In this document: positions 1 through 64,000 of the stretch, piece by piece
How the letters are laid out: each line of letters begins with the position of its first letter
Numbering within the stretch: position 1 is the first letter of the stretch
Source of the DNA: Scilla litardierei
Lineage: Eukaryota; Streptophyta; Magnoliopsida; Asparagales; Asparagaceae
Assembly: GCA_030789695.1 (NCBI GenBank)
Contig: CM061130.1
Location: 14,871,860 to 14,935,859 of the forward strand
DNA: 64,000 nucleotides
Direction of reading: 5' to 3'
Program-made: the position numbers and the translations under genes
Notes under the pieces: model-generated
Database searches by the model: none
Seen by the model: the letters and a program-made list of their open reading frames with translations, nothing else
Told to the model about the DNA's origin: nothing

Positions 1-922
1 TATCCCAAAATGGATTAGATTCCACAAGAAATAGTGAACTAGAAACACATATGTAACTAGTATTACAAGTTACCTCGTCACTTCCACTCGTACACGAACG
101 AGCATAGTGACCGAGCTTGTTGCACTTGAAGCACTTGATCCTTTTCAAGTCTTTCTTCTTGTGCCATTTCTTGTGTCCACCCTTATGTTTGGGTTCCTTG
201 GTAGACTCAGGTTGCTTATTACGTTCATTAGAAGACTTCGAACGATCTTTACGTTTCTTTCCCCCGTGTGAGGAACTAGCAACCATGTGCACTTCTGCAC
301 CTGGCTTGGCAGCCGCAAGCCGCTCTTCCTCTAATTCGAGGTGCTTGGAAACATCGTTGAAGGTCTTGATGCTCTCATTATGAGTGAGATGCATCTTCAT
401 CTGATCCCACCCATTTGGTAGGGAACGTATGACTGCTTGGATTTGTTGCTCATCCGTGAGCACATGACCTGCGTCCTTTAACTCTGATATAAGGTTCGCC
501 ATATGTCGCAGATGTTTCCCCATGGAATGATCTGGACGTTTCTTATATGTATCGAACTTTATAGTTAAGGCGCGAAGTTTGGACACCGATGTGCCACCGA
601 ACTTCTCCTCTAGCTTGGACCATATGTCCATGGCTAGGTCATGTTCTCGGAAGATGCGCATTATGTCATCAGCCATACTGCTTAATAACGTAATGCGCGC
701 TATCTTATTCTTTCGAGACCAAGCATCAAAAGCTTCCTTGTCTCTTCGGTGTTGGGCCGTAGTGCCCAACTCGGGTTCAATCATTACGTTCTTTAGAGTT
801 TCGAGCACTTCTTGCTCCTCTAAAACGTATTGTATCTTAATGGACCAAAGTTTGTAATTATCGCCGTTGAGTTTTTCACCTTTGTTTAACTCAGCGACGA
901 TATTCTTTGAAGCGGAAGACAT
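1..922 (-). CDS. gag: Ty1/copia Gag (partial at left edge, fused toward pol)
   Basis: Gag is the capsid/nucleocapsid protein that packages retrotransposon RNA into cytoplasmic particles. The frame starts with ATG at 922 (MSSASKNIVAELNKGEKL) and stays open to the window edge. It matches the plant copia Gag (UBN2-type) pattern: an N-terminal region with LNGDNYKLWSIKIQYVL, a helical middle with TYKKRPDHSMGKHLRHM and NGWDQMKMHLTHNE, a basic linker, and one CCHC zinc knuckle near residue 265 (CFKCNKLGHYARSC). After the knuckle it runs to VESNPFWD at the edge, where copia protease usually begins, so Gag and Pol are probably one ORF. No stop is seen in about 307 codons, so this copy is not badly decayed here. 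The upstream leader is rich in short repeats. Confidence 0.88.
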   Translation of the reverse strand, partial: MSSASKNIVAELNKGEKLNGDNYKLWSIKIQYVLEEQEVLETLKNVMIEPELGTTAQHRRDKEAFDAWSRKNKIARITLLSSMADDIMRIFREHDLAMDIWSKLEEKFGGTSVSKLRALTIKFDTYKKRPDHSMGKHLRHMANLISELKDAGHVLTDEQQIQAVIRSLPNGWDQMKMHLTHNESIKTFNDVSKHLELEEERLAAAKPGAEVHMVASSSHGGKKRKDRSKSSNERNKQPESTKEPKHKGGHKKWHKKKDLKRIKCFKCNKLGHYARSCTSGSDEVTCNTSYICVSSSLFLVESNPFWD

Positions 923-1074
923 TTTACTTTTAAAATGCTGCAAAAAGACAAAACCGAAGGTTCGATCAAAAACATTGCATAAAAAATTCTCAAAATATAA
1001 CTCCCACTTGAAATGATAATAGAATATCCCATTTGGATAGTTCTAAAATTCAAATCCCACTTGGAATTATATTA

Positions 1075-1380
1075 TATTTGATAAGTTACTTTCGAAAAAT
1101 ATTGAAGGTGTTGTTCTAGAATCGAAAAGGTCTCTATGATTCCAATCACCATCTAGAACAACTTTCAATATTCCCCCATCACTTATCAAACAATAGTACT
1201 CTTATAGTACTAGCAGCGGAAAATGAGTATTTGATAAGTTACTTTCGAAAAATATTGAAGATATTACTCTAGAATCGGAAAGGTCACTATGTTTCCAATC
1301 ACCATTTAGAGTAACTTTCAATATTTCTCCCTCACTTTATCAAATGTTAGTACTCTTATAGTACTTAGCAGCAAAAAAGC
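1075..1380 (-). repeat. 153-bp tandem duplication in copia leader
   Basis: Two copies with a 153-bp period begin at 1075 and 1228 (both TATTTGATAAGTTACTTTCG). Within each copy, TTTGATAAGT near the start is answered by ACTTATCAAA or a close variant near the end, so each copy can form a stem-loop. The copies differ at scattered bases. They lie between the GGCTAATCT repeats and the gag start. Confidence 0.85.
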
Positions 1381-1417
1381 GTTTTTGAAAACGTATTTTT
1401 CAAAACGAAAATACATT

Positions 1418-1655
1418 GGCTAATCTCCGTAGAGTAGAGCACAACGTCATAAGTACATTGGCTAATCTCCGAAGAGTAGAGCACAATGACTTGGCTAATC
1501 TCGCATGAAGTAGAGCATTACGGCTAATCTTCAAGGAGTAGAGCACAATTTCATAAGTACATTGGCTAATCTCCGAAGAGTAGAGCACAATGACTTGGCT
1601 AATCTCGCATGAAGTAGAGCACTATGGCTAATCTTCAAGGAGTAGAGCCCAATGA
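1418..1655 (-). repeat. GGCTAATCT tandem repeats in copia leader
   Basis: Seven copies of a 30-42 bp unit beginning GGCTAATCT and ending near GTAGAGCAC start at 1418, 1460, 1492, 1522, 1565, 1597 and 1626. Three variant subunits make a higher-order period of about 105 bp. The short ORFs read across it are repeat artefacts. Confidence 0.85.
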
Positions 1656-1866
1656 AAAACTTCATTAAAATGTTAGTCCCGTATGAACTAGTTGGCACTG
1701 TGGTTAGCCCCGTATGGGCTAATCGACACATTCGAGTTTGACCAATACCTTTTGTCACCCCGTATGGGTCAGTTGACAAATTTGCAGTCGACCCAGACCT
1801 TCTGCCAGATTGGTCGACCAAAAACACAAAATTGGTCGACCAATTTTCCGGACTGCATCTTCTTCC
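1656..1866 (-). other. copia leader with CCCGTATGG repeats and two TTGGTCGACCAA palindromes
   Basis: Non-coding leader. It has three diverged segments containing CCCGTATG (about 1680-1770) and two perfect 12-bp palindromes TTGGTCGACCAA at 1810-1821 and 1832-1843. The same palindrome occurs in the Sire-1 LTR (37318-37466), although the two elements are of different lineages. Copy 2 of this family keeps a related 'agcccatacgg' segment near 56660. Confidence 0.6.
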
Positions 1867-2490
1867 CGGCCAGGGCCTCTGCTCTGGCCGGGGCTTGGCC
1901 AAGGGCCGGCCAGGGCCTCTGCCCTGGCCGGCCAGGGGCCCTGGCCCCTTCTGCCAGGGCCGGCCGGCCAGGCCCTGGCCTCTGCCAGGGACGGCCAGGC
2001 CCTGGCAGAGGCCAGGGCGCCGGCCCTGGCCACTGCCAGGGCCGGCCGGGCCCTGGCAGTGGCCAGGGCGCTGCCCTGGCCTCTGCCAGGGCCGGCCGGG
2101 CCCTGGCAGTGGCCAGGGCGCTGCCCTGGCCTCTGCCAGGGCGGCCTGGCCCCTGGCCGGGGCCAGGGCCCCTGCCCTGGCCTCGGCCAGGCCCTGGCCT
2201 GAGGCCAGGGCGCTGCCCTGGCCTCTGCCAGGGTGGCCAGGCCCCTGGCCGGGGCCAGGGCCCCTGCCCTGGCCTCGGCCAGGGCGGCCTGGCCCTGGCC
2301 GGGGGCCAGGGCCCCTGCCCTGGCCCGGCCAGGGCGGCCTGGCCCTGGCCTGGCCGCGGCCAGGGCCTTCTGGCCCTGGCCGTGGCCGGCCAGGGCCGGC
2401 CCTGGCCTGGCCTGGCCAGGCTGCGGCCAGGGCCCCCTGGCCCTGGCCGTGGCCGGCCAGGGCCGGCCGGCCACGGCCCGGCCACGGCCT
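1867..2490. repeat. GGCCAGGGCC/GGCCCTGGCC array in copia leader
   Basis: About 620 bp made almost only of interlocking GGCCAGGGCC, GGCCCTGGCC, CTCTGCCAGG and CGGCCAGG words, nearly strand-symmetric and close to 80% G+C by eye, in an AT-rich window. Almost every frame on both strands is open (ORFs of 238-330 codons) because the units contain no TA-type stops; these ORFs look like Gly/Pro/Ala/Arg low complexity, not genes. The array sits between primer-binding site and gag. The sister copy has an equivalent array at 56040-56610, so it is a family trait and not a chance expansion. Confidence 0.92.
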
Positions 2491-3000
2491 ATTAGCCTTG
2501 CCCGGACATGGCCCTTTAGCCATGGCCGGTCTTCCCCCTTTGATGGGGTGGCCGCATGCACTCCACCCCCTTGATGGGGTGGTCGCCGGTGGTTATTGGC
2601 CGTAGCCAACCCCCTCCGCATGAGGAGAGGGGGTGCATGGCCTTCATGGCCCACTTGGCCATGGTGCACATGCACCAAATTTTCCTCTTACCCGATGGAA
2701 ATAACTTCCATCATCTTCCTCGATGAAGCACCTGTTCGTCGAAGAAATTAGTTATCTCTTAATGGCCGTGTGCCAAAAATGAATAACGTACTACATGAAC
2801 GGTCGGTTCTTCCCGTCACGGAGAGTTCCTACCATATCCGTAATGATAGAAGACCCTAACGTGAAAAGAACAACCGCTGCGTTCTCTCCGTCACAAAGCG
2901 TTCCTACTATATCCGTAATAGTAGGAGACCCATTCGTGAAAAAGACAACGACTCGTTCGTAGTTTCGACGGGGCGGTGGATTGACCGGGGCGAACCCATA
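2491..3000 (-). other. copia leader next to the primer-binding site
   Basis: Non-coding. It contains two diverged copies (about 2810-2870 and 2885-2940) of a roughly 75-bp unit containing TATCCGTAAT, CACGGAGAGTTCC-like and CGTGAAAA words. The same unit occurs twice in the plus-strand sister at 55530-55660. ATGGCC-rich palindromes join it to the GC array. No coding sequence recognised. Confidence 0.7.
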
Positions 3001-3014
3001 TGGCTCCGATACCA
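3001..3014 (-). promoter_or_regulatory. Primer-binding site, initiator tRNA-Met type
   Basis: The minus strand reads TGGTATCGGAGCCA one base after the LTR end, matching the plant copia primer-binding site TGGTATCAGAGC (complement of the initiator tRNA-Met 3' end) with one change. The sister copy has the unchanged site at 55450. Confidence 0.9.
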
Positions 3015-3015
3015 A

Positions 3016-3623
3016 TGATGGATCCTGTCCAAAACAGAGTTAGGATCGATAATATGAAGTTTAGACTTACGCTTGCGTACGCTGCACGGTAGTCTACGAA
3101 CTTCGCCTTCGGATTCGCCACGACGGATCGAGTCTACTCACGAACGGAGTAAGGCTACTAAATCCACAATCTAAATCTCTATTTTAGATTAAGAACTTGG
3201 ATGGAGGGAGAGGAAATATTTCTGCAGAGCTTCGCTATGAAGAAGATGCATGCATGAATTTCATGCAAAAAGTGTAAGGAAAATGGCTACCCTTGGGTCT
3301 TATTTATAGCCCCCAAGGTAGTTATTTTAGGGTAAGTTGTTCCTTTGGAACAACTTAATTAAGGTGTACCATGATACATGGCACATTATAAGCTTAAGTT
3401 GTACCATATGCATGGTACAACATAAGCTTAAGATATTCCCCCTTTATTAGCCATATGTCGCATGCACTTATGCATATATAATGCGACTTTCCCGCTCATA
3501 CAGAGATCCTCTCCGCAAGGGAACAGATTCCCTTTGCACATGACTTCGTGTGCGCGACGTTCGAGGTCCGTATTCCCTCGTACACCCCCCACAAGGGTGT
3601 ACAAACGTCTTCCATATCCAACA
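3016..3623 (-). repeat. 5' LTR of copia copy 1 (608 bp)
   Basis: On the minus strand it begins TGTTGGATATGG and ends GGATCCATCA, with TG...CA termini, and is followed by the primer-binding site. It aligns along its length with the LTR at 54898-55448 (551 bp; TGTTGGATATGT...GGATCCTACA). A TATA box (CTATAAATAAGACC on minus, near 3300-3310) marks the U3/R boundary. Small palindromes lie upstream of it (GTACCATATGCATGGTAC near 3403, GTTGTTCC..GGAACAAC near 3337). Several antisense ORFs here are shadows. Confidence 0.92.
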
Positions 3624-3660
3624 GATTTTACACCAAAAATTCCCGAGGCTACTGTCGTCA

Positions 3661-3780
3661 TCACCCGATCTGCCACCCGATCGTCGCATGTGTCACCCGA
3701 TTGGTTCACTTAAGTGCTGATACTGGCCATCTTCAGATACTGGCCACCCGATCGGTTGATGCATGAACCGATCGGGTGGG
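3661..3780 (-). promoter_or_regulatory. Internal palindromic repeat cluster of gypsy-1
   Basis: At least five copies of CACCCGATCGGTT or its complement, including an inverted pair near 3750-3780. The same word is clustered in this element's LTR at 7863-8195, just upstream of the LTR TATA box. The copia insertion at 3623 separates this cluster from whatever lay downstream, which in the relative at 47081 is an env-like ORF. Confidence 0.7.
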
Positions 3781-4005
3781 GGCAATTCCTGCACAGATGC
3801 CAAAAATTAACTAAGTATCCCAATAGAAATCCCCATAGTATAATTTATTCACAAAAACTAGTAAACTAATCCTATAAATAGCGACAAAAGTTCAGAACAT
3901 GGGTTGCCTCCCATGAAGCACTGTTGTTTATAGTCGTTTGCTTGACTCCCGATATATGATGTTCATGGGGGTTTGTACATGTGATGCCCAATGATCGACA
4001 TCCTT

Positions 4006-6671
4006 TCAGCTTTTGGGGCATGGGGCTCTTGTTGTTGACAGAGGTGAAAGGTGAATTGTCTCAACGACTCTCCCGCTGGTGATGTCTGTGGGCTTTTCCC
4101 TCATGTTGGTGTCAACCACCACTCTTCTCAGTATCCGGACTTCATCAGCTGTGAGCTCCAAGGGCTCTTTTCCTTTGCTCTTGGTCAGAGCAACCTTCTT
4201 AAATCCAGGGGGTCGTCCGGGAGACACATACTTCTTCAGCGACTTCTTCTTTTTCCGACCCAATGTGCTCCACAAGGCCTTCTAAGCTATCGGGGGGGGG
4301 GGGGGGGCTCCTTGAAAGAACTTCCCAAGATCCCACCTAAACAATTCTCTCTTCCTCTGCCTCCAGCAGATTGCATCTTTGTTCCTCCGGCGGGAATTTC
4401 GTTGACAATGCCAAGTCAAACTCTACTTTCCGATCTCCGACATTCAGGGACAGCTTTCCCTTCTTGACGTCTATGAGTACGCTTGCGGTGGACATAAAGG
4501 GTCTCCCAAGGATATCCCAAGGATAATCGGGGTGTGATTATCCTCAGGCAGGTCCATGACTACAAAATCGACGGGCACATGCACACCGTTGACATTCACC
4601 GGCAAGTCATCCACTACCCACACCGGGTACTTAACTGATCTGTCTGCCGACTGCAGAGTCATTCTGGTGGGTTCAAGGTCACCCATATTTATCCTCTAAT
4701 AAAGTGATAGGGGAATTAGACTCACGCTCGCACCCAAGTCGACAAGCGCTCGATTGATTGACACCTACCCTATTGACCACGTGATAGAAAAACTCCCGGG
4801 GTCCTTCAGTTTTGGGGGATTTTCCCGTTGGATAAGGGCGTTGTACTCTGCTGTGACGACAACCTTCTCTATTCTTGTCCCATTTGTTACTAAATCCTTC
4901 AGAAATTTTGCATACGAGGGGAGGGTCTCGATAGCTTCCAGAAAGGGGATTTGAAGACTCAAGTCCTTCACCATTTCGAAAAACTTGACGTACTTTTCAT
5001 CGATTTTTGCTTTGGCAAGCCTTTGTAGGAATGGCACTGTAGGCTTGAAGACCCTTGAGTTGTCCTTCTTATTTTTCTTCTTCTCTTCCGAAACTCCCTC
5101 CGGAGTTATAGGGTTTGACGCCGAAGCTCCATTATCATTTGCTTTCAGATTTGATCTCTCACCGACCAATGGTGCTTCGGGTTCTTTCACGGCCTCACGC
5201 GCCGAAATCTGTGTACCACTCTTCAAGACTATTGCCGAGACATTTGCTTGACCTTGCGTCAAGGCTAGTGTTTGATTGGGTCCCCTTGGGTTCACTTCTG
5301 GATACCCCGTCAATTGCCCTTGTGTCTTTTGAAGATTGGCCACTTGCAACCCCAGCTGGGTCACTTGATCTGCCAAAGTCTTCTGCGCAATCTGCAGCTG
5401 AAGGTTGATCTTCTCCTGATTTGATATATATTGAGTAAGGAGGTTTTCGATGAGAGAGACCACCCATTGTTGATTGCATTACTGCTGCTGAGGCGGGGGT
5501 TGCTGATTTTTAGGAGGGTATTGCTGATATATCTGCTGCTGAGGTGAAGGGGCTGATATAGCTGCTGCTACTGCTACTGAGGTGGTTACTGATACGGTGC
5601 TCTGTAGCTGAAGTTCGAGTGGTTCTGGTTGTTTGGAGAATATGCAGGATTTGAGCTTGTCCTTGGTGGATACGGTGCATTACCGGTGGGGTTGTAAAAG
5701 AGGGCACTCGCTAGATCTACCGGTGCCGATATGTCTCCACCATCAAATTCTCCCAAGACTTCAGTCTCTACCGCTGCCACATGTTGAGTGTTGGAGCCAC
5801 CGGCTCCTACCATGAATGCCGAGATCTGGGTAGAAAGCAAATCAAATTTGCTAGATAGTTTGTCAACCTCCTCTACTCGGTGCATTCCTCCAGATTTTAG
5901 TGTGGCACCTTCGTCGCTCTACCTTTCATTGTTCGATGCCATATTTTCCAAAATGTTTCCGGCATCTACTTCATTCATTTCCATGAAGGATCCTCCAACT
6001 GCGACATCCATTGAGGACTTTAAGTCATCCATCAGCCCATTGTAGAACAAGTTTATAATTTGCCACCGGTGGAGCTCATGGTGAGGGCATTTTCTTTGCA
6101 TCTCTTTAAACCTCATCCATGCCTCATGCAAGGATTCATGATTAGCTTGGGAGAAGGAGGAGATCTCGCTCCTCAGCTTCATTGTCTTCCCCAGGGGAAA
6201 GAACTTGTTTAGGAATGCATTTGAAAGCTTCTCCCAGGTGGTAAATGTATTGGGGTCCTTCCCATTCAGCCATTGTTTTGCCTTGTCCCGCAGAGAGAAT
6301 GTGAACAATCTCAACCTGATAGCTTCAGTTGACACGCCATTGATTCTGAAAGTTTCTCACTTCTCCAGAAATGAGTCCACATGCTCGATCGGGTTCTCCA
6401 TATGAGCCCCAGAAAACTGGTCCTGCCGGATCCAAGCCACCAGCGATGGCTTCAGCTCGAAATTTCCGGTCGTGATGGCCAGAGGTCGGATGCTGGAAGT
6501 GGACCCGGTGGACGGCATTGAGTACTGAAGCAAGGACTTCTTGGGAGTGATATTCTCTCCCATGGCGAACTCTTCTCTTCTTCTCTCAGCGTTAATACGC
6601 CTCAGAGTGGCGTTAATCTCTGGATCTAGAGGAACCAAGTCGTCAAGACTTCTTGAGTTCCTGCGCATCAA
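4006..6671 (-). pseudogene. gag-pr: Athila-like gag-protease, decayed
   Basis: The gag start at 6671 (MMRRNSRSLDDLVPLDPEIN) matches the start of the gypsy-2 Gag at 50792. The frame is broken near 6355 (stop where the relative has a Cys codon), 5885, 5464-5481 and 4690, with some shifts. Recognisable parts are the Gag core (LRDKAKQWLNGKDPNTFTTW, HESLHEAWMRFKEMQRKCPHH), a Q-rich tail ending in an in-frame TAA at 5479-5481, and the linker TQYISNQEKINLQL. Next come a retropepsin-like region around 4690-4800 and a C-terminal piece at 4275-4006 (KGKEPLELTADEVRILRRVV). A run of 16-18 G near 4290 adds a frame break. No RT or integrase follows. Not functional. Confidence 0.85.
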
Positions 6672-6832
6672 AAATCAAATATACATGTGAAAGCGCGTAT
6701 GATATAATGCCAAATAAAAAAATAAATAAAAATAAATAAAAATAAACTTTTAAAATGCGAAAATTATCGCGGGGTAGGGATATGAACTAGTCTCGGGGGT
6801 TACTGGGTCCTAACTAAAACAAACACGTTGCC
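6672..6832 (-). other. gypsy-1 leader between primer-binding site and gag
   Basis: AT-rich leader with AAATAAAAATAAATA-type runs. The word GCGAAAATTATCGCG (6758-6772) recurs at the same place in gypsy-2 (near 50883). No ORF. Confidence 0.6.
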
Positions 6833-6850
6833 TCCCCTGTAAAGGCGCCA
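6833..6850 (-). promoter_or_regulatory. Primer-binding site of gypsy-1
   Basis: The minus strand reads TGGCGCCTTTACAGGGGA seven bases after the LTR end. This resembles the Athila/Tat primer-binding site TGGCGCCGTTGCCGGGGA (usually assigned to tRNA-Asp), with several changes in the middle. The tRNA assignment is from family knowledge. Confidence 0.75.
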
Positions 6851-6857
6851 TAAAGCT

Positions 6858-8440
6858 TGACGTCCCCTAGTTTGTGCACAATATGTGTAAAGGAACGGGG
6901 ATACCAGAATTAAATATTTATAACCGCAAGTGCACAGTGTTGTAGCGTGGCTTGGGGGTCGAACACAGGGAGGCGTGTGTTGTGCTTGTAATCAAATAAG
7001 AACCGGATCACTCGGTGCGTGAGCTCGCCCTATCGCTCGGTGGTTGTCACGAAATAGAATACGAAAAGGTGTAAGATATAAAAAGTAACCCAGGACCTTG
7101 GTTTCTACCCTATCATGTGTTCTCTCTATTACGACCGACGGATATGAATACGATCAGATTCTAGGGTTTAGTGGTGAGACGTTGCCTCTAATAGCGGTAC
7201 CTAGCGTCTCATGGGCCCGATATTCCGGTCGATGCCCAGGATGATATGCTAGGTCTACCCGGTTTCGATCGGTTGGCATTTCCATGTCTAATACCGACCG
7301 ACTCCGGGAGCACTAATCTCGCAACGGTTGCTCCTGACATTTCATCTTGCCATTTCCACGCGCTAGGAATCAATGTTTATGCTATAGGTGTGAGCTGTGG
7401 CTAGAGGATCAAACTCCCGTTTTATTTTCCCTTGGCCCGACGTTCAGAGGCAGTCTTTCTTCTGCCAATGACAATAAAACACCCCCTGTAACCATCTAAA
7501 TCCCTAAATCATATCGAAACCCTAATCATATGCTCGTTCTAGGGAGAACCCACGAAGATGCTTCCACCAATGTCCCGGATTAGGGAACTACTCACTAAAC
7601 ATGGTGATAGATGCAATAGCACAAATTTCAGCCATTGAAAAGATAATCAAGCAATAGAACAAAGAAGCAAATAGTATTAATAACGCAATATTAAAGTATC
7701 AAAGCAATCGGAGAACTTACAAAACAAATTTAATTAGCAGCAGCCCAAATCCCTAAAAAACTGTTAAAACTGGGGATCCTCGTTTTCTGGGAAACCTAGG
7801 GGTTTATATACAATCTGGCAAGATGCCAGGGAATATTCCTATAAGAAGACAAAAATTAACGTCCACCCGATCGGTTGCCGATCGGTTGATACATCAACCG
7901 ATCAGGTGAGACGGCTGTTGACTTGGTCTTCAGCTTCAGAGATACTTCACCCGATCGCTGAACAGATTGGGTGAGTCGTCAGATCGTGAGCTAGGGGAAC
8001 TTCGGCTACAGGTGAACCCATCGGGTGAGATTTCACCCGATCGGTTGGAATTCAGCTCCAAAAGACAGAGAGGACTACAACATCCACCCGATCATTGAAC
8101 TGATCGGGTGGGCTCTTCTTCATTGCTGATTCTGATCGGGTCGGATATGCGTGCATGAACCGATCGGGTGGGTCTGTCCACCCGATCGGTTAGCGGTTGA
8201 TATGTGGTATTCTTTGACGCTTGGCCCTCAGGATCTCGCGTGGCACCTCCCGTTGCTCCGGGGACTCATGATATTTGCTTTATATATCCTCAGTGCTGGC
8301 AATCTCCTGCATTGGCACAAAAACACAAAGAAAGTAAAAAGAAACTAAAAAGCACAAAATAATAGGCACGAAACAACGAAAAACAACGGAAAATCACGGA
8401 GCAGACATGCGTGAATATAATAAAATATAAACACACGTCA
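6858..8440 (-). repeat. 5' LTR of gypsy-1 (1583 bp)
   Basis: In plus orientation it starts TGACGTCCCCTAG and ends ACACACGTCA. It is homologous end to end with the gypsy-2 LTR pair (41732-43322 and 50985-52576). Shared landmarks include GGCTTGGGGGTCGAACACAGG near 6949, GGTGAGACGTTGCCTCT near 7171 and GGGCCCGATATTCCGGTCG near 7214. The terminal hexamers TGACGT/ACGTCA are inverted. The last 50 codons of the ORF crossing 8440 are encoded by this LTR by chance. Confidence 0.9.
7802..8195 (-). promoter_or_regulatory. LTR promoter of gypsy-1: palindrome cluster plus TATA box
   Basis: A TATA box (GTATATAAAC on minus, 7802-7811) is preceded on the minus strand by a cluster of ACCCGATCGGTTGA words and their complements at 7863-8195, often as facing pairs with short spacers (for example 7863-7907 and 8028-8050). 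This matches the cluster-then-TATA order in the gypsy-2 LTRs and the internal promoter-like region at 47511-47880. Confidence 0.75.
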
Positions 8441-9089
8441 TTCCTCACTTTCTCTGGTAGATTCATCAATGCGTCGGTGACTTCCTTCTCCTTTCTAGTC
8501 AAAGGCTTGTCCTCAGCATGGCTTAAGTCAGGGACGCCCCAACCGGTGCAAAAACTCGATTCTCCTTGGAAGACCACAAAGACAAACTCCTCTTTCCATT
8601 TGGGATTAAAGGAACAGATGTCATCAAACAGCTTCCTACCTCGATGGGCTGTTATCGTGTACCAACCCAGGCTCATAAGGGGAGGGATCGTGAAGAAGTA
8701 ATTGAACAGTCTCTGCGATGGTTCAATCCCTTCATCATGCACAGAGCTATAAAGCCCATCAGTGCACCAATGGCGTTCGACATCAACTGGAAGAGAGAAA
8801 GGTTCAGGATGCACAAGAAGTAACGGATGAAGCGGTGCATGGGGAATCATAGCCCTCGTTGGAAGGCTTTAACGTAAACCCCAACTTCCCAGTCGCCAGG
8901 GCGATGGACCCTCTCGTCTCTACCCGGCACCCGGATCTGATAATCGAGGCAGACATAACTTCTCTGGAACTTGGGGATCTGATCGGCTCCAACTTTGGAC
9001 CTCAGATTTGTAATCAGACCAGGCTCCATTGCCCACTCCTTGTTCTTTTGCATGACAGTAACCAAGCTCAAGGAAGCCATTTCTTTCAA
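8441..9089 (-). pseudogene. Tat-type extra ORF (putative gypsy-type 'transposase' domain), antisense and broken
   Basis: The minus frames read VPGRDERVHRPGDWEVGVYV, then FPMHRFIRYFLCILNLSLFQ, then LFNYFFTIPPLMSLGWYTIT and KWKEEFVFVVF. Together these resemble the plant 'putative gypsy-type transposon' domain (PF04195-like) found as an additional ORF in Tat-lineage elements, commonly antisense to gag-pol. At least one frameshift near 8850 separates the halves. The gypsy-1 LTR is inserted at 8440, so the 186-codon frame 8850-8290 is a fusion of about 137 extra-ORF codons and 50 LTR codons. Function of this domain is unknown. The adjacent LTR-like region on the plus strand fits a Tat element whose 3' end this was. 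Confidence 0.6.
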
Positions 9090-9114
9090 ATGGAGAAAAT
9101 CTGTATCAAGAAAG

Positions 9115-10103
9115 ATGTAGAAAGTAGCTTCAAATTTTGTCGCTGGAATCGTCTTATATCAACAAGGCGACATCCACACGATGAGACACGCATCGAAGAT
9201 CTAAGGGCCTACGTATCTTGGGTTTCGAACCGACGTCTCATACGAATTGGCGATGCAGACATTTTGGCGCCTAGAACTCGAGTGTTAATTCCTCGATTGT
9301 CGTGCCCCATTAATGCGATGTAACACCGCTTGACTTCAACAGGCGGACCCATTGAGGATGTACAACGGAGACCGTTGTTGAACCATTGGGCCGACACTCA
9401 AGATAAATCGACCGACGGAGGTTATGCCCACAAGAGAAGCCCGACATCGACTCGGTCAAAGCCCACCAGACAGTTGCCTGTTGCACTCCCATCACTCGAA
9501 CGTAGGAATGAAGGCGGCCTCATAAATAGCGGGAATGTGGGCAATGTTTGTTCCTATTAAAGAGGGGAGATCATGGCACCATAATGGGTGACAATTATCT
9601 CCCCAATGTCTCTTAAAGGACCCATGAGGTCTATAAATACCACAAGGTTCCAATTCCCAAGGTACGAGATCTAATACATAGACTCTACTCTTTTAGCAGA
9701 TAATTCTGTCACTAAAGAGCTTGCGATGTCAGATCTGAGACGAACCTACGTGGGTCGATCTCAGCTGCTCCATGCTCCCTCTCTTCCTTAATTTCTCATA
9801 CTAACTTAAGCATCGAAAGGGGTTTTGGGTCGGGACCCAGATCTAACCCCCCTGACGTTTATTTGTGGTATTGATCGACGTGTCTTCATCTCCTGTGAGG
9901 GTCGCTTCTGAGCTTCCTAGCCTCAAACTATCGACGCACAAGCTGCTCGAGGTTCGATCGAGCACCTCATCCCAGCCAACATCCATCAACCGACCCTGGT
10001 TCTACCAATCTAGGGTCCCTTTCAACTTGCTGACGAGGCTCTGACTCAGCACGAAGGGTCCACGTCAGCTAGACAACTGTCTTGGTCATTTTGGCCTTAA
10101 CAG
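9115..10103 (+). repeat. Degenerate LTR-like region, probably Tat type
   Basis: A TATA-like CTATAAATAC lies at 9631-9640. It is followed by features I associate with Tat LTR R/U5 regions: ACTCTACTCTTTTAGCAGAT near 9683, ACTTAAGCATCGAAAGGGG near 9801 and CCCCCCTGACGTTTATTTG near 9846. The boundaries are uncertain: a TG at about 9114 after purines and CTTAACA at 10103 are guesses. No clear primer-binding site follows. The ORF at 8859-9323 is a shadow. Confidence 0.4.
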
Positions 10104-10842
10104 TACCATATGTAAAGTAGAAACAACATCCACTACTAGAAAACGGACCAAAAAGGACGGATTAAAATTCCGTCCTATAGCCGTCCTTTAATTTTTAATA
10201 AACTAGAACGGAAATAGGACGGAAATAAGACGGCATTTTAAAAAGGACGGATATAGGATGGAATGCTCATTATTTTCCTTTTTCTTTTTAAAAATGAAAA
10301 ATTACAATTTTGGGATACAATAAAGGACGGATATTGGACGGCGAAAGAACGGACTAATATTTTTTTAAATTATAATTTATTTAAAAAATTTTTAAAAAAA
10401 TTATTCTAGCATAAAGGACGGTCATAGGACGGACCTTTAATAATTATTATTTCTTATTTATATAAAATAAAAAATAATTTTTATTATACACATAAAAGGA
10501 CGGAAAGAGGACGAATAAAGGACAGATTTCTTAATCAAAAAAAGATTAAGTTGTCCGTCCTAAATCCGTCCCTTATTTAAGTTAATTTATTTCAATTATT
10601 ACGTTAATTTATTTCAGTTATTAAATCAATAGATCCTAAGCCAAATAAAAACACCGGCAAAAAGAATAAGATTTGGAATTGAAAACTATGAATTATTTGA
10701 AGTGGGTCATTTTAGGGTGTGATTGAAGGGTTTTGGAGATGCGCCGGTTCGATGGTTTTTGAGAAAGTTACGACTTTAATTATTCCAATTGGCAGTTTAT
10801 TACGCGGCCTATAGGACGGATTTAGGACGGTCAGCTTCCGTC

Positions 10843-11290
10843 GTTCTTTTCTAAAAAAATACTCTGTCCTACCAGTCCATCTTCCGTCCTATTTCCGTCG
10901 TACATTTTTAAGATATAAAGGTCGGACTAAAATTTGTTAGCGGGAATTAAAAAATTGTTAGCGGGAAATCGAAAATTCAAACAATGTTGGACGGATATAG
11001 GACGGATATTGAAATTTTTTGGCGGGATATGAAAATATCAAACCTATGAAACCGTCCTTTCGTTCTTTTCTAAAAAATACTCTATCCTACCCGTCCATAT
11101 TCCGTCCTATTTCCATCCTACATTTTTAAGATATAAAAGTCGGACTAAAATTTTTTAGCGGGAATTAAAAAATTGTTGGCGGGAAATCGAAAATTCAAAT
11201 AAAATAGGACGGAGGATATAGGACGGATATAGGACGGATATTGAAATTTTTTGGCGGGATATGAAAATATCAAACCTATGAATCCGTCCT
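10843..11290. repeat. 219-bp tandem duplication inside the CACTA element
   Basis: Two copies start GTTCTTTTCTAAAAAA at 10843 and 11062. Each carries CCGTCCTATTTCC, AAGATATAAA, TTAGCGGGAATTAAAAAATT and TTTTTTGGCGGGATATGAAA in the same order. They differ by scattered substitutions and by an extra GGACGGATATA unit in the second copy. Confidence 0.85.
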
Positions 11291-11427
11291 TTATCCTTAC
11301 CGTCCGTCCTAAATCCGTCCTTTAGTATTATGCGATTTTTCTTTCCCAGAATGCAATCTTCTATAAATACTATGACTGTTCTTATCTCGATTGTTCTTTT
11401 CTCTTTCTTTCCAGAATCCAATCTGTC

Positions 11428-11541
11428 ATGGGTAAGTTTTTTGCTCTTTGTTCCTTATAAATTTATTTTATTTGTTTTATAAATACTAACAATCAATTCT
11501 TGTTTGGTTTTTGTTTAGGAAAACTTGATATGACTAAAAGA
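11428..11541 (+). other. Possible two mini-exons within the CACTA element
   Basis: ATGG/GTAAGT at 11428 gives a start codon against a consensus splice donor. TTTTTGTTTAG/G ending at 11518 is a good acceptor, and a GTATGA donor follows near 11542. The predicted peptide is tiny. It may be a relic of a longer spliced gene in the parent element. Weak evidence. Confidence 0.25.
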
Positions 11542-12417
11542 GGTATGATTACAATTCTTTTTCAGATCCTTTGTTTATATTTTCATATTGATTTGTCTTT
11601 TTGTTTATATTTTGATGAATGGCTGTAATTTTATTTGTGTTTGGGGAATTTTTGTTTATTGTAATTTTGTTGATTTCGTTTTTGTTTGGTATGTGTGTTA
11701 AATTTTGTGTTTGATGAATTGAATCTTATTTTTGTTTGTGTTTGGGGATGAATTTTTTATTTTTAGGTATGAATTTTGATGAATTTTTGATGTTTGGGTA
11801 TGATTTTTTATGTTTGGGTATGAATATTGATGAATTTTTTATGTTTGGGGATGAACACCGCCGAACAACGGTGGCGACGACACCGCAGCCGGCTATTGCC
11901 GGCTGCGGATTTTTTAATTAATTTATTACAGTATAGGACGGATATATGGCGGATTCAGGACAGATAATTAACAACCAAACAACTTATATAGGACAGAATT
12001 AAGACGGTTTCAGGACGGATATAGGACGGAATATAGAAAACTTTTAGGAAGATATAGGACGGATTGAGGACGGAAATCTTAATTAATTTGTCGCTTTAAA
12101 GGACGTATATAGGACGGAATAGTTAATTAATTAAGACTAATTACTTAGTTACTTAGAAGTAATTAATTAAGATATAGGACGGAATTAGGACGAAAATTGT
12201 CCGAATTAAGTCTTTTTTGCGACGGTTTTTATCTGTCATATATCCGCCCTTAGGGTTAAAATATAGGACGGAAATAGGACGGACTGAAATATAGGACGTC
12301 GCTGAATGGATGGAAAATGTACGTCCTATATCCGTCCTTTTCGACCTAAAAGGACGGATTTTGGGCAAAAAGGACGGATATTTGCCGTCCTTTTTGCTCT
12401 GTTTTCTTGTAGTGATC

Positions 12418-14344
12418 CTCCTTGTCGACTCTTATCTCCTTTTCTTTCTATATGCTAGCTTCATCATCCCCTTTGCATGATGATGGCAAGTTACAAAGGC
12501 ACTCTTGACAATGTACGATTTTCTTCAAGTTCTTCTCTGGACATGCATGCACTGATGCTTCCTATTGGCGTGGTGTTCATTTGAGTCCTTTTTCTTCTTT
12601 CCACGTGATTTCTTTGTATGCACAATAAAAATAATCTTGGCTTATCCATAGTTCTGGCTATAGCAACTCCTTTTCTTATGTTAAGAAAATTTCAAAATCA
12701 TATTCTGGTAGAGCTATCTACTTAATTGTGAATATGGTGGAATGCCTTACCTATATTTCGTTGCAACCCAACTTTCTTGGACACTTTCTTGCTAAGTAAT
12801 TATGAGGAAGTAAACCCTACTAGATTTGACCTCAGAAGTCCCCAGAATATTTAGGTAATCTAAATCTTCAATGGATGTCATCATGCCCAGTAATTGAAAA
12901 TGTACAACTATAGGATATACAAAGAAACCTCATTTTCCCATATTGTCTGAGTTTGACTCATGAAAGCAAGTAATTAACATAAACTTTACTTTCTTCGCTA
13001 TGTAGAAGTTAAAGAATCTATCCAAAGACTCTCAGAGAATTTAGAATGTGTCAAAGAGCTCGACAAAAAAGGGGATCTCATTGACTTGCCATATGATCAT
13101 AAAGTATACGATCAGCCTCTACAAGTTCAAATGACACTGATACAACATGCATTAGTAATGCCTAAATAATTCCTCAACCTCTAATGGTAAAGCTAATCTA
13201 TGCTTACCATCAAAGAACTTATCAGGAAGACATATCTCACTTTTCTTTGTATCGCCAAGACACTCCCCATCGGCTAGAAAATGGACAATAAACTTCCCTC
13301 AAATTTTGTATAGCTTTGCTAGGTTGTTGAATGTGATATCTCGTGACATGCTTAATGTGCTTGGAGGGAGAAGTGATATTGGAAAATTTCTTGGGCAGAG
13401 CCTTGTCATTTCAACTGCTACTTATCCAACCCTAAGGCCACATTAGGCGCTAGTGATAAATGCTCTCTACCCCTAGCAATTCTAGAAAATGGAAAATTAA
13501 CTTCCCGCCAATTTTGTATAGCTTTGCTAGGTTGTTCAAAGTGATATTTATTAACATGCTTAATGTGTGTGTGTGGAGGGAGAAGTGATATAGGAAAATT
13601 TCTTTAGTGGAGCCTTGTTCTTTCAACCGTTAATAATCCAACATTAAAGCCACACTAGTCGTTAGTGATAGACATGCTCTGAACCTACAGCTTAGTATTA
13701 CACTTGTCTACTGCTCATGATCATCGTTCAGACTTTGCCCATGTGCATCCAAGCTGGCATCTTTCATTGTTACTTGATGTATTCACTAGCTCATCACTTC
13801 CCTGTAATTGACTTGCTCAGAGTTGTTCAAAATAATAATATGTTATTTGGTACAATTTATCTGAGTAAATTTACATATGTTTTGTCTACAGTAAATACTT
13901 AGATAAAGTCCTGAGACTTAATGCGAGGTCAACCATATATCAAGATGAGGATTATGATCATGTGAAATGTATTGACCGTCAGGAGCATAAGTCTAAAATT
14001 GTTTGCATTCGTAGATGCATTGAGAAAGGACTTCAATGCATCAAATAGACTATTTTGTCATCTATCTTTACCAAGTATTGGTGGCGATGATATCATGATT
14101 GCTCGATTTAGTGAAATCAAAGATGAGACATATGTGCTGATTAGAGAATGAGTTCAGTGAACAAACCAATAAGAATTGCCACATGGATAGCATAAACTGA
14201 ACTGTCAATTATAGTTTTCAAGTGATGATAGTCAAGCCTGTCCTTTGACTTGAGGCCATTATACGAACATGTGCGTGAATGCTGTCACCTTAATTTCTAA
14301 CCTAGCTTCGAGGCAGGGTTGTCGATGGGTATTCAGGATTCGGG
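12418..14344. other. Unrecognised intergenic stretch between CACTA and gypsy-3
   Basis: No coding frame over about 60 codons with recognisable content. The only clear structure is the tandem duplication at 13275-13683. Near 14325-14400 the short phrase GGGTATTCGGGATT is repeated at the point where the gypsy-3 RT reading begins, suggesting a rearranged junction. Confidence 0.5.
13275..13683. repeat. 217-bp tandem duplication
   Basis: Copies start TAGAAAATGG at 13275 and 13492 and share ATTTTGTATAGCTTTGCTAG, ACATGCTTAATGTG and GGAGGGAGAAGTGATAT, with moderate divergence. The second has a short (GT)n expansion. No function inferred. Confidence 0.8.
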
Positions 14345-16579
14345 ATTCGGGATAAATACTTCTGCTATTTGGATGGGTATTCGGGATTCTTTCAGATCCC
14401 TCTCCATGATGATGATCAGGAGAAGACCACTTTCACGTGTCCCTATGACAACTTCGCATATCAAAGGATGTCATTTGGACTTTGCAACTGTCGCCTTTCA
14501 AAGGTACATGAAATCTATCTTCTTCGATTATATCGAATAAATCATGGAGGTTTTCATGGTCGGCTTTTCTGTCTATGGAACCGAATTTGACTCTTGCTTA
14601 GCCAATTTAACCAAATTTTAAAAAGATGCCAACAGAAAAATATGACTTTGAACTGGGAAAAGTGCCATTTTATGGTTATCGAAGGTATAGTTCTTGGGCA
14701 CCTAGTTTCATCAAGAGGAATTGAGTTAGACAATGCCGAAATTGAAGTTATTGAAAAATTACCTCCTCCCATCAATGTAAATGGCATTAAAGGATTCCTT
14801 GGTCATGCAGGGTTTTACTACCGCTTCATCAAGGATTTTGCTCAAATTGCACGTCCCCTTACTACTTTGCCTGATAAGGATGCGCCTTTTGTTTTTTCTG
14901 ATGATTACTTAAAATCTTTTAAAACGCTAAAGGCGGCACTTATTTCTGCTCCCATTATACAGCCAACGGATTGGTCTCTTCCTTTTGAGTTGATGAGTGA
15001 TGCTAGTGACCATGCTGTTGGGTCAGTGTTAGGTCAGAGAAAGGACAAGAAGATGCACACGATATATTATGCAAGCAAGACCTTGGATGAAGCTCAAAGG
15101 AATTACACCACTACCGAGAAGGAGATTTTAGCAGTGGTCTACTCAATCGAGAAGTTTCGTTCTTATCTTCTTGGACCAAATGTGATAGTCCATACGGACC
15201 ATGCCGCATTAAAATACCTCCTGAACAAAAAGGAAGCCAAGCCGAGGCTCATCAAGTGGATTCTCCTTCTGCAAGAATTCGATTTGGAGATCAAGGATAA
15301 AAAAGGAACAGATAATCTTGTGGCAGACCATTTATCAAGGCTAATTCGTGAAGGAGAAGATGGAAGTATGCCGATTAATGACACATTTGTTGATGAGAAC
15401 CTTTTTGCTTTGGGACCTATGGAAGTGCCATGGTTTGCAGACTTCGTGAATTATTTGTCTTGTGGTATCAAGCCACATGAATTAGCTATGCAACAAATAA
15501 GAAGGTTTATGCATGAGGTCTGGAACTATTTTTGGGAAGACCCATACCTCTTCAAGACATGCAAGGACGAGATTATAAGGAGATGCGTCCCAAAAAAAAC
15601 CTACATCTATTATTTCACATTGCCATGATATGCCCTGCGGAGGACATGCATCTGCTTCCAAGACTACTGCAAAGATATTACAGTGCGGATTTTACTGGCC
15701 AACCATGTTCAGGGACACACATGATTTCGTCAAGAAATGTGACATATGTCAGAGGCCAGAAAACATATCTAGACGGAATAAGATGCCAATGAAGCCAATC
15801 TTGGAGATTGTGCTCTTTGACTGCTGAGGTGTTGACTTCATGGGACGGTTCCGATCTAGCAAGGAGAATAAATACATTCTAGTGGTCGTCAATTATGTTT
15901 CAAAGTGGGTGGAAGCTATTGCCACCCTAACTAATGATGCCAAAGTAGTTGCCAAGTTCTTCAAACACAACATTTTCACATGTTTTGGAGTTCGTACAGG
16001 ACATTGATTAGTGACGGAGGGAGCCATTTTATCGAGAAGAAGTTTAAGGCCAGGTTAAAGAAGTATGAGGTGCATCACAGAGTTTGGAATGGCTTATCAT
16101 CCTCAAACAAATGGGCAAGTAGAAGTTTCCAACATGGAAATCAAGCAAATTTTGGAAAAGACAGTTGATAAGTCGAGAAAATATTGGTCTATAAAGCTAA
16201 ATGACGCTCTGTGGGCATACCACACAGCTTTCCGGACTCCCATTGGTACTATTCCATAGGGACTGGTTTATGGAAAGTTGTGTCACTTGCCTGTAGAGTT
16301 GGAGTACCGTTCTTATTGGGCTATCAAGATACTCAATTATAATTACAAGAGCGCGGGAGTACAACAACTCCTCGATATCCATGCGCTTGATGAGATTAGA
16401 AGATACACCTATGAGAGCTCCCGAATACACAAGGAGTGGATAAAGATTTCCATGATGCCCCCATTATGGTGAAACACTTTGATGTGGGAGATAAGGTCCT
16501 ACTCTTCAACTCTAGGTTCCGACTCTTTTCGGTAAAGTTGAGATCTCGTTGGTCAGGGCCATTCACCATACGTCATATA
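14345..16579 (+). pseudogene. pol: Gypsy-3 pol: RT, RNase H and integrase, inactive
   Basis: The RT begins inside the palm (GYSGFFQIPLHDDDQEKTTF near 14370). The motif that should read FMDDFSVYG reads FMVGFSVYG (near 14550), so both catalytic aspartates are gone. The longest frame (14594-15628) holds the RT thumb ([20 protein letters not shown]), RNase H ([37 protein letters not shown]) and the tether. Integrase follows in shifted frames: a zinc finger with KKCDICQRPENISR near 15735, then core pieces ([26 protein letters not shown] near 16090, [18 protein letters not shown]). Several stops and frameshifts occur (for example 15825, 16257). Domain order and wording match the Athila branch. The reading is broken at 16580 by a solo LTR and resumes at 18445. 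Confidence 0.88.
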
Positions 16580-18444
16580 TGAATCGTCTCAAAAGATGTG
16601 AGCACTATTCCCAAGTGTAGGAGATCGAACAAGTAATAATCCTGGTGAGCCCAGGTATCGTATCCATGGGACAACTGATATGCAAACCAAGAATTTCAGT
16701 TTATAAAGAGTACTAATACGATGAGAAACAACCACCTTTCAGGTATAAAGATATGTAATTGAGAGTTTAAAATAATAAAAGAGAATCCTATGATAATTAC
16801 GGTGAATTCGATACTAGGGTACTAATATGGAGATATGTGTCGCTTGTGGTTTCATTAGGGCATTTGTAATTAATGATTATTAATATCTTTTTTATAACTC
16901 AACGTTTCGTCCGGCTAGGGTATGAGAACGTCGGAAGGTATGTCGATAAAGCGCGTAAAATAGTGCCAAAGAGTAATAACGTAAATCATCGATTTCATGA
17001 AGAAAATATGCACAAGTGCCCTCTCGGGTCATGATACGTCCTCTTGGATCGCATCACGAATAAGTATTACTAAGATTATATTCGATTCAAGCATGTCCAC
17101 GTCTTCGTATAACATACCCAAATAACATATACGTAGAAATCAATGAAATTAATGAAATACGTAATATAACATGCATTATAGGGAAAAAAGATATTAAATC
17201 AAGGACTACAAAGCCCTAACTACATCACAACCAACACATAAGGAGATTAGCCATGCATGGAGAGAAAATAAACCATATTCATAGACAGATACATGTTCAA
17301 ATACTCAAAATACGCGACAAATACACCAAATACGAGAGAAAAGTTAAGAGTTTTATCACCAAATTCCTCTAATCAAACCCTATATCTCCTTCAACAATAG
17401 CCCCTAGCCTCTGTCTCCAGGGCCTCCAAAACTCACGGCCAAATACACTCTCTAGAGCTCCTAATACGCCAAGAATACCCCTAATACCCCTAGGAATATG
17501 CTTAAATACGAGCATTACAGTTTTGTATAACATAGCGGGACCAAAACCCCCATCGTTTTCTCCTTCAGCCAAAATTTGCTACTGCCTCATCCCACAGCCG
17601 TCCATTAAAGCAGGATGTGATGACAGAGCGACACGTGTCTTAATGGGTGCAGATCCGCTTCGAATTGCACTTGGCCTGCTCCGTACAGTCGGCTCACGTG
17701 GGATCACATGAAAAACGCGACACGTGTCCATGTATAGCACCAAATCTGCTCGCTCGGATCCGCATCATTCGTCGTCGTTCCATTGGGCTATAACGGGCTC
17801 GAATAACGCCACGTGTACCCATGAGTACTGCTCTCCTTCGCTGTATCAGGGCAGACATCAACCGTTGGATCGTAATCCAACTGCCAAAATTTTCCATGTC
17901 GGTTGCTATCCTCCTTTATTCCTCAGCCACTTGATTGAGCGGGAAGTGACTGCGATTGAACCATGTGTCCCTTCGCAGTGCCCCATTCGGATGATATCTC
18001 GCCCGTTGGATCCAAGATGGGTGGCCACAATAAGGCCGCGTAGCCCAGCTGCTCCACCTGTCGGATGAAGGCAGGAGCGGTGAGATGTTGCCACGTGTCT
18101 CCAAGATTAGTGCGAGGCACGTACGGTTACGGCCATATTTTCGTATTTCCCATGTATTTCCTTCATTTAATTAGTATTCTACACTCAAAAATTCGTTAAA
18201 ATTAGCATAGATCTCATAAAAATATGAATAAATAGCCGTTGGAATCGTGAGATTTAGATCTACACATGACAAATATGAAAATGCCGAAATACTCAATAAA
18301 ATGTTGTTTTGTACTTAAATAAAATGGTTGCTATAATAAATGACAATATTCAGAATGCGATTGTATTAGGGAACAAATATGTGCCATATATGCACAAAAT
18401 GGGGCCAAATGAGATGTTAAATATACAATATTTACACCGAATCA
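16580..18444 (-). repeat. Solo LTR (1865 bp) with perfect ATATA target-site duplication
   Basis: It begins TGAATCGTCTC at 16580 and ends CACCGAATCA at 18444 (TG...CA). It is flanked by ATATA at 16575-16579 and 18445-18449. Removing it and one ATATA leaves the integrase reading frame continuous, which is strong evidence for a precise insertion. There is no internal domain, so it is a recombination product. The plus-strand start (AGCACTATTCCCAAGTGTAG) resembles the U5/R end of large gypsy LTRs, suggesting the parent lay on the minus strand. It carries five CACGTG G-boxes (17632-18097). Parent family not identified in the window. ORFs here are shadows. Confidence 0.88.
17632..18097. promoter_or_regulatory. 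Five G-box (CACGTG) palindromes in the solo LTR
   Basis: CACGTG occurs at 17632, 17695, 17721, 17810 and 18092; four of the five are followed by T (CACGTGT). One copy per roughly 4 kb is expected by chance. G-boxes are bound by plant bZIP and bHLH factors, and ACACGTGTC-type contexts are known abscisic-acid response elements. If the LTR is read on the minus strand, the cluster lies on the U3 side. Confidence 0.7.
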
Positions 18445-19160
18445 ATATACATCCCGGAGGAGTTATTGAAATAGAAGGCAGTGATGGAGTACCATTCAAA
18501 GTTAACTAGCTAAGACAGAAGCATTATTGCACGGGAGATCCTATCGGTGAAATTAAGAGCATCTACCTCAGAGACGCTTGTCCTGAAAGTTTGGCAACTA
18601 CAACAACATTGTCGATGATTGAAGAGAATGACTATGTGATCTGCTTGAAGAGGTGATAGAAGAAACTACGCCATATACAATCAAGACACTGCTTATAGAA
18701 AATTCTAATGTGGAGCCGAGTTCTGAAGAACGTACTCATATTGAAGACACCCTGGACCCTCTCACTGATAAAGATGAGAACGATGCTGACATTGTTATAA
18801 TTAGAGAGCTCTATAAACTATCTGCTGGGAAGCATCTGAAGACGCAAATGTCATCGGTGAAGCCATAACCAACATCACCGACGGAGAAAAAGGAGCATTT
18901 GAAGGCTATAAGTGATGATTGTAGGAAGTTATTTACCACCAGCATGAAGACGGAGATGCAACATGAGGAGACTAAACAAGACAATGTCTAGCGATCCATG
19001 CCCACCGGTCTTCTAGCCAAATTTGACAAACGCATCTCCTATGTGTCGAATATCTCACGCTGAATGCAAATTATCAGGGCTCTAGCTCAAGACCATAAAC
19101 GAGCACTTATCGAGAGGCAACTCGACATTCCTACCTTAGTTTTAGTTCGTTTTTAGTTTT
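18445..19160 (+). pseudogene. pol: Gypsy-3 integrase C-terminus and pol tail, broken
   Basis: After the solo LTR the integrase C-terminal end continues (GGVIEIEGSDGVPFKVN up to a stop at 18507). The Athila-type tail follows (KHYCTGDPIGEIKSIYLRDA to about 18600), then an acidic/basic linker in the frame 18653-18868 and short broken pieces to about 19160. Multiple in-frame stops show decay. The wording matches the end of Athila pol polyproteins. Confidence 0.75.
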
Positions 19161-19408
19161 TAGTTTATTTGAAAATACAAAAAATCGAAAATCTAAAGTT
19201 AGAAAAAATTCTGATATTGGGCGATATTTTATCTGTAGGGAGAGATCACAAGGATGAGCAACAACGAGTAAATTTATGGAGAGCACATGTAATGAAGGAG
19301 TTCCATGTCATGGAGAAGTTTGAACGAGAAAAGAATGAGAAATTTTGAGAAGAAAGCGAGGAAGAAGAGGAAGATCATCAAAATAGAGGAGCTGAGGAGT
19401 CAGTCTCA
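19161..19408 (+). other. Non-coding spacer after gypsy-3 pol
   Basis: Purine-rich text (GAAGAAAGCGAGGAAGAAGAGG near 19350) with no intact frame, leading into the palindromic cluster. Confidence 0.5.
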
Positions 19409-19740
19409 ATCGGTCGAGTGAGACTCTCACTCGACCGAGTAAGAAAATTTAACATGGGAGTAAAAATCAATGCTCTTTGAAGTCTTCTCACTCAATCAAG
19501 TGACTATCTCACTCGATCAAGTGACTATTTCACTCGACCGAGTGGGAGACTGTAGAAGATTTCCAAAAATTTGTTGTTCTGTTTCATCTTCTGACTCGAT
19601 CGAGTGACTCATCTCACTTGATCGAGTCATTCGAACAGCTGTGACCCAAAAAAATCTCCCCCTTATCATTCTGAGTCACTCGATCGAGTGACTAATCTCA
19701 CTCGATCGAGTGAATTAAGTCGATGGCCACCTATTAAAGG
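19409..19740 (+). promoter_or_regulatory. Internal palindromic cluster of gypsy-3 followed by a TATA-like box
   Basis: About ten copies of TCACTCGATCGAGTGA or half-words lie between 19409 and 19713, many as perfect palindromes (for example near 19678 and 19699). They are followed by CTATTAAAGGGG at 19732 and then a C/T-rich leader. This is the same order (pol, family-specific palindromes, TATA-like box, leader) as in gypsy-2 and Sire-2, where an env-like ORF follows. Confidence 0.7.
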
Positions 19741-20174
19741 GGGAATTAAGACTCGTTTGAGTCTTTCTCTCGCTTGACCGCAGCCAACCCTTCTTCCTTC
19801 AGCCATTGCTTACTCAGACGATCGTACCGCCCCTTGTGCCGACGTCAACAGCCCTCCTTCGACCACCTCCGACCACTACTTCCCTCCATCAAGCCCTAAT
19901 CTCCACCATATTCTCTTCTTCTACCCTTGTAAGCCCTAAATTTGACCACAAAACCCTATTAACCCTCTAAATCTCCATATTTTCTTGATTTTCCCCATTT
20001 AATCCAAAATTTCCATTGCTAATTCAAATCTTTCGTGCAACATGCAAGCTTGGGGGAGATCCGTTGCGACTATTATAGAGAAATCCTTGGGGAATCATTT
20101 CACACTTGGCGAGCGCTTAGGAGTCGCATCGATCGCTCGGTGCATGCGTTCTATTTCATTATTTGTGATTGTGT
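19741..20174 (+). other. 5'-UTR-like stretch and polypurine tract of gypsy-3
   Basis: Pyrimidine-rich text with repeated AAGCCCTAA/AAACCCTA words (19892-19960), as often found in plant 5' UTRs. It is followed by the polypurine tract AAGCTTGGGGGAGAT at 20046-20060, the same AGCTTGGGGGA motif found in the gypsy-2 3' region. No env-like frame survives. Confidence 0.5.
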
Positions 20175-20524
20175 CTATATATATATACTAGTCATAACCC
20201 GTGCCCGTGGGCACGGTTCATTTAAAATTTTCCCCCGTGATATCTTTGTTCCCTAAAAAATTATTTCCACGGCCAAAATTGTGTGGAACAACAAATTAAC
20301 GTAAAAATATTTAGCGACACGGGTGTCTTCGGTGGTGAACAACAAATTCGGCGCGGGTGCATTCGACACGGAACAAAAAATTAGCGTAAAAAATTCGGCG
20401 CGGTCGCCTTCGGCGTGGAACAAAAAATTAGCGTAAAACATTTAGCGGGCGCCTTCGGCGCAGGCGCCTTCGGCGCAGGCGCCTTCTCTTATCCAATTTC
20501 TCTTGATAACATCCCTATTTTATA
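20175..20524 (+). mobile_element. Small element A, same termini as the large element B
   Basis: It starts in a TA run followed by CTAGTCATAACCCGTGCCCG with a GCCCGTGGGC hairpin. Repeated TTCGGCGCGGGCGCCTTCGG-type words come next, and it ends CTTATCCAATTTCTCTTG, ATAACATCCCTATTTTAT. The large element at 20669-35278 has both the same start and the same end. No ORF. The class is not certain: no clear terminal inverted repeats, and no convincing CTRR for a Helitron. Confidence 0.55.
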
Positions 20525-20668
20525 GAATAGATGTATGTATATGTATATATGTATGTATCTGTATGTATGTATATATATGTATGTACATATATACTCTTAT
20601 CCAAATTCTCTTATCCAATTTCTCTTGTCCAATTTCTCTTATCCAATTTCTTTTGATAACATCCCTAT
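20525..20668. repeat. (TATG)n tract and a third copy of the element 3' terminus
   Basis: A GTATGTATATATGTATG-like tract (20530-20590) is followed by four CTTATCCAA/CTTGTCCAA units and GATAACATCCCTATTA, the 3' terminal text of elements A and B. It abuts the start of B directly, a head-to-tail arrangement. Confidence 0.7.
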
Positions 20669-20949
20669 TATATATATATACTAGTCATAACCCGTGCCCG
20701 CGGGCACGGTTCATTTATGATTTTTCCCCGCGAAATCTTTGTTACGCAAAAATTATTTCTACAGCCAAAATTTAAAAGAAAACAAATTAGCGTAAAAACA
20801 TTTAATAGCGCGGGCACCTTCGACAAGGAACAACAAATTCGGCGCGGGCGCCTTCGGCGCGGAACAACGAATTAACGTAAAAACAACAAATTCGGCGTGA
20901 GCGCTTTCGGCGCAGAACAACAAATTAGCGTAAAAAAATTTAGCGCAGA

Positions 20950-21700
20950 ACTATTATATAATTTCATTGTTTGATTATACCCACATCTATTTATGCCAAA
21001 AAAATTTCTTAAACAATTCCTGAATTTTTCATATCTTTACAAATTTCAAACTCTTAACCCTAAACAATTAATTCTTGAAAGCATAATCTGTGTGACCATG
21101 CAGCCGATAGCATCTCCTTTGGATGTAAAACGAATGACTGATTGGGGTAGGGATTTTCTGGAAAACATGGTATAATGCATTGACATATTTGGAAATGAGA
21201 ATCTAAAGAAGTCAGAGGCGGCAGCATGGGGGATATGATCAATTACTAATACTTAATTCTGCTACCCAGAAATTTTATAAATATATCTTGACGGCACTAC
21301 TTTTATCTTTTCATGGTCGTGTACTATCTTCGTCCATTGTCATAACATAAAATCATATGAATGATTCTGATAGTGGAAACCTTAAATGCTTTTCAATAAA
21401 TATAGGAAAATTTAATTCCATTCTATATGCAGGTCAAATAGGTTTTAGGCTTATATGCTTGTTGAATTAATTATTCATATATGAGATAGTTATAGAGAGT
21501 ACATTGTGGTTGTGGAATTCTAATTGTTACGTCTTTTTTTGTCATGCTATACTGATATTATCTTTTTTTGTCATGCTATGCTGATATTATCTTTTTTTGT
21601 CATGATATAGGTAATAGGTCCACTGGTAATTTACTTGGTGTGCATATCTTGTTCATTTCATTAATCTATCACACAACGTAAGTTCTTAATTTGATATTAG
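20950..21700. other. Non-coding part of element B
   Basis: AT-rich. The repeated phrase TCTTTTTTTGTCATGCTAT occurs three times near 21532-21605. A 60-codon frame at 20993-21175 has no recognisable content. Confidence 0.4.
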
Positions 21701-21770
21701 GTTGAGGTAGTAATTGATAAAATAATTGAGAAAGTTAGAACTGGAGAAATTGGCGATGGCAAGATATACG
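21701..21770 (+). pseudogene. Captured exon of plastid PII signalling protein (GLB1-like)
   Basis: The sequence between a splice acceptor (TTGATATTAG/) and donor (ACG/GTAAG) reads VEVVIDKIIEKVRTGEIGDG then KIY. RTGEIGDGKI is the P-II family signature, in the C-terminal half of the protein. P-II senses 2-oxoglutarate and ATP and, in plant plastids, controls N-acetylglutamate kinase. Only this 70-bp exon is present: no other GLB1 exon is recognisable nearby, so it is a fragment, not a gene. Its intact splice sites show it came from genomic DNA, not a retrotranscript. Confidence 0.8.
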
Positions 21771-23199
21771 GTAAGAATTTAGTCATTCTGGCTTCAAAAT
21801 TTCATATTCATCTAATCTAAATATATATGCTTCCTAGTGTGCTTATCATTTCTTCTCAGTTGCTTTAAGGGGATATTCAGTTTGAGATTATGACACTTGA
21901 TGTGAAAAAAAGATTTTGTAACTATGAAGGGAAAACTAATTGTTTGATCAGTGATCCTCTTCCATATATATTCCACTACTTTTCTGGAACCGGAGCACCC
22001 TTTAACCCTGCACTTCGAGAAATATATTTGTTGTAGTTGGCTCTGAATCTGTTAACTATGCTAGTACATTGTACTGATGAAACCACCATGTAACATATCC
22101 TAGAGAAATGTAATAATTTAAATTCACAGTCACAAAAGAAATGCAAAAAAATGTACAGTTCTCATATATTTAAAATGTTCACATGCACAAAAGTTAACAG
22201 GCATATGAGAAAATCCAAAATGTATAGTTAATTCAAATGTGATATTGATTAAAATATATGAGAAAAAATGCAACCAAATGTACAATTAATTCAAATAAAC
22301 TAATTAACTAAACTTTTGTGCAGGTTAAATATATGAGAAAATCCAAATGGTTCCAGGATGAAAAAGAAATCAAGTTATCATGTTTAGACATAAAACAACT
22401 TTATAATTAAATACAACTTCAACATTTTGTTTTTTGATGTTGAGCAGCATATCAATGTGATTTACAAATTGCAAATTGTTATTTCAATTACACATTGCAA
22501 AAGAGACCATATGTGCTGCTTTGTTCTCCAACTGGCAATTGATTCGGATGCAGCTGACATCGAATATTTTCCGTCAACACATTATACAACAGCGCATTAA
22601 GACTTCTAACAAATGGGAATGTTGGGTGTTTTATTCCGCTTCAGTTTTTTGTTAAAAAAACTCCAATGATTCAAATGGAAAATCCACCACCTGGCCATCA
22701 TTTTCATCGAAAATATCAACCTGACATCGAGTGCATCAAATATGTTGTTCCAATTGCACTTCATGGTTATGGCAACATCTGGCCCTACAGAGAGATGGGT
22801 TCTCGCTATTGATTACAGAATTGATAGTACATCTGCTATTGCCGAAATTGAATATTTTGACATGCATATCAGAAGTAATATGTACTGCTTTGTTCTCCAA
22901 GTTTTGCTTGTGTGCTTCAAAATGTATACTGAACTTTGATGGATCTTCGTTGTCCGACTTTTGTTGCATTGTCGGACTTTTGTTGCGTTGTATTCTTCCT
23001 GGGCATCGTTGCTCTTTGAAGTTAGTGCATATATAGTAGTGCCATATTTGTAAATTAAATCACAAACTAAGTCTGCTCCGTAAATGATATCATCACAAAT
23101 CAGACATGTAAAAATGGATACTGAACTTTTTCTATAGATCCAAAATCAGACTTTTAAAATTGCCATAGTTGAACTGAAAAAAATAGAAAACCAAGCAGA
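21771..23199. other. Non-coding part of element B
   Basis: AT-rich. Two loosely similar blocks (about 22490-22600 and 22725-22930) share GTGCTGCTTTGTTCTCCAA-like and GAATATTTT phrases. No recognisable exon. Confidence 0.4.
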
Positions 23200-27292
<4,093 letters not shown>

Positions 27293-27493
27293 CAGACCAC
27301 TGGATGAGGAGCCCAAATCACTGCTTGATGAGCTTAAACTGCTGCATTTTCTACCTCTATGAGTTGCATCCTTCTCTATCTCCACCGGAGGGTAGCTTGA
27401 TAAAGGAGGGTCATTACCACCGATATCCACATCCTCGTCCACATTTTCTTCTTTGCTAATAGCCTTCAAAATCAGGCACCGAAGGCGTGAGAC
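27293..27493 (-). pseudogene. Captured exon of a GTE (BET-type bromodomain) protein
   Basis: On the minus strand after a CTTCAG acceptor: VSRLRCLILKAISKEENVDE, then DVDIGGNDPPLSSYPPVEIE, then KDATHRGRKCSSLSSSSSDL. The SSYPPVEIEKD block and the following Ser-rich tract resemble the C-terminal part of plant GTE8/9/10-type chromatin readers. The bromodomain itself is not here. Only one exon is visible, running into AT-rich DNA. Identification is from remembered family wording; other Ser-rich nuclear proteins are possible but less likely. Confidence 0.65.
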
Positions 27494-27747
27494 CTGAAGG
27501 CATAAAAATTGAGATCCTTCAACATGTTAGTTGGTTATTGACTTTCTTCTCACATGATGGTAACATTAGTTAGTAACGACTGTTTGGCACATGGACTAAA
27601 ACTATCTGTAAATCTAGTAATATTGGTATTGGCATGAAACTGCAATGTGAGAATGACACTTGAACCCCCTTTCATAGATTACTTCATGCTATAAAAGTAA
27701 GCTTTGTGGTAATGTAATCTATAGTATCTATGATTCGAAAGATGTAC

Positions 27748-27880
27748 CATGCAGAACAGAAGCGAGGCTTCCATGTGGAGAGTACTGGAGAACTAAGTGA
27801 AGGCCTCCTTCCACGCTGAATATAAGCAGGTGTGCATTCGGATGATTAACTTGGGCGATGATTCCAAGCTCTGATAGGAA
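27748..27880 (-). pseudogene. Captured exon of a receptor-like cytoplasmic kinase (RLCK VI/RBK-like)
   Basis: The minus strand reads FDFLSELGIIAQVNHPNAHL, then IFSVEGGLHLVLQYSPHGSL and ASVLHG, followed by a GTACAT donor. This is the kinase N-lobe around helix C (the E of SELGII is the helix C glutamate), strands 4-5 and the hinge, as in RLCK class VI (RBK1/2-like) Ser/Thr kinases. No catalytic loop or activation segment is present. The exon lies about 255 bp from the GTE exon on the same strand. Confidence 0.8.
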
Positions 27881-29272
27881 ATCAAAAAACTTAATTGGAT
27901 TTTTGATGAAGTAGTTATATCCGCAGACCGCTAGAGTGGAATACTTCACAGGACTGCTCGTCAACAATGTGAAAACTGTATATTAAGTGGTCACCATTCA
28001 CCAGGATCTAGCGAACCTTGTCAATCTATTTGAGACATTGTTGTCTTTGAGAACATGAAATCAGCAATATTTTGTGATTATCGTCCGTTAATGTACAGAA
28101 GCATCAAGAATATGTTGATGTTTAAACTCTGCCCATTTTTTCAAGAGTTCAAGTGGTGTAGGTTTTCTGATAATCTCATACACACAATAAAACCTATATG
28201 GGTAATCAATGTCAGACTTCTTAGTTAAATTAGTTACTAAACTGCTTTGCATTGTTGATGCATCATGAACCCTTGGAATCAGCAGTAAGATATGACACAT
28301 CTTGCAAGCAATTTAAATTTTTTAGATCCAAGCACATGAATGTATGTTCTTTTTTACTCTAGAGCATATGAATCACATCAAAGGTTTGCATGCTATACCC
28401 AGACTGATCATCAAATTCTTCTTCTTGATGTCATAGTAACATATGCTGTACAGGTGCGAAACAGGTTTAATTAGTAACCCTGAGAAAATTAACGATGCAT
28501 GAGGTAGATAAAGATGCTTAACTATAATATCAATTAGAATTTGACATTTAAAGTAAAGTCGCAAAAGGATGCACCAAAAATGCAATTTTTATCCATGTAT
28601 CTTCCTAATAATTTCTATGAGAAGAGAAAGCAAAGGAATTAACCTGGAATTATATATTTGCAAAATTGAAGAAGCCATCGGAGGCAAGGACCATATGTCC
28701 TTATAAGATCCAGTCTTCACCAAGTAGTGAACTTCGACAACTAAGACAAATTCAGAACTTAAGATTAAAATTTTACCATATACCTCATAGAATATTTCCT
28801 AAAATCAGGTATTTGATTTCTTCTTTCGATCCTTTACCAAGCTGATGTCTGTTCTTCTTCTCTGTGCGTTATCTCAATGTAAGAGATCCTGATCGGTAAT
28901 CAAAACAAACAAAAAACAAAATCAAAGCTAAAAGCACAAAAAATTGAGATCAGATTACAGATGAGATCTAAAAACAAATAATAGTATCAATACTAAGGGA
29001 TCCTTATCAGTAGTTAATATGCATAAAAATCATGATCAAGCTGAGATCGCAAAAACTGAAATTGGATTAAAGATGAGATCCTACTAAAAACTAAAGAATA
29101 TCTTTTTAGCTTGTGTCTGGAAATAGTCTCTACAATTTCTCTTGAAGGACTGAAGCTGTGTCCATCTACAAAATCAATACGGTACCCATATTTTTTATTT
29201 CATAAATCAAACACAAAAACTAAAGGTGGGTGCTAATGGTTTATGATATTTTTTCGATCCACTGCTGCTAAG
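27881..29272. other. Non-coding part of element B
   Basis: AT-rich. Minus-strand frames at 28300-28088 (EIIRKPTPLELLKKWAEFKH) and near 29165-29106 (VDGHSFSPSREIVETISRHK) have protein-like composition and may be further exon fragments, but I cannot assign them. Confidence 0.35.
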
Positions 29273-29366
29273 AACCCCTGGAGGATGCACTGCTGCTGAT
29301 TTAGCATCAGAAGAGGGTTATGAAGGCTTGGTTGCGTATCTTGCAGAAAAGGGATTAACTGCACAT
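29273..29366 (+). pseudogene. Captured exon of CAMTA (calmodulin-binding transcription activator)
   Basis: After a CTGCTAAG acceptor the plus strand reads TPGGCTAADLASEEGYEGLV, then AYLAEKGLTAH, then a stop. This matches the end of the ankyrin-repeat region of CAMTA factors (G-x-TAADLAS-x-x-G-x-x-G-x-x-x-YLAE-x-x-LT), which bind CGCG elements and calmodulin. The CG-1, TIG and IQ regions are absent. A single captured exon, not a functional gene. Confidence 0.75.
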
Positions 29367-29660
29367 ACCTAAACAATGGAGATATTATTATGCTAAGTTG
29401 AATTTGAAATCAGTGCAAATAATAAGAAATAATAAGAAAATATGAGGGAAAATAGTTAGAAATCGCTGCCAAATCAGTGCAAAATGAAAATTGTTATGCT
29501 AAGTTGAATTTGAAGAACTCAAAATGAAAAAAACAGATAACATATTTAGTACTGGAACTGATGAAAATGGTAAAAGAGAAAGAACTCATTTTGCAATACC
29601 TAAAATACAATTCCAAACAATCCATCTTGCAATATTCCTATGATTTGCTCAGCCATATAG

Positions 29661-30045
29661 CTGCATCATAAATAGGGGGAAACCCCAACAATTTACTCAG
29701 TGTAACTCAAAAATGGCAGTTTTGCATAACAGTTTGGTCCAAAAACTACTCACCCTCTTCGGTTCACCATTATTGCCTCAACTACTCGTCTGCATCATAA
29801 ATAGGGGGAAAACCCAACAATTTACTCAGCTTAACTCAAAAATGGCAGTTTTGCGTAACAGTTTGGTCCAAAAACTACTCACCCTCTTCGGTTCACCATT
29901 ATTGCTACACTGCTCGTCTGCATCATAAATAGGGGAAACCACAACAATTTACTCAGCTTAACTCAAAAATGGCAGTTTTGCATAACAGTTTGGTCCAAAA
30001 ACTACGCACCCTCTTCGGTTCACCATTATTGCCTCCAATGGTGGT
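29661..30045. repeat. Three tandem copies of a 128-bp unit
   Basis: Units starting CTGCATCATAAATAGGGG occur at 29661, 29790 and 29918. Each contains CAACAATTTACTCAG, AAAAATGGCAGTTTTGC and CTCTTCGGTTCACCATTATT. The 71-codon frame across two units is a repeat artefact. Confidence 0.9.
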
Positions 30046-32671
30046 GGAGATGATGTGTCCGGTGACTAGACTGTCGTTCAGCTCTGCAACTGATTGCTAC
30101 CGCAACAAAAACCAAACAAATGAACTTTTTGACAAACAAAATTAGAAATGAACCAAATAGTACAAAGGTAATGTCCTATAAAATTAGAAATGATAGACCT
30201 TTTTTGGTTGGAGAGCGGGGAGCCGAATCCATCAACAACGAAGTTGGACTTGTCATTAGGCCTCCATGATCTGCTTCACGGTTAGCGCAGGCACGACATG
30301 ACCCCCACGGTCATGGCATGATTTTGCTAACATTGAAGCAAATCAGAGCAACAGAGATGCTAGAATACAGTATAGGTCATTAAAGGACAGGAATGATGCA
30401 ACCGCGATAAGAAGTTGATGAAAATTGTTTGCCCACACCTTGAATTTCTGCGATTTTCATCAAAACCCTCATTTTCTTTCAAATAAGCAATAATCTCCAA
30501 GAGGCAACATAGACACGAATTCAAAAGAGCAATCAATGCAAAATAATGGATACTCATTATTCTAATTCATACTCAAATTCATACTCATTATCATATTTTG
30601 CCATGAACTGGAACTGATATGCAATCACCAAAAAATCTGAATTGCAATGGACTCCCATTCTCCAAGTGATTGCATATACTGGAAAAACCAATTGTGACTA
30701 TGCAATCACAAAAATTGACAAATGTTGTTATATTAACATCGCCATGAATTCAATAAGAAATATTTTTTGTGAATTGCCATGGTTATATTAACTAATTTTG
30801 TTAAATCATTTAATAGCTGTGAATATGCAAAATAATATGATATAATTATTTGCTCAGATTGATCTGAGATTCTAATGCATATCAGTTTAAGCAAAAATTC
30901 TAATACATATGCTAATTAAGCAAAAAATTCTAATGCATATTAGTTGGTTTTTTGCTCAAAGACATGCATATCCTTTCAAAAATTGCATTATTTCTCAGAG
31001 ATTGCTCAGAGATATGCATATCCTGTCAAAAATATCAGAGCAAAAAATTCTGTCAAATATTAGAGCAATCCTGTTAAATATCAGAGCAAAAAATTCCAAT
31101 GCATATCCTGTCAAAAATTTGTGATTGCATATCCTGTAAAATGATAGTGGGAAAAAAATTCTAATATTTTTTTACATTACCTCCATAACACATGTTTCTG
31201 GTGCATCAATAGAAAATAACTAACAGAGAGGTGGAGAGAGATGCCTAACTCCTCAAATTCGATCAGCCGCCATCATCAGAATTTTAGTGTTTTGCTTGCA
31301 TGTAACCAAAATTAAACCCAACAACTTCAGACATTTATGGATAAACTTGAGGCTGAGAAGCAACAAAACAAAAAACATTAGGGGAAAAAAACTAATGGAG
31401 ATACATTAATTTTCAAGTTTTTCTTTCATTGCTAGGATGGAAAGAATAATGTTTCTAAAAACATAAACAAAATGAAAGCTAAAATAAATACGTTTAATAA
31501 AATTCTTTCCAGTTTTGAACAATAAATACTTTTGTCCAGATTCCCCTAGAATAACCCGTCACCGAATAATAAAACCTGTGAAAGTTAACCAAGTGTCAAT
31601 ATAACCATTGAAGAAAAATGCTAAAAACAGATAGCACAAAAACTTTGCTCAAGTTGTTGTCTATCATTGGAATTCCCTATAAACTTAAGGTCACAGGCCA
31701 CCAAGTTATCATTCAAAATTCATTCCATTCGATTATTCATCAATTCGTTGAGCCCTACTCCATTTGGCATTATTACTTTTAACAGGCATACGATGGACCT
31801 TTAGAGTAATATCCATGATATTAACTACCTTCAACAAACTTACCTGCTCACATATAATTAAATTAATATAATAGCAGCGGTCATAACAAACTTAAAGGAG
31901 ATCCCAAAGTGAAAGAGATTATATGAAAGCAATGATCATTTAGCAAAAAAGGAGTTAACTGTGGCTATGTGGCAAAAAAGGAGTCGAATTACTTTAAAAT
32001 GATCATTTGGGATAATGCATGCATCAAATATTATAGGCCCCATCAGTTAACTACATATTGAATGAGTATAAGAATTCAACATAATATCAAAAAAAACTAA
32101 AGAATTCTATACATAAAATATTATTACTCTTATAGCATATCATTATTAGTGAAATCTGAGAAAGGATTAGCACCGAAAAGAAAATTTTAGAATGTGATGG
32201 AATGCATTTGTTAACAGAGTACATTTTAGATAGCCCAATGCCAGATAATGCTGATGAGATAGCTCATAATATGCTAAATACAGAAAAAAGATTCAAGTAG
32301 GTACGAAAAAAGACTTGACATCATGACAAAGTTTAATTTTTGTTTTAGCATGTACACTAATTAGTTTACGTCAATTTGTTAATGTACTGTTTGTGTTGAG
32401 ATTTGTATAATTATCAAGAAACACTTTTTTCATCTAAAGACTGGACTTTGCCTGCACAAAAATGTGTTGAAAGGGTATGTATTTTATTGCGTTGTATACA
32501 AAAAAAATTGAGGCATCCTTACAAATAGTTTCGTGAATTATTCCGAAATTCCTAAATCATTCTACCAACGAAGTCACCAAAAAGGCATAGAAAATAATTC
32601 TTATTATTATGTATACATCAATAATTATGTAAAAAATATCATGATTAGAATTCTAGATATAGCATGATTAG

Positions 32672-32735
<64 letters not shown>

Positions 32736-34601
32736 AAATCCTTATCAAATGAATATTGGAGTCTAATAAAATTACCAAATAACCAAAGAATTTTATACAC
32801 AATGTTATATTACTCTTACAGAAAAATTATAATCCTGCCAATGATTTCATCATCAGAATTCTAAATATATCATTAGTGAATCCTTACCGTGAAACGTTTG
32901 TCTGGGCTCAAAAGAAAGCGGCAGCGGCAGCTGGCTGGCTGAGTCATACGGCGAGAGGGAGTAGTGGATGATCGAGGCGAAGGCCTCTGAAATTGATCGC
33001 CGAGAGGGAGCGGTGGATGATCGAGGCCACCAAAAATGAGAATGAAAAACAAAAAACAAATTTTAATAATATTCAAACTGAATAATATTGAAACTTTAGT
33101 GCAAAAGGGGGAGCTGGGGTTTATGGAACACCTACATCTGGCAAGCAACACTCGTCACGAAGACAAAGACGAAGTTATAATCATGTCCATAGTCCACTCG
33201 ATGTACGTTTTTCCTTCTGAATTTGGAGACTCATGCTCTTTATCTTTGCCATCTGGAATGCTGATTATATCCTTGTTTGGAGATCCCTGAAAATTTATAA
33301 GCCAGTCCTATATCAGAAAACAATATATTTTCATTATAATCTGAATGATATCATATCAGACTGTTCATATTATTTTAGTTAAAAGGTGTAGTCGAAAAAT
33401 TAACTTTAACCTGATCAATTCAACATTAGAAGCTTCTAGCACAACAATTTCAACAAACTGCTCAAATATCTAACCGTTCAAACACAAATATATGGTATTA
33501 CTATGAAATAATTCCAGAAAAACACTACTTGGATACCAAAAAAGAAAAAAAGCTGATGTTTGTTTTGTGCTGCTCTTTTAAAAGAAGGTCAAAAATAATA
33601 AAATTACTACTGAAACCACTCAAATGGTCCATGTACAATCAACTATAATCCTATCATAAAAAGCTGCCAAAAGCTACCAAATACTCCAAGCTAATATTAA
33701 GTGGCCTAAATCTTCAAATTGTTTCAACATGGGGTATGGAAGCCTATTTTCTTCGTTATCTTACATAATATTTATGTATTAATACCTAAAGATTGCTGAA
33801 TTCAAATAAAAATTTCAACATGAAAATCTCAGAATTCAAGGGGTTATGCACCTAAAAAATTAATATAGGAATTGCACTATTTTCAGCAATGGGCAATGTT
33901 GAGACTGCAATTGTGAGTTCCCCAAAAATTATATTGATGGCCAACATTGAGTAATCCCACTCTGATCAAGGTTTATAAAAGTCAAATTCAAACAAAACAA
34001 TGTTGCGCATGGAATGAGTGTTGTGCAGACCTGAAACAGCCAAACAAAACAAATTCAACAATTATCAGGCAATTTCAGTGAACAAATTCCTTGCATTCAC
34101 TCAACTCTTCGAGACCATATGCAGATTATTCCTGATGCTAGTTTGTTTATTTTTCAATGACAAAATTTCGTTATCATAAAGGATGCAAAGCAACTTCTGT
34201 TCCTATTTCAAATTTTCAATGACATTATTGAAAAATCTTTAAAACGATAAAGCCTTCGATTGAAAATTTCAAAATTGAAACCAAAACTATTTGAAGTCAT
34301 CATCGTATATGAGAGGTCATCTCGCATATGTCATATGATTCCCATTATTCTCTTCAACCAATATTATCAAAATGATAAGCTGAAGTTCCAATTGAAACCA
34401 GAAAAATTTATTGTTGTCTCCTTTGGGGAAAATCAAAAGATATAAATAAACCAAAATGGAAGACAAATTTTTGTGAAAACTGCAGTCAAGAAATGAATAT
34501 TGAAGAACGAAAACAAAAAGTGATGGTTACCTAAATGAACAGATTCCATGCCAATATGAACAGATCTCAAGCCCAAGAGAACAAATTCCAAATCCCTTAC
34601 T
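30046..34601. other. Non-coding part of element B
   Basis: AT-rich. Contains a repeated TGCATATCCT..CAAAAATT motif (30960-31130) and the TA microsatellite at 32675. A minus-strand frame near 33287-33180 (GSPNKDIISIPDGKDKEHES) after a TTTCAG acceptor looks exon-like but is unassigned. Confidence 0.35.
32675..32729. repeat. (TA)n microsatellite
   Basis: About 55 bp of uninterrupted TA repeats. The YIYIYI reading frame across it is an artefact. Confidence 0.95.
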
Positions 34602-34687
34602 TGCAAGTACAATCCGTAGAGCAAGATGGCTACGCCGTTCCCCATCATGGAGCAGCCCTGTGATCCGCCGAATCCAACATCGGCCAT
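34602..34687 (-). other. Possible captured first exon, family unknown
   Basis: ATG at 34687 reads MADVGFGGSQGCSMMGNGVA and ILLYGLYLQ, then GTAAGG. The G+C is higher than the surroundings, and a further GC-rich block follows at 34780-34900. It looks like a coding first exon but I recognise no family. Confidence 0.3.
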
Positions 34688-35270
34688 GGCGCCCTCCACA
34701 TCCAAGAGAATGAAAACCCCTATCATCTGCTTCTAAAGGACGGCAATCAGAGATCTGGGAGAGCTTTTGAAGGACGGCGAGATTTTCGACCAAAACCCCC
34801 TCTCATCCTTGAGAGGAGGACGTTGGCCGAAGCAGTTGATGGCTTTTCGTAGGGGGTGGGGTTGCCAGCGTGCTAGGAGGAGAGGGGCGAGGCTGGGGCC
34901 TGTTCTTTTTGATTTCCCCAAAATGAGCGTGAAACAGTTTTCCCCCCATAAATTTCGAAAGATTTCAGTTTCTCTCATTGTTTTCACACTAAAATTCAAA
35001 TTTTTCCCCCCAAATTTTAAAATTACAACTTAAACTCTTATCCAATTTCTCATATCCAATATCTCTTATCCAATAACTCATATATCATCCCTCATTTATA
35101 TACCCCAAATACAATTCAAACCCTTATCCAATTTCTCTTATCCAATATCTCTTATCCAAAAACTCATCATAACATCCCTCATTTATATAACCCAAATATA
35201 ATTCAAACCCTTATCCAATTTCTCTTATCCAAAAACTCTTATCCAATAACCCATGATAACATCCCTGTTT

Positions 35271-35275
<5 letters not shown>

Positions 35276-35307
<32 letters not shown>
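35276..35307. repeat. (TA)n microsatellite at the element B right end
   Basis: TA run joining the element B 3' terminus to the MITE-like element that begins GGAAAATTTTC. Confidence 0.9.
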
Positions 35308-35309
<2 letters not shown>

Positions 35310-35682
35310 AAAATTTTCAAATGAGAACATTTCGCACCGTGCGAAAATGTTTTTAGTTTTTTTTTGAAATTTTTTTTTTCAAAAATTTTTTTTTCCACCC
35401 TCATTATATGTTGTTATACCCCCCTCAAAAAATAATCAATGAGAAATAATGTCATTTGGCCTTCGATCAAGGCATTTCATCAAATTCGCACGTTTTGAGA
35501 CCGTTAAATTTGTAACGGGTGGATGGGTGCTCTAATGCCCAACGGGTTCACCCATTATTTTCCCTGGGGTATATATTTGTATGGATTAAACATCAAAAAA
35601 AGAATTTTTGAAAAAAAAAATTTCAAAAAAATAAAAAAAATGTTTTCGCACCGTGCGAAAACCCCTTTTTTCGCAACCGAAG

Positions 35683-35690
<8 letters not shown>
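35308..35690. mobile_element. MITE-like element flanked by TA microsatellites
   Basis: About 380 bp lying between two (TA)n tracts. Near each end is a TTTCGCACCGTGCGAAAA-type palindrome (35325-35350 and 35643-35660), with poly-A/T runs inside and no credible ORF. This arrangement resembles Micron-type MITEs, which sit inside TA microsatellites. Family name not certain. Confidence 0.55.

Positions 35691-35778
<88 letters not shown>
35688..35778. repeat. Compound (TA)n(GT)n microsatellite
   Basis: About 60 bp of TA followed by about 30 bp of GT. ORFs across it on both strands are artefacts. Confidence 0.95.
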
Positions 35779-35779
<1 letters not shown>

Positions 35780-35806
35780 AGTGCTTATTTGTCACGACAT
35801 TACACT

Positions 35807-36760
35807 ATGCCTCCATGAGGTAGGGGTAGAGGCAAGTAGCTTACTGCTAAGAGGCGGAAGACTAGTGACCCCGATGCTTCTTCTTATGCAACAGCATTAC
35901 CAGCCCATCCACCACCAATGCATAGCGACCCTATCCCTGCACCAATCGCACAGCTACCACCCCCTATTAAGACGTATGTGATCACTTTTAGAGATGACAC
36001 ACAACACGCCAGATTTGGGAGGATCTCTACACGTCAGAACATACCCACTAGGTTTGCTCGTATTCCCACACTCGAGCGCCTATGGCTACACCAGGGTTTG
36101 CATTAGCTATACGATAATATTGGTTGGGGTGATTTTCTGTCGGTGTCAATGAACACACATGTTCGACTAACACTATGGGTCTTGAGTTTTATCTGTAGGA
36201 CTCCTAGGGGTTATTTGTTCAGGCTCATGTACCGTGATTGTGAGATTACTCATGACATGGTCCGTACTTATTTTCACTGACCCCCAGTTCCTGACCATGA
36301 CAGTGTATATGGCCCATGTCATCACATCCATACCCCCACATTTTCTGCTGATGCATTCTAGGAGTAGATCACAGGCATCCCATCCTTTGACCCGAGTCGA
36401 TCGAAGGTTTCGTCAATAGTCCACCCCTGACTATGCCTCGCATATCACCTTTTAGCGACTACTTTATTTGGTAGGCTAGAGGTAGGGACAATCTCCACTC
36501 CTGACCTTTTCATCTTGTCGGCTATGACACATAAGCGAGTGTTCGAGGCTGGCGGGGACGTCCTAGTTCCTACAATGTCCATCGATGTCAATAGTTGGTT
36601 TTTCGACCGCATTCTTATCTCGATCTCCTCCACCAAGGCGATATGTTGTGGTAGTTTGATCAGTATTCTCGCCTCTATATTCATTATCTAGTTGCCTGCT
36701 GAGTTGGTCCTTGCTATGGGACCTACATCTTTTACCGGCCAGGTCTTTTCCCATATGCAT
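35807..36760 (+). pseudogene. Decayed Athila extra ('env-like') ORF
   Basis: The ATG at 35807 (MPP, stop, GRGRGK) begins a basic segment (TAKRRKTSDPDASS). Then comes YVITFRDDTQHARFGRISTR, TLERLWLHQGLH, YDNIGWGDFLSVSMNTHVRL and SFICRTPRGYLFRLMYRD. After a shift comes STPDLFILSAMTHKRV and KAICCGSLISILASIFI, which align with TIPDLFILWAMTF and KICCGGIITIIVTYPPF in gypsy-2 (46400-46200). Stops and shifts are frequent (first at codon 4). It is the plus-strand extra ORF of another Athila-like element, otherwise missing here; its flank is cut by the Sire-1 LTR at 36899. The domain's function is not established. Confidence 0.7.
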
Positions 36761-36898
36761 ATGATCCGATCACATTGCAATCACCATTGGGCCTGGCTCC
36801 ATGGTCCCCTCCATGCAGATTATGTCGTGCTTCCGAATCCTGATCGAACTTACGTGGGACCAGTAGGTGCTGAGTGGATGTTCCCTATGGAACTCTAC

Positions 36899-38263
36899 TG
36901 TTGGAATTTCATAATTCCATATTTCTATTCCCATATGGTTTTGATATGACAAACACATTTAGTGCTACTAACTCTATGTATGCAGATACAAATCAATGCT
37001 GAGTTCCACACAAATGAGATATCTTCATGCATACTCAATCAGATATATCATTCATGAAGCTGGAAAGACAAAGGCACCTAATCCACGACTTGGATATATA
37101 ATCACTTGATAAGGATCTCCTGCAAAGAAGCTTCTCAGATTCAGTTGCAGATGCAGTCCTATCTACGGCTTTATGTAATCATCGTCAAATTTACTTTATT
37201 AGAGTCACAAAGCCTTGTGATAATATATCTTAGTCATCTAGGTTCCATTACTCAGAGATCTACACTTACCAATTTCGAAAATTCGCACCTTTGAAAATTG
37301 GCAGCCAATAACCCCATTTGGTCGACCAATTTTAAACCTTCGAATTTGGTTATGGGATTGCATGAGCAAACTCCCCTAACCGTGTAGATTCTAGAACTGT
37401 CTTCCAACGGTCAAAATTCTCTCTCTAAATTTTGGTCGACCAATATGGTCATTTTGGTCGACCAATTTAAAAACTAGCCGTTTTGATCCCAAATTTCCAG
37501 GGACGGTTCTTGTCCGTTTTCCAACGTTAACTATAGTCCCCAACTGTCCCTAAACACTATAAATAGAGGGTTAGACCCTCTCTTTTTCTTCACTCACTTT
37601 CCTCTTCTTTACTCTCTTAATTGTTGAAATCAAGTCTTTCATTTTCTAAAGCTTTAGGCCATTAGTTGTTCTTTTCTTATTTGTAAGAAGAAATCATTAG
37701 ATTTCTTTCTTCGTTTAAGAACGGAAGAACTTGGATTTTCAACATCATTTTGGAAAGTTGTTTGTGTTCATAATTGCAAGAAGAAATCGATTGATCTCAC
37801 TCTCTTCTTTTATGAACCAGAGAACTTCAAGTGTTGCTCTTCATTACATATCTTTTACATCTTGAAGTTCATCTTCTAAACACCATCCTTGAATTCATTC
37901 TCTGAAATTTATAACAAGGCTATATGTGTTTTTCTATTTCATTATTTAACAGGTTTGAATCTCTGTTTAGAGATTGTACAAAGTTTGGGACACGGGGAGT
38001 GTCGCCATTTTTGTAAGTTTGTGCTTGCGGGGCGAGTGATTATAGTGGATTGAAAATCTCTACGGGGTAGAGGACTGGAGTAGGATCACAAGGATCCGAA
38101 CCAGGATAAATCTCTGTGTTTGCGATTGATTTAATTTTCAGTATTTGTCATTTCATTTCTGTGCCATCTTTGCAAATATTACTAACATTTTATTTGCGAA
38201 ATTTTTTAATATACACTATTCACCCCCCCTCTAGTGTATTGATCCTTACAGGCTAAAATTACA
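36899..38263 (+). repeat. 5' LTR of Sire-1 (1365 bp)
   Basis: It starts TGTTGGAATTTC at 36899 and ends AAAATTACA at 38263, two bases before the primer-binding site. The end contains TTCACCCCCCCTCTAGTG, which is repeated (on minus) in the Sire-2 LTR end at 56760. Bases 38241-38250 (GATCCTTACA) offer an alternative end. TATA box at 37558. A pyrimidine-rich R/U5 follows (37580-37950). Confidence 0.85.
37318..37566 (+). promoter_or_regulatory. LTR promoter of Sire-1: TTGGTCGACCAA palindromes plus TATA box
   Basis: Three perfect TTGGTCGACCAA palindromes start at 37318, 37432 and 37454, followed about 90 bp later by ACTATAAATAGAGGG (TATA at 37558). The same word recurs, diverged, in the spacer after pol at 54069-54105. 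Confidence 0.8.
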
Positions 38264-38265
38264 TT

Positions 38266-38277
38266 TGGTATCAGAGC
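38266..38277 (+). promoter_or_regulatory. Primer-binding site of Sire-1
   Basis: TGGTATCAGAGC, an exact match to the initiator tRNA-Met primer-binding site of plant copia elements. Confidence 0.95.
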
Positions 38278-38286
38278 GAGGTTAAG

Positions 38287-39513
38287 ATGGCAGCAAGTTC
38301 CTCAAACATGAACGCATATCTACATAACTATAATCAGCATCCTGAAGGGCACTCTCAAACTCGTCCTCCTCTATTTGATGGTTCAAATTACTCATATTGG
38401 AAAATACGAATGGAGATACATCTCCAAAGTATGAATTATGAGATTTGGGACATCGTAGAGTCAGGATACACTAAGCCAACAACTCCTATTGCTGATTGGA
38501 CCGCAAACGACAAAACTGCAAAGACCAACAACTCAAAGGCCATGAATGCTTTATTTTGTGCCATGGATAAACATGAGTTTAATCGGGTATCTCAGGCCAA
38601 AAGTGCTAAGGAGATTTGGCACATACTCGAGGTAACTCATGAAGGAACCAATAAAGTGAAGGAAACCAAGATTGCCTCTTTGGTTCATAAATATGAGTTG
38701 TTCAAGATGCAAGACAAAGAGACGATTGGAGAAATGAACACCAGGTTTACTAACATTATTAATTCTCTTAATGCTCTTGGAAAAGTTTACTCTTCTCTTG
38801 ATCAGGTACGCAAGATTCTTAAGGTACTATCCCCAGAATGGCATCCAAAGATCACTGCTATTGAGGAAGCCAATGATCTTTCCACCTTATCAATGGAAGA
38901 TCTGATTGGTAACTTAATGGCACATGAAGTTACATTACAAGATGCGAAAGAAGAATCAGATCAGAAGAAGAAAGTACTCGCCTTCAACGCAACATCAGAT
39001 AATGAAGATTCAGATGATGATATGGCATTCTTTGCCAAGAACTTCAGAAAATTCTTCCAAAAAGGTAAGTATAATAATATGAAATCTAAAAATACTGATT
39101 CTTCTCTTTGCTTCAATTGTAATAGACCAGGACATATGAAGAAAGATTGTCCACTTCTCAAAGCAAAGTTCAAAACTTCCAACAATAACGATCAATCCAG
39201 AAAAGAAAGGAAGTTTGACAAGATGAAGAAAGCATTTACAGCAACTTGGGATGAATCTTCAGATGATGAAGATGACGATGAAAATGCTAATATGTGCTTT
39301 ATGGCACAAGATAATGAAGAAGAGGTAAGTACTTTTAGTAATGAAGAATTATTAGATGCATTGAAAGATCTCTATTTTCGTTTCAAAAATTTAAATAGTC
39401 AACATAAATCTTTGAAACAGAATAATGACGATCTTCTTATTAAATATCAGGAATTATCTTCTTCTAAGAAAACTACATCAAATTCCATACATATTGAGAA
39501 TACATCTTCTTAA
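38287..39513 (+). CDS. gag: Sirevirus Gag (408 codons, ends at a premature stop)
   Basis: Structural Gag of Sire-1. The ATG at 38287 lies 9 bp after the primer-binding site. The N-terminus has the Sirevirus pattern RPPLFDGSNYSYWKIRMEIH. The middle is helical (KVKETKIASLVHKYELFKMQ, LKVLSPEWHPKITAIEEAND). A CCHC knuckle lies at residues 275-288 (CFNCNRPGHMKKDC). An acidic segment (SSDDEDDDENANMCFMA) and a coiled-coil-like tail follow. The stop at 39511-39513 is probably a point mutation: similar Lys/Asn-rich coiled-coil text continues in frame beyond it, as in full-length Sirevirus Gags, which carry a long C-terminal extension. Confidence 0.88.
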   Translation: MAASSSNMNAYLHNYNQHPEGHSQTRPPLFDGSNYSYWKIRMEIHLQSMNYEIWDIVESGYTKPTTPIADWTANDKTAKTNNSKAMNALFCAMDKHEFNRVSQAKSAKEIWHILEVTHEGTNKVKETKIASLVHKYELFKMQDKETIGEMNTRFTNIINSLNALGKVYSSLDQVRKILKVLSPEWHPKITAIEEANDLSTLSMEDLIGNLMAHEVTLQDAKEESDQKKKVLAFNATSDNEDSDDDMAFFAKNFRKFFQKGKYNNMKSKNTDSSLCFNCNRPGHMKKDCPLLKAKFKTSNNNDQSRKERKFDKMKKAFTATWDESSDDEDDDENANMCFMAQDNEEEVSTFSNEELLDALKDLYFRFKNLNSQHKSLKQNNDDLLIKYQELSSSKKTTSNSIHIENTSS

Positions 39514-40539
39514 AATTTGGATCTTAGTAAAGAGAATGATATTCTCAAAACTAAGAATCTAGAACTTCATACACAAATATCCGAAATGGATAAAAATATT
39601 TCATCACTAAAAATGAAATATGACGAGATGTCTTCCAATATTAATAAATTTAATAAATGAAAGACTAATCTCGATGATCTGCTAAAAATTCAATATCCAG
39701 CAAATCATAGACAAGGACTGGGATATTCTCATAAGGATGCACCCAAGTCCTGTAACACTTCTTCTTCTTATGGAAAAACTACCTTTGTTAAACCACAAAA
39801 TAAGAATCACGCATTCATATACACGAAGAAAGTAAACACTCCTACTTCTTATTCACAAAGAAATGTTACTAACATTTCAAAAACATTTCCTAGGAAACCT
39901 ACTACAATTAGTATATGTGTTCCTAAGGATTCTTGTTTAAAAGATAGAAATGGTTATATCTCTCATTATATGCATTCTATTGTTTATTCTAGTGATTATC
40001 TTAAAAAGCCAAATTCCACTTGGGTTTGGCTTCCAAAAATCTAATCCCAAAGACCCTCAAACAAAGGGTACCAATGTTTAATGTTTTATCTTTCAGGTAC
40101 CTAAAAAGGAAAGATGGATTTGGATAGTGGATGTTCAAAACATATGACGGAAAATGTCAACTTGCTTTCAACCATTAAATATAAAGATGGAGGCACAGTT
40201 ACCTTTGGTGACAACAACAAAGACAAAATCATAGGCACTGGAACAGTTGGCAATACAAATCAGCCTATCATCGAGAATGTTCTCCTGGTTGACGGTTTGA
40301 AACACAATTTACTTTCCATTAGCCAGTTATGCGATAAAAATTACAAAATAGTTTCTGAACAAAATGATTGCATCATTTATGATTCTGATATGTCATCTAT
40401 TTTATTCCGTGGTAAGCGTAAGAATAACATTTATATCTTATGCATGTCTGTTACCACTAATAATCATTGTTTAATGATTACATTAGATGATACATTTTTA
40501 TGGCATAATGTTTTGGACACACTAATTTCAAAAACCTAA
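39514..40539 (+). pseudogene. pol: Gag C-terminal extension and protease of Sire-1
   Basis: After the first stop the frame continues with coiled-coil text (NDILKTKNLELHTQISEMDK), another stop near 39658, a Ser/Thr/Lys-rich region, and TWVWLPKI at 40040, a typical Sirevirus Gag/protease junction. The protease frame (40114-40539) has MDLDSGCSKHMTENVNLLST, where DSG is the retropepsin-type catalytic motif, followed by GTVTFGDNNKDKIIGTGTVG and LVDGLKHNLLSISQLC. A frame break near 40540 separates it from integrase. Confidence 0.85.
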
Positions 40540-40571
40540 CACACATTTCAAAACATAAATTAGTAAATGGA

Positions 40572-41731
40572 ATGCCAAATATTTCTTTTAAACACAAACA
40601 TTTTTGTGAGGCTTGTCAACAAGGAAAAATGCACAAATGTTCTTTTAAATCAAAGGACGTTATCTCAACAAAGAGACCATTAGAACTTTTACACTTAGAT
40701 TTGTTTGGTCCTTCAAGAGTAGCTTCTTTGAACAGAAGTAGATATGCATTTGTCATTGTTGATGATTATTCAAGATATACTTGGGTTATATTCTTACAAA
40801 ACAAGAATGATGCGTTTGAAGAATTTTCAATATTTTGTAAAAAGATACAAAAGATCAAATCCTCTAATATTGTCACTATTCGTAGTGATCATGGAGGAGA
40901 ATTTGAAAATGAATCTTTTACCAATTTTTGTAATGAAAATGACATTACTCACAATTTTTCTTTTCCGTGTGCTCCTCCTCAGAATGGAGTTGTAGAAAGG
41001 AAAAATAGAACTTTACAAGAATGTGCAAGAACAATGCTTTGTGATAGTAAGTTACCAAAATATTTTTGGGCTGAAGCTGTCGCAACTACTTGTTACATTA
41101 TGAATAAAGTTCTTATAAGGCCATTACTTAATAAAACTTGTTTTGAATTATTCTTTAATCGCATTCCACGTGTATCATATTTTAAAGTGTTTAGATGTAA
41201 ATATTTCATTCTTAATACTAAGGATGCACTTGATAAATTTGATTCAAAATCTGATGAAGGTATTTTTATTGGATACTCAACACGTAGCATAGCCTACAGA
41301 GTATATAACAAAAGAACTTCAACAGTTGAAGAATCACTACATGTTACATTTGATGAGAACCCCTCATCATATTCTCCCATCATTGATGATGAAGAGAATA
41401 TGTTACCTTTATCTAATTCTTTAGATAATATTAAACTTGATTAAATTGATGCTACTAAACATTTTGTTGAGTCTATTTCAGATAATACAGATCTTCCTAA
41501 GGCATTTGCACAAGTTCCAAATCATCCACCAGAGTTAATCATTGGAAATATTACAGATGGAGTTAGAACTCGTCATCAAATAGAACAAATGGCGCATTGT
41601 GCTTTCCTTTCAACCATTGAACCAAAGAACATTAAGGATGCATGTGAAGAAAGTTCATGGATTATAGCTATGCAGGAAGAACTCAATCAATTTCAACGAA
41701 ATGATGTTTGGGAATTAGTTCCCAGACCAAC
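40572..41731 (+). pseudogene. pol: Sire-1 integrase and start of the RT region, interrupted by gypsy-2
   Basis: Integrase joins cDNA to the genome. Frame 40572-41444 has the end of the HHCC zinc finger (residues 8-23, HKHFCEACQQGKMHKC) and the DDE triad at D43 (HLDLFGP), D106 (IRSDHGGEFEN) and E142 (VVERKNR), with 35-residue spacing between the last two. The copia GKGY-like C-terminal region follows (DEGIFIGYSTRSIAYRVYNK). A stop at 41442 ends the frame. The same frame then runs on (RTRHQIEQMAHCAFLSTIEP, NDVWELVPRPT) to 41731, where the gypsy-2 LTR begins. The frame resumes at 52577. Confidence 0.9.
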
Positions 41732-43322
41732 TGACGTGCCCCCGGTTTGCGAGCCGCAAATGGCCGGGGGACCTGCGTGGGGGTTTAGATATTTGTAACC
41801 GCAAGCGCACGGTGTTGTAGTGTGGCTTGGGGGTCGAACACAGGGAGGCTAGGATGTGCTTGTGTCAAGGAGGACCGGAATCACCCCGTGGGCGAGCTAG
41901 CCCAGATCGGTTGATGGGTTGTCATGGTAAAGGAATGCAAGATATGAACAATATGAAAATAAACCCGGGACTTTGGTTTCCACTCCAACGAGTGACTCTC
42001 GCCGATACGGCCTACGGGTAGGATGGCGATCGGAATTAGAGTCTAATGGTGAGACGTTGCCTCTGAAAGTGGTACCGGCATCCCATGGGCCCGATATTCC
42101 GGTCGGTGCCCAGGATGATACACCGGACTTCCCGGGTTCGATCAGTGGGCACTCCCGTGTCCATTAACACTGATCGATTCCGGGAGCACTAAACTCGCAA
42201 CGATAACTCCCAACGTCTCATCCTGCCGCTCCCGCGCGCTAGGATTCGGTGTCTACGCTAAGGGCGTGAGCTATGGCTAGGGAGTCAACCGCCAAGTTTA
42301 TTCCCCCATGGCCCAACGGTCAAAGGCGGTCTTTTTCCCGCCGATGACAATAAAACACCCCGCGTAACCGTTAGATTCCTAATCCCTAATGATTTTCTAA
42401 CCCTATGGACGCATCAGGAAGAGCCCCCGAAGGGATTTCCGCCAAAATCCCAGATTTGGGAACTACTCACTAATATTCATTAAAAAGCGATCTAAATGAA
42501 AATAGACCGTTGAAATCATAATCAGACGATATGAATGCAAAGGTAGTAGACCAATAAAGATAATACTAAAGTTCTACAAAGATCCGAAAACTTACAAAAA
42601 CAGGAAAATTACAGCCATAACAAAATGAAGAAAATAGTAAAAAATAACCAACTCCCGAATCTGGGAAACGTAGGGTCTATTTATAGAAAACGACATCACC
42701 CGATCGGTTGACAAGTCAACCGGTCGGGTGAGCCGCTTCACAAAATTACAGCGCGATGCGGGGGTTTCACCCGGTCAGTATGAACCGGTCGGTTGGATCT
42801 TGGTGCCGACCGATTGGATCTTGGTGCGGGCCGGGTGAGGAGACCGGTTGGAGCTTCGAGTCTTGGGTGTTGAAATTCAGCTACAGGTGAACCGATCGGG
42901 TGAAGGTCACCCGATCGGTTGGAAATCAGCTTCGAATTTCCAGAGACTTTGAGCTTTTGACCCGGTCACTGAACCGACCGTGTGACTTCTCGGGGGCTCC
43001 AAGCTGCGTCCGGGTGGTGCACGCATGCATCACCCGATCGATTGGAGATGACCAACCGACCGGGTGAGGGGCTGAAAGATGTAATCTTCGTCGTTTGACC
43101 CCCTGGATCATGCGTGACTCCTCCCATTGCTCCGGGGACACATGATATCATCGTTTTGCGTCCCAAATGCCAGCAAACTCCTGCAAAACACGGAAAATAC
43201 AGAAAAGTGAAAGAAAACAAGAAAATACAAGAAAACACGAGAAAACGAATAAAATACGACGGTAAATACGGAAAAACATGGAAGAAAACGTGCGTAAATA
43301 TATGAAATATAAACACACGTCA
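41732..43322 (-). repeat. 3' LTR of gypsy-2 (1591 bp)
   Basis: In plus orientation it runs TGACGTGCCCCCGG to AACACACGTCA. It is nearly identical to 50985-52576. The inverted hexamers TGACGT/ACGTCA end it. It contains the palindrome cluster and TATA described separately, and the conserved R/U5 text GGCTTGGGGGTCGAACACAG. Confidence 0.95.
42676..43069 (-). promoter_or_regulatory. Palindrome cluster and TATA box in the gypsy-2 3' LTR
   Basis: The minus-strand TATA (CTATAAATAGAC, 42676-42686) lies about 10 bp after a cluster of ACCCGATCGGTTG and ACCGGTCGGTTG words (42697-43066), many facing each other (42697-42732, 42891-42921, 43030-43066). Confidence 0.8.
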
Positions 43323-45023
43323 AAATCCCCTAAGCTGAACTCTTCCTCGTCCTCGAGGAAGACGAGTGAGAGTAGGAGCTCGGAGGGAGAAAATAGAGAG
43401 AAAGAGAGAAAAAGAGAACTCTATATTCTAGATCGCTGTCAGGGCCAACAAAATCAAAAACGACACACCGAGCAAGCAAATGCCAAATCACATCACTAAA
43501 CCTAGGAATACGAGCCCAAACAAGTGTCGAGGGCCCACGCGGTGAAGCGCGAGTGAGTGTGGTCGTGTGCTAGCAGACGGTGTCACTATCTACATTGTGT
43601 AATAAAGCTCGATATACACAAATCCAAGAAACGACCCAAATATCGATTCGAATTGAATAAGGCGGTGAGTATATGTAGTTCAAGCATGCATGAGAATAGA
43701 GAGAGAATCGAAACATATCATGCATCGGGGACTCCACAACTATGGTTAAGGAAATCACCACACTAAAGCCTAGATAATAGCTAAAAAGTTCCTAAGCCAA
43801 GTGTTTTCGAAAACGATGGGGGTTGAGATGATGTGGAGTAGAACACTCGGTGCAAATTCTCGCCTTCCCTTTATTCTCGGCATGTAGGAAAATATTCACA
43901 CAGAAATTTTTTTTTGATTTTGGGTATTTGTATTTTTTTTTGCCTTTTGGATATACATATTTTTTTTTCTCTTCATTTCTTTTTGGGTTTTTCTTTTCTT
44001 TTCTCTTTTTTTGGATTTTTGGTTTTTTTGGCTATACACATGTGTACTCTCCTAAGTGGGAGAACGATACACGACGAGGGGATTTGCACCAAGTAAAACA
44101 AAAAAGAAGTCGGAATCTAAACACTTGGGCAAAGGAAACTATTCTCGCTAAATAGAGCATAGGGTAAATGGGTTATCCTAGTCCTTAATTGTGGAATCCC
44201 GACACATGCGAAATGAAGTACACGATATATATATATATATAGCATGCAGAAGCAGACAGTGAAAATAAATACCGCATATTCAAATCGAAGCATGATAATC
44301 TAGGGATCATTCCAGGACAGGTATATAAAGTAAAATCACAAAGTAGAAGCACACAAAACAGCTAGGCACGACGCACGACTCACAAAAAGCTAAGTGGACC
44401 CACGATGCATGAAATGCAAGAGGACTCGAAATCCTAGGGTTAGTGAATGTGATTATCGATGCTATGCTAGGTGTGTGTGATTTTGTGGCAATTTATCACA
44501 GGGTTCATCTCTAGGAGAAAGAGATAAATAGAAGAAAAGAAAAAAAAATAAAAAATAAAAACACGATGAAAACGGCACAAAAACGAAAAAGAAAGACTCA
44601 AATGGCGCACACAGTGCGACTCCCCCAAGCTGAAGCTTGCATTGCCCTCAATGCAATAAGAGTGAGTATGGGAGGACAAGGAAGATGGGGGGGGGGGATA
44701 TGCACCGACACAAAAAGAAATGAAAAACAAGGAAAACACAGAGATGAAACTGAAAATAAAGAAAAATCAAAATCAAACCACACGACACGAAAAAAAAAGA
44801 AATAAAACCACACGACACGACAAAAAGCACACGACACGACACTCAAAAGGGGAAAAACAAGCTCACACAAAAAAAGAAAAAACAAAACAAGCACACACAC
44901 GACACTCACGACAACACAGCAAAACAGACGTCCCCCAAGCTAGACATGACAGTGCTAGCAAATAAAATGTGATCGTGAAATGCAGAAATATGCAAGGGGG
45001 AGTCAATAACAAACAAAGTGAAA
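43323..45023 (-). other. 3' non-coding region of gypsy-2 with repeated polypurine tracts
   Basis: AT-rich with GA-rich (43355-43420), poly-T (43905-44035) and A-rich blocks. The minus strand has three polypurine-type motifs: AGCTTAGGGGATTTTG next to the LTR (43323-43338), CAGCTTGGGGGAGTCGC (about 44622-44638) and TCTAGCTTGGGGGACG (about 44930-44945). AGCTTGGGGGA also occurs in gypsy-3 at 20046. Such tracts prime plus-strand DNA synthesis. Hydrophobic frames in the poly-T parts are composition artefacts. Confidence 0.6.
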
Positions 45024-45202
45024 TCAAAAATCAGGAGAAGGAGAATCCTCGCCCTCCTCGGAAGAGGGTGTGGCTGGGTAATCGGGGGAGGCGGGGGGTG
45101 TGCGGAGAAGTGGGGAAAGAGGTGGAGGAATAGGTGCAGCGGTCGTGTGAACGATGGGAGGAGTGAACGATGGAACGATGGGTGGTGGTGGTAGGACGGA
45201 GA

Positions 45203-47081
45203 TCAAGGTGGTGGTGAAAGGAATAGAAATGGGGGGAGAAGATGTGATGGTGACAGTAGTGGGTGGTGGTGGGAGAGATTTGGAGCGCACCGGTAATTTC
45301 CTCCGACGCAAATATGAAGTGATGGAGGAGGAGGGAGGAGGTAGTGTGGGTGCGATGGAAGTGGTCGGGAGGGGGGGACTGGATACCGGGATGGGAATAA
45401 ATGAGGGAGGAGAAGAATGTGGTGGGGGGGTGATGGATGTGGGGATGTGTGGGAGGGTGGAGGAGAAGATCGTCGAGGTGGTGAAGGTGGAGATGTGTGG
45501 GAGGGTGGAGGGGAAGATCGTCGAGGTGGTGAAGGTGGAGGTGGACCGTGGATGTGAGTGAGAAGGCGAAGAATGGTGGCCACGTTCCTCTCAAGTGCGA
45601 GGAAACGTGGGTGAGTGAGAAAGGAGGACGATGATGGGTCCGAGGAGGCAGAGGACATGGCGAGATCACGGAGGGCAGTGACCTCCCTTTGAAGACCAAG
45701 ACTGGCAGAGACCTGGCAACGACCAAAGGATGTGGACTGACGTGAGGCAGAAGTGGTGCCAGCAGGTAAGGTGGAAGTGGTGCCGGTGGTGGTGGTCATG
45801 CCGGCACAGGAGACAAGGCCATAAATGGCCGTTAAGAGGTGCTCAGAAGTGATGAGGCCAGGAACAGAACTATGGGGGCGACTCGGGCCAGCCCCCATAT
45901 CTCCCCGAGATGCAGGAATATCCTGATCGCCTAAGTGGGCGGCAGGGGAATGAGGTCTACGTGCGTCAGGGGGAAGGAAAGGAAGTTGCAACCCCTCAAA
46001 GAACTCAGGGTCGGGCGGAAAAGTCCAATCTGCCACGATAGCCACAATCATGCGAACGGGGTTGGGGAGAATAGTGTAGGGGCGAGGGGGTGGCCGTAAT
46101 TGAATTCGAAACGACCGTCGGGGCGGGGCTTAATCATGTGAATGTGCCACAGGATGTCAAGATCTAGACGTGAGGGTCCTGCGGTGGTGGGAAGACCACG
46201 GGGGATATGGATATTGAACGGGGGGTAAGTAACAATGATAGTGATAATGCCCCCACAGCAGATTTTGCCCTTCCCGGCTCTGCTAATCTCGAGAAGCTTG
46301 TAAACAAGCCAATCGCCAGCATGGACATGGACAACCGGGGCCCTGAAACTAACTCCATCATCATCACGAACAAAGGGGAAAGTCATGGCCCAGAGAATAA
46401 AAAGATCGGGGATAGTCATGGTGCCTGACTCATCCCGCGGGAAAAATGCAGATGATATGATCATATGGGCCAGACGGAATATGGGATGGATGATGGAGGA
46501 GGCCTTGGCCTTCCCCCGGGGGTACCGCGGAGTATGGTGAGGCGGAACCAGAAATTATCGACGTCAAATTCCGGGGGATATCCGTAGTGACGGATAGCGT
46601 CATTCCCTAGAATAGGGAAACCAAATATATCGCAGATGGTGTCTAGGTTTGTGCGAATGGTTTGGTTACGCACCCGAAAAGTGACGGTCGACCCCGACTC
46701 ACAAACGAGGGAGGAGAGGAATTCTAGGGTGAGTGACGGGTAAGATACCGCAGAGGCATTAAGGAAGGCCAACCAACCTAGATTAGCAAAAAGTGTTTCG
46801 ACCTCGGTGAATACACCGAGGTCGACGAGTGATTGGGAGTGGGCAATCTTGGTTGATAAATGCCCCCGAGTGTCAAGTCTGTGGTAGAAGTCTTTCTGCT
46901 CCTGGTTCCTAAATATGTATCCATGCGGGCCCAACATGGGGTCCACAGGGGGAATGATAGGCGGGGGAGGGGCAAGTGTCAGCTCACGTGTGCGGTGAGG
47001 AGGACGTGTTTGTTTCCGTCTCTTACGAGACGGTTCCTCCTCACGCAAGATACCTTTTCCTTTATCCCTCTCTCGGGCCAT
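45203..47081 (-). pseudogene. Athila env-like (extra) ORF of gypsy-2, in three overlapping frames
   Basis: The ATG at 47081 (MARERDKGKGILREEEPSRK, then RRKQTRPPHR) gives a basic, NLS-like start. The Athila ORF core follows: FTEVETLFANLGWLAFLNAS, SYPSLTLEFLSSLVC, TVTFRVRNQTIRTNLDTICD, IFGFPILGNDAI. The frame ends at 46461 in an ATGA overlap with a second ORF (46464-46048; TIPDLFILWAMTFPFV, KICCGGIITIIVTYPP). That ORF ends in another ATGA overlap with a third (46051-45203; LERNVATILRLLTHIH, then a Pro/Ser/His-rich tail). Each step is a -1 shift. No signal peptide or clear membrane segment is seen. Function unknown. The shifts may be mutations or translational coupling. Confidence 0.75.
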
Positions 47082-47510
47082 GTGTGTGTGTACGATGCAA
47101 ATGGGTGCAAAATACTATTAAAGTGCACACACCCGAAAACCAAGCAATTCAAATAGTAGGGTAAAACTCGAAATTCGAGAAGTGGAACGAAGTTACCCCG
47201 TAGCAAATAGAGCTCCTTGCTTGTAGATGACCCAATGCCGTGCAATTGGGGAAGTGTGTAGCCGCGGCACTCTTCTTCAGCGAAAAATTCGAAGGTGGGG
47301 GTGGATGTTGGGAATTAGGGCTAGAAAATTTGGAAATAGGAGAGGGGGAGAGAGGAAGAGATGGAGAAATGCAAGGGGGAGGTGGAGAGAGAAGTTGATG
47401 GAGGGTTTGAGGTTCTGGGAGAGAGATTTTTTGCAGTCGGGTGGCTGGAGGAGACGAAACGACGGCGAGTAGAGAGGATCAGGCGAGGGTTTGTGAGCGG
47501 GTGGTCGGGG
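47082..47510 (-). other. Leader of the gypsy-2 env-like ORF
   Basis: Minus-strand 5'-UTR-like stretch between the TATA box (47511) and the env-like ATG (47081), about 400 bp, C/T-rich with CTCTCTCC and AACCCTC words. The antisense GA-rich frame 47227-47472 is a shadow. Confidence 0.5.
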
Positions 47511-47880
47511 TGGTTATTTATAGGTTTTAAGTCGACCCGGTCGGGTGAGTTTTCATCCGATCGGTTGACTCTAGGTCGAAAATTTGTTGCTAAAGAAGCG
47601 CTACAGGCGACCCGATCGGTTGAGAACTCAACCGATCGGTTCACCGCTCCACAGATTTTCCCGAGAATTCAGAGTTTTTCACCCGGTCCATAACCCAGTC
47701 TCTCATCTTGCCACCCGGTCGGTTGATAAATTCTGAAATTTTTCCGAGAGTTCCCCCAGGTCACCCGGTCTGCTCACCCGGTTTCATCATTCTCCACCCG
47801 GTCGGTTCATTTGGTGACAGATACGACAGTAAGCTGATACATCCCAACCGATCGGGTGATATCTCACCCGATTGGTTGAG
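47511..47880 (-). promoter_or_regulatory. Internal promoter-like region of gypsy-2: LTR-type palindromes plus TATA box
   Basis: About nine ACCCGATCGGTTGA/ACCCGGTCGGTT words, partly as facing pairs (47604-47641, 47844-47880), occupy 47531-47880. The minus-strand box CTATAAATAACC follows immediately (47512-47523), about 430 bp before the env-like ATG. The words and their position next to a TATA box repeat the LTR promoter, but the surrounding text is not LTR sequence. Confidence 0.7.
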
Positions 47881-48077
47881 GCCTTGTTTTCTGCAAAAAC
47901 CCAAAAATCGCCTAAGATTCACGACGGGAGTTCTTCCGGCTGGATTTATTTTAGAAAAATAGATTAAAAATAAAGTAGAAAAAAGTCCTAAAAAGCGAAG
48001 CAAAAGTTTAGAACATGGGTTGCCTCCCATCAAGCGCTTTTGTTTAACGTCGTTAGCTCGACGCCCGTTGATAATTT

Positions 48078-49583
48078 TCATGGTGGGCGGTACGGGTGAT
48101 GCCCAAAATCCGGCATCTCTTCAGCTCCAGAGGTTGTGGCTATTGGTGTAGTCAGCGGCTGTAAAAAGATTTGCTCGACTACCCTCTCTTTGTTCACATG
48201 ATCGGGGGGCTTCTCCCTCAAATTGGCGTCCACCGCCATCTTTTTCAGGATCCGGACCTCATCACCGGTGAGGTCCATGGGTTCTTTTCCTTTTCTCCTC
48301 GTGGGAGGAGACTTAGGAAATCCGGGAGGGATCATATGTCACGCGACCGCCTCATTAGACACTTCATTCTTAGGGGAGCCAACTTGCTCTCCAAGGTCCC
48401 CCAAGCTATCGGGGGGATTCCTCGAGAGCACTTCACATGCACTCGTTTCAACAGCTCTTTCTTCTTCATTCTCCAACACATTGATACTAGGATCGTCCGG
48501 GGGGTTTAGATGTTTCATCGACAAGCCCAAGTCAAATTCGACTCTTTCTTGGCCCACATTCAGGGAAAGCTTCCTGTTCTTTATGTCTATCAACACTCCG
48601 TCGGTTGCCATAAAGGGTCGTCCAAGAATAATTGGGGTATGCTTGTCTTCCGGCATGTCCATCACCACAAAATCGACTGGTACATGCACCCCTTTCACAT
48701 CGACTGGGAGGTCGTCCACTACTCCCACCGGATACTTAACCGAACGGTCAGCAAGTTGCAATGTCATGCCGGTGGGCTCTAAGTCTCCCATCCCTATTCT
48801 CTTGTACAACGATAGGGTCATTAAACTGACGCTCGCACCAAGATCGACGAGCGCCCTATGGATTTGCACTTCCCTGATAGAGCAAGGGATGGAGAAACTT
48901 CCTGGATCCTTGAGCTTGGGCGGATTTGCACGCTGAATGAGTGCGCTGCACTCCACCGTTAACACGACCTTTTCTTTTCTAGATCCCCGTGTCACCAAGT
49001 CTTTCAAGAATTTTGCATAGGAGGGGATTGTCTCTATGGCCTCGAGGAAGGGGATTTGCAAACTCATGTCTTTCACCATGGCAAAGAATTTGCCATACTT
49101 CTCATCGATTTTGGCTTTGGCGAGCCGTTGTGGGAAAGGCACAACGGGCCTGAATACCTTCAAATTCCCTTCTTCTTTCTTCTTCTCTTCTTCGGGGGTT
49201 CCCTCCGGAGCCACAATTTTTGGCGACGGGGCACCGTCGTCATTAGCTTTATCAATTGACCGCTCGACGGCCAGTGGTGCTTCCGGTTCCTTGGGCGGCG
49301 CTCTAGTAGGAATTTATGTCCCGCTCCTCAAGACGATGGCAGACACGTTTTCATGTTCATGTGTGAGTGCCAAGGTCCGATTTACCCCCCTAGGGTTCAC
49401 CTCAGGTTGTGGCGGTAATAAATTCTAATGTCTTTGCAGGTTCGCCACTTGCAACCCCAGCTGGGTCACCTGATCAGTGAGCACTCTTTGTCCCATCTCT
49501 AGCTTCAGATTAATTTTCTCCTGGTTGGCTATGTATTGAGTCAAGAGGGACTCAACCGGAGAAATGGCCCTCTGTTGGCCATA
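48078..49583 (-). pseudogene. pr: Gypsy-2 protease region, broken
   Basis: It is in frame with gag across a TAA at 49584-49586. The linker (TQYIANQEKINLKL) is followed by stops near 49423 and 49312. The 291-codon frame 49214-48339 then contains retropepsin: IHRALVDLGASVSLMTLSLY, where Athila-type protease has DLGAS in place of DSGAS/DTGAS, then VVDDLPVDVKGVHVPVDFVV and PIILGRPFMATDG. A single in-frame TGA at 48339 precedes the last piece (IPPGFPKSPPTRRKGKEPMD, to 48078). No RT follows. The aspartyl protease would cleave Gag. With several stops it is unlikely to be made as one chain. Confidence 0.85.
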
Positions 49584-50792
49584 TTACTGCTGGGTGGGCT
49601 GCTGATTCCTAGGGGCATATTGTTGATACTGTGGTGGAGGTTGTTGCTGATATTGCTGCTGGGGCCTAGCCGGCTGATATATCTGCTGTTGTTGCTGAGC
49701 CGGTTGTAGGTAGGGTGCCCGGTAACTAAGGTTCGGATGATTCCGGTTGTTGGGAGAGTAGGCCGGGTTTGAGTTGGTCCGGGGTGGAAATGGCGCATTC
49801 CCCGTAGGATTGTAAGACAATGCGCTCGCCTGATCTAATGGTGGTGAGACGTCACCACCGTCGAATTCCCCAAAAACTTTGGATTCTACTGCAGCAATCT
49901 GTTGTGTACCGGCGCCACCGGCGCCTACCATCAATGCGGAGATCTGGGTTGACAGCAAGTCAAACTTGCTTGAAAATTTGTCGACGTCTTCCACTCTATG
50001 GATGCCCCCAAACCTTGGTGTGGACCTCTCGTCACACCACCGTTCATTGTTGGATGCCATATTTTCCAAAATTTGCCCGGCATCTTCTTCGCTTCTTGAC
50101 ATGAAGGACCCTCCAGCCGCGGTGTCCATGGAAGACTTTAAATCGTCCCTCAACCCATTATAAAACAGATTTATAATCTGCCACTTGGGGAGCTCATGGT
50201 GGGGACATCTTCTCTGCATCTCCTTGTATCTTGTCCAAGCCTTATGCAAGGACTCGTGGCTGGCCTGGGAGAAGGAGGAGATCTCACTCCTCAGCTTCAT
50301 GGTCTTCCCCGGAGGAAAGAACTTCATCAGAAAAGCATTGGAGAGCTTCTCCCAGGTGTTGAATGTGTTGGGGTCCTTCCCCCTAAGCCACAGCTTGGCC
50401 TTATCTCGCAAGGAGAAGGGGAACAGCTTCAGTCGGATCGCCTCAGTTGTGACACCGTTAATCCGGAAGGTGTCACATTTCTCCAAGAAGGAGTCTAGAT
50501 GCTCGATCGGGCTCTCCATGGGTGCACCCGAACACTGATCCTGCTGGATCCACGTCACCAAAGATGGCTTAAGCTTGAAGCTTTGGGCCGTTATAGCTGG
50601 AGGACGGATGGCGGAGGTGGACTCGATGGAAGGCATCGAGTACTCCAGCAGGGACTTGTGAGGCGGCGTGTTCTCCACCATGGCTTCAGGATCCTCTCTT
50701 CTGCGCTTCTCTGCGGCCAAACGCCTAAGGGTGTCGTTTATCTCTGGATCGACGGGGATCAAGTCGTCGAGACTTCTTGAACTCCTGCGCAT
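49584..50792 (-). CDS. gag: Athila-like Gag (about 402 codons)
   Basis: Capsid protein of gypsy-2. The frame is open from 50822, but the ATG at 50792 (MRRSSRSLDDLIPVDPEIND) is chosen because gypsy-1 starts there too. A retrotransposon gag domain (PF03732-type) follows: IEHLDSFLEKCDTFRINGVT, RDKAKLWLRGKDPNTFNTWE, LSNAFLMKFFPPGKTMKLRS, WQIINLFYNGL. Later comes an ISALMVGAGG segment and a Gln/Pro/Tyr-rich tail (YQQQPPPQYQQYAPRNQQ) ending in TAA at 49584. A Q-rich tail with no zinc knuckle is usual in Athila. It is the least damaged ORF of this element, while its protease is broken. Confidence 0.88.
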   Translation of the reverse strand: MRRSSRSLDDLIPVDPEINDTLRRLAAEKRRREDPEAMVENTPPHKSLLEYSMPSIESTSAIRPPAITAQSFKLKPSLVTWIQQDQCSGAPMESPIEHLDSFLEKCDTFRINGVTTEAIRLKLFPFSLRDKAKLWLRGKDPNTFNTWEKLSNAFLMKFFPPGKTMKLRSEISSFSQASHESLHKAWTRYKEMQRRCPHHELPKWQIINLFYNGLRDDLKSSMDTAAGGSFMSRSEEDAGQILENMASNNERWCDERSTPRFGGIHRVEDVDKFSSKFDLLSTQISALMVGAGGAGTQQIAAVESKVFGEFDGGDVSPPLDQASALSYNPTGNAPFPPRTNSNPAYSPNNRNHPNLSYRAPYLQPAQQQQQIYQPARPQQQYQQQPPPQYQQYAPRNQQPTQQ

Positions 50793-50960
50793 GAAAAACA
50801 ACAAACACCCGTGAAGCGACAAGTGGGAAAGAAACAGATAAGGTAAGAAATAAAAATAAGAAAATAAAAAGGAAAAAGAAGAATGCGAAAATTATCGCGA
50901 GGTAGGGATAAGAGCTAGACACTAGGGTTCAAGAGATCCTAAAATAACAAGCACGTTGCC

Positions 50961-50978
50961 TCCCCGGCAACGTCGTCA
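50961..50978 (-). promoter_or_regulatory. Primer-binding site of gypsy-2
   Basis: The minus strand reads TGACGACGTTGCCGGGGA six bases after the LTR end, two changes from the Athila/Tat site TGGCGCCGTTGCCGGGGA, conventionally tRNA-Asp. The gypsy-1 site is changed at different bases. Confidence 0.8.
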
Positions 50979-50984
50979 TAAACT

Positions 50985-52576
50985 TGACGTGCCCCCGGTT
51001 TGCGAGCCGCAAATGGCCGGGGGACCCGCGTGAGGGTTTAGATATTTGTAACCGCAAGCGCACGGTGTTGTAGTGTGGCTTGGGGGTCGAAAACAGGGAG
51101 GCTAGGATGTGCTTGTGTCAAGGAGGACCGAAATCACCCCGTGGGCGAGCTAGCCCAGATCGGTTGATGGGTTGTCACGGTAAAGGAATGCAAGATATGA
51201 ACACTATGAAAATAAACCCGGGACTTTGGTTTCCACTCCAACGAGCGAATCTCGCCGATACGGCCAACGGGTAGGATGGCGATCGGGATTAGAGTCTAAT
51301 GGTGAGACGTTGCCTCTGAAAGTGGTACTGGTATCCCATGGGCCCGATATTCCGGTCGGTGCCCAGGATGATACACCGGACTTCCCGGGTTCGATCAGTG
51401 GGCACTCCCGTGTCCATTAACATTGATCGATTCCGGGAGCACTAAACTCGCAACGATAACTCCCAACGTCTCATCCTGCCGCTCCCGCGCGCTAGGATTC
51501 GGCGTCTATGCTAAGGGCGTGCGCTATGGCTAGGGAGTCAACTACCAAGTTTATTCCCCCTTGGCCCAACGGTCAAAGGCGGTCTTTTTCCTGCCGATGA
51601 CAATAAAACACCCCGCGTAACCGTTAGATTCCTAATCCCTAACGATTTCCTAACCCTATGGACGCATCAGGAAGAGCCCCCGAAGGGGTTTCCGCCAAAA
51701 TCCCAGATTTGGGAACCACTCACCAATATTCATTAAAAAGCGATCTAAATGAAAATAGACCGTTGAAATCATAATCAGACGAAAGGAATGCAAAGGTAGT
51801 AGAGCAATAAAGATAATACTAAAGTTTTACAAAGATCCGAAAACTTACAAAAACAGGAAAATTACAGCCGTCACAAAATGAAGAAAACAGTAAAAAATAA
51901 CAAACGCCCGAATATGGGAAACCTAGGGTTCTATTTATATAAAATGACATCACCCGATCAGTTGACAAGTCAACCGGTCGGGTGAGACGCTTCACAAAAT
52001 TACAGCGCGATGCGGGGGTTTCACCCGGTCAGTATGAACCGGTCGGTTGGATCTTGGTGCCGACCGGTTGGATCTTGGTGCGGGCCGAGTGAGGAGACCG
52101 GTTGGAGCTTCGAGTCTTGGCTGTTGAAATTCAGCTACATGTGAACCGATCGGGTGAAGGTCACCCGATCGGTTGGAAATCAGCTTCGAATTTCCAGAGA
52201 CTTTGAGCTTTTGACCCGGTCACTGAACCGACCGGGTGACTTCTCGGGGGCTCCAAGCTGCGTCCGGGTGGTGCACACGTGCATCACCCGATCGGTTGGA
52301 GATGACCAACCGACCGGGTGAGGGGCTGAAAGATGTAATCTTCGTCGTTTGACCCCCTGGATCACGCGTGACTCCTCCCGTTGCTCCGGGGACACATGAT
52401 ATCATCGTTTTACGTCCCAAATGCCAGCAAACTCCTGCAAAACACGGAAAATACGGAAAAGTGAAAGAAAACAAGAAAATACAAGAAAACACGAGAAAAT
52501 GAATAAAAGACAGCGGTAAATACGGAAAAACATGGAAGAAAACGTGCGTAAATATTTGAAATATAAACGCACGTCA
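50985..52576 (-). repeat. 5' LTR of gypsy-2 (1592 bp)
   Basis: Plus orientation TGACGTGCCCCCGG to AACGCACGTCA, followed by CCAAC (target duplication). Pair of 41732-43322 with low divergence. Confidence 0.95.
51931..52322 (-). promoter_or_regulatory. Palindrome cluster and TATA box in the gypsy-2 5' LTR
   Basis: The minus-strand TATA (TATATAAATAG, about 51931-51942) comes after the palindrome cluster 51951-52320, as in the 3' LTR. This LTR would drive the genomic transcript. Confidence 0.8.
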
Positions 52577-54001
52577 CCAACAGATCATTCAATTATCGGT
52601 ACCAAGTGGGCATTCAAAAATAAATTGGATGAATCTGGTCAGGTAATTAGAAACAAGGCATGATTGGTTGCATAAGGTTATAATCAAGAAGAAGGTATTG
52701 ATTATGATGAAACCTATGCACCAGTTGCACGTCTTGAGTCTATTAGAATGTTGTTATCATTTGCATGTTTTAAAGATTTTAAATTATTTCAAATGGATGT
52801 CAAAAGTGTTTTTCTAAATGGTTTTCTCAAGGAGGAAGTTTATGTTGAACAACCTCCTGGTTTTATTCATGAAAATTTAGAAAATCATGTTTTCAAATTG
52901 AAGAAAGCTTTATATGGTCTCAAACAAGCACCTCGTGCTTGGTATGGAAGACTTGAAAGCTATCTTTTAAACTCTGGTTATTCAATTGGTAAAATAGATT
53001 CGACGTTATTTATTAAGAACATTAAATCTGACATAATCATTATTCAAATATATGTTGATGATATTATTTTTGGTTCTACTAATGAATCTCTTTGTCAAGA
53101 TTTTTCTAAGATTATGCAGAAAGAATTTGAGATGAGTCACATGGGTGAACTTAATTACTTTCTCGGTCTTCAAATCAAACAATTGAAGGAAGTGATCTTT
53201 ATTCACCAAAGCGAGTACTCTAAAGAACTCATCAAGCGTTTTGGTTTAGAAAGTTCTGCAGAAAAACGTACTCCAATGAGTACATCTACTTCTCTCAATA
53301 AAGATTTAAATGGTAAGAGTGTTGATCAACGTCTTTACAGAGGTATGATTGGCTCTCTACTCTATTTAACTGCTAGTAGACCAGATATTATGTTTTCAGT
53401 ATGTTTATGTGCACGTTTTCAGACAGATCCTAAAGTTTCACATCTAACTGCCATAAAAAGGATTATTAGATATGTTAAGCACACTTCTGATTTTGGTTTA
53501 TTTTATCCCAAGTCAAGCACATTTGATTTATTATCATATAGTGATGCAGATTTTGCTGGTTGCAAATCAGATCGTAAAAGTACCAGTGGTACTTGCCACT
53601 TTTTAGGTCATGCTTTAGTTTCTTGGTTTAGCAAGAAGCAAAACCCTATTTCATTATCTACAACCGAGGCAAAATATATTGCCGCTGGTTTAGCATATGC
53701 TCAAATTTTATGGATGAAACAAACCATATCAGACTATGGTATTGATTGCTCTACTTGCCCTATTATGCGTGATAATACTAGTGCTATTAATCTTTCTAAA
53801 AATCCTGTGCATCATTCTCGTACAAAACATATTGATGTACGTCATCATTTTCTATATGATCATGTTCATAAAGGAGATATAGTTCTTAAATTTATATCTA
53901 CTGAACATCAGACAGCTGATATTTTGACCAAACCATTGAAAGAAGATACTTTTATTAAGCTTCGTAGGAATTTAGGGATTATTAGTGAATCGGACTTATG
54001 A
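52577..54001 (+). pseudogene. pol: Sire-1 RT and RNase H, nearly intact
   Basis: Continues the frame broken at 41731 by gypsy-2. Two stops (near 52665 and 52674) precede the long frame 52748-54001 (417 codons). RT motifs: [12 protein letters not shown] (first Asp at residue 17), [20 protein letters not shown], and YVDD at residues 102-105, all intact. RNase [34 protein letters not shown] and [20 protein letters not shown] keep the acidic residues. It ends [13 protein letters not shown], as in Sire-2. Damage is limited to stops upstream and the gypsy insertion. Confidence 0.92.
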
Positions 54002-54068
54002 CACATTCTTATTTTTATTTTTAGATTTTTTTCTCCAATTTTTTCAAATTTTTCTGGTTATTTTTCAA

Positions 54069-54105
54069 ATTGGTCGACTAATTCACCAATATTGGTCGCC
54101 AATTG
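54069..54105 (+). promoter_or_regulatory. Internal palindromes of Sire-1 after pol
   Basis: ATTGGTCGACTAA and ATTGGTCGCCAATT are one- or two-base variants of the LTR palindrome TTGGTCGACCAA. They lie 70-100 bp after the pol stop and before the env-like leader, the place where Sire-2 has its internal cluster. Confidence 0.6.
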
Positions 54106-54684
54106 TCGAATTTTTTATTATTTTTTTAATTTTTCGGTAACTACTTCATCTTCACGCTTATTCTCGTTATCTGTTCCCTCCATTTTTCTTTCAAAAACTG
54201 AACCCATCTTTTCATTTTCAAATTTTGGTGGGATTCGTTTCTTAAACTTCTCTGCCGATTGGAATTATATCTGTTCCAACAACTTCCCTTAACTGATTCT
54301 CTTTACTATTTAATTCTTGCCTAGGGATGCTAAGTCTCCAAAATATCTTCAGCCCATTTCATTTCCCGAAGCACCAATTTCCCCCAAAAACTCCCGTCGG
54401 CCTCTCTTCTTCCCAAATCTCCACCGCCCTAAATCGACCGGCGATCTCCCTCTTTCTCGTCGGCGCCTTCCTCACAAATCCACCCCGTCGACCGATCTTC
54501 CTTCTCCTCTCCTCGCTCGACCATCTGCTGTCTTCCTCCACCAATTTCACGAGACCCGACCGTCGATTTCACCGATCCGTCCGAGTTTCACCGGTGACCA
54601 CCCTCAACTCGACCCCCCATCGACCGATTGTCCCTCGCACGGCTCCGATTTCCGTCGTTCCACCGTCTTTCGACTTCATCCTCG
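54106..54684 (+). other. Leader of the truncated Sire-1 env-like ORF
   Basis: Pyrimidine-rich (TTTTTC-, CCTCTC- and CGACC-rich) stretch without a recognised protein. Pro/Ser-rich frames such as 54327-54806 reflect composition. Confidence 0.4.
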
Positions 54685-54897
54685 ATGGATCCACATCCAC
54701 AAGATTTCATAGCGACACCGGCACCGGCCTATTTTCGATCTCCGGTGGCTACGCAACACTTCCGGCTCTTGGAGAACATCCCCTTCCATCCCGAACGACA
54801 TATTGATTTCAGCGACCATAGGTTCTCCTGGCTTTTGAGCCCCCTCCATTCTGCCGGTTTCGTCGGTCTCTGGTCTACTTCCAATCGCACCCCGTAC
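54685..54897 (+). pseudogene. Sire-1 env-like ORF, N-terminal piece only
   Basis: ATG at 54685 reads MDPHPQDFIATPAPAYFRSP, then FHPERHIDFSDHRFSWLLSP, LHSAGFVGL and WSTSNRTP. It is cut by the GC-array copia LTR at 54898. The pattern around HIDFSDHRFSWLLSPLHSAG resembles YVQFSDFLGLADLLSYSGLL in the Sire-2 env-like protein and sits in the same place after pol. An in-frame ATG at 54628 is possible, but 54685 gives a better N-terminus. Confidence 0.5.
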
Positions 54898-55448
54898 TGT
54901 TGGATATGTACGACATTAATACACCCATGAGGGGATGTATGGGGGTATATGAACCTCAGATGTCGCGTGCACGAAAGCGTGCACGGAGGGAACCTTTTCT
55001 CGTGTGAAAAGGACCACTCAATAAGTGGAAAAAGCCATTCGATAAGCGGAAAAAGTCACTTTATAAGTGCATAAAGGCACTTGATAAGTGAATGAAGAAG
55101 AGGATAAATGGATGTGCTAATATAGGCTAATAAGCTTATATTTAGTTATTTCCTACAATAACTACCCATAAAGCCTATAAATAGGACCCAAGGGTAAGGC
55201 ATTCATACTACACTTTCCATGCCATAAGTTTGCAAAAGACATCTTATGTTCTTCTTCTCCCTTCCATTAAAATCCTCTTCTAAATAGAGATTTAGACGGT
55301 GAAACTCTGCTTCGATCCTCCGTGACGAAATATCGACCGTTGTGGCGAATCCGAGGGCAAAGTTCAGAGATTACAGTGCCGCGTACGTAAACGTAAGTCT
55401 CTACTTTATTATTCGATCCTAACTTCGTTGTTTTGACAGGATCCTACA
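54898..55448 (+). repeat. 5' LTR of copia copy 2 (551 bp)
   Basis: TGTTGGATATGTACG to GGATCCTACA. TATA box CTATAAATAGG at 55175. A series of ...GATAAGTG units lies at 55020-55100 (four in 80 bp) upstream of TATA, not obviously present in copy 1. Homologous to 3016-3623. Confidence 0.92.
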
Positions 55449-55449
55449 T

Positions 55450-55461
55450 TGGTATCAGAGC
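55450..55461 (+). promoter_or_regulatory. Primer-binding site of copia copy 2
   Basis: TGGTATCAGAGC one base after the LTR end, an exact tRNA-Met match. Confidence 0.95.
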
Positions 55462-56039
55462 CATACTGTTTCGCCCCGGCAAACCGTCGCCCCGTCGAAC
55501 CGATGAACGAGGCGTTGTCTTTTTCACGAATGGGTATCCTACCATTATGGACATGGTAGGAATGCTTCATGACGGAGAGAACGCAGTGGTTGTTCTTTTC
55601 ACGTTAGGGTCTTCTGTCATTACGGATATGGCAGGAACTCTCCGTGACAGGAAGAACCGACCGTTCATATCGCCAAACTCGCACTCTTCATGGATGCTGA
55701 GTCTCCATTCAAAAGGGAATGGGCGCTCTCTTCATGTGGAGCGTGTAGTTTACGAACTTTAAAGTATGTTATTTTTCATTTTGGCACATGGCCATTGAAG
55801 GATAACTACTTTCTCGATGAACGGGTGCTTCATCGGAGAAGAAGATGGTGGTTATTCTCATCGGAGAAGATGACTTTGGGTGCATGATCGCCATGGCCAT
55901 ATGGGCTATGAAGGCAATGCACCTCCCTTCCCATACGGAGGGGGTTGGCTACGGCCAATAACCACCACGGCCACCCCTCCGACGGGGGTGTGCGGCCAAC
56001 CCCATGAAAGGGGGTGGCCAGCCATGGCCATATGGGCCA
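55462..56039 (+). other. Leader of copia copy 2 before the GC array
   Basis: It contains two copies of a roughly 75-bp unit (ACCATTATGGACATGG..GACGGAGAGAACG and TCATTACGGATATGG..GACAGGAAGAACC, 55540-55660) matching 2810-2960 on the minus strand, then GGCCATATGGGC-type palindromes. The 109-codon frame at 55433 is not a known protein. Confidence 0.7.
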
Positions 56040-56610
56040 TGGCCGGCCATGGCCAAAGGGCCATGGTCGGCCATGGCCAGGCCGGCCAGCCGGCCGGCCA
56101 TGGCCAGAGCCAGGGGGCCCTGGCCGTGGCCAGGGCCAGGGGGCCCTGGCCGTGGCCAGGGCCAGGAGGCCCTGGTCGGCCTCGGCCAGAGCCAGGGGCC
56201 GGCCTGGCCGGCCCTGGAAGGGGCCAGGGCCGGCGCCCTGGCCTCGGCCAGGGCCAGGGGGCCCTGGCCGGGGCTAGGCCAGGGCCAGGGCCCTGCCGGC
56301 CCGGGCAGAGGCCATGGCCGGTGCCCTGGCCGGAGGGCCAGGGCCCTACCGGCCCTGGCAGAGGCCAGGGCCGGCACCCTGGCCGAGGCCAGGGCCGATG
56401 CCCTGGCCGGCCCTGGCCTCTGCCAGGGCCACGGCCGGCCCTGGCCTCTGCCAGGGCCACGGCCGGCCCTTGGCAGTGGCTAGGGCCAGGCCGGCCGGCC
56501 CTTGGCAGTGGCCAGGGCTAGGCGAAGGCCTGCAGGGCCAGGCCGAGGCCAATGCCCGGCAACTGCCGGCCCCGGCCTCGGCCAGTGCCGAACCCCGGTC
56601 GAGCCCCGGT
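56040..56610. repeat. GGCCAGGGCC array in the leader of copia copy 2
   Basis: The same word set as 1867-2490 (GGCCAGGGCC, GGCCCTGGCC, CCTCTGCCAGGGCC), with more GGCCATGGCC at its left edge. The order of units differs from copy 1, so the array is length- and order-variable between copies. Frames of 99-213 codons on both strands are artefacts. Confidence 0.92.
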
Positions 56611-56729
56611 TGACCCTGGATTTGGGGGGGGGCTTGCATGAAGGTGACATGCATGGCTAGCCCATACGGTGACAACGGCAGTCGTCTGCGGCAATATTTT
56701 CCTATAGGGGGGAGAGTGCATGGATCCAT

Positions 56730-58469
56730 TGTAATGCCCTACCAGCTACTGCACAAGTACTAGAGGGGGGTGAATAGTACTTTAAAATAATAAGGCGTAT
56801 AATTCCAAATTAAATTGCACACAACTACCAAATCAATTTGCGGAAGCTTAAATTGAATGACAACAATGAAATTAACAATGCTAACAAACGATGTTAATTG
56901 GTTCGGATCCACCCAAGTCTCCCCGACTTGTTCCCGGTGATCCTACGTCCCAACCACCCGGATCCCCTCCGGATACTTGAGTTAGAAACCCTAACTCAAG
57001 ATTTCCACTATGAATATCTTGTGAAAAACCTTCACAAGATCAAATCATACATGCAATGGCAAAGTGAATCCCACAACCCGGGATCACAAACTTCTCTCAC
57101 AACCGAGAGAATCACAAAGCAATATTAAAGAGTTTAATATGAAATAAACAAGCTTACCACAAAATCCTATACCTTGAGTTTTTCTTACCCAATAGGTGGA
57201 ATGAAGGATTTGAGGAAGATGAAGTTACCAAACCCTAGCACCAAGGAAATGAGCAGCAATGGGTGCCTAGGGATGATTTGGAAACTTGAATCAAGCAATA
57301 GCTTGAAGAGCTCACCAAGAACAAGCTTCTCTCTAGATCTAGAAATGAGAGAGAATGGGTTTCTTGTGAGGAAGAGAGCTTTAGATTTGAGGGAGAATGG
57401 CTATCTCTTTAGAACTCAATGAATCTCTTAATGGCAGCTCTATTGAAGATAGAAATGACCTAGGTTCGTATTTATAGGGTCCCATAAAAACAAGTTAGGT
57501 CATTCTCCAACGGAAAGAAATCTGTGAGGATTAGTCGGTCAAAGAACAAACACTGACCGACTAGATCATCAACTAGTCGGTCAGTCACAAAGCATGGACC
57601 GACTAAGAGCAGATCTGAGAAGAGATAGAATTTCAGACCTAGAAATCTAGTCGGTCCAAGAAGACTGTCTGACCGACTAGTTTCACAACTAGTCGGTCAT
57701 CCAATGAACGTAGACCGACTAAGAGGCAAAACAACTTAGTCTGAAGGCAAGTTGACTTAGTCAGTCCAAGAACAAAAGTTGACCGACTAGATTATCAACT
57801 AGTCGGTCATCAAACGTTCTTAGACCGACTAACGGTAAACAGTAGCTTAGGAGAATTTTAGAGTGAACAGTAAGTCTCAACTAGTCGGTCAAAGAAGCAT
57901 CACTGACCGACTAGTTCACAAACTAGTCGGTCGGTGAGTCAACGTAGACCGACTAACTGTAAACAGTAAAGTCCAAGAAATTAAGGAATCAAACTAGTCG
58001 GTCCAAGAACAGTTGCCGACCGACTAGATCACCATCTAGTCGGTCAGTACTTGTTCTTGTACCAACTAACATGCACAACAAAGTCCGAATCGAAGCGCGA
58101 CGCTTCGAGGAGTTAGAATGAACTTGTGCAAGGATCCTAGAGCTACGAAATGAGCGTAATGAAGATAGAAACGTAAGATATACTCAAGGCTTAACATTAT
58201 ATCAATCGAAACTAAAAGACTATAAATAAAACCTTAATAAACGGTCTTTGAGAGCTTCGATTGAATCTTCATAACTTCCAAAGCGTTGCAGGAGCTTCAA
58301 CGAAGCTTTAGGCATGAATATGAGCTTTGGAAAGTGTTGAGATGTCGCTTTGAATATTCTCGTGAAATTGGCGACGATCTCCAATACTGCGCTCACAAAT
58401 TGTTAGTTCATGAATTATTTATGTTTGCTCATCATCCAAAACCAAATCCGGGGAGTCCAATATTCAACA
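56730..58469 (-). repeat. 3' LTR of Sire-2 (1740 bp)
   Basis: Minus strand TGTTGAATATTGG to GGGCATTACA. The start follows the polypurine tract AAAAAGGGGGAGAA. The end carries CTATTCACCCCCCTCTAGTA as in Sire-1. It contains about ten TAGTCGGTC hairpins and a TATA box. ORFs at 56898-57422 are shadows. Confidence 0.92.
57468..58070 (-). promoter_or_regulatory. LTR promoter of Sire-2: TAGTCGGTC hairpin cluster plus TATA box
   Basis: About ten inverted pairs CTAGTCGGTC...GACCGACTAG, arms of 9-10 bp with loops of about 13-25 bases, fill 57531-58070 at a spacing of about 50-60 bp. The minus-strand TATA (CTATAAATACG, 57468-57478) follows within about 60 bp. The same word set recurs at 61507-61810. 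Confidence 0.85.
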
Positions 58470-58790
58470 TTCTCCCCCTTTTTGGTGATGACAAACCAAC
58501 ATAAATAATAATCAAAGATAATAATTCAAATGTAAAATACTTACTCCCCCTGCATTGATGACACGTTAATTCCAAAATGAATATAAATGAATTGCATCAA
58601 GCAGACGAGTAAGATAAATAAAATGAATTGATTTTTGAAATATCGGATTTTGAAAATCCTTATATGTATCTTAACTCCCCCTGAATCTAACATATCAAAC
58701 TAGATTCTTGGAAATTGAGTTAAATTTTCATTTGCGCTATTTATTATCATTATCTCTCCCCCTTTGGCATTATCCCAAAAACGGGGGGCA
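58470..58790 (-). promoter_or_regulatory. Multiple polypurine tracts of Sire-2
   Basis: On the minus strand, CACCAAAAAGGGGGAGAA abuts the LTR. Further AGGGGGAG-type tracts lie near 58541 (CAGGGGGAGTAAG), 58675 (TCAGGGGGAGTTA) and 58755 (CCAAAGGGGGAGAGAT). Repeated polypurine tracts ahead of the 3' LTR are a known Sirevirus trait; they prime plus-strand DNA synthesis. Confidence 0.8.
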
Positions 58791-59451
58791 TACAACGACA
58801 ACAATTAGGAAATGTAAAATCCAACATCGGGAGTCGTAGACAATGACGATGGAACTAATTTTGACACCAAGGGAAAAAAAATATTGTGGAAATCAAATCA
58901 AGGTGTGCCAAAATGTCCATTATCAATAAAAATCAACGATAATCAAAATCATCAAAAAAAATACCAAAGAATTATTCATTTCTTGAATAAAGAAACATAC
59001 TCTTCAATATTCAATATTCGTGGTTAATTTTGTGCATGGAAAACAATTCTATACAATTATAGAATTTAAATCTATTTAACCATGTTTTTATGCGTCGAGC
59101 GATGAAATGACATTTCAAATGTATGCAACGAATATTAAAATTTGCACGACGAATAAAAGACAAAGTGAACGATGATGAACATATATATATATATAGAGAC
59201 AACATGAGTACATCCAAAAAGATATCACATCGAATATATGAGGTACATCATATGAAGTGAGACACAACATCTATATAAACAACAAAAAGTACATCATCAT
59301 CATCAACATCGTCATATCATAAAATCCAACACCGACAACCAGAAAGCACAAAAAGAATACGTCAAAGCATCTCTCAACCCTATCCTAACCCAAAACACTC
59401 TCACTAAAATATATCATCCAGAATGTATATGGAGAGTCCTCGGAACAACGA
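58791..59451 (-). other. 3' untranslated region after the Sire-2 env-like ORF
   Basis: AT-rich with a short TA run at 59178. No recognisable coding sequence. The 80-codon minus frame ending at 59385 overlaps the env-like ORF in another frame and is a shadow. Confidence 0.5.
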
Positions 59452-61107
59452 TCACGGGGAGGAGGCTGGATCTGCAGCGTCAGTGGGTCCAGTCGATGGA
59501 GTGGACTCAGGCTCTGCAGGGAGAAGAGGTGTCTCAACAGATGGAATTGTCGGGGCAGGAGTGGAGATCTCAGCAACAGGCTCAACAGCAGCATGAGTCT
59601 CGACAGAAGCAGCAGCAGCAGATACATGAGCAGGCTTGGAAACTAGGTCAGCAGCAGGCTCAGAAGGCTGAAGAGCTGCAGCAGATGGCTCTGGAACACC
59701 GGAAGTGGTGGCAACTCCAGGAGCAGAAGTGGAAGTACCAGCAGCAGCAGCAGCAGTGGCCTCATCGCCACGGGCAAAAGAAGTAGCAAGCTCGTCGAGC
59801 TCCTCATCGTCCATCTCCTCGGCCTCAGACACCGAAGGAGGAAGCTCAATCCCCATCATACGAGCCATACGGCAGACTACCTCCTCAGTACGAGCCAAAC
59901 GGGAGTCGTGCTGACGAAGTAGGCGTACGACATCGTCCAATGTAGCAGGGGAAGACGAGGCTGCAGCAGCTGACGGAGTAGACTGAGAAGCAGATGCGGT
60001 AGACCTCTGCACGTGACGAAGAGCCGCTAGAGATTTCTTCACGGCCGTCGCGTTCAGAGGCGTACCCAAAGGACGCTCATCGTCAGGAGGGAGGGGGACT
60101 CGGAAATGACGGAATACGAGAGTCAACAGGCAAGGGTATGGAATGTGCGCAGACTTATTGGTCTTGCGTATACACTCGAAAGAATCCATCTTATCGAGTA
60201 TCACGCGAGCCCAATTTATCTCGCACCCCAAGAAAAGAGCGTATATGAGTTTCAAGAACGACTGGGATGGGAGTGAAGAGGATCCATACTTAGGGAGGAG
60301 ACACGACTTCAAAATCAGGTTAAGAACCCACGCATTCGGCTTAAAAGATTTCGATGGAACACCAATGAATGCGGAGGGGATAACCTGGAAAATCTCAGAA
60401 AGAATAGACTGATCCAAGGAAGAAATGTCGTCTACGGAAATGTCCGAAGGGAGGAGACCACACGACGCACAACCAAGGATCTCCCCCAAGATTTCTGCCG
60501 TGAGAACTTTAGGAGTTCCCAAGACAGTCGTCTCAATGGAGTGGCTGGCATCGTACTGGCCTCGAATACGGTTGGCATAGAACAATTTCACGAGGCGAGG
60601 GTACGGTTTGGGATTGGCCTTGGGGTCGTATCGGAGATAATCTAGAAGGCCACTATAAGACAGAAGATCAGCAAGGCCGAGAAAATCAGAGAACTGAACG
60701 TAATGCTCCAACAGCAGTGGACAGTGTTCTATACGGTTGTACGCGGCGAGACACTGAGGGTCATCGCGGCACAACGATATGTCTACATCGCCAACTGGCA
60801 TAGGAGCTTTACCCTTGGCCTTACGGGTCTTCGGAGGTGGAGTGGGTTCCCTAGTAGGCTCATCCTCAGGAATAAAATCAGTGTCGGAATCGGGAGGAGT
60901 AGCCGGAGTGTGAAGAATAGGTTTTTTGGTCTTGGATTTGCGGGGTTTAACTATGGCAGTCCTAGGCTTCTTAAGAGGAGGCGACGAAGGAGAGGCTTGG
61001 GTAGACTTGGCACGACGCTTAGGCTTCGGGGGATTCCTAGGGTCGGAAGGCCCTACGGTCATAGGAGAAGCCCCGGAAGAGGCGATAGGAATTCTAGTCT
61101 TAGCCAT
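59452..61107 (-). CDS. Sirevirus env-like ORF (551 aa), 'putative plant transposon protein' type
   Basis: An intact frame from ATG at 61107 to 59452, after pol and before the 3' LTR, where SIRE elements carry an env-like ORF. Residues 1-105 are Pro/Lys/Ser-rich with NLS-like PKPKRRAK and KPRKSKTKK. A conserved core runs about 110-345 (CPLLLEHYVQFSDFLGLADL, YPRLVKLFYANRIRG, ETTVLGTPKVLTAEILGEIL, LPKYGSSSLPSQSFLKLIYA), resembling the PF20167-type plant transposon domain. A short amphipathic helix lies at 389-418 (LDDVVRLLRQHDSRLARTEE), then an acidic patch and an Ala/Ser/Pro tail. I see no signal peptide or membrane segment, so an envelope role is not supported. Function is unknown. Its leader carries the LTR-type palindromes. 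Confidence 0.8.
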   Translation of the reverse strand: MAKTRIPIASSGASPMTVGPSDPRNPPKPKRRAKSTQASPSSPPLKKPRTAIVKPRKSKTKKPILHTPATPPDSDTDFIPEDEPTREPTPPPKTRKAKGKAPMPVGDVDISLCRDDPQCLAAYNRIEHCPLLLEHYVQFSDFLGLADLLSYSGLLDYLRYDPKANPKPYPRLVKLFYANRIRGQYDASHSIETTVLGTPKVLTAEILGEILGCASCGLLPSDISVDDISSLDQSILSEIFQVIPSAFIGVPSKSFKPNAWVLNLILKSCLLPKYGSSSLPSQSFLKLIYALFLGCEINWARVILDKMDSFECIRKTNKSAHIPYPCLLTLVFRHFRVPLPPDDERPLGTPLNATAVKKSLAALRHVQRSTASASQSTPSAAAASSSPATLDDVVRLLRQHDSRLARTEEVVCRMARMMGIELPPSVSEAEEMDDEELDELATSFARGDEATAAAAAGTSTSAPGVATTSGVPEPSAAALQPSEPAADLVSKPAHVSAAAASVETHAAVEPVAEISTPAPTIPSVETPLLPAEPESTPSTGPTDAADPASSP

Positions 61108-61506
61108 AGCACTACGAGCACAAGCAAGTAATCACGGAGGATCAACAACCCTAAGCATAAAACCTAGAAGCTAGCACAAAACCCTAGAACACCAAATGAA
61201 ATCGAACACACAAACCCTAGAGGAGAAATTTCGAAACCCTAGAAAACCTAGGAGGAGAAAACGAACCCTAGGGCAAGAAATTGACCTAGGAGAGGGAGGG
61301 AGATACCTAGGAGGTGGAGTCGACGACGGCGGACGGCGGGGATGGCCGGAGATTTGGCCGGAGACGACGGATTTTGAAGGAGGGTTCGATCGGGGTTTTG
61401 GGGTTTTCGAGTTTGAGCTGAGAGGAAACCGACTAAAAATGAAATTAGTCGGATGAAAAATGAGTATAAGTCGGTTGGAAGACGAAAAGACTCAACTGCC
61501 CTAACC
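61108..61506 (-). other. Leader of the Sire-2 env-like ORF
   Basis: Minus-strand 5'-UTR-like text with repeated AACCCTAG/CCTAGGTT words (61145-61300) and C/T-rich runs. A diverged TAGTCGG pair sits at 61430-61475. TATACTCATTTTTCATC near 61450-61470 is the only TATA-like run. Antisense frames at 60926-61456 are shadows. Confidence 0.5.
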
Positions 61507-61810
61507 CACTTAGTCGGTCACAGTTCAAGTATTGACCGACTAGATTACGATCTAGTCGGTCGGTCAATGAGCTTGAACCGACTAAGTCGAAACAGTAGCT
61601 CAGAGTGATTTTTAGGGCTGGATTTAGTCGGTCGCAGTATACTTACTGACCGACTAGTTTTCAATCTAGTCGGTCGGAAAGTGTACTATGACCGACTAAC
61701 GAAAGAAAAAGATAGGAGATGGATATTTGCTTGATCTAGTCGGTCTGAGTTCATTTGCTGACCGACTAGATGAGCATCTAGTTGGTTGACAAGTGAACTG
61801 AAACCGACTA
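61507..61810 (-). promoter_or_regulatory. Internal palindromic cluster of Sire-2
   Basis: About six TAGTCGGTC...GACCGACTAG inverted pairs (for example near 61512-61545, 61553-61585, 61627-61660, 61667-61698, 61737-61770), identical in word and geometry to the LTR cluster at 57531-58070. Located between the pol stop and the env-like ORF. Confidence 0.8.
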
Positions 61811-62056
61811 GAAGAGTCCAAAAATAGAAATTTGATTTCTCTTCACAAACCACTTGGATGAAACATCCTAACTCACTCATTAGTCATCTAAATTACCCCA
61901 TAAAACGTCGAAATCTTAAGTACGACATTGAAATACGAATTCGAGCAATAAATTCGAATAAATCACATAAAATTCCCAAAAATTCAATTAATCTAGCATG
62001 AATGAAATATCGCGAAATATATTAACATGCAAGATGATTGAATTTAAATATGAATC
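61811..62056 (-). other. Spacer after Sire-2 pol
   Basis: AT-rich non-coding spacer between the pol stop and the palindrome cluster. No motif recognised. Confidence 0.5.
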
Positions 62057-64000
62057 CTATATCTCGGATTCACCCATAATCCCCAATTCTCGACGCAACC
62101 GCACAAAGGAGTCCTCCTTTAGGGGTTTCGTGAAAATATCGGCGATTTGCTTTTGGGTTTCAACGTACACTAAAATGATGTCCTTTTTAGCAACATGATC
62201 ATCTAAGAAATGGTGTCGGACATCTATGTGTTTCGATCGGGAATGGTGCACCGGATTCTTTGAAAGACAAATAGCACTTTGGTTATCCACCATGATAGGG
62301 CTAGTATCACAATGAATACCAAAATCCTTCAATGTGTGTCTCATCCAAAGAACCTGGGCACAAGCGGCACCGGCGGCAATGTATTCTGCCTCGGTGGTTG
62401 AAAGTGATACCGAATTTTGCTTCTTGGAAAACCAAGAGACAAGAGAATTTCCTAGAAAATGGCAAGTGCCACTAGTACTTTTCCTGTCGGATTTGCATCC
62501 CGCATAATCAGCGTCACTATATGAGACTAACTCATATGTGCTAGATCTCGGATAAAGTAATCCAAAATCTAATGTGTAACTTAGATAACGGAAAATACGC
62601 TTTACCGCTACTAAGTGAGAATCCTTAGGTTGAGACTGATAACGAGCACATATGCATACGGCAAACATAATATCGGGCCTACTTACGGTAAGATAAAGCA
62701 AACTACCTATCATACCTCGATATAGACGAATGTCTACATCCTTACCGCCCGTATCCTTGTCAAGATGCGTAGTCGTGCTCATTGGAGTCTTTTTCCCGGA
62801 GGCATTCTCCATTCCAAATCGCTTTAGCAACTCCACCGTGTACTTCGTTTGGTGGATGAAGATTGCATCGTTCATTTGGTGAATTTGGAGACCTAAGAAA
62901 TATTTGAGTTCGCCCATGTGGCTCATCTCAAATTGTTCCTTCATCACATTAGAAAACTCTTCGCAAAGAGCGAAGTTAGTAGCACCGAAAATGATATCAT
63001 CAACATAAATTTGAACTAATAAAATATCATTATTTGCATGCTTAATAAAAAGTGTTGAATCGGCTTCGCCCATTTTAAAATTCAAATCCAAAAGAAAATT
63101 CTTTAGGCGATCATACCAAGCTCGAGGAGCTTGTCTCAAACCATAAAGAGCTTTCTTTAGTTTAAAAACGTGATTCGGAAATTTTTCATTTATGAAGCCC
63201 GGAGGTTGAGAAACGTAAACTTCCTCAACGACATCTCCGTTTGAAAATGCACTTTTAACATCCATTTGAAATAATTTAAAATTCTTATGGCATGCAAAAG
63301 ACAAAAGTAATCTAATTGATTCTAATCTAGCTACCGGAGCGAAAGATTCTTCGAAATCGATACCTTCCTCTTGACGATAGCCTTGAGCTACTAACCGAGC
63401 TTTGTTCCGGACGACGACTTGGTTTTCGTCGGTTTTGTTCTTGAAGATCCACTTTGTCCCTATGACGGTGTGGTTCTTCGATGGCAATGGAACAAGCTCC
63501 CAAACTTCATTCCTCTCGAATTGAATGAGCTCCTCCTCCATGGCTAAGATCCAAGCGCTATCTTCGCATGCTTCATTAATATTCTTTGGCTCTATCGATG
63601 AGGCAAAGGCACAATTTGCGAAGTGGTGAACTTGCGATCTCGTCTTGACACTATCATAGATATTGCCAATGACTTGCTCATGGGGATGGTCACGAACCGA
63701 ATGAAGCCGTTTGGGAATACCTTGATCACTAGGAACATTCTCAACAACTTCATTAGTTGGGTTAGTCTCAATAGAATCATTAGAATCATTAGACTTAGAA
63801 TTATCAAACGAATCACATAAAACATCCATAGAATCATTATCATTTGAAATTCTAGTTGGAACAAATCCTTCATTAAATGAGACATGAAGCGATTCCTCGA
63901 TCGTTGAGGTTCGTTTGTTGAATATCCGGTAGGCTTTGCTACGCGTAGAATATCCAACAAAAATCCCCTCATCGGATCTCGGATCGAATTTGTCCAAACT
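62057..64000 (-). CDS. pol: Sirevirus Pol: integrase C-terminus, RT and RNase H (partial at right edge)
   Basis: Open from the window edge to the stop at 62057 without interruption (646 codons from the first ATG). It starts in the integrase C-terminal region ([20 protein letters not shown]), crosses a variable acidic/Asn-Ser linker, and enters [34 protein letters not shown] (first catalytic Asp near residue 246), [24 protein letters not shown] at 331-334. RNase H follows with [39 protein letters not shown] and [20 protein letters not shown]. It ends [13 protein letters not shown]. All catalytic motifs visible are intact. The protein would convert element RNA to cDNA in cytoplasmic particles. 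Confidence 0.95.

What the first reader, a model, noticed from the sequence alone, without database searches (positions are those of the whole stretch)
41732..64000. Family-specific palindromic words mark both the LTR promoter and a second, internal promoter-like region before the env-like ORF, in copia and gypsy elements alike
Seen directly: gypsy-2 has ACCCGATCGGTTGA words at 42697-43066 and 51951-52320 (LTRs, each within about 20 bp of a TATA box) and at 47531-47880 (internal, next to CTATAAATAACC, about 430 bp before the env-like ATG). Sire-2 has TAGTCGGTC hairpins at 57531-58070 (LTR, near TATA) and 61507-61810 (before the env-like ORF). Sire-1 has TTGGTCGACCAA at 37318-37466 and variants at 54069-54105. 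Gypsy-3 (19409-19740) and gypsy-1 (3661-3780 and 7863-8195) fit too. Each family has its own word, shared between its two sites, and all words contain GATCG, GGTCG or CGAC cores. Two unrelated superfamilies sharing this layout suggests an independent env-like transcription unit driven by the same host or element factor as the LTR. Palindromic repeats in Sirevirus LTR promoters are, as I recall, already described; the internal partner cluster and the parallel in Athila are what I would check as new.
Basis: partly seen in the sequence, partly recalled or inferred. Interest (0 to 1): 0.9.

Follow-up and report, generated by a model that had tools for sequence, protein, structure and literature searches.

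The report
LTR palindrome arrays before accessory genes
In a stretch of what is likely plant DNA, jumping genes (retrotransposons) of two separate superfamilies carry arrays of a palindromic word next to their main promoter signal and again in front of an extra gene, which likely gives that gene its own promoter under the same control.

Summary
The gypsy word TCAMCCGRYCGGKTGA (<=2 mismatches) occurs 35 times in the 64 kb, only in arrays: gypsy-2 8 in each LTR and 8 internally, gypsy-1 5 and 3, gypsy-3 3. Sire-2 has five LTR and three internal units of four half-sites, all eight with 23/19/23-bp offsets. Sire-1's internal copy is two degraded words.

For Sireviruses this is published: Bousios 2010 describes palindromic repeated motifs in LTRs and before ENV, and discusses an internal promoter. 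Not seen in my ten searches of open-licence papers: the same layout in ATHILA-type gypsy elements; a shared unit of four alternating half-sites; PF20167 behind a Sirevirus array, a family reported as related to gypsy-2's PF03078.

For an internal promoter: a TATA box at the same 10-bp distance as in the LTRs (gypsy-2 only), and CT-rich, AUG-poor leaders. Between gypsy-1 and gypsy-2, internal word columns keep 79-83% identity while flanks fall to 50%. Against: strict TATA after 1 of 4 internal arrays, no transcript data, and an RNA hairpin role is not excluded (gypsy doublets pair better within than between doublets, pooled P 0.006).

The parts
51950..52321 (-). gypsy-2 5' LTR palindrome array (8 words, three doublets 19-22 bp apart)
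51932..51939 (-). gypsy-2 5' LTR TATA box (TATAAATA), 10 bp after the last word
42696..43067 (-). gypsy-2 3' LTR palindrome array, 8 words at the positions of the 5' LTR array
42678..42685 (-). gypsy-2 3' LTR TATA box, 10 bp after the last word
49584..50888 (-). gypsy-2 gag (PF03732, 1.4e-21)
48342..49313 (-). gypsy-2 protease ORF (PF13650, 4.6e-7); no RT/RNase H/integrase hit in the pieces scanned
47533..47879 (-). gypsy-2 internal palindrome array (8 words at <=2, 9 at <=3 mismatches; three doublets 20 bp apart)
47515..47522 (-). gypsy-2 internal TATA box (TATAAATA), 10 bp after the last word, same spacing as in both LTRs
47082..47485 (-). gypsy-2 predicted leader: CT-rich, 0 ATG in 404 nt
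46464..47081 (-). gypsy-2 accessory ORF, first piece from ATG 47081 (PF03078 ATHILA ORF-1, 9e-8; RKRRK basic motif)
46051..46554 (-). gypsy-2 accessory ORF, second piece in another frame (PF03078, 5.8e-9)
7863..8193 (-). gypsy-1 LTR palindrome array (9 words at <=3 mismatches)
3693..3779 (-). gypsy-1 internal array remnant (3 words, one doublet 20 bp apart), cut by an LTR element inserted at about 3623
57532..58068 (-). Sire-2 LTR array: five tetrads of half-site TAGTCGGTC, offsets 23/19/23
57469..57476 (-). Sire-2 LTR TATA box
61511..61810 (-). Sire-2 internal array: three tetrads with the same 23/19/23 offsets
59452..61107 (-). Sire-2 accessory ORF from ATG 61107; PF20167 (4.2e-15) at 60094-60609; basic Pro-rich N-terminus
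37318..37465 (+). Sire-1 LTR words TTGGTCGACCAA (3; two of them 22 bp apart); TATA box at 37558
54070..54103 (+). Sire-1 internal degraded word pair, 22 bp apart (weak)
19406..19713 (+). gypsy-3 internal array (9 words like TCACTCGATCGAGTGA, spacings 21,61,21,21,62,22,62,22), downstream of gypsy RNase H and a weak integrase remnant

Best explanation
Arrays of palindromic words sit directly upstream of the LTR TATA box and again just upstream of an accessory ('env-like') gene in gypsy and copia retrotransposons of this window, and the internal array is likely a second promoter that would express that gene under the same control as the LTR. Shown: in gypsy-2 the word is confined to the two LTR arrays and the internal array. 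Shown: its unit is four half-sites in alternating orientation (doublets of 16-bp palindromes 19-22 bp apart in gypsy; 74-bp tetrads with fixed 23/19/23 offsets in Sire-2). Shown: internally, words outlast their flanks between gypsy-1 and gypsy-2. Shown: in gypsy-2 the last word lies 10 bp before TATAAATA in both LTRs and internally, though LTR and internal flanks show little likeness. Inferred: a factor that binds as a dimer of dimers recognises each unit on DNA. Inferred: transcription starts about 30 bp after the internal TATA box or, in TATA-less Sire-2, in the CT-rich leader. Inferred: the product is a nuclear regulatory protein rather than an envelope. Untested: whether the factor is a host protein or the accessory protein itself.
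For: Enrichment and confinement of words. Rigid unit geometry: 8 of 8 Sire-2 tetrads, with spacers between tetrads varying 36-50 bp; 14 gypsy word pairs at 19-22 bp against 3.0 by chance over five arrays, although the two gypsy-1 arrays alone are not significant. Selective retention: internal columns in a word in both gypsy-1 and gypsy-2 are 79% identical (83% for columns in either) against 50% outside; in LTRs, columns in shared words 83% against 67% outside. Sire-2 half-sites are 95% identical LTR to internal against 50% for interiors. Word-to-TATA spacing of 10 bp at three gypsy-2 sites. All 4 internal arrays checked are followed, 60-210 bp on, by 64-77% pyrimidine (window 95th percentile 63%); the same stretch after the 5 LTR arrays is 55-67%, 3 of 5 above it. 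ATG falls from 17 in 703 nt upstream of the gypsy-2 and Sire-2 arrays to 1 in 747 nt of leader (Fisher 5e-5). Precedents: internal-promoter proposal for Sireviruses (PMC2829016); Grande gene23 is transcribed from its own promoter and is nuclear (PMC7264820 passages).
Against: No transcript data. Strict TATA box after 1 of 4 internal arrays. The AUG shortage is weaker when dinucleotide composition is kept (2 against 7.1 expected in three leaders, P 0.03; with gypsy-3, 4 against 11.0, P 0.015). Gypsy-1's LTR lacks the word doublet next to its TATA box, which is 54 bp from the last word. In LTR columns that are a word in either element, identity (61%) is lower than outside (67%), as 7 of 12 word positions are not shared. 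Gypsy doublets pair with themselves better than with other doublets (pooled P 0.006), and Sire-2 interiors are more complementary than shuffled ones, both of which suit a hairpin. CpG enrichment is not confined to the arrays. Only the copies in this window could be examined.
Confidence: 0.6

Rival explanations
1. The arrays act as RNA (or single-strand DNA) hairpins. Both arrays are present in the genomic RNA (the U3 part through the 3' LTR), and the stem-loops serve packaging, RNA stability or as small-RNA sources.
For: Gypsy doublets form 16-bp stems with 3-6 nt loops; nine pooled gypsy-1/2 doublets pair better within (13.8 of 16) than between doublets (12.6; P 0.006, P 0.001 with G-U). Sire-2 interiors are complementary at 61 of 112 positions, about twice the shuffled expectation. 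The Sire-2 internal array folds far better than shuffles (z -11.7), the gypsy-2 internal one moderately (z -4.4). A passage in PMC5311732 calls Sirevirus LTR palindromes small-RNA mapping hotspots.
Against: Sire-2 interiors are not significantly better matched within than between tetrads (P 0.16), while half-sites stay 95% identical, so pairing alone does not explain what is kept. The doublet excess is not significant in any single array or in gypsy-3. A hairpin does not need arms that are palindromes themselves. LTR arrays precede the TATA box in the element orientation in 5 of 5.
Confidence: 0.22
2. The internal array is a passive relic: a piece of LTR copied into the interval before the ORF long ago, without function.
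For: In Sire-2 the flanks outside the words are still alike between LTR and internal array over about 108 columns, masked ones included (score 21, maximum of 300 shuffles 19).
Against: In gypsy-2 masked flanks show little or no likeness (P 0.04 cluster, 0.28 whole LTR). A neutral relic would not keep words at 79-83% while flanks fall to 50%, nor exact offsets in 3 of 3 internal tetrads.
Confidence: 0.1
3. The accessory ORF is expressed from the LTR by splicing or read-through, as proposed for BAGY2/Athila and SIRE1, and the array has another role such as nucleosome exclusion or a chromatin boundary.
For: PMC2829016 passage: splice acceptors are predicted for BAGY2 and Athila, and stop-codon suppression is reported for SIRE1.
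Against: In gypsy-2 the protease ORF stops at 48339 and the ATG is at 47081; in Sire-2 pol stops at about 62057 and the ATG is at 61107, so simple read-through does not fit; splicing was not tested.
Confidence: 0.2

Closest known systems
Sirevirus repeated motifs (RM boxes), Bousios et al. 2010, PMC2829016
   Same: Palindromic, element-specific, high-copy words upstream of the LTR TATA box and in the linker before ENV; 77 of 79 linker copies lie upstream of ENV; none in four ENV-less elements; internal promoter discussed.
   Different: Reported as Sirevirus-specific and absent from classic copia elements; the data set was Ty1/copia; a fixed four-half-site unit is not described in what I read (abstract, sections 9, 10, 19 and passages).
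Grande gene23 (Tat-lineage gypsy)
   Same: A gypsy accessory gene between pol and 3' LTR with its own promoter and a nuclear product (PMC7264820 passages; paper title in the reference list of PMC11963269).
   Different: Antisense to gag-pol; no shared LTR word mentioned in the passages seen. The primary paper was not read; 'Tat lineage' is recalled.
Athila aORF with Transposase_32, sunflower, PMC11728184
   Same: Accessory ORF matching PF20167, which that paper calls related to PF03078, with a nuclear localisation signal (passages).
   Different: No promoter array and no Sirevirus counterpart in the passages seen.
VANC anti-silencing proteins of VANDAL elements, PMC5735166
   Same: Family-specific short motifs clustered in non-coding parts of the element that encodes the binder; motifs turn over quickly (passages).
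   Different: DNA transposons; same-orientation motifs, not alternating half-sites; binding is demonstrated there and untested here.

Membership tests
Sirevirus (Sire-1, Sire-2) | Multiple AGGGGGAG polypurine tracts before the 3' LTR | tested here: met
   4 copies in Sire-2 between 59460 and 58401; not tested in Sire-1, whose 3' part is interrupted
Sirevirus (Sire-1, Sire-2) | polyC-rich integrase signal in the LTR and PBS TATCAGAGC | tested here: met
   CACCCCCC in both LTRs; TGGTATCAGAGC at 38266 in Sire-1; Sire-2's 5' end lies outside the window
Sirevirus (Sire-1, Sire-2) | copia-type gag/integrase/RT | tested here: met
   PF14223, PF00665 and PF07727 in Sire-1; Sire-2 62041-63463 is 69% identical to Sire-1's RT stretch
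Sirevirus RM boxes | Palindromic repeats upstream of TATA in the LTR and before ENV, at least 8 copies (Sire-2) | tested here: met
   20 and 12 half-sites
Sirevirus RM boxes | At least 8 copies (Sire-1) | tested here: not met
   3 LTR words and 2 degraded internal words
Sirevirus RM boxes | Host element is a Sirevirus (gypsy-1/2/3 arrays) | tested here: not met
   gypsy gag PF03732 or gypsy RNase H PF17917; they look built like RM boxes but cannot be filed as Sirevirus RMs
Sirevirus RM boxes | Array defines a CpG island | tested here: inconclusive
   CpG o/e 0.93-1.15 in the five arrays measured, but 1.09 and 1.61 in other gypsy-2 LTR parts and 1.14 in Sire-2 pol
Athila lineage (gypsy-1, gypsy-2) | ATHILA ORF-1 protein downstream of gag/pol | tested here: met
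   gypsy-2 PF03078 in two pieces, 9e-8 and 5.8e-9; gypsy-1 is truncated before it
Athila lineage (gypsy-1, gypsy-2) | RT phylogeny | not testable with these tools
   no RT found in gypsy-2; gypsy-1 aligns to it end to end over the part present
VANC-like self-recognition | Element-encoded protein binds the motif | not testable with these tools
   needs DAP-seq or EMSA; single-sequence AlphaFold model has mean pLDDT 43
VANC-like self-recognition | Motifs arrayed in the same orientation | tested here: not met
   half-sites alternate in orientation

The most novel reading that the evidence does not exclude
LTR retrotransposons of both plant superfamilies carry a related nuclear accessory protein (PF20167/PF03078) that binds its own family's four-half-site arrays in the LTR and in its own internal promoter: a self-recognising switch, analogous to VANC anti-silencing, in which word and protein co-evolve. 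The 'env-like' gene of plant retroviruses would then be a transcription or anti-silencing factor, not an envelope.
Probability: 0.17. Interest if true: 0.92.

Novelty: new variant of a known kind. Interest (0 to 1): 0.55.

Why it matters
What the 'envelope-like' genes of plant retrotransposons do is still called controversial in the papers read. An internal promoter that copies LTR control, found in two superfamilies in front of nuclear-looking proteins, points away from an envelope and towards regulation. It makes the question testable with one binding assay and one 5'-end map. The four-half-site unit also gives a concrete search pattern for the unknown factor.

Tried and rejected
Whole-genome copies: the genome search 'own' was unanswered three times (not completed). 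Relatives elsewhere: the protein search with the Sire-2 ORF scored 7992 candidates, none at E <= 0.001; the viral contig scan found no relative; two DNA pattern scans gave one contig each, without an array of these words, taken as chance.

Structure: the single-sequence AlphaFold model of the Sire-2 ORF is uninformative (mean pLDDT 43), so no fold search was made.

First thought to be accessory-gene swapping between gypsy-1 and Sire-1: the DNA likeness 1953-3624 / 54897-56576 (66%) is a third LTR element (own LTR start, TATA box, tRNA-Met-type primer site, read by eye) inserted in both, not a shared gene.

Direct blastp of the Sire-2 ORF against gypsy-2 pieces gave nothing below E 0.16. Their relatedness rests on a sub-threshold PF20167 match of one gypsy-2 piece (E 0.16) and on the statement in PMC11728184; it is not proven here. 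The Sire-1 ORF pieces had no Pfam match.

Literature: ten searches; judged from the listings, which were capped (20 of 27, 15 of 161, 12 of 91, 20 of 26, 10 of 11), none is on paired LTR/internal palindrome arrays in gypsy elements. Only open-licence papers are covered. Bousios et al. 2016 (PMC4728375) is not held.

Full report
WHAT THE ELEMENTS ARE. Gypsy-2 runs on the minus strand from 52576 to 41732 with two LTRs of about 1.59 kb, 96.3% identical. Ten open pieces were scanned: they show gag (PF03732) and a protease, no reverse transcriptase, RNase H or integrase, and an ORF in pieces matching PF03078 'ATHILA ORF-1'. Only 459 bp lie between the protease stop and the internal array. Gypsy-1 (8440 to 3661, minus) is 69% identical to gypsy-2 over a 4.9-kb alignment and has gag, so this RT-less form is probably old. 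It is cut off inside its internal array by another LTR element at about 3623. Gypsy-3 (plus strand) has gypsy RNase H (PF17917) and a weak integrase match upstream of its array; I saw no LTRs for it. Sire-1 and Sire-2 are Sireviruses by gag/integrase/RT (Sire-1), polypurine tracts (4 copies in Sire-2), polyC signal (both) and primer site (Sire-1).

THE WORDS ARE REAL AND CONFINED. A consensus read from gypsy-2 LTR words, TCAMCCGRYCGGKTGA, has 35 hits at <=2 mismatches in the whole window: 8 in each gypsy-2 LTR, 8 in the gypsy-2 internal array, 5 and 3 in the gypsy-1 LTR and internal arrays, 3 in the gypsy-3 array, none elsewhere. Shuffles of gypsy-2's internal 7662 bp give mean 0.03, maximum 1 of 100, against 8 observed. 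For the Sire-2 half-site TAGTCGGTC, 30 of 35 window hits at <=1 mismatch lie in its two arrays. Sire-1 has one internal word at <=1 mismatch, shuffled means 0.01 and 0.00 for its two pieces.

THE UNIT IS FOUR HALF-SITES. In Sire-2 each unit is + - + - with start offsets 23, 19, 23; this holds in 5 of 5 LTR units and 3 of 3 internal units, while spacers between units vary from 36 to 50 bp. In the gypsy families two 16-bp palindromes, again four half-sites + - + -, lie 19-22 bp apart: 14 such neighbours in five arrays against 3.0 expected for random placement. By array: gypsy-2 LTR 3 (P 0.008), gypsy-2 internal 3 (P 0.03), gypsy-3 5 (0 of 5000), gypsy-1 LTR 2 (P 0.18), gypsy-1 internal 1 (P 0.16). 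Sire-1 words lie 22 bp apart once in the LTR (its third LTR word is 114 bp away) and in the internal remnant. About 21 bp is two turns of DNA (general knowledge), which suggests a factor binding one face as a dimer of dimers; this is inference.

THE WORDS OUTLIVE THEIR SURROUNDINGS. Aligning gypsy-1 with gypsy-2: internal columns lying in words of both are 79% identical (48 columns), in words of either 83% (63), outside 50% (181). In LTRs, columns in shared words are 83% against 67% outside, but columns in words of either are only 61%, because 5 of 12 word positions are shared and the other 7 belong to one element only. So sites turn over while the array persists. In Sire-2, LTR and internal half-sites are 95% identical, interiors 50% (shuffled interiors 26%).

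IS THE INTERNAL ARRAY A COPIED LTR PIECE? In gypsy-2, with words masked, LTR and internal flanks are barely or not alike (P 0.04 for clusters, 0.28 for the whole LTR, 300 shuffles). In Sire-2 the flanks are alike (score 21, shuffle maximum 19), so that array is an old duplication.

SIGNS OF A PROMOTER. In gypsy-2 the last word is followed after 10 bp by TATAAATA in both LTRs and at the internal site. Strict TATAWA within 110 bp follows 5 of 5 LTR arrays and 1 of 4 internal arrays checked (background 9.8% of positions); gypsy-3 has CTATTAAA, Sire-2 and Sire-1 none. The stretch 60-210 bp downstream of the 4 internal arrays is 64-77% pyrimidine (window 95th percentile 63%); after the 5 LTR arrays it is 55-67%. 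The leader of gypsy-2 has no ATG in 404 nt before ATG 47081, Sire-2's has 1 in 343, Sire-1's 1 in 545, gypsy-3's downstream 401 nt has 2; the stretches upstream of the gypsy-2 and Sire-2 arrays have 9 in 458 and 8 in 245. Leaders versus upstream for gypsy-2 and Sire-2: Fisher 5e-5; against dinucleotide-preserving expectation, 2 against 7.1 for three leaders (P 0.03), 4 against 11.0 with gypsy-3 (P 0.015). Alone, only gypsy-2's leader is below its shuffles at the 5% level (P 0.036; Sire-2 0.41, Sire-1 0.22, gypsy-3 0.20). The array thus marks a change from an AUG-rich to an AUG-poor, CT-rich region, as expected if an mRNA begins there. This is indirect.

THE GENE BEHIND THE ARRAY. The Sire-2 ORF (559 codons stop to stop, ATG at 61107) matches PF20167 'putative plant transposon protein' (4.2e-15), with a basic, proline-rich N-terminus. 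Two gypsy-2 ORF pieces match PF03078 and one has a sub-threshold PF20167 match (E 0.16). PMC11728184 states that PF20167 is related to Athila ORF1 PF03078 and predicts a nuclear signal for a sunflower Athila protein (passages). Highest 19-residue mean hydropathy: 1.64 in Sire-2, 1.22 and 1.35 in the gypsy-2 ATHILA pieces, 1.19, 1.01 and 1.87 in three further gypsy-2 reading frames of doubtful status, 1.43 in one Sire-1 frame; no dedicated membrane predictor was run. So 'env-like' is a weak label, and the superfamilies may share more than the array.

THE HAIRPIN RIVAL. Gypsy doublets are also stem-loops with 3-6 nt loops, and pair better within (13.8 of 16) than between doublets (12.6; P 0.006; P 0.001 with G-U; pooled gypsy-1/2, nine doublets). 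By subset it is not significant: gypsy-2 LTR 0.17, gypsy-2 internal 0.33, gypsy-1 0.18, gypsy-3 0.15. Sire-2 interiors are complementary at 61 of 112 positions, about twice chance, and the Sire-2 internal array folds strongly (z -11.7). Against it: Sire-2 interiors are not significantly better matched within than between tetrads (P 0.16). I rate DNA binding likelier but hairpins are open.

WHAT IS KNOWN. Bousios et al. 2010 (PMC2829016; abstract, sections 9, 10, 19 and passages read) found palindromic repeated motifs in 13 Sireviruses, with linker copies in the nine that have ENV, 77 of 79 upstream of ENV, and none in the four without; they link this to an internal promoter but could not conclusively identify one. 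Hence the copia half of the finding is known. Grande gene23 shows that a gypsy accessory gene can have its own promoter (PMC7264820 passages). Paired arrays in Athila-type gypsy elements, the four-half-site unit, and a PF20167 protein behind a Sirevirus array were not seen in the listings of my searches, which cover open-licence papers only and were partly capped.

VERDICT. A real, non-random and likely functional layout; new variant of a known kind. The boldest open reading, that the accessory protein binds these arrays itself, is untested.

Noticed in passing
1865-3623 (minus) and 54898-56619 (plus): A third LTR element (LTR start TGTTGGATATG, TATA box, tRNA-Met-type primer site, read by eye) is inserted in gypsy-1's internal array and in Sire-1's accessory ORF. 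Each copy carries a 600-bp GC-rich array of GGCCAGGGCC-like palindromes that is open in several frames on both strands.
   Followed up: partly
1810 and 1832: The Sire-1 LTR word TTGGTCGACCAA appears as a perfect pair 22 bp apart beside that GC-rich array; no Sire-1 likeness around it was listed in the self-comparison.
   Followed up: no
3661-8440 and 41732-52576: Gypsy-1 and gypsy-2 show the same RT-less gag-protease layout at 69% identity, suggesting a long-lived non-autonomous lineage moved in trans.
   Followed up: partly
61107-61420 (minus): Sire-2's leader holds several TAGGGTTT-like boxes, resembling plant telo-box 5' UTRs (resemblance recalled, not tested).
   Followed up: no
20176-20447 and 20669-20945: Two 80% identical copies of a segment starting TATATATATACTAGTCATAACCCGTGCCCG; GGCGCCTTCGGCGC repeats lie in the first; origin not determined.
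   Followed up: no
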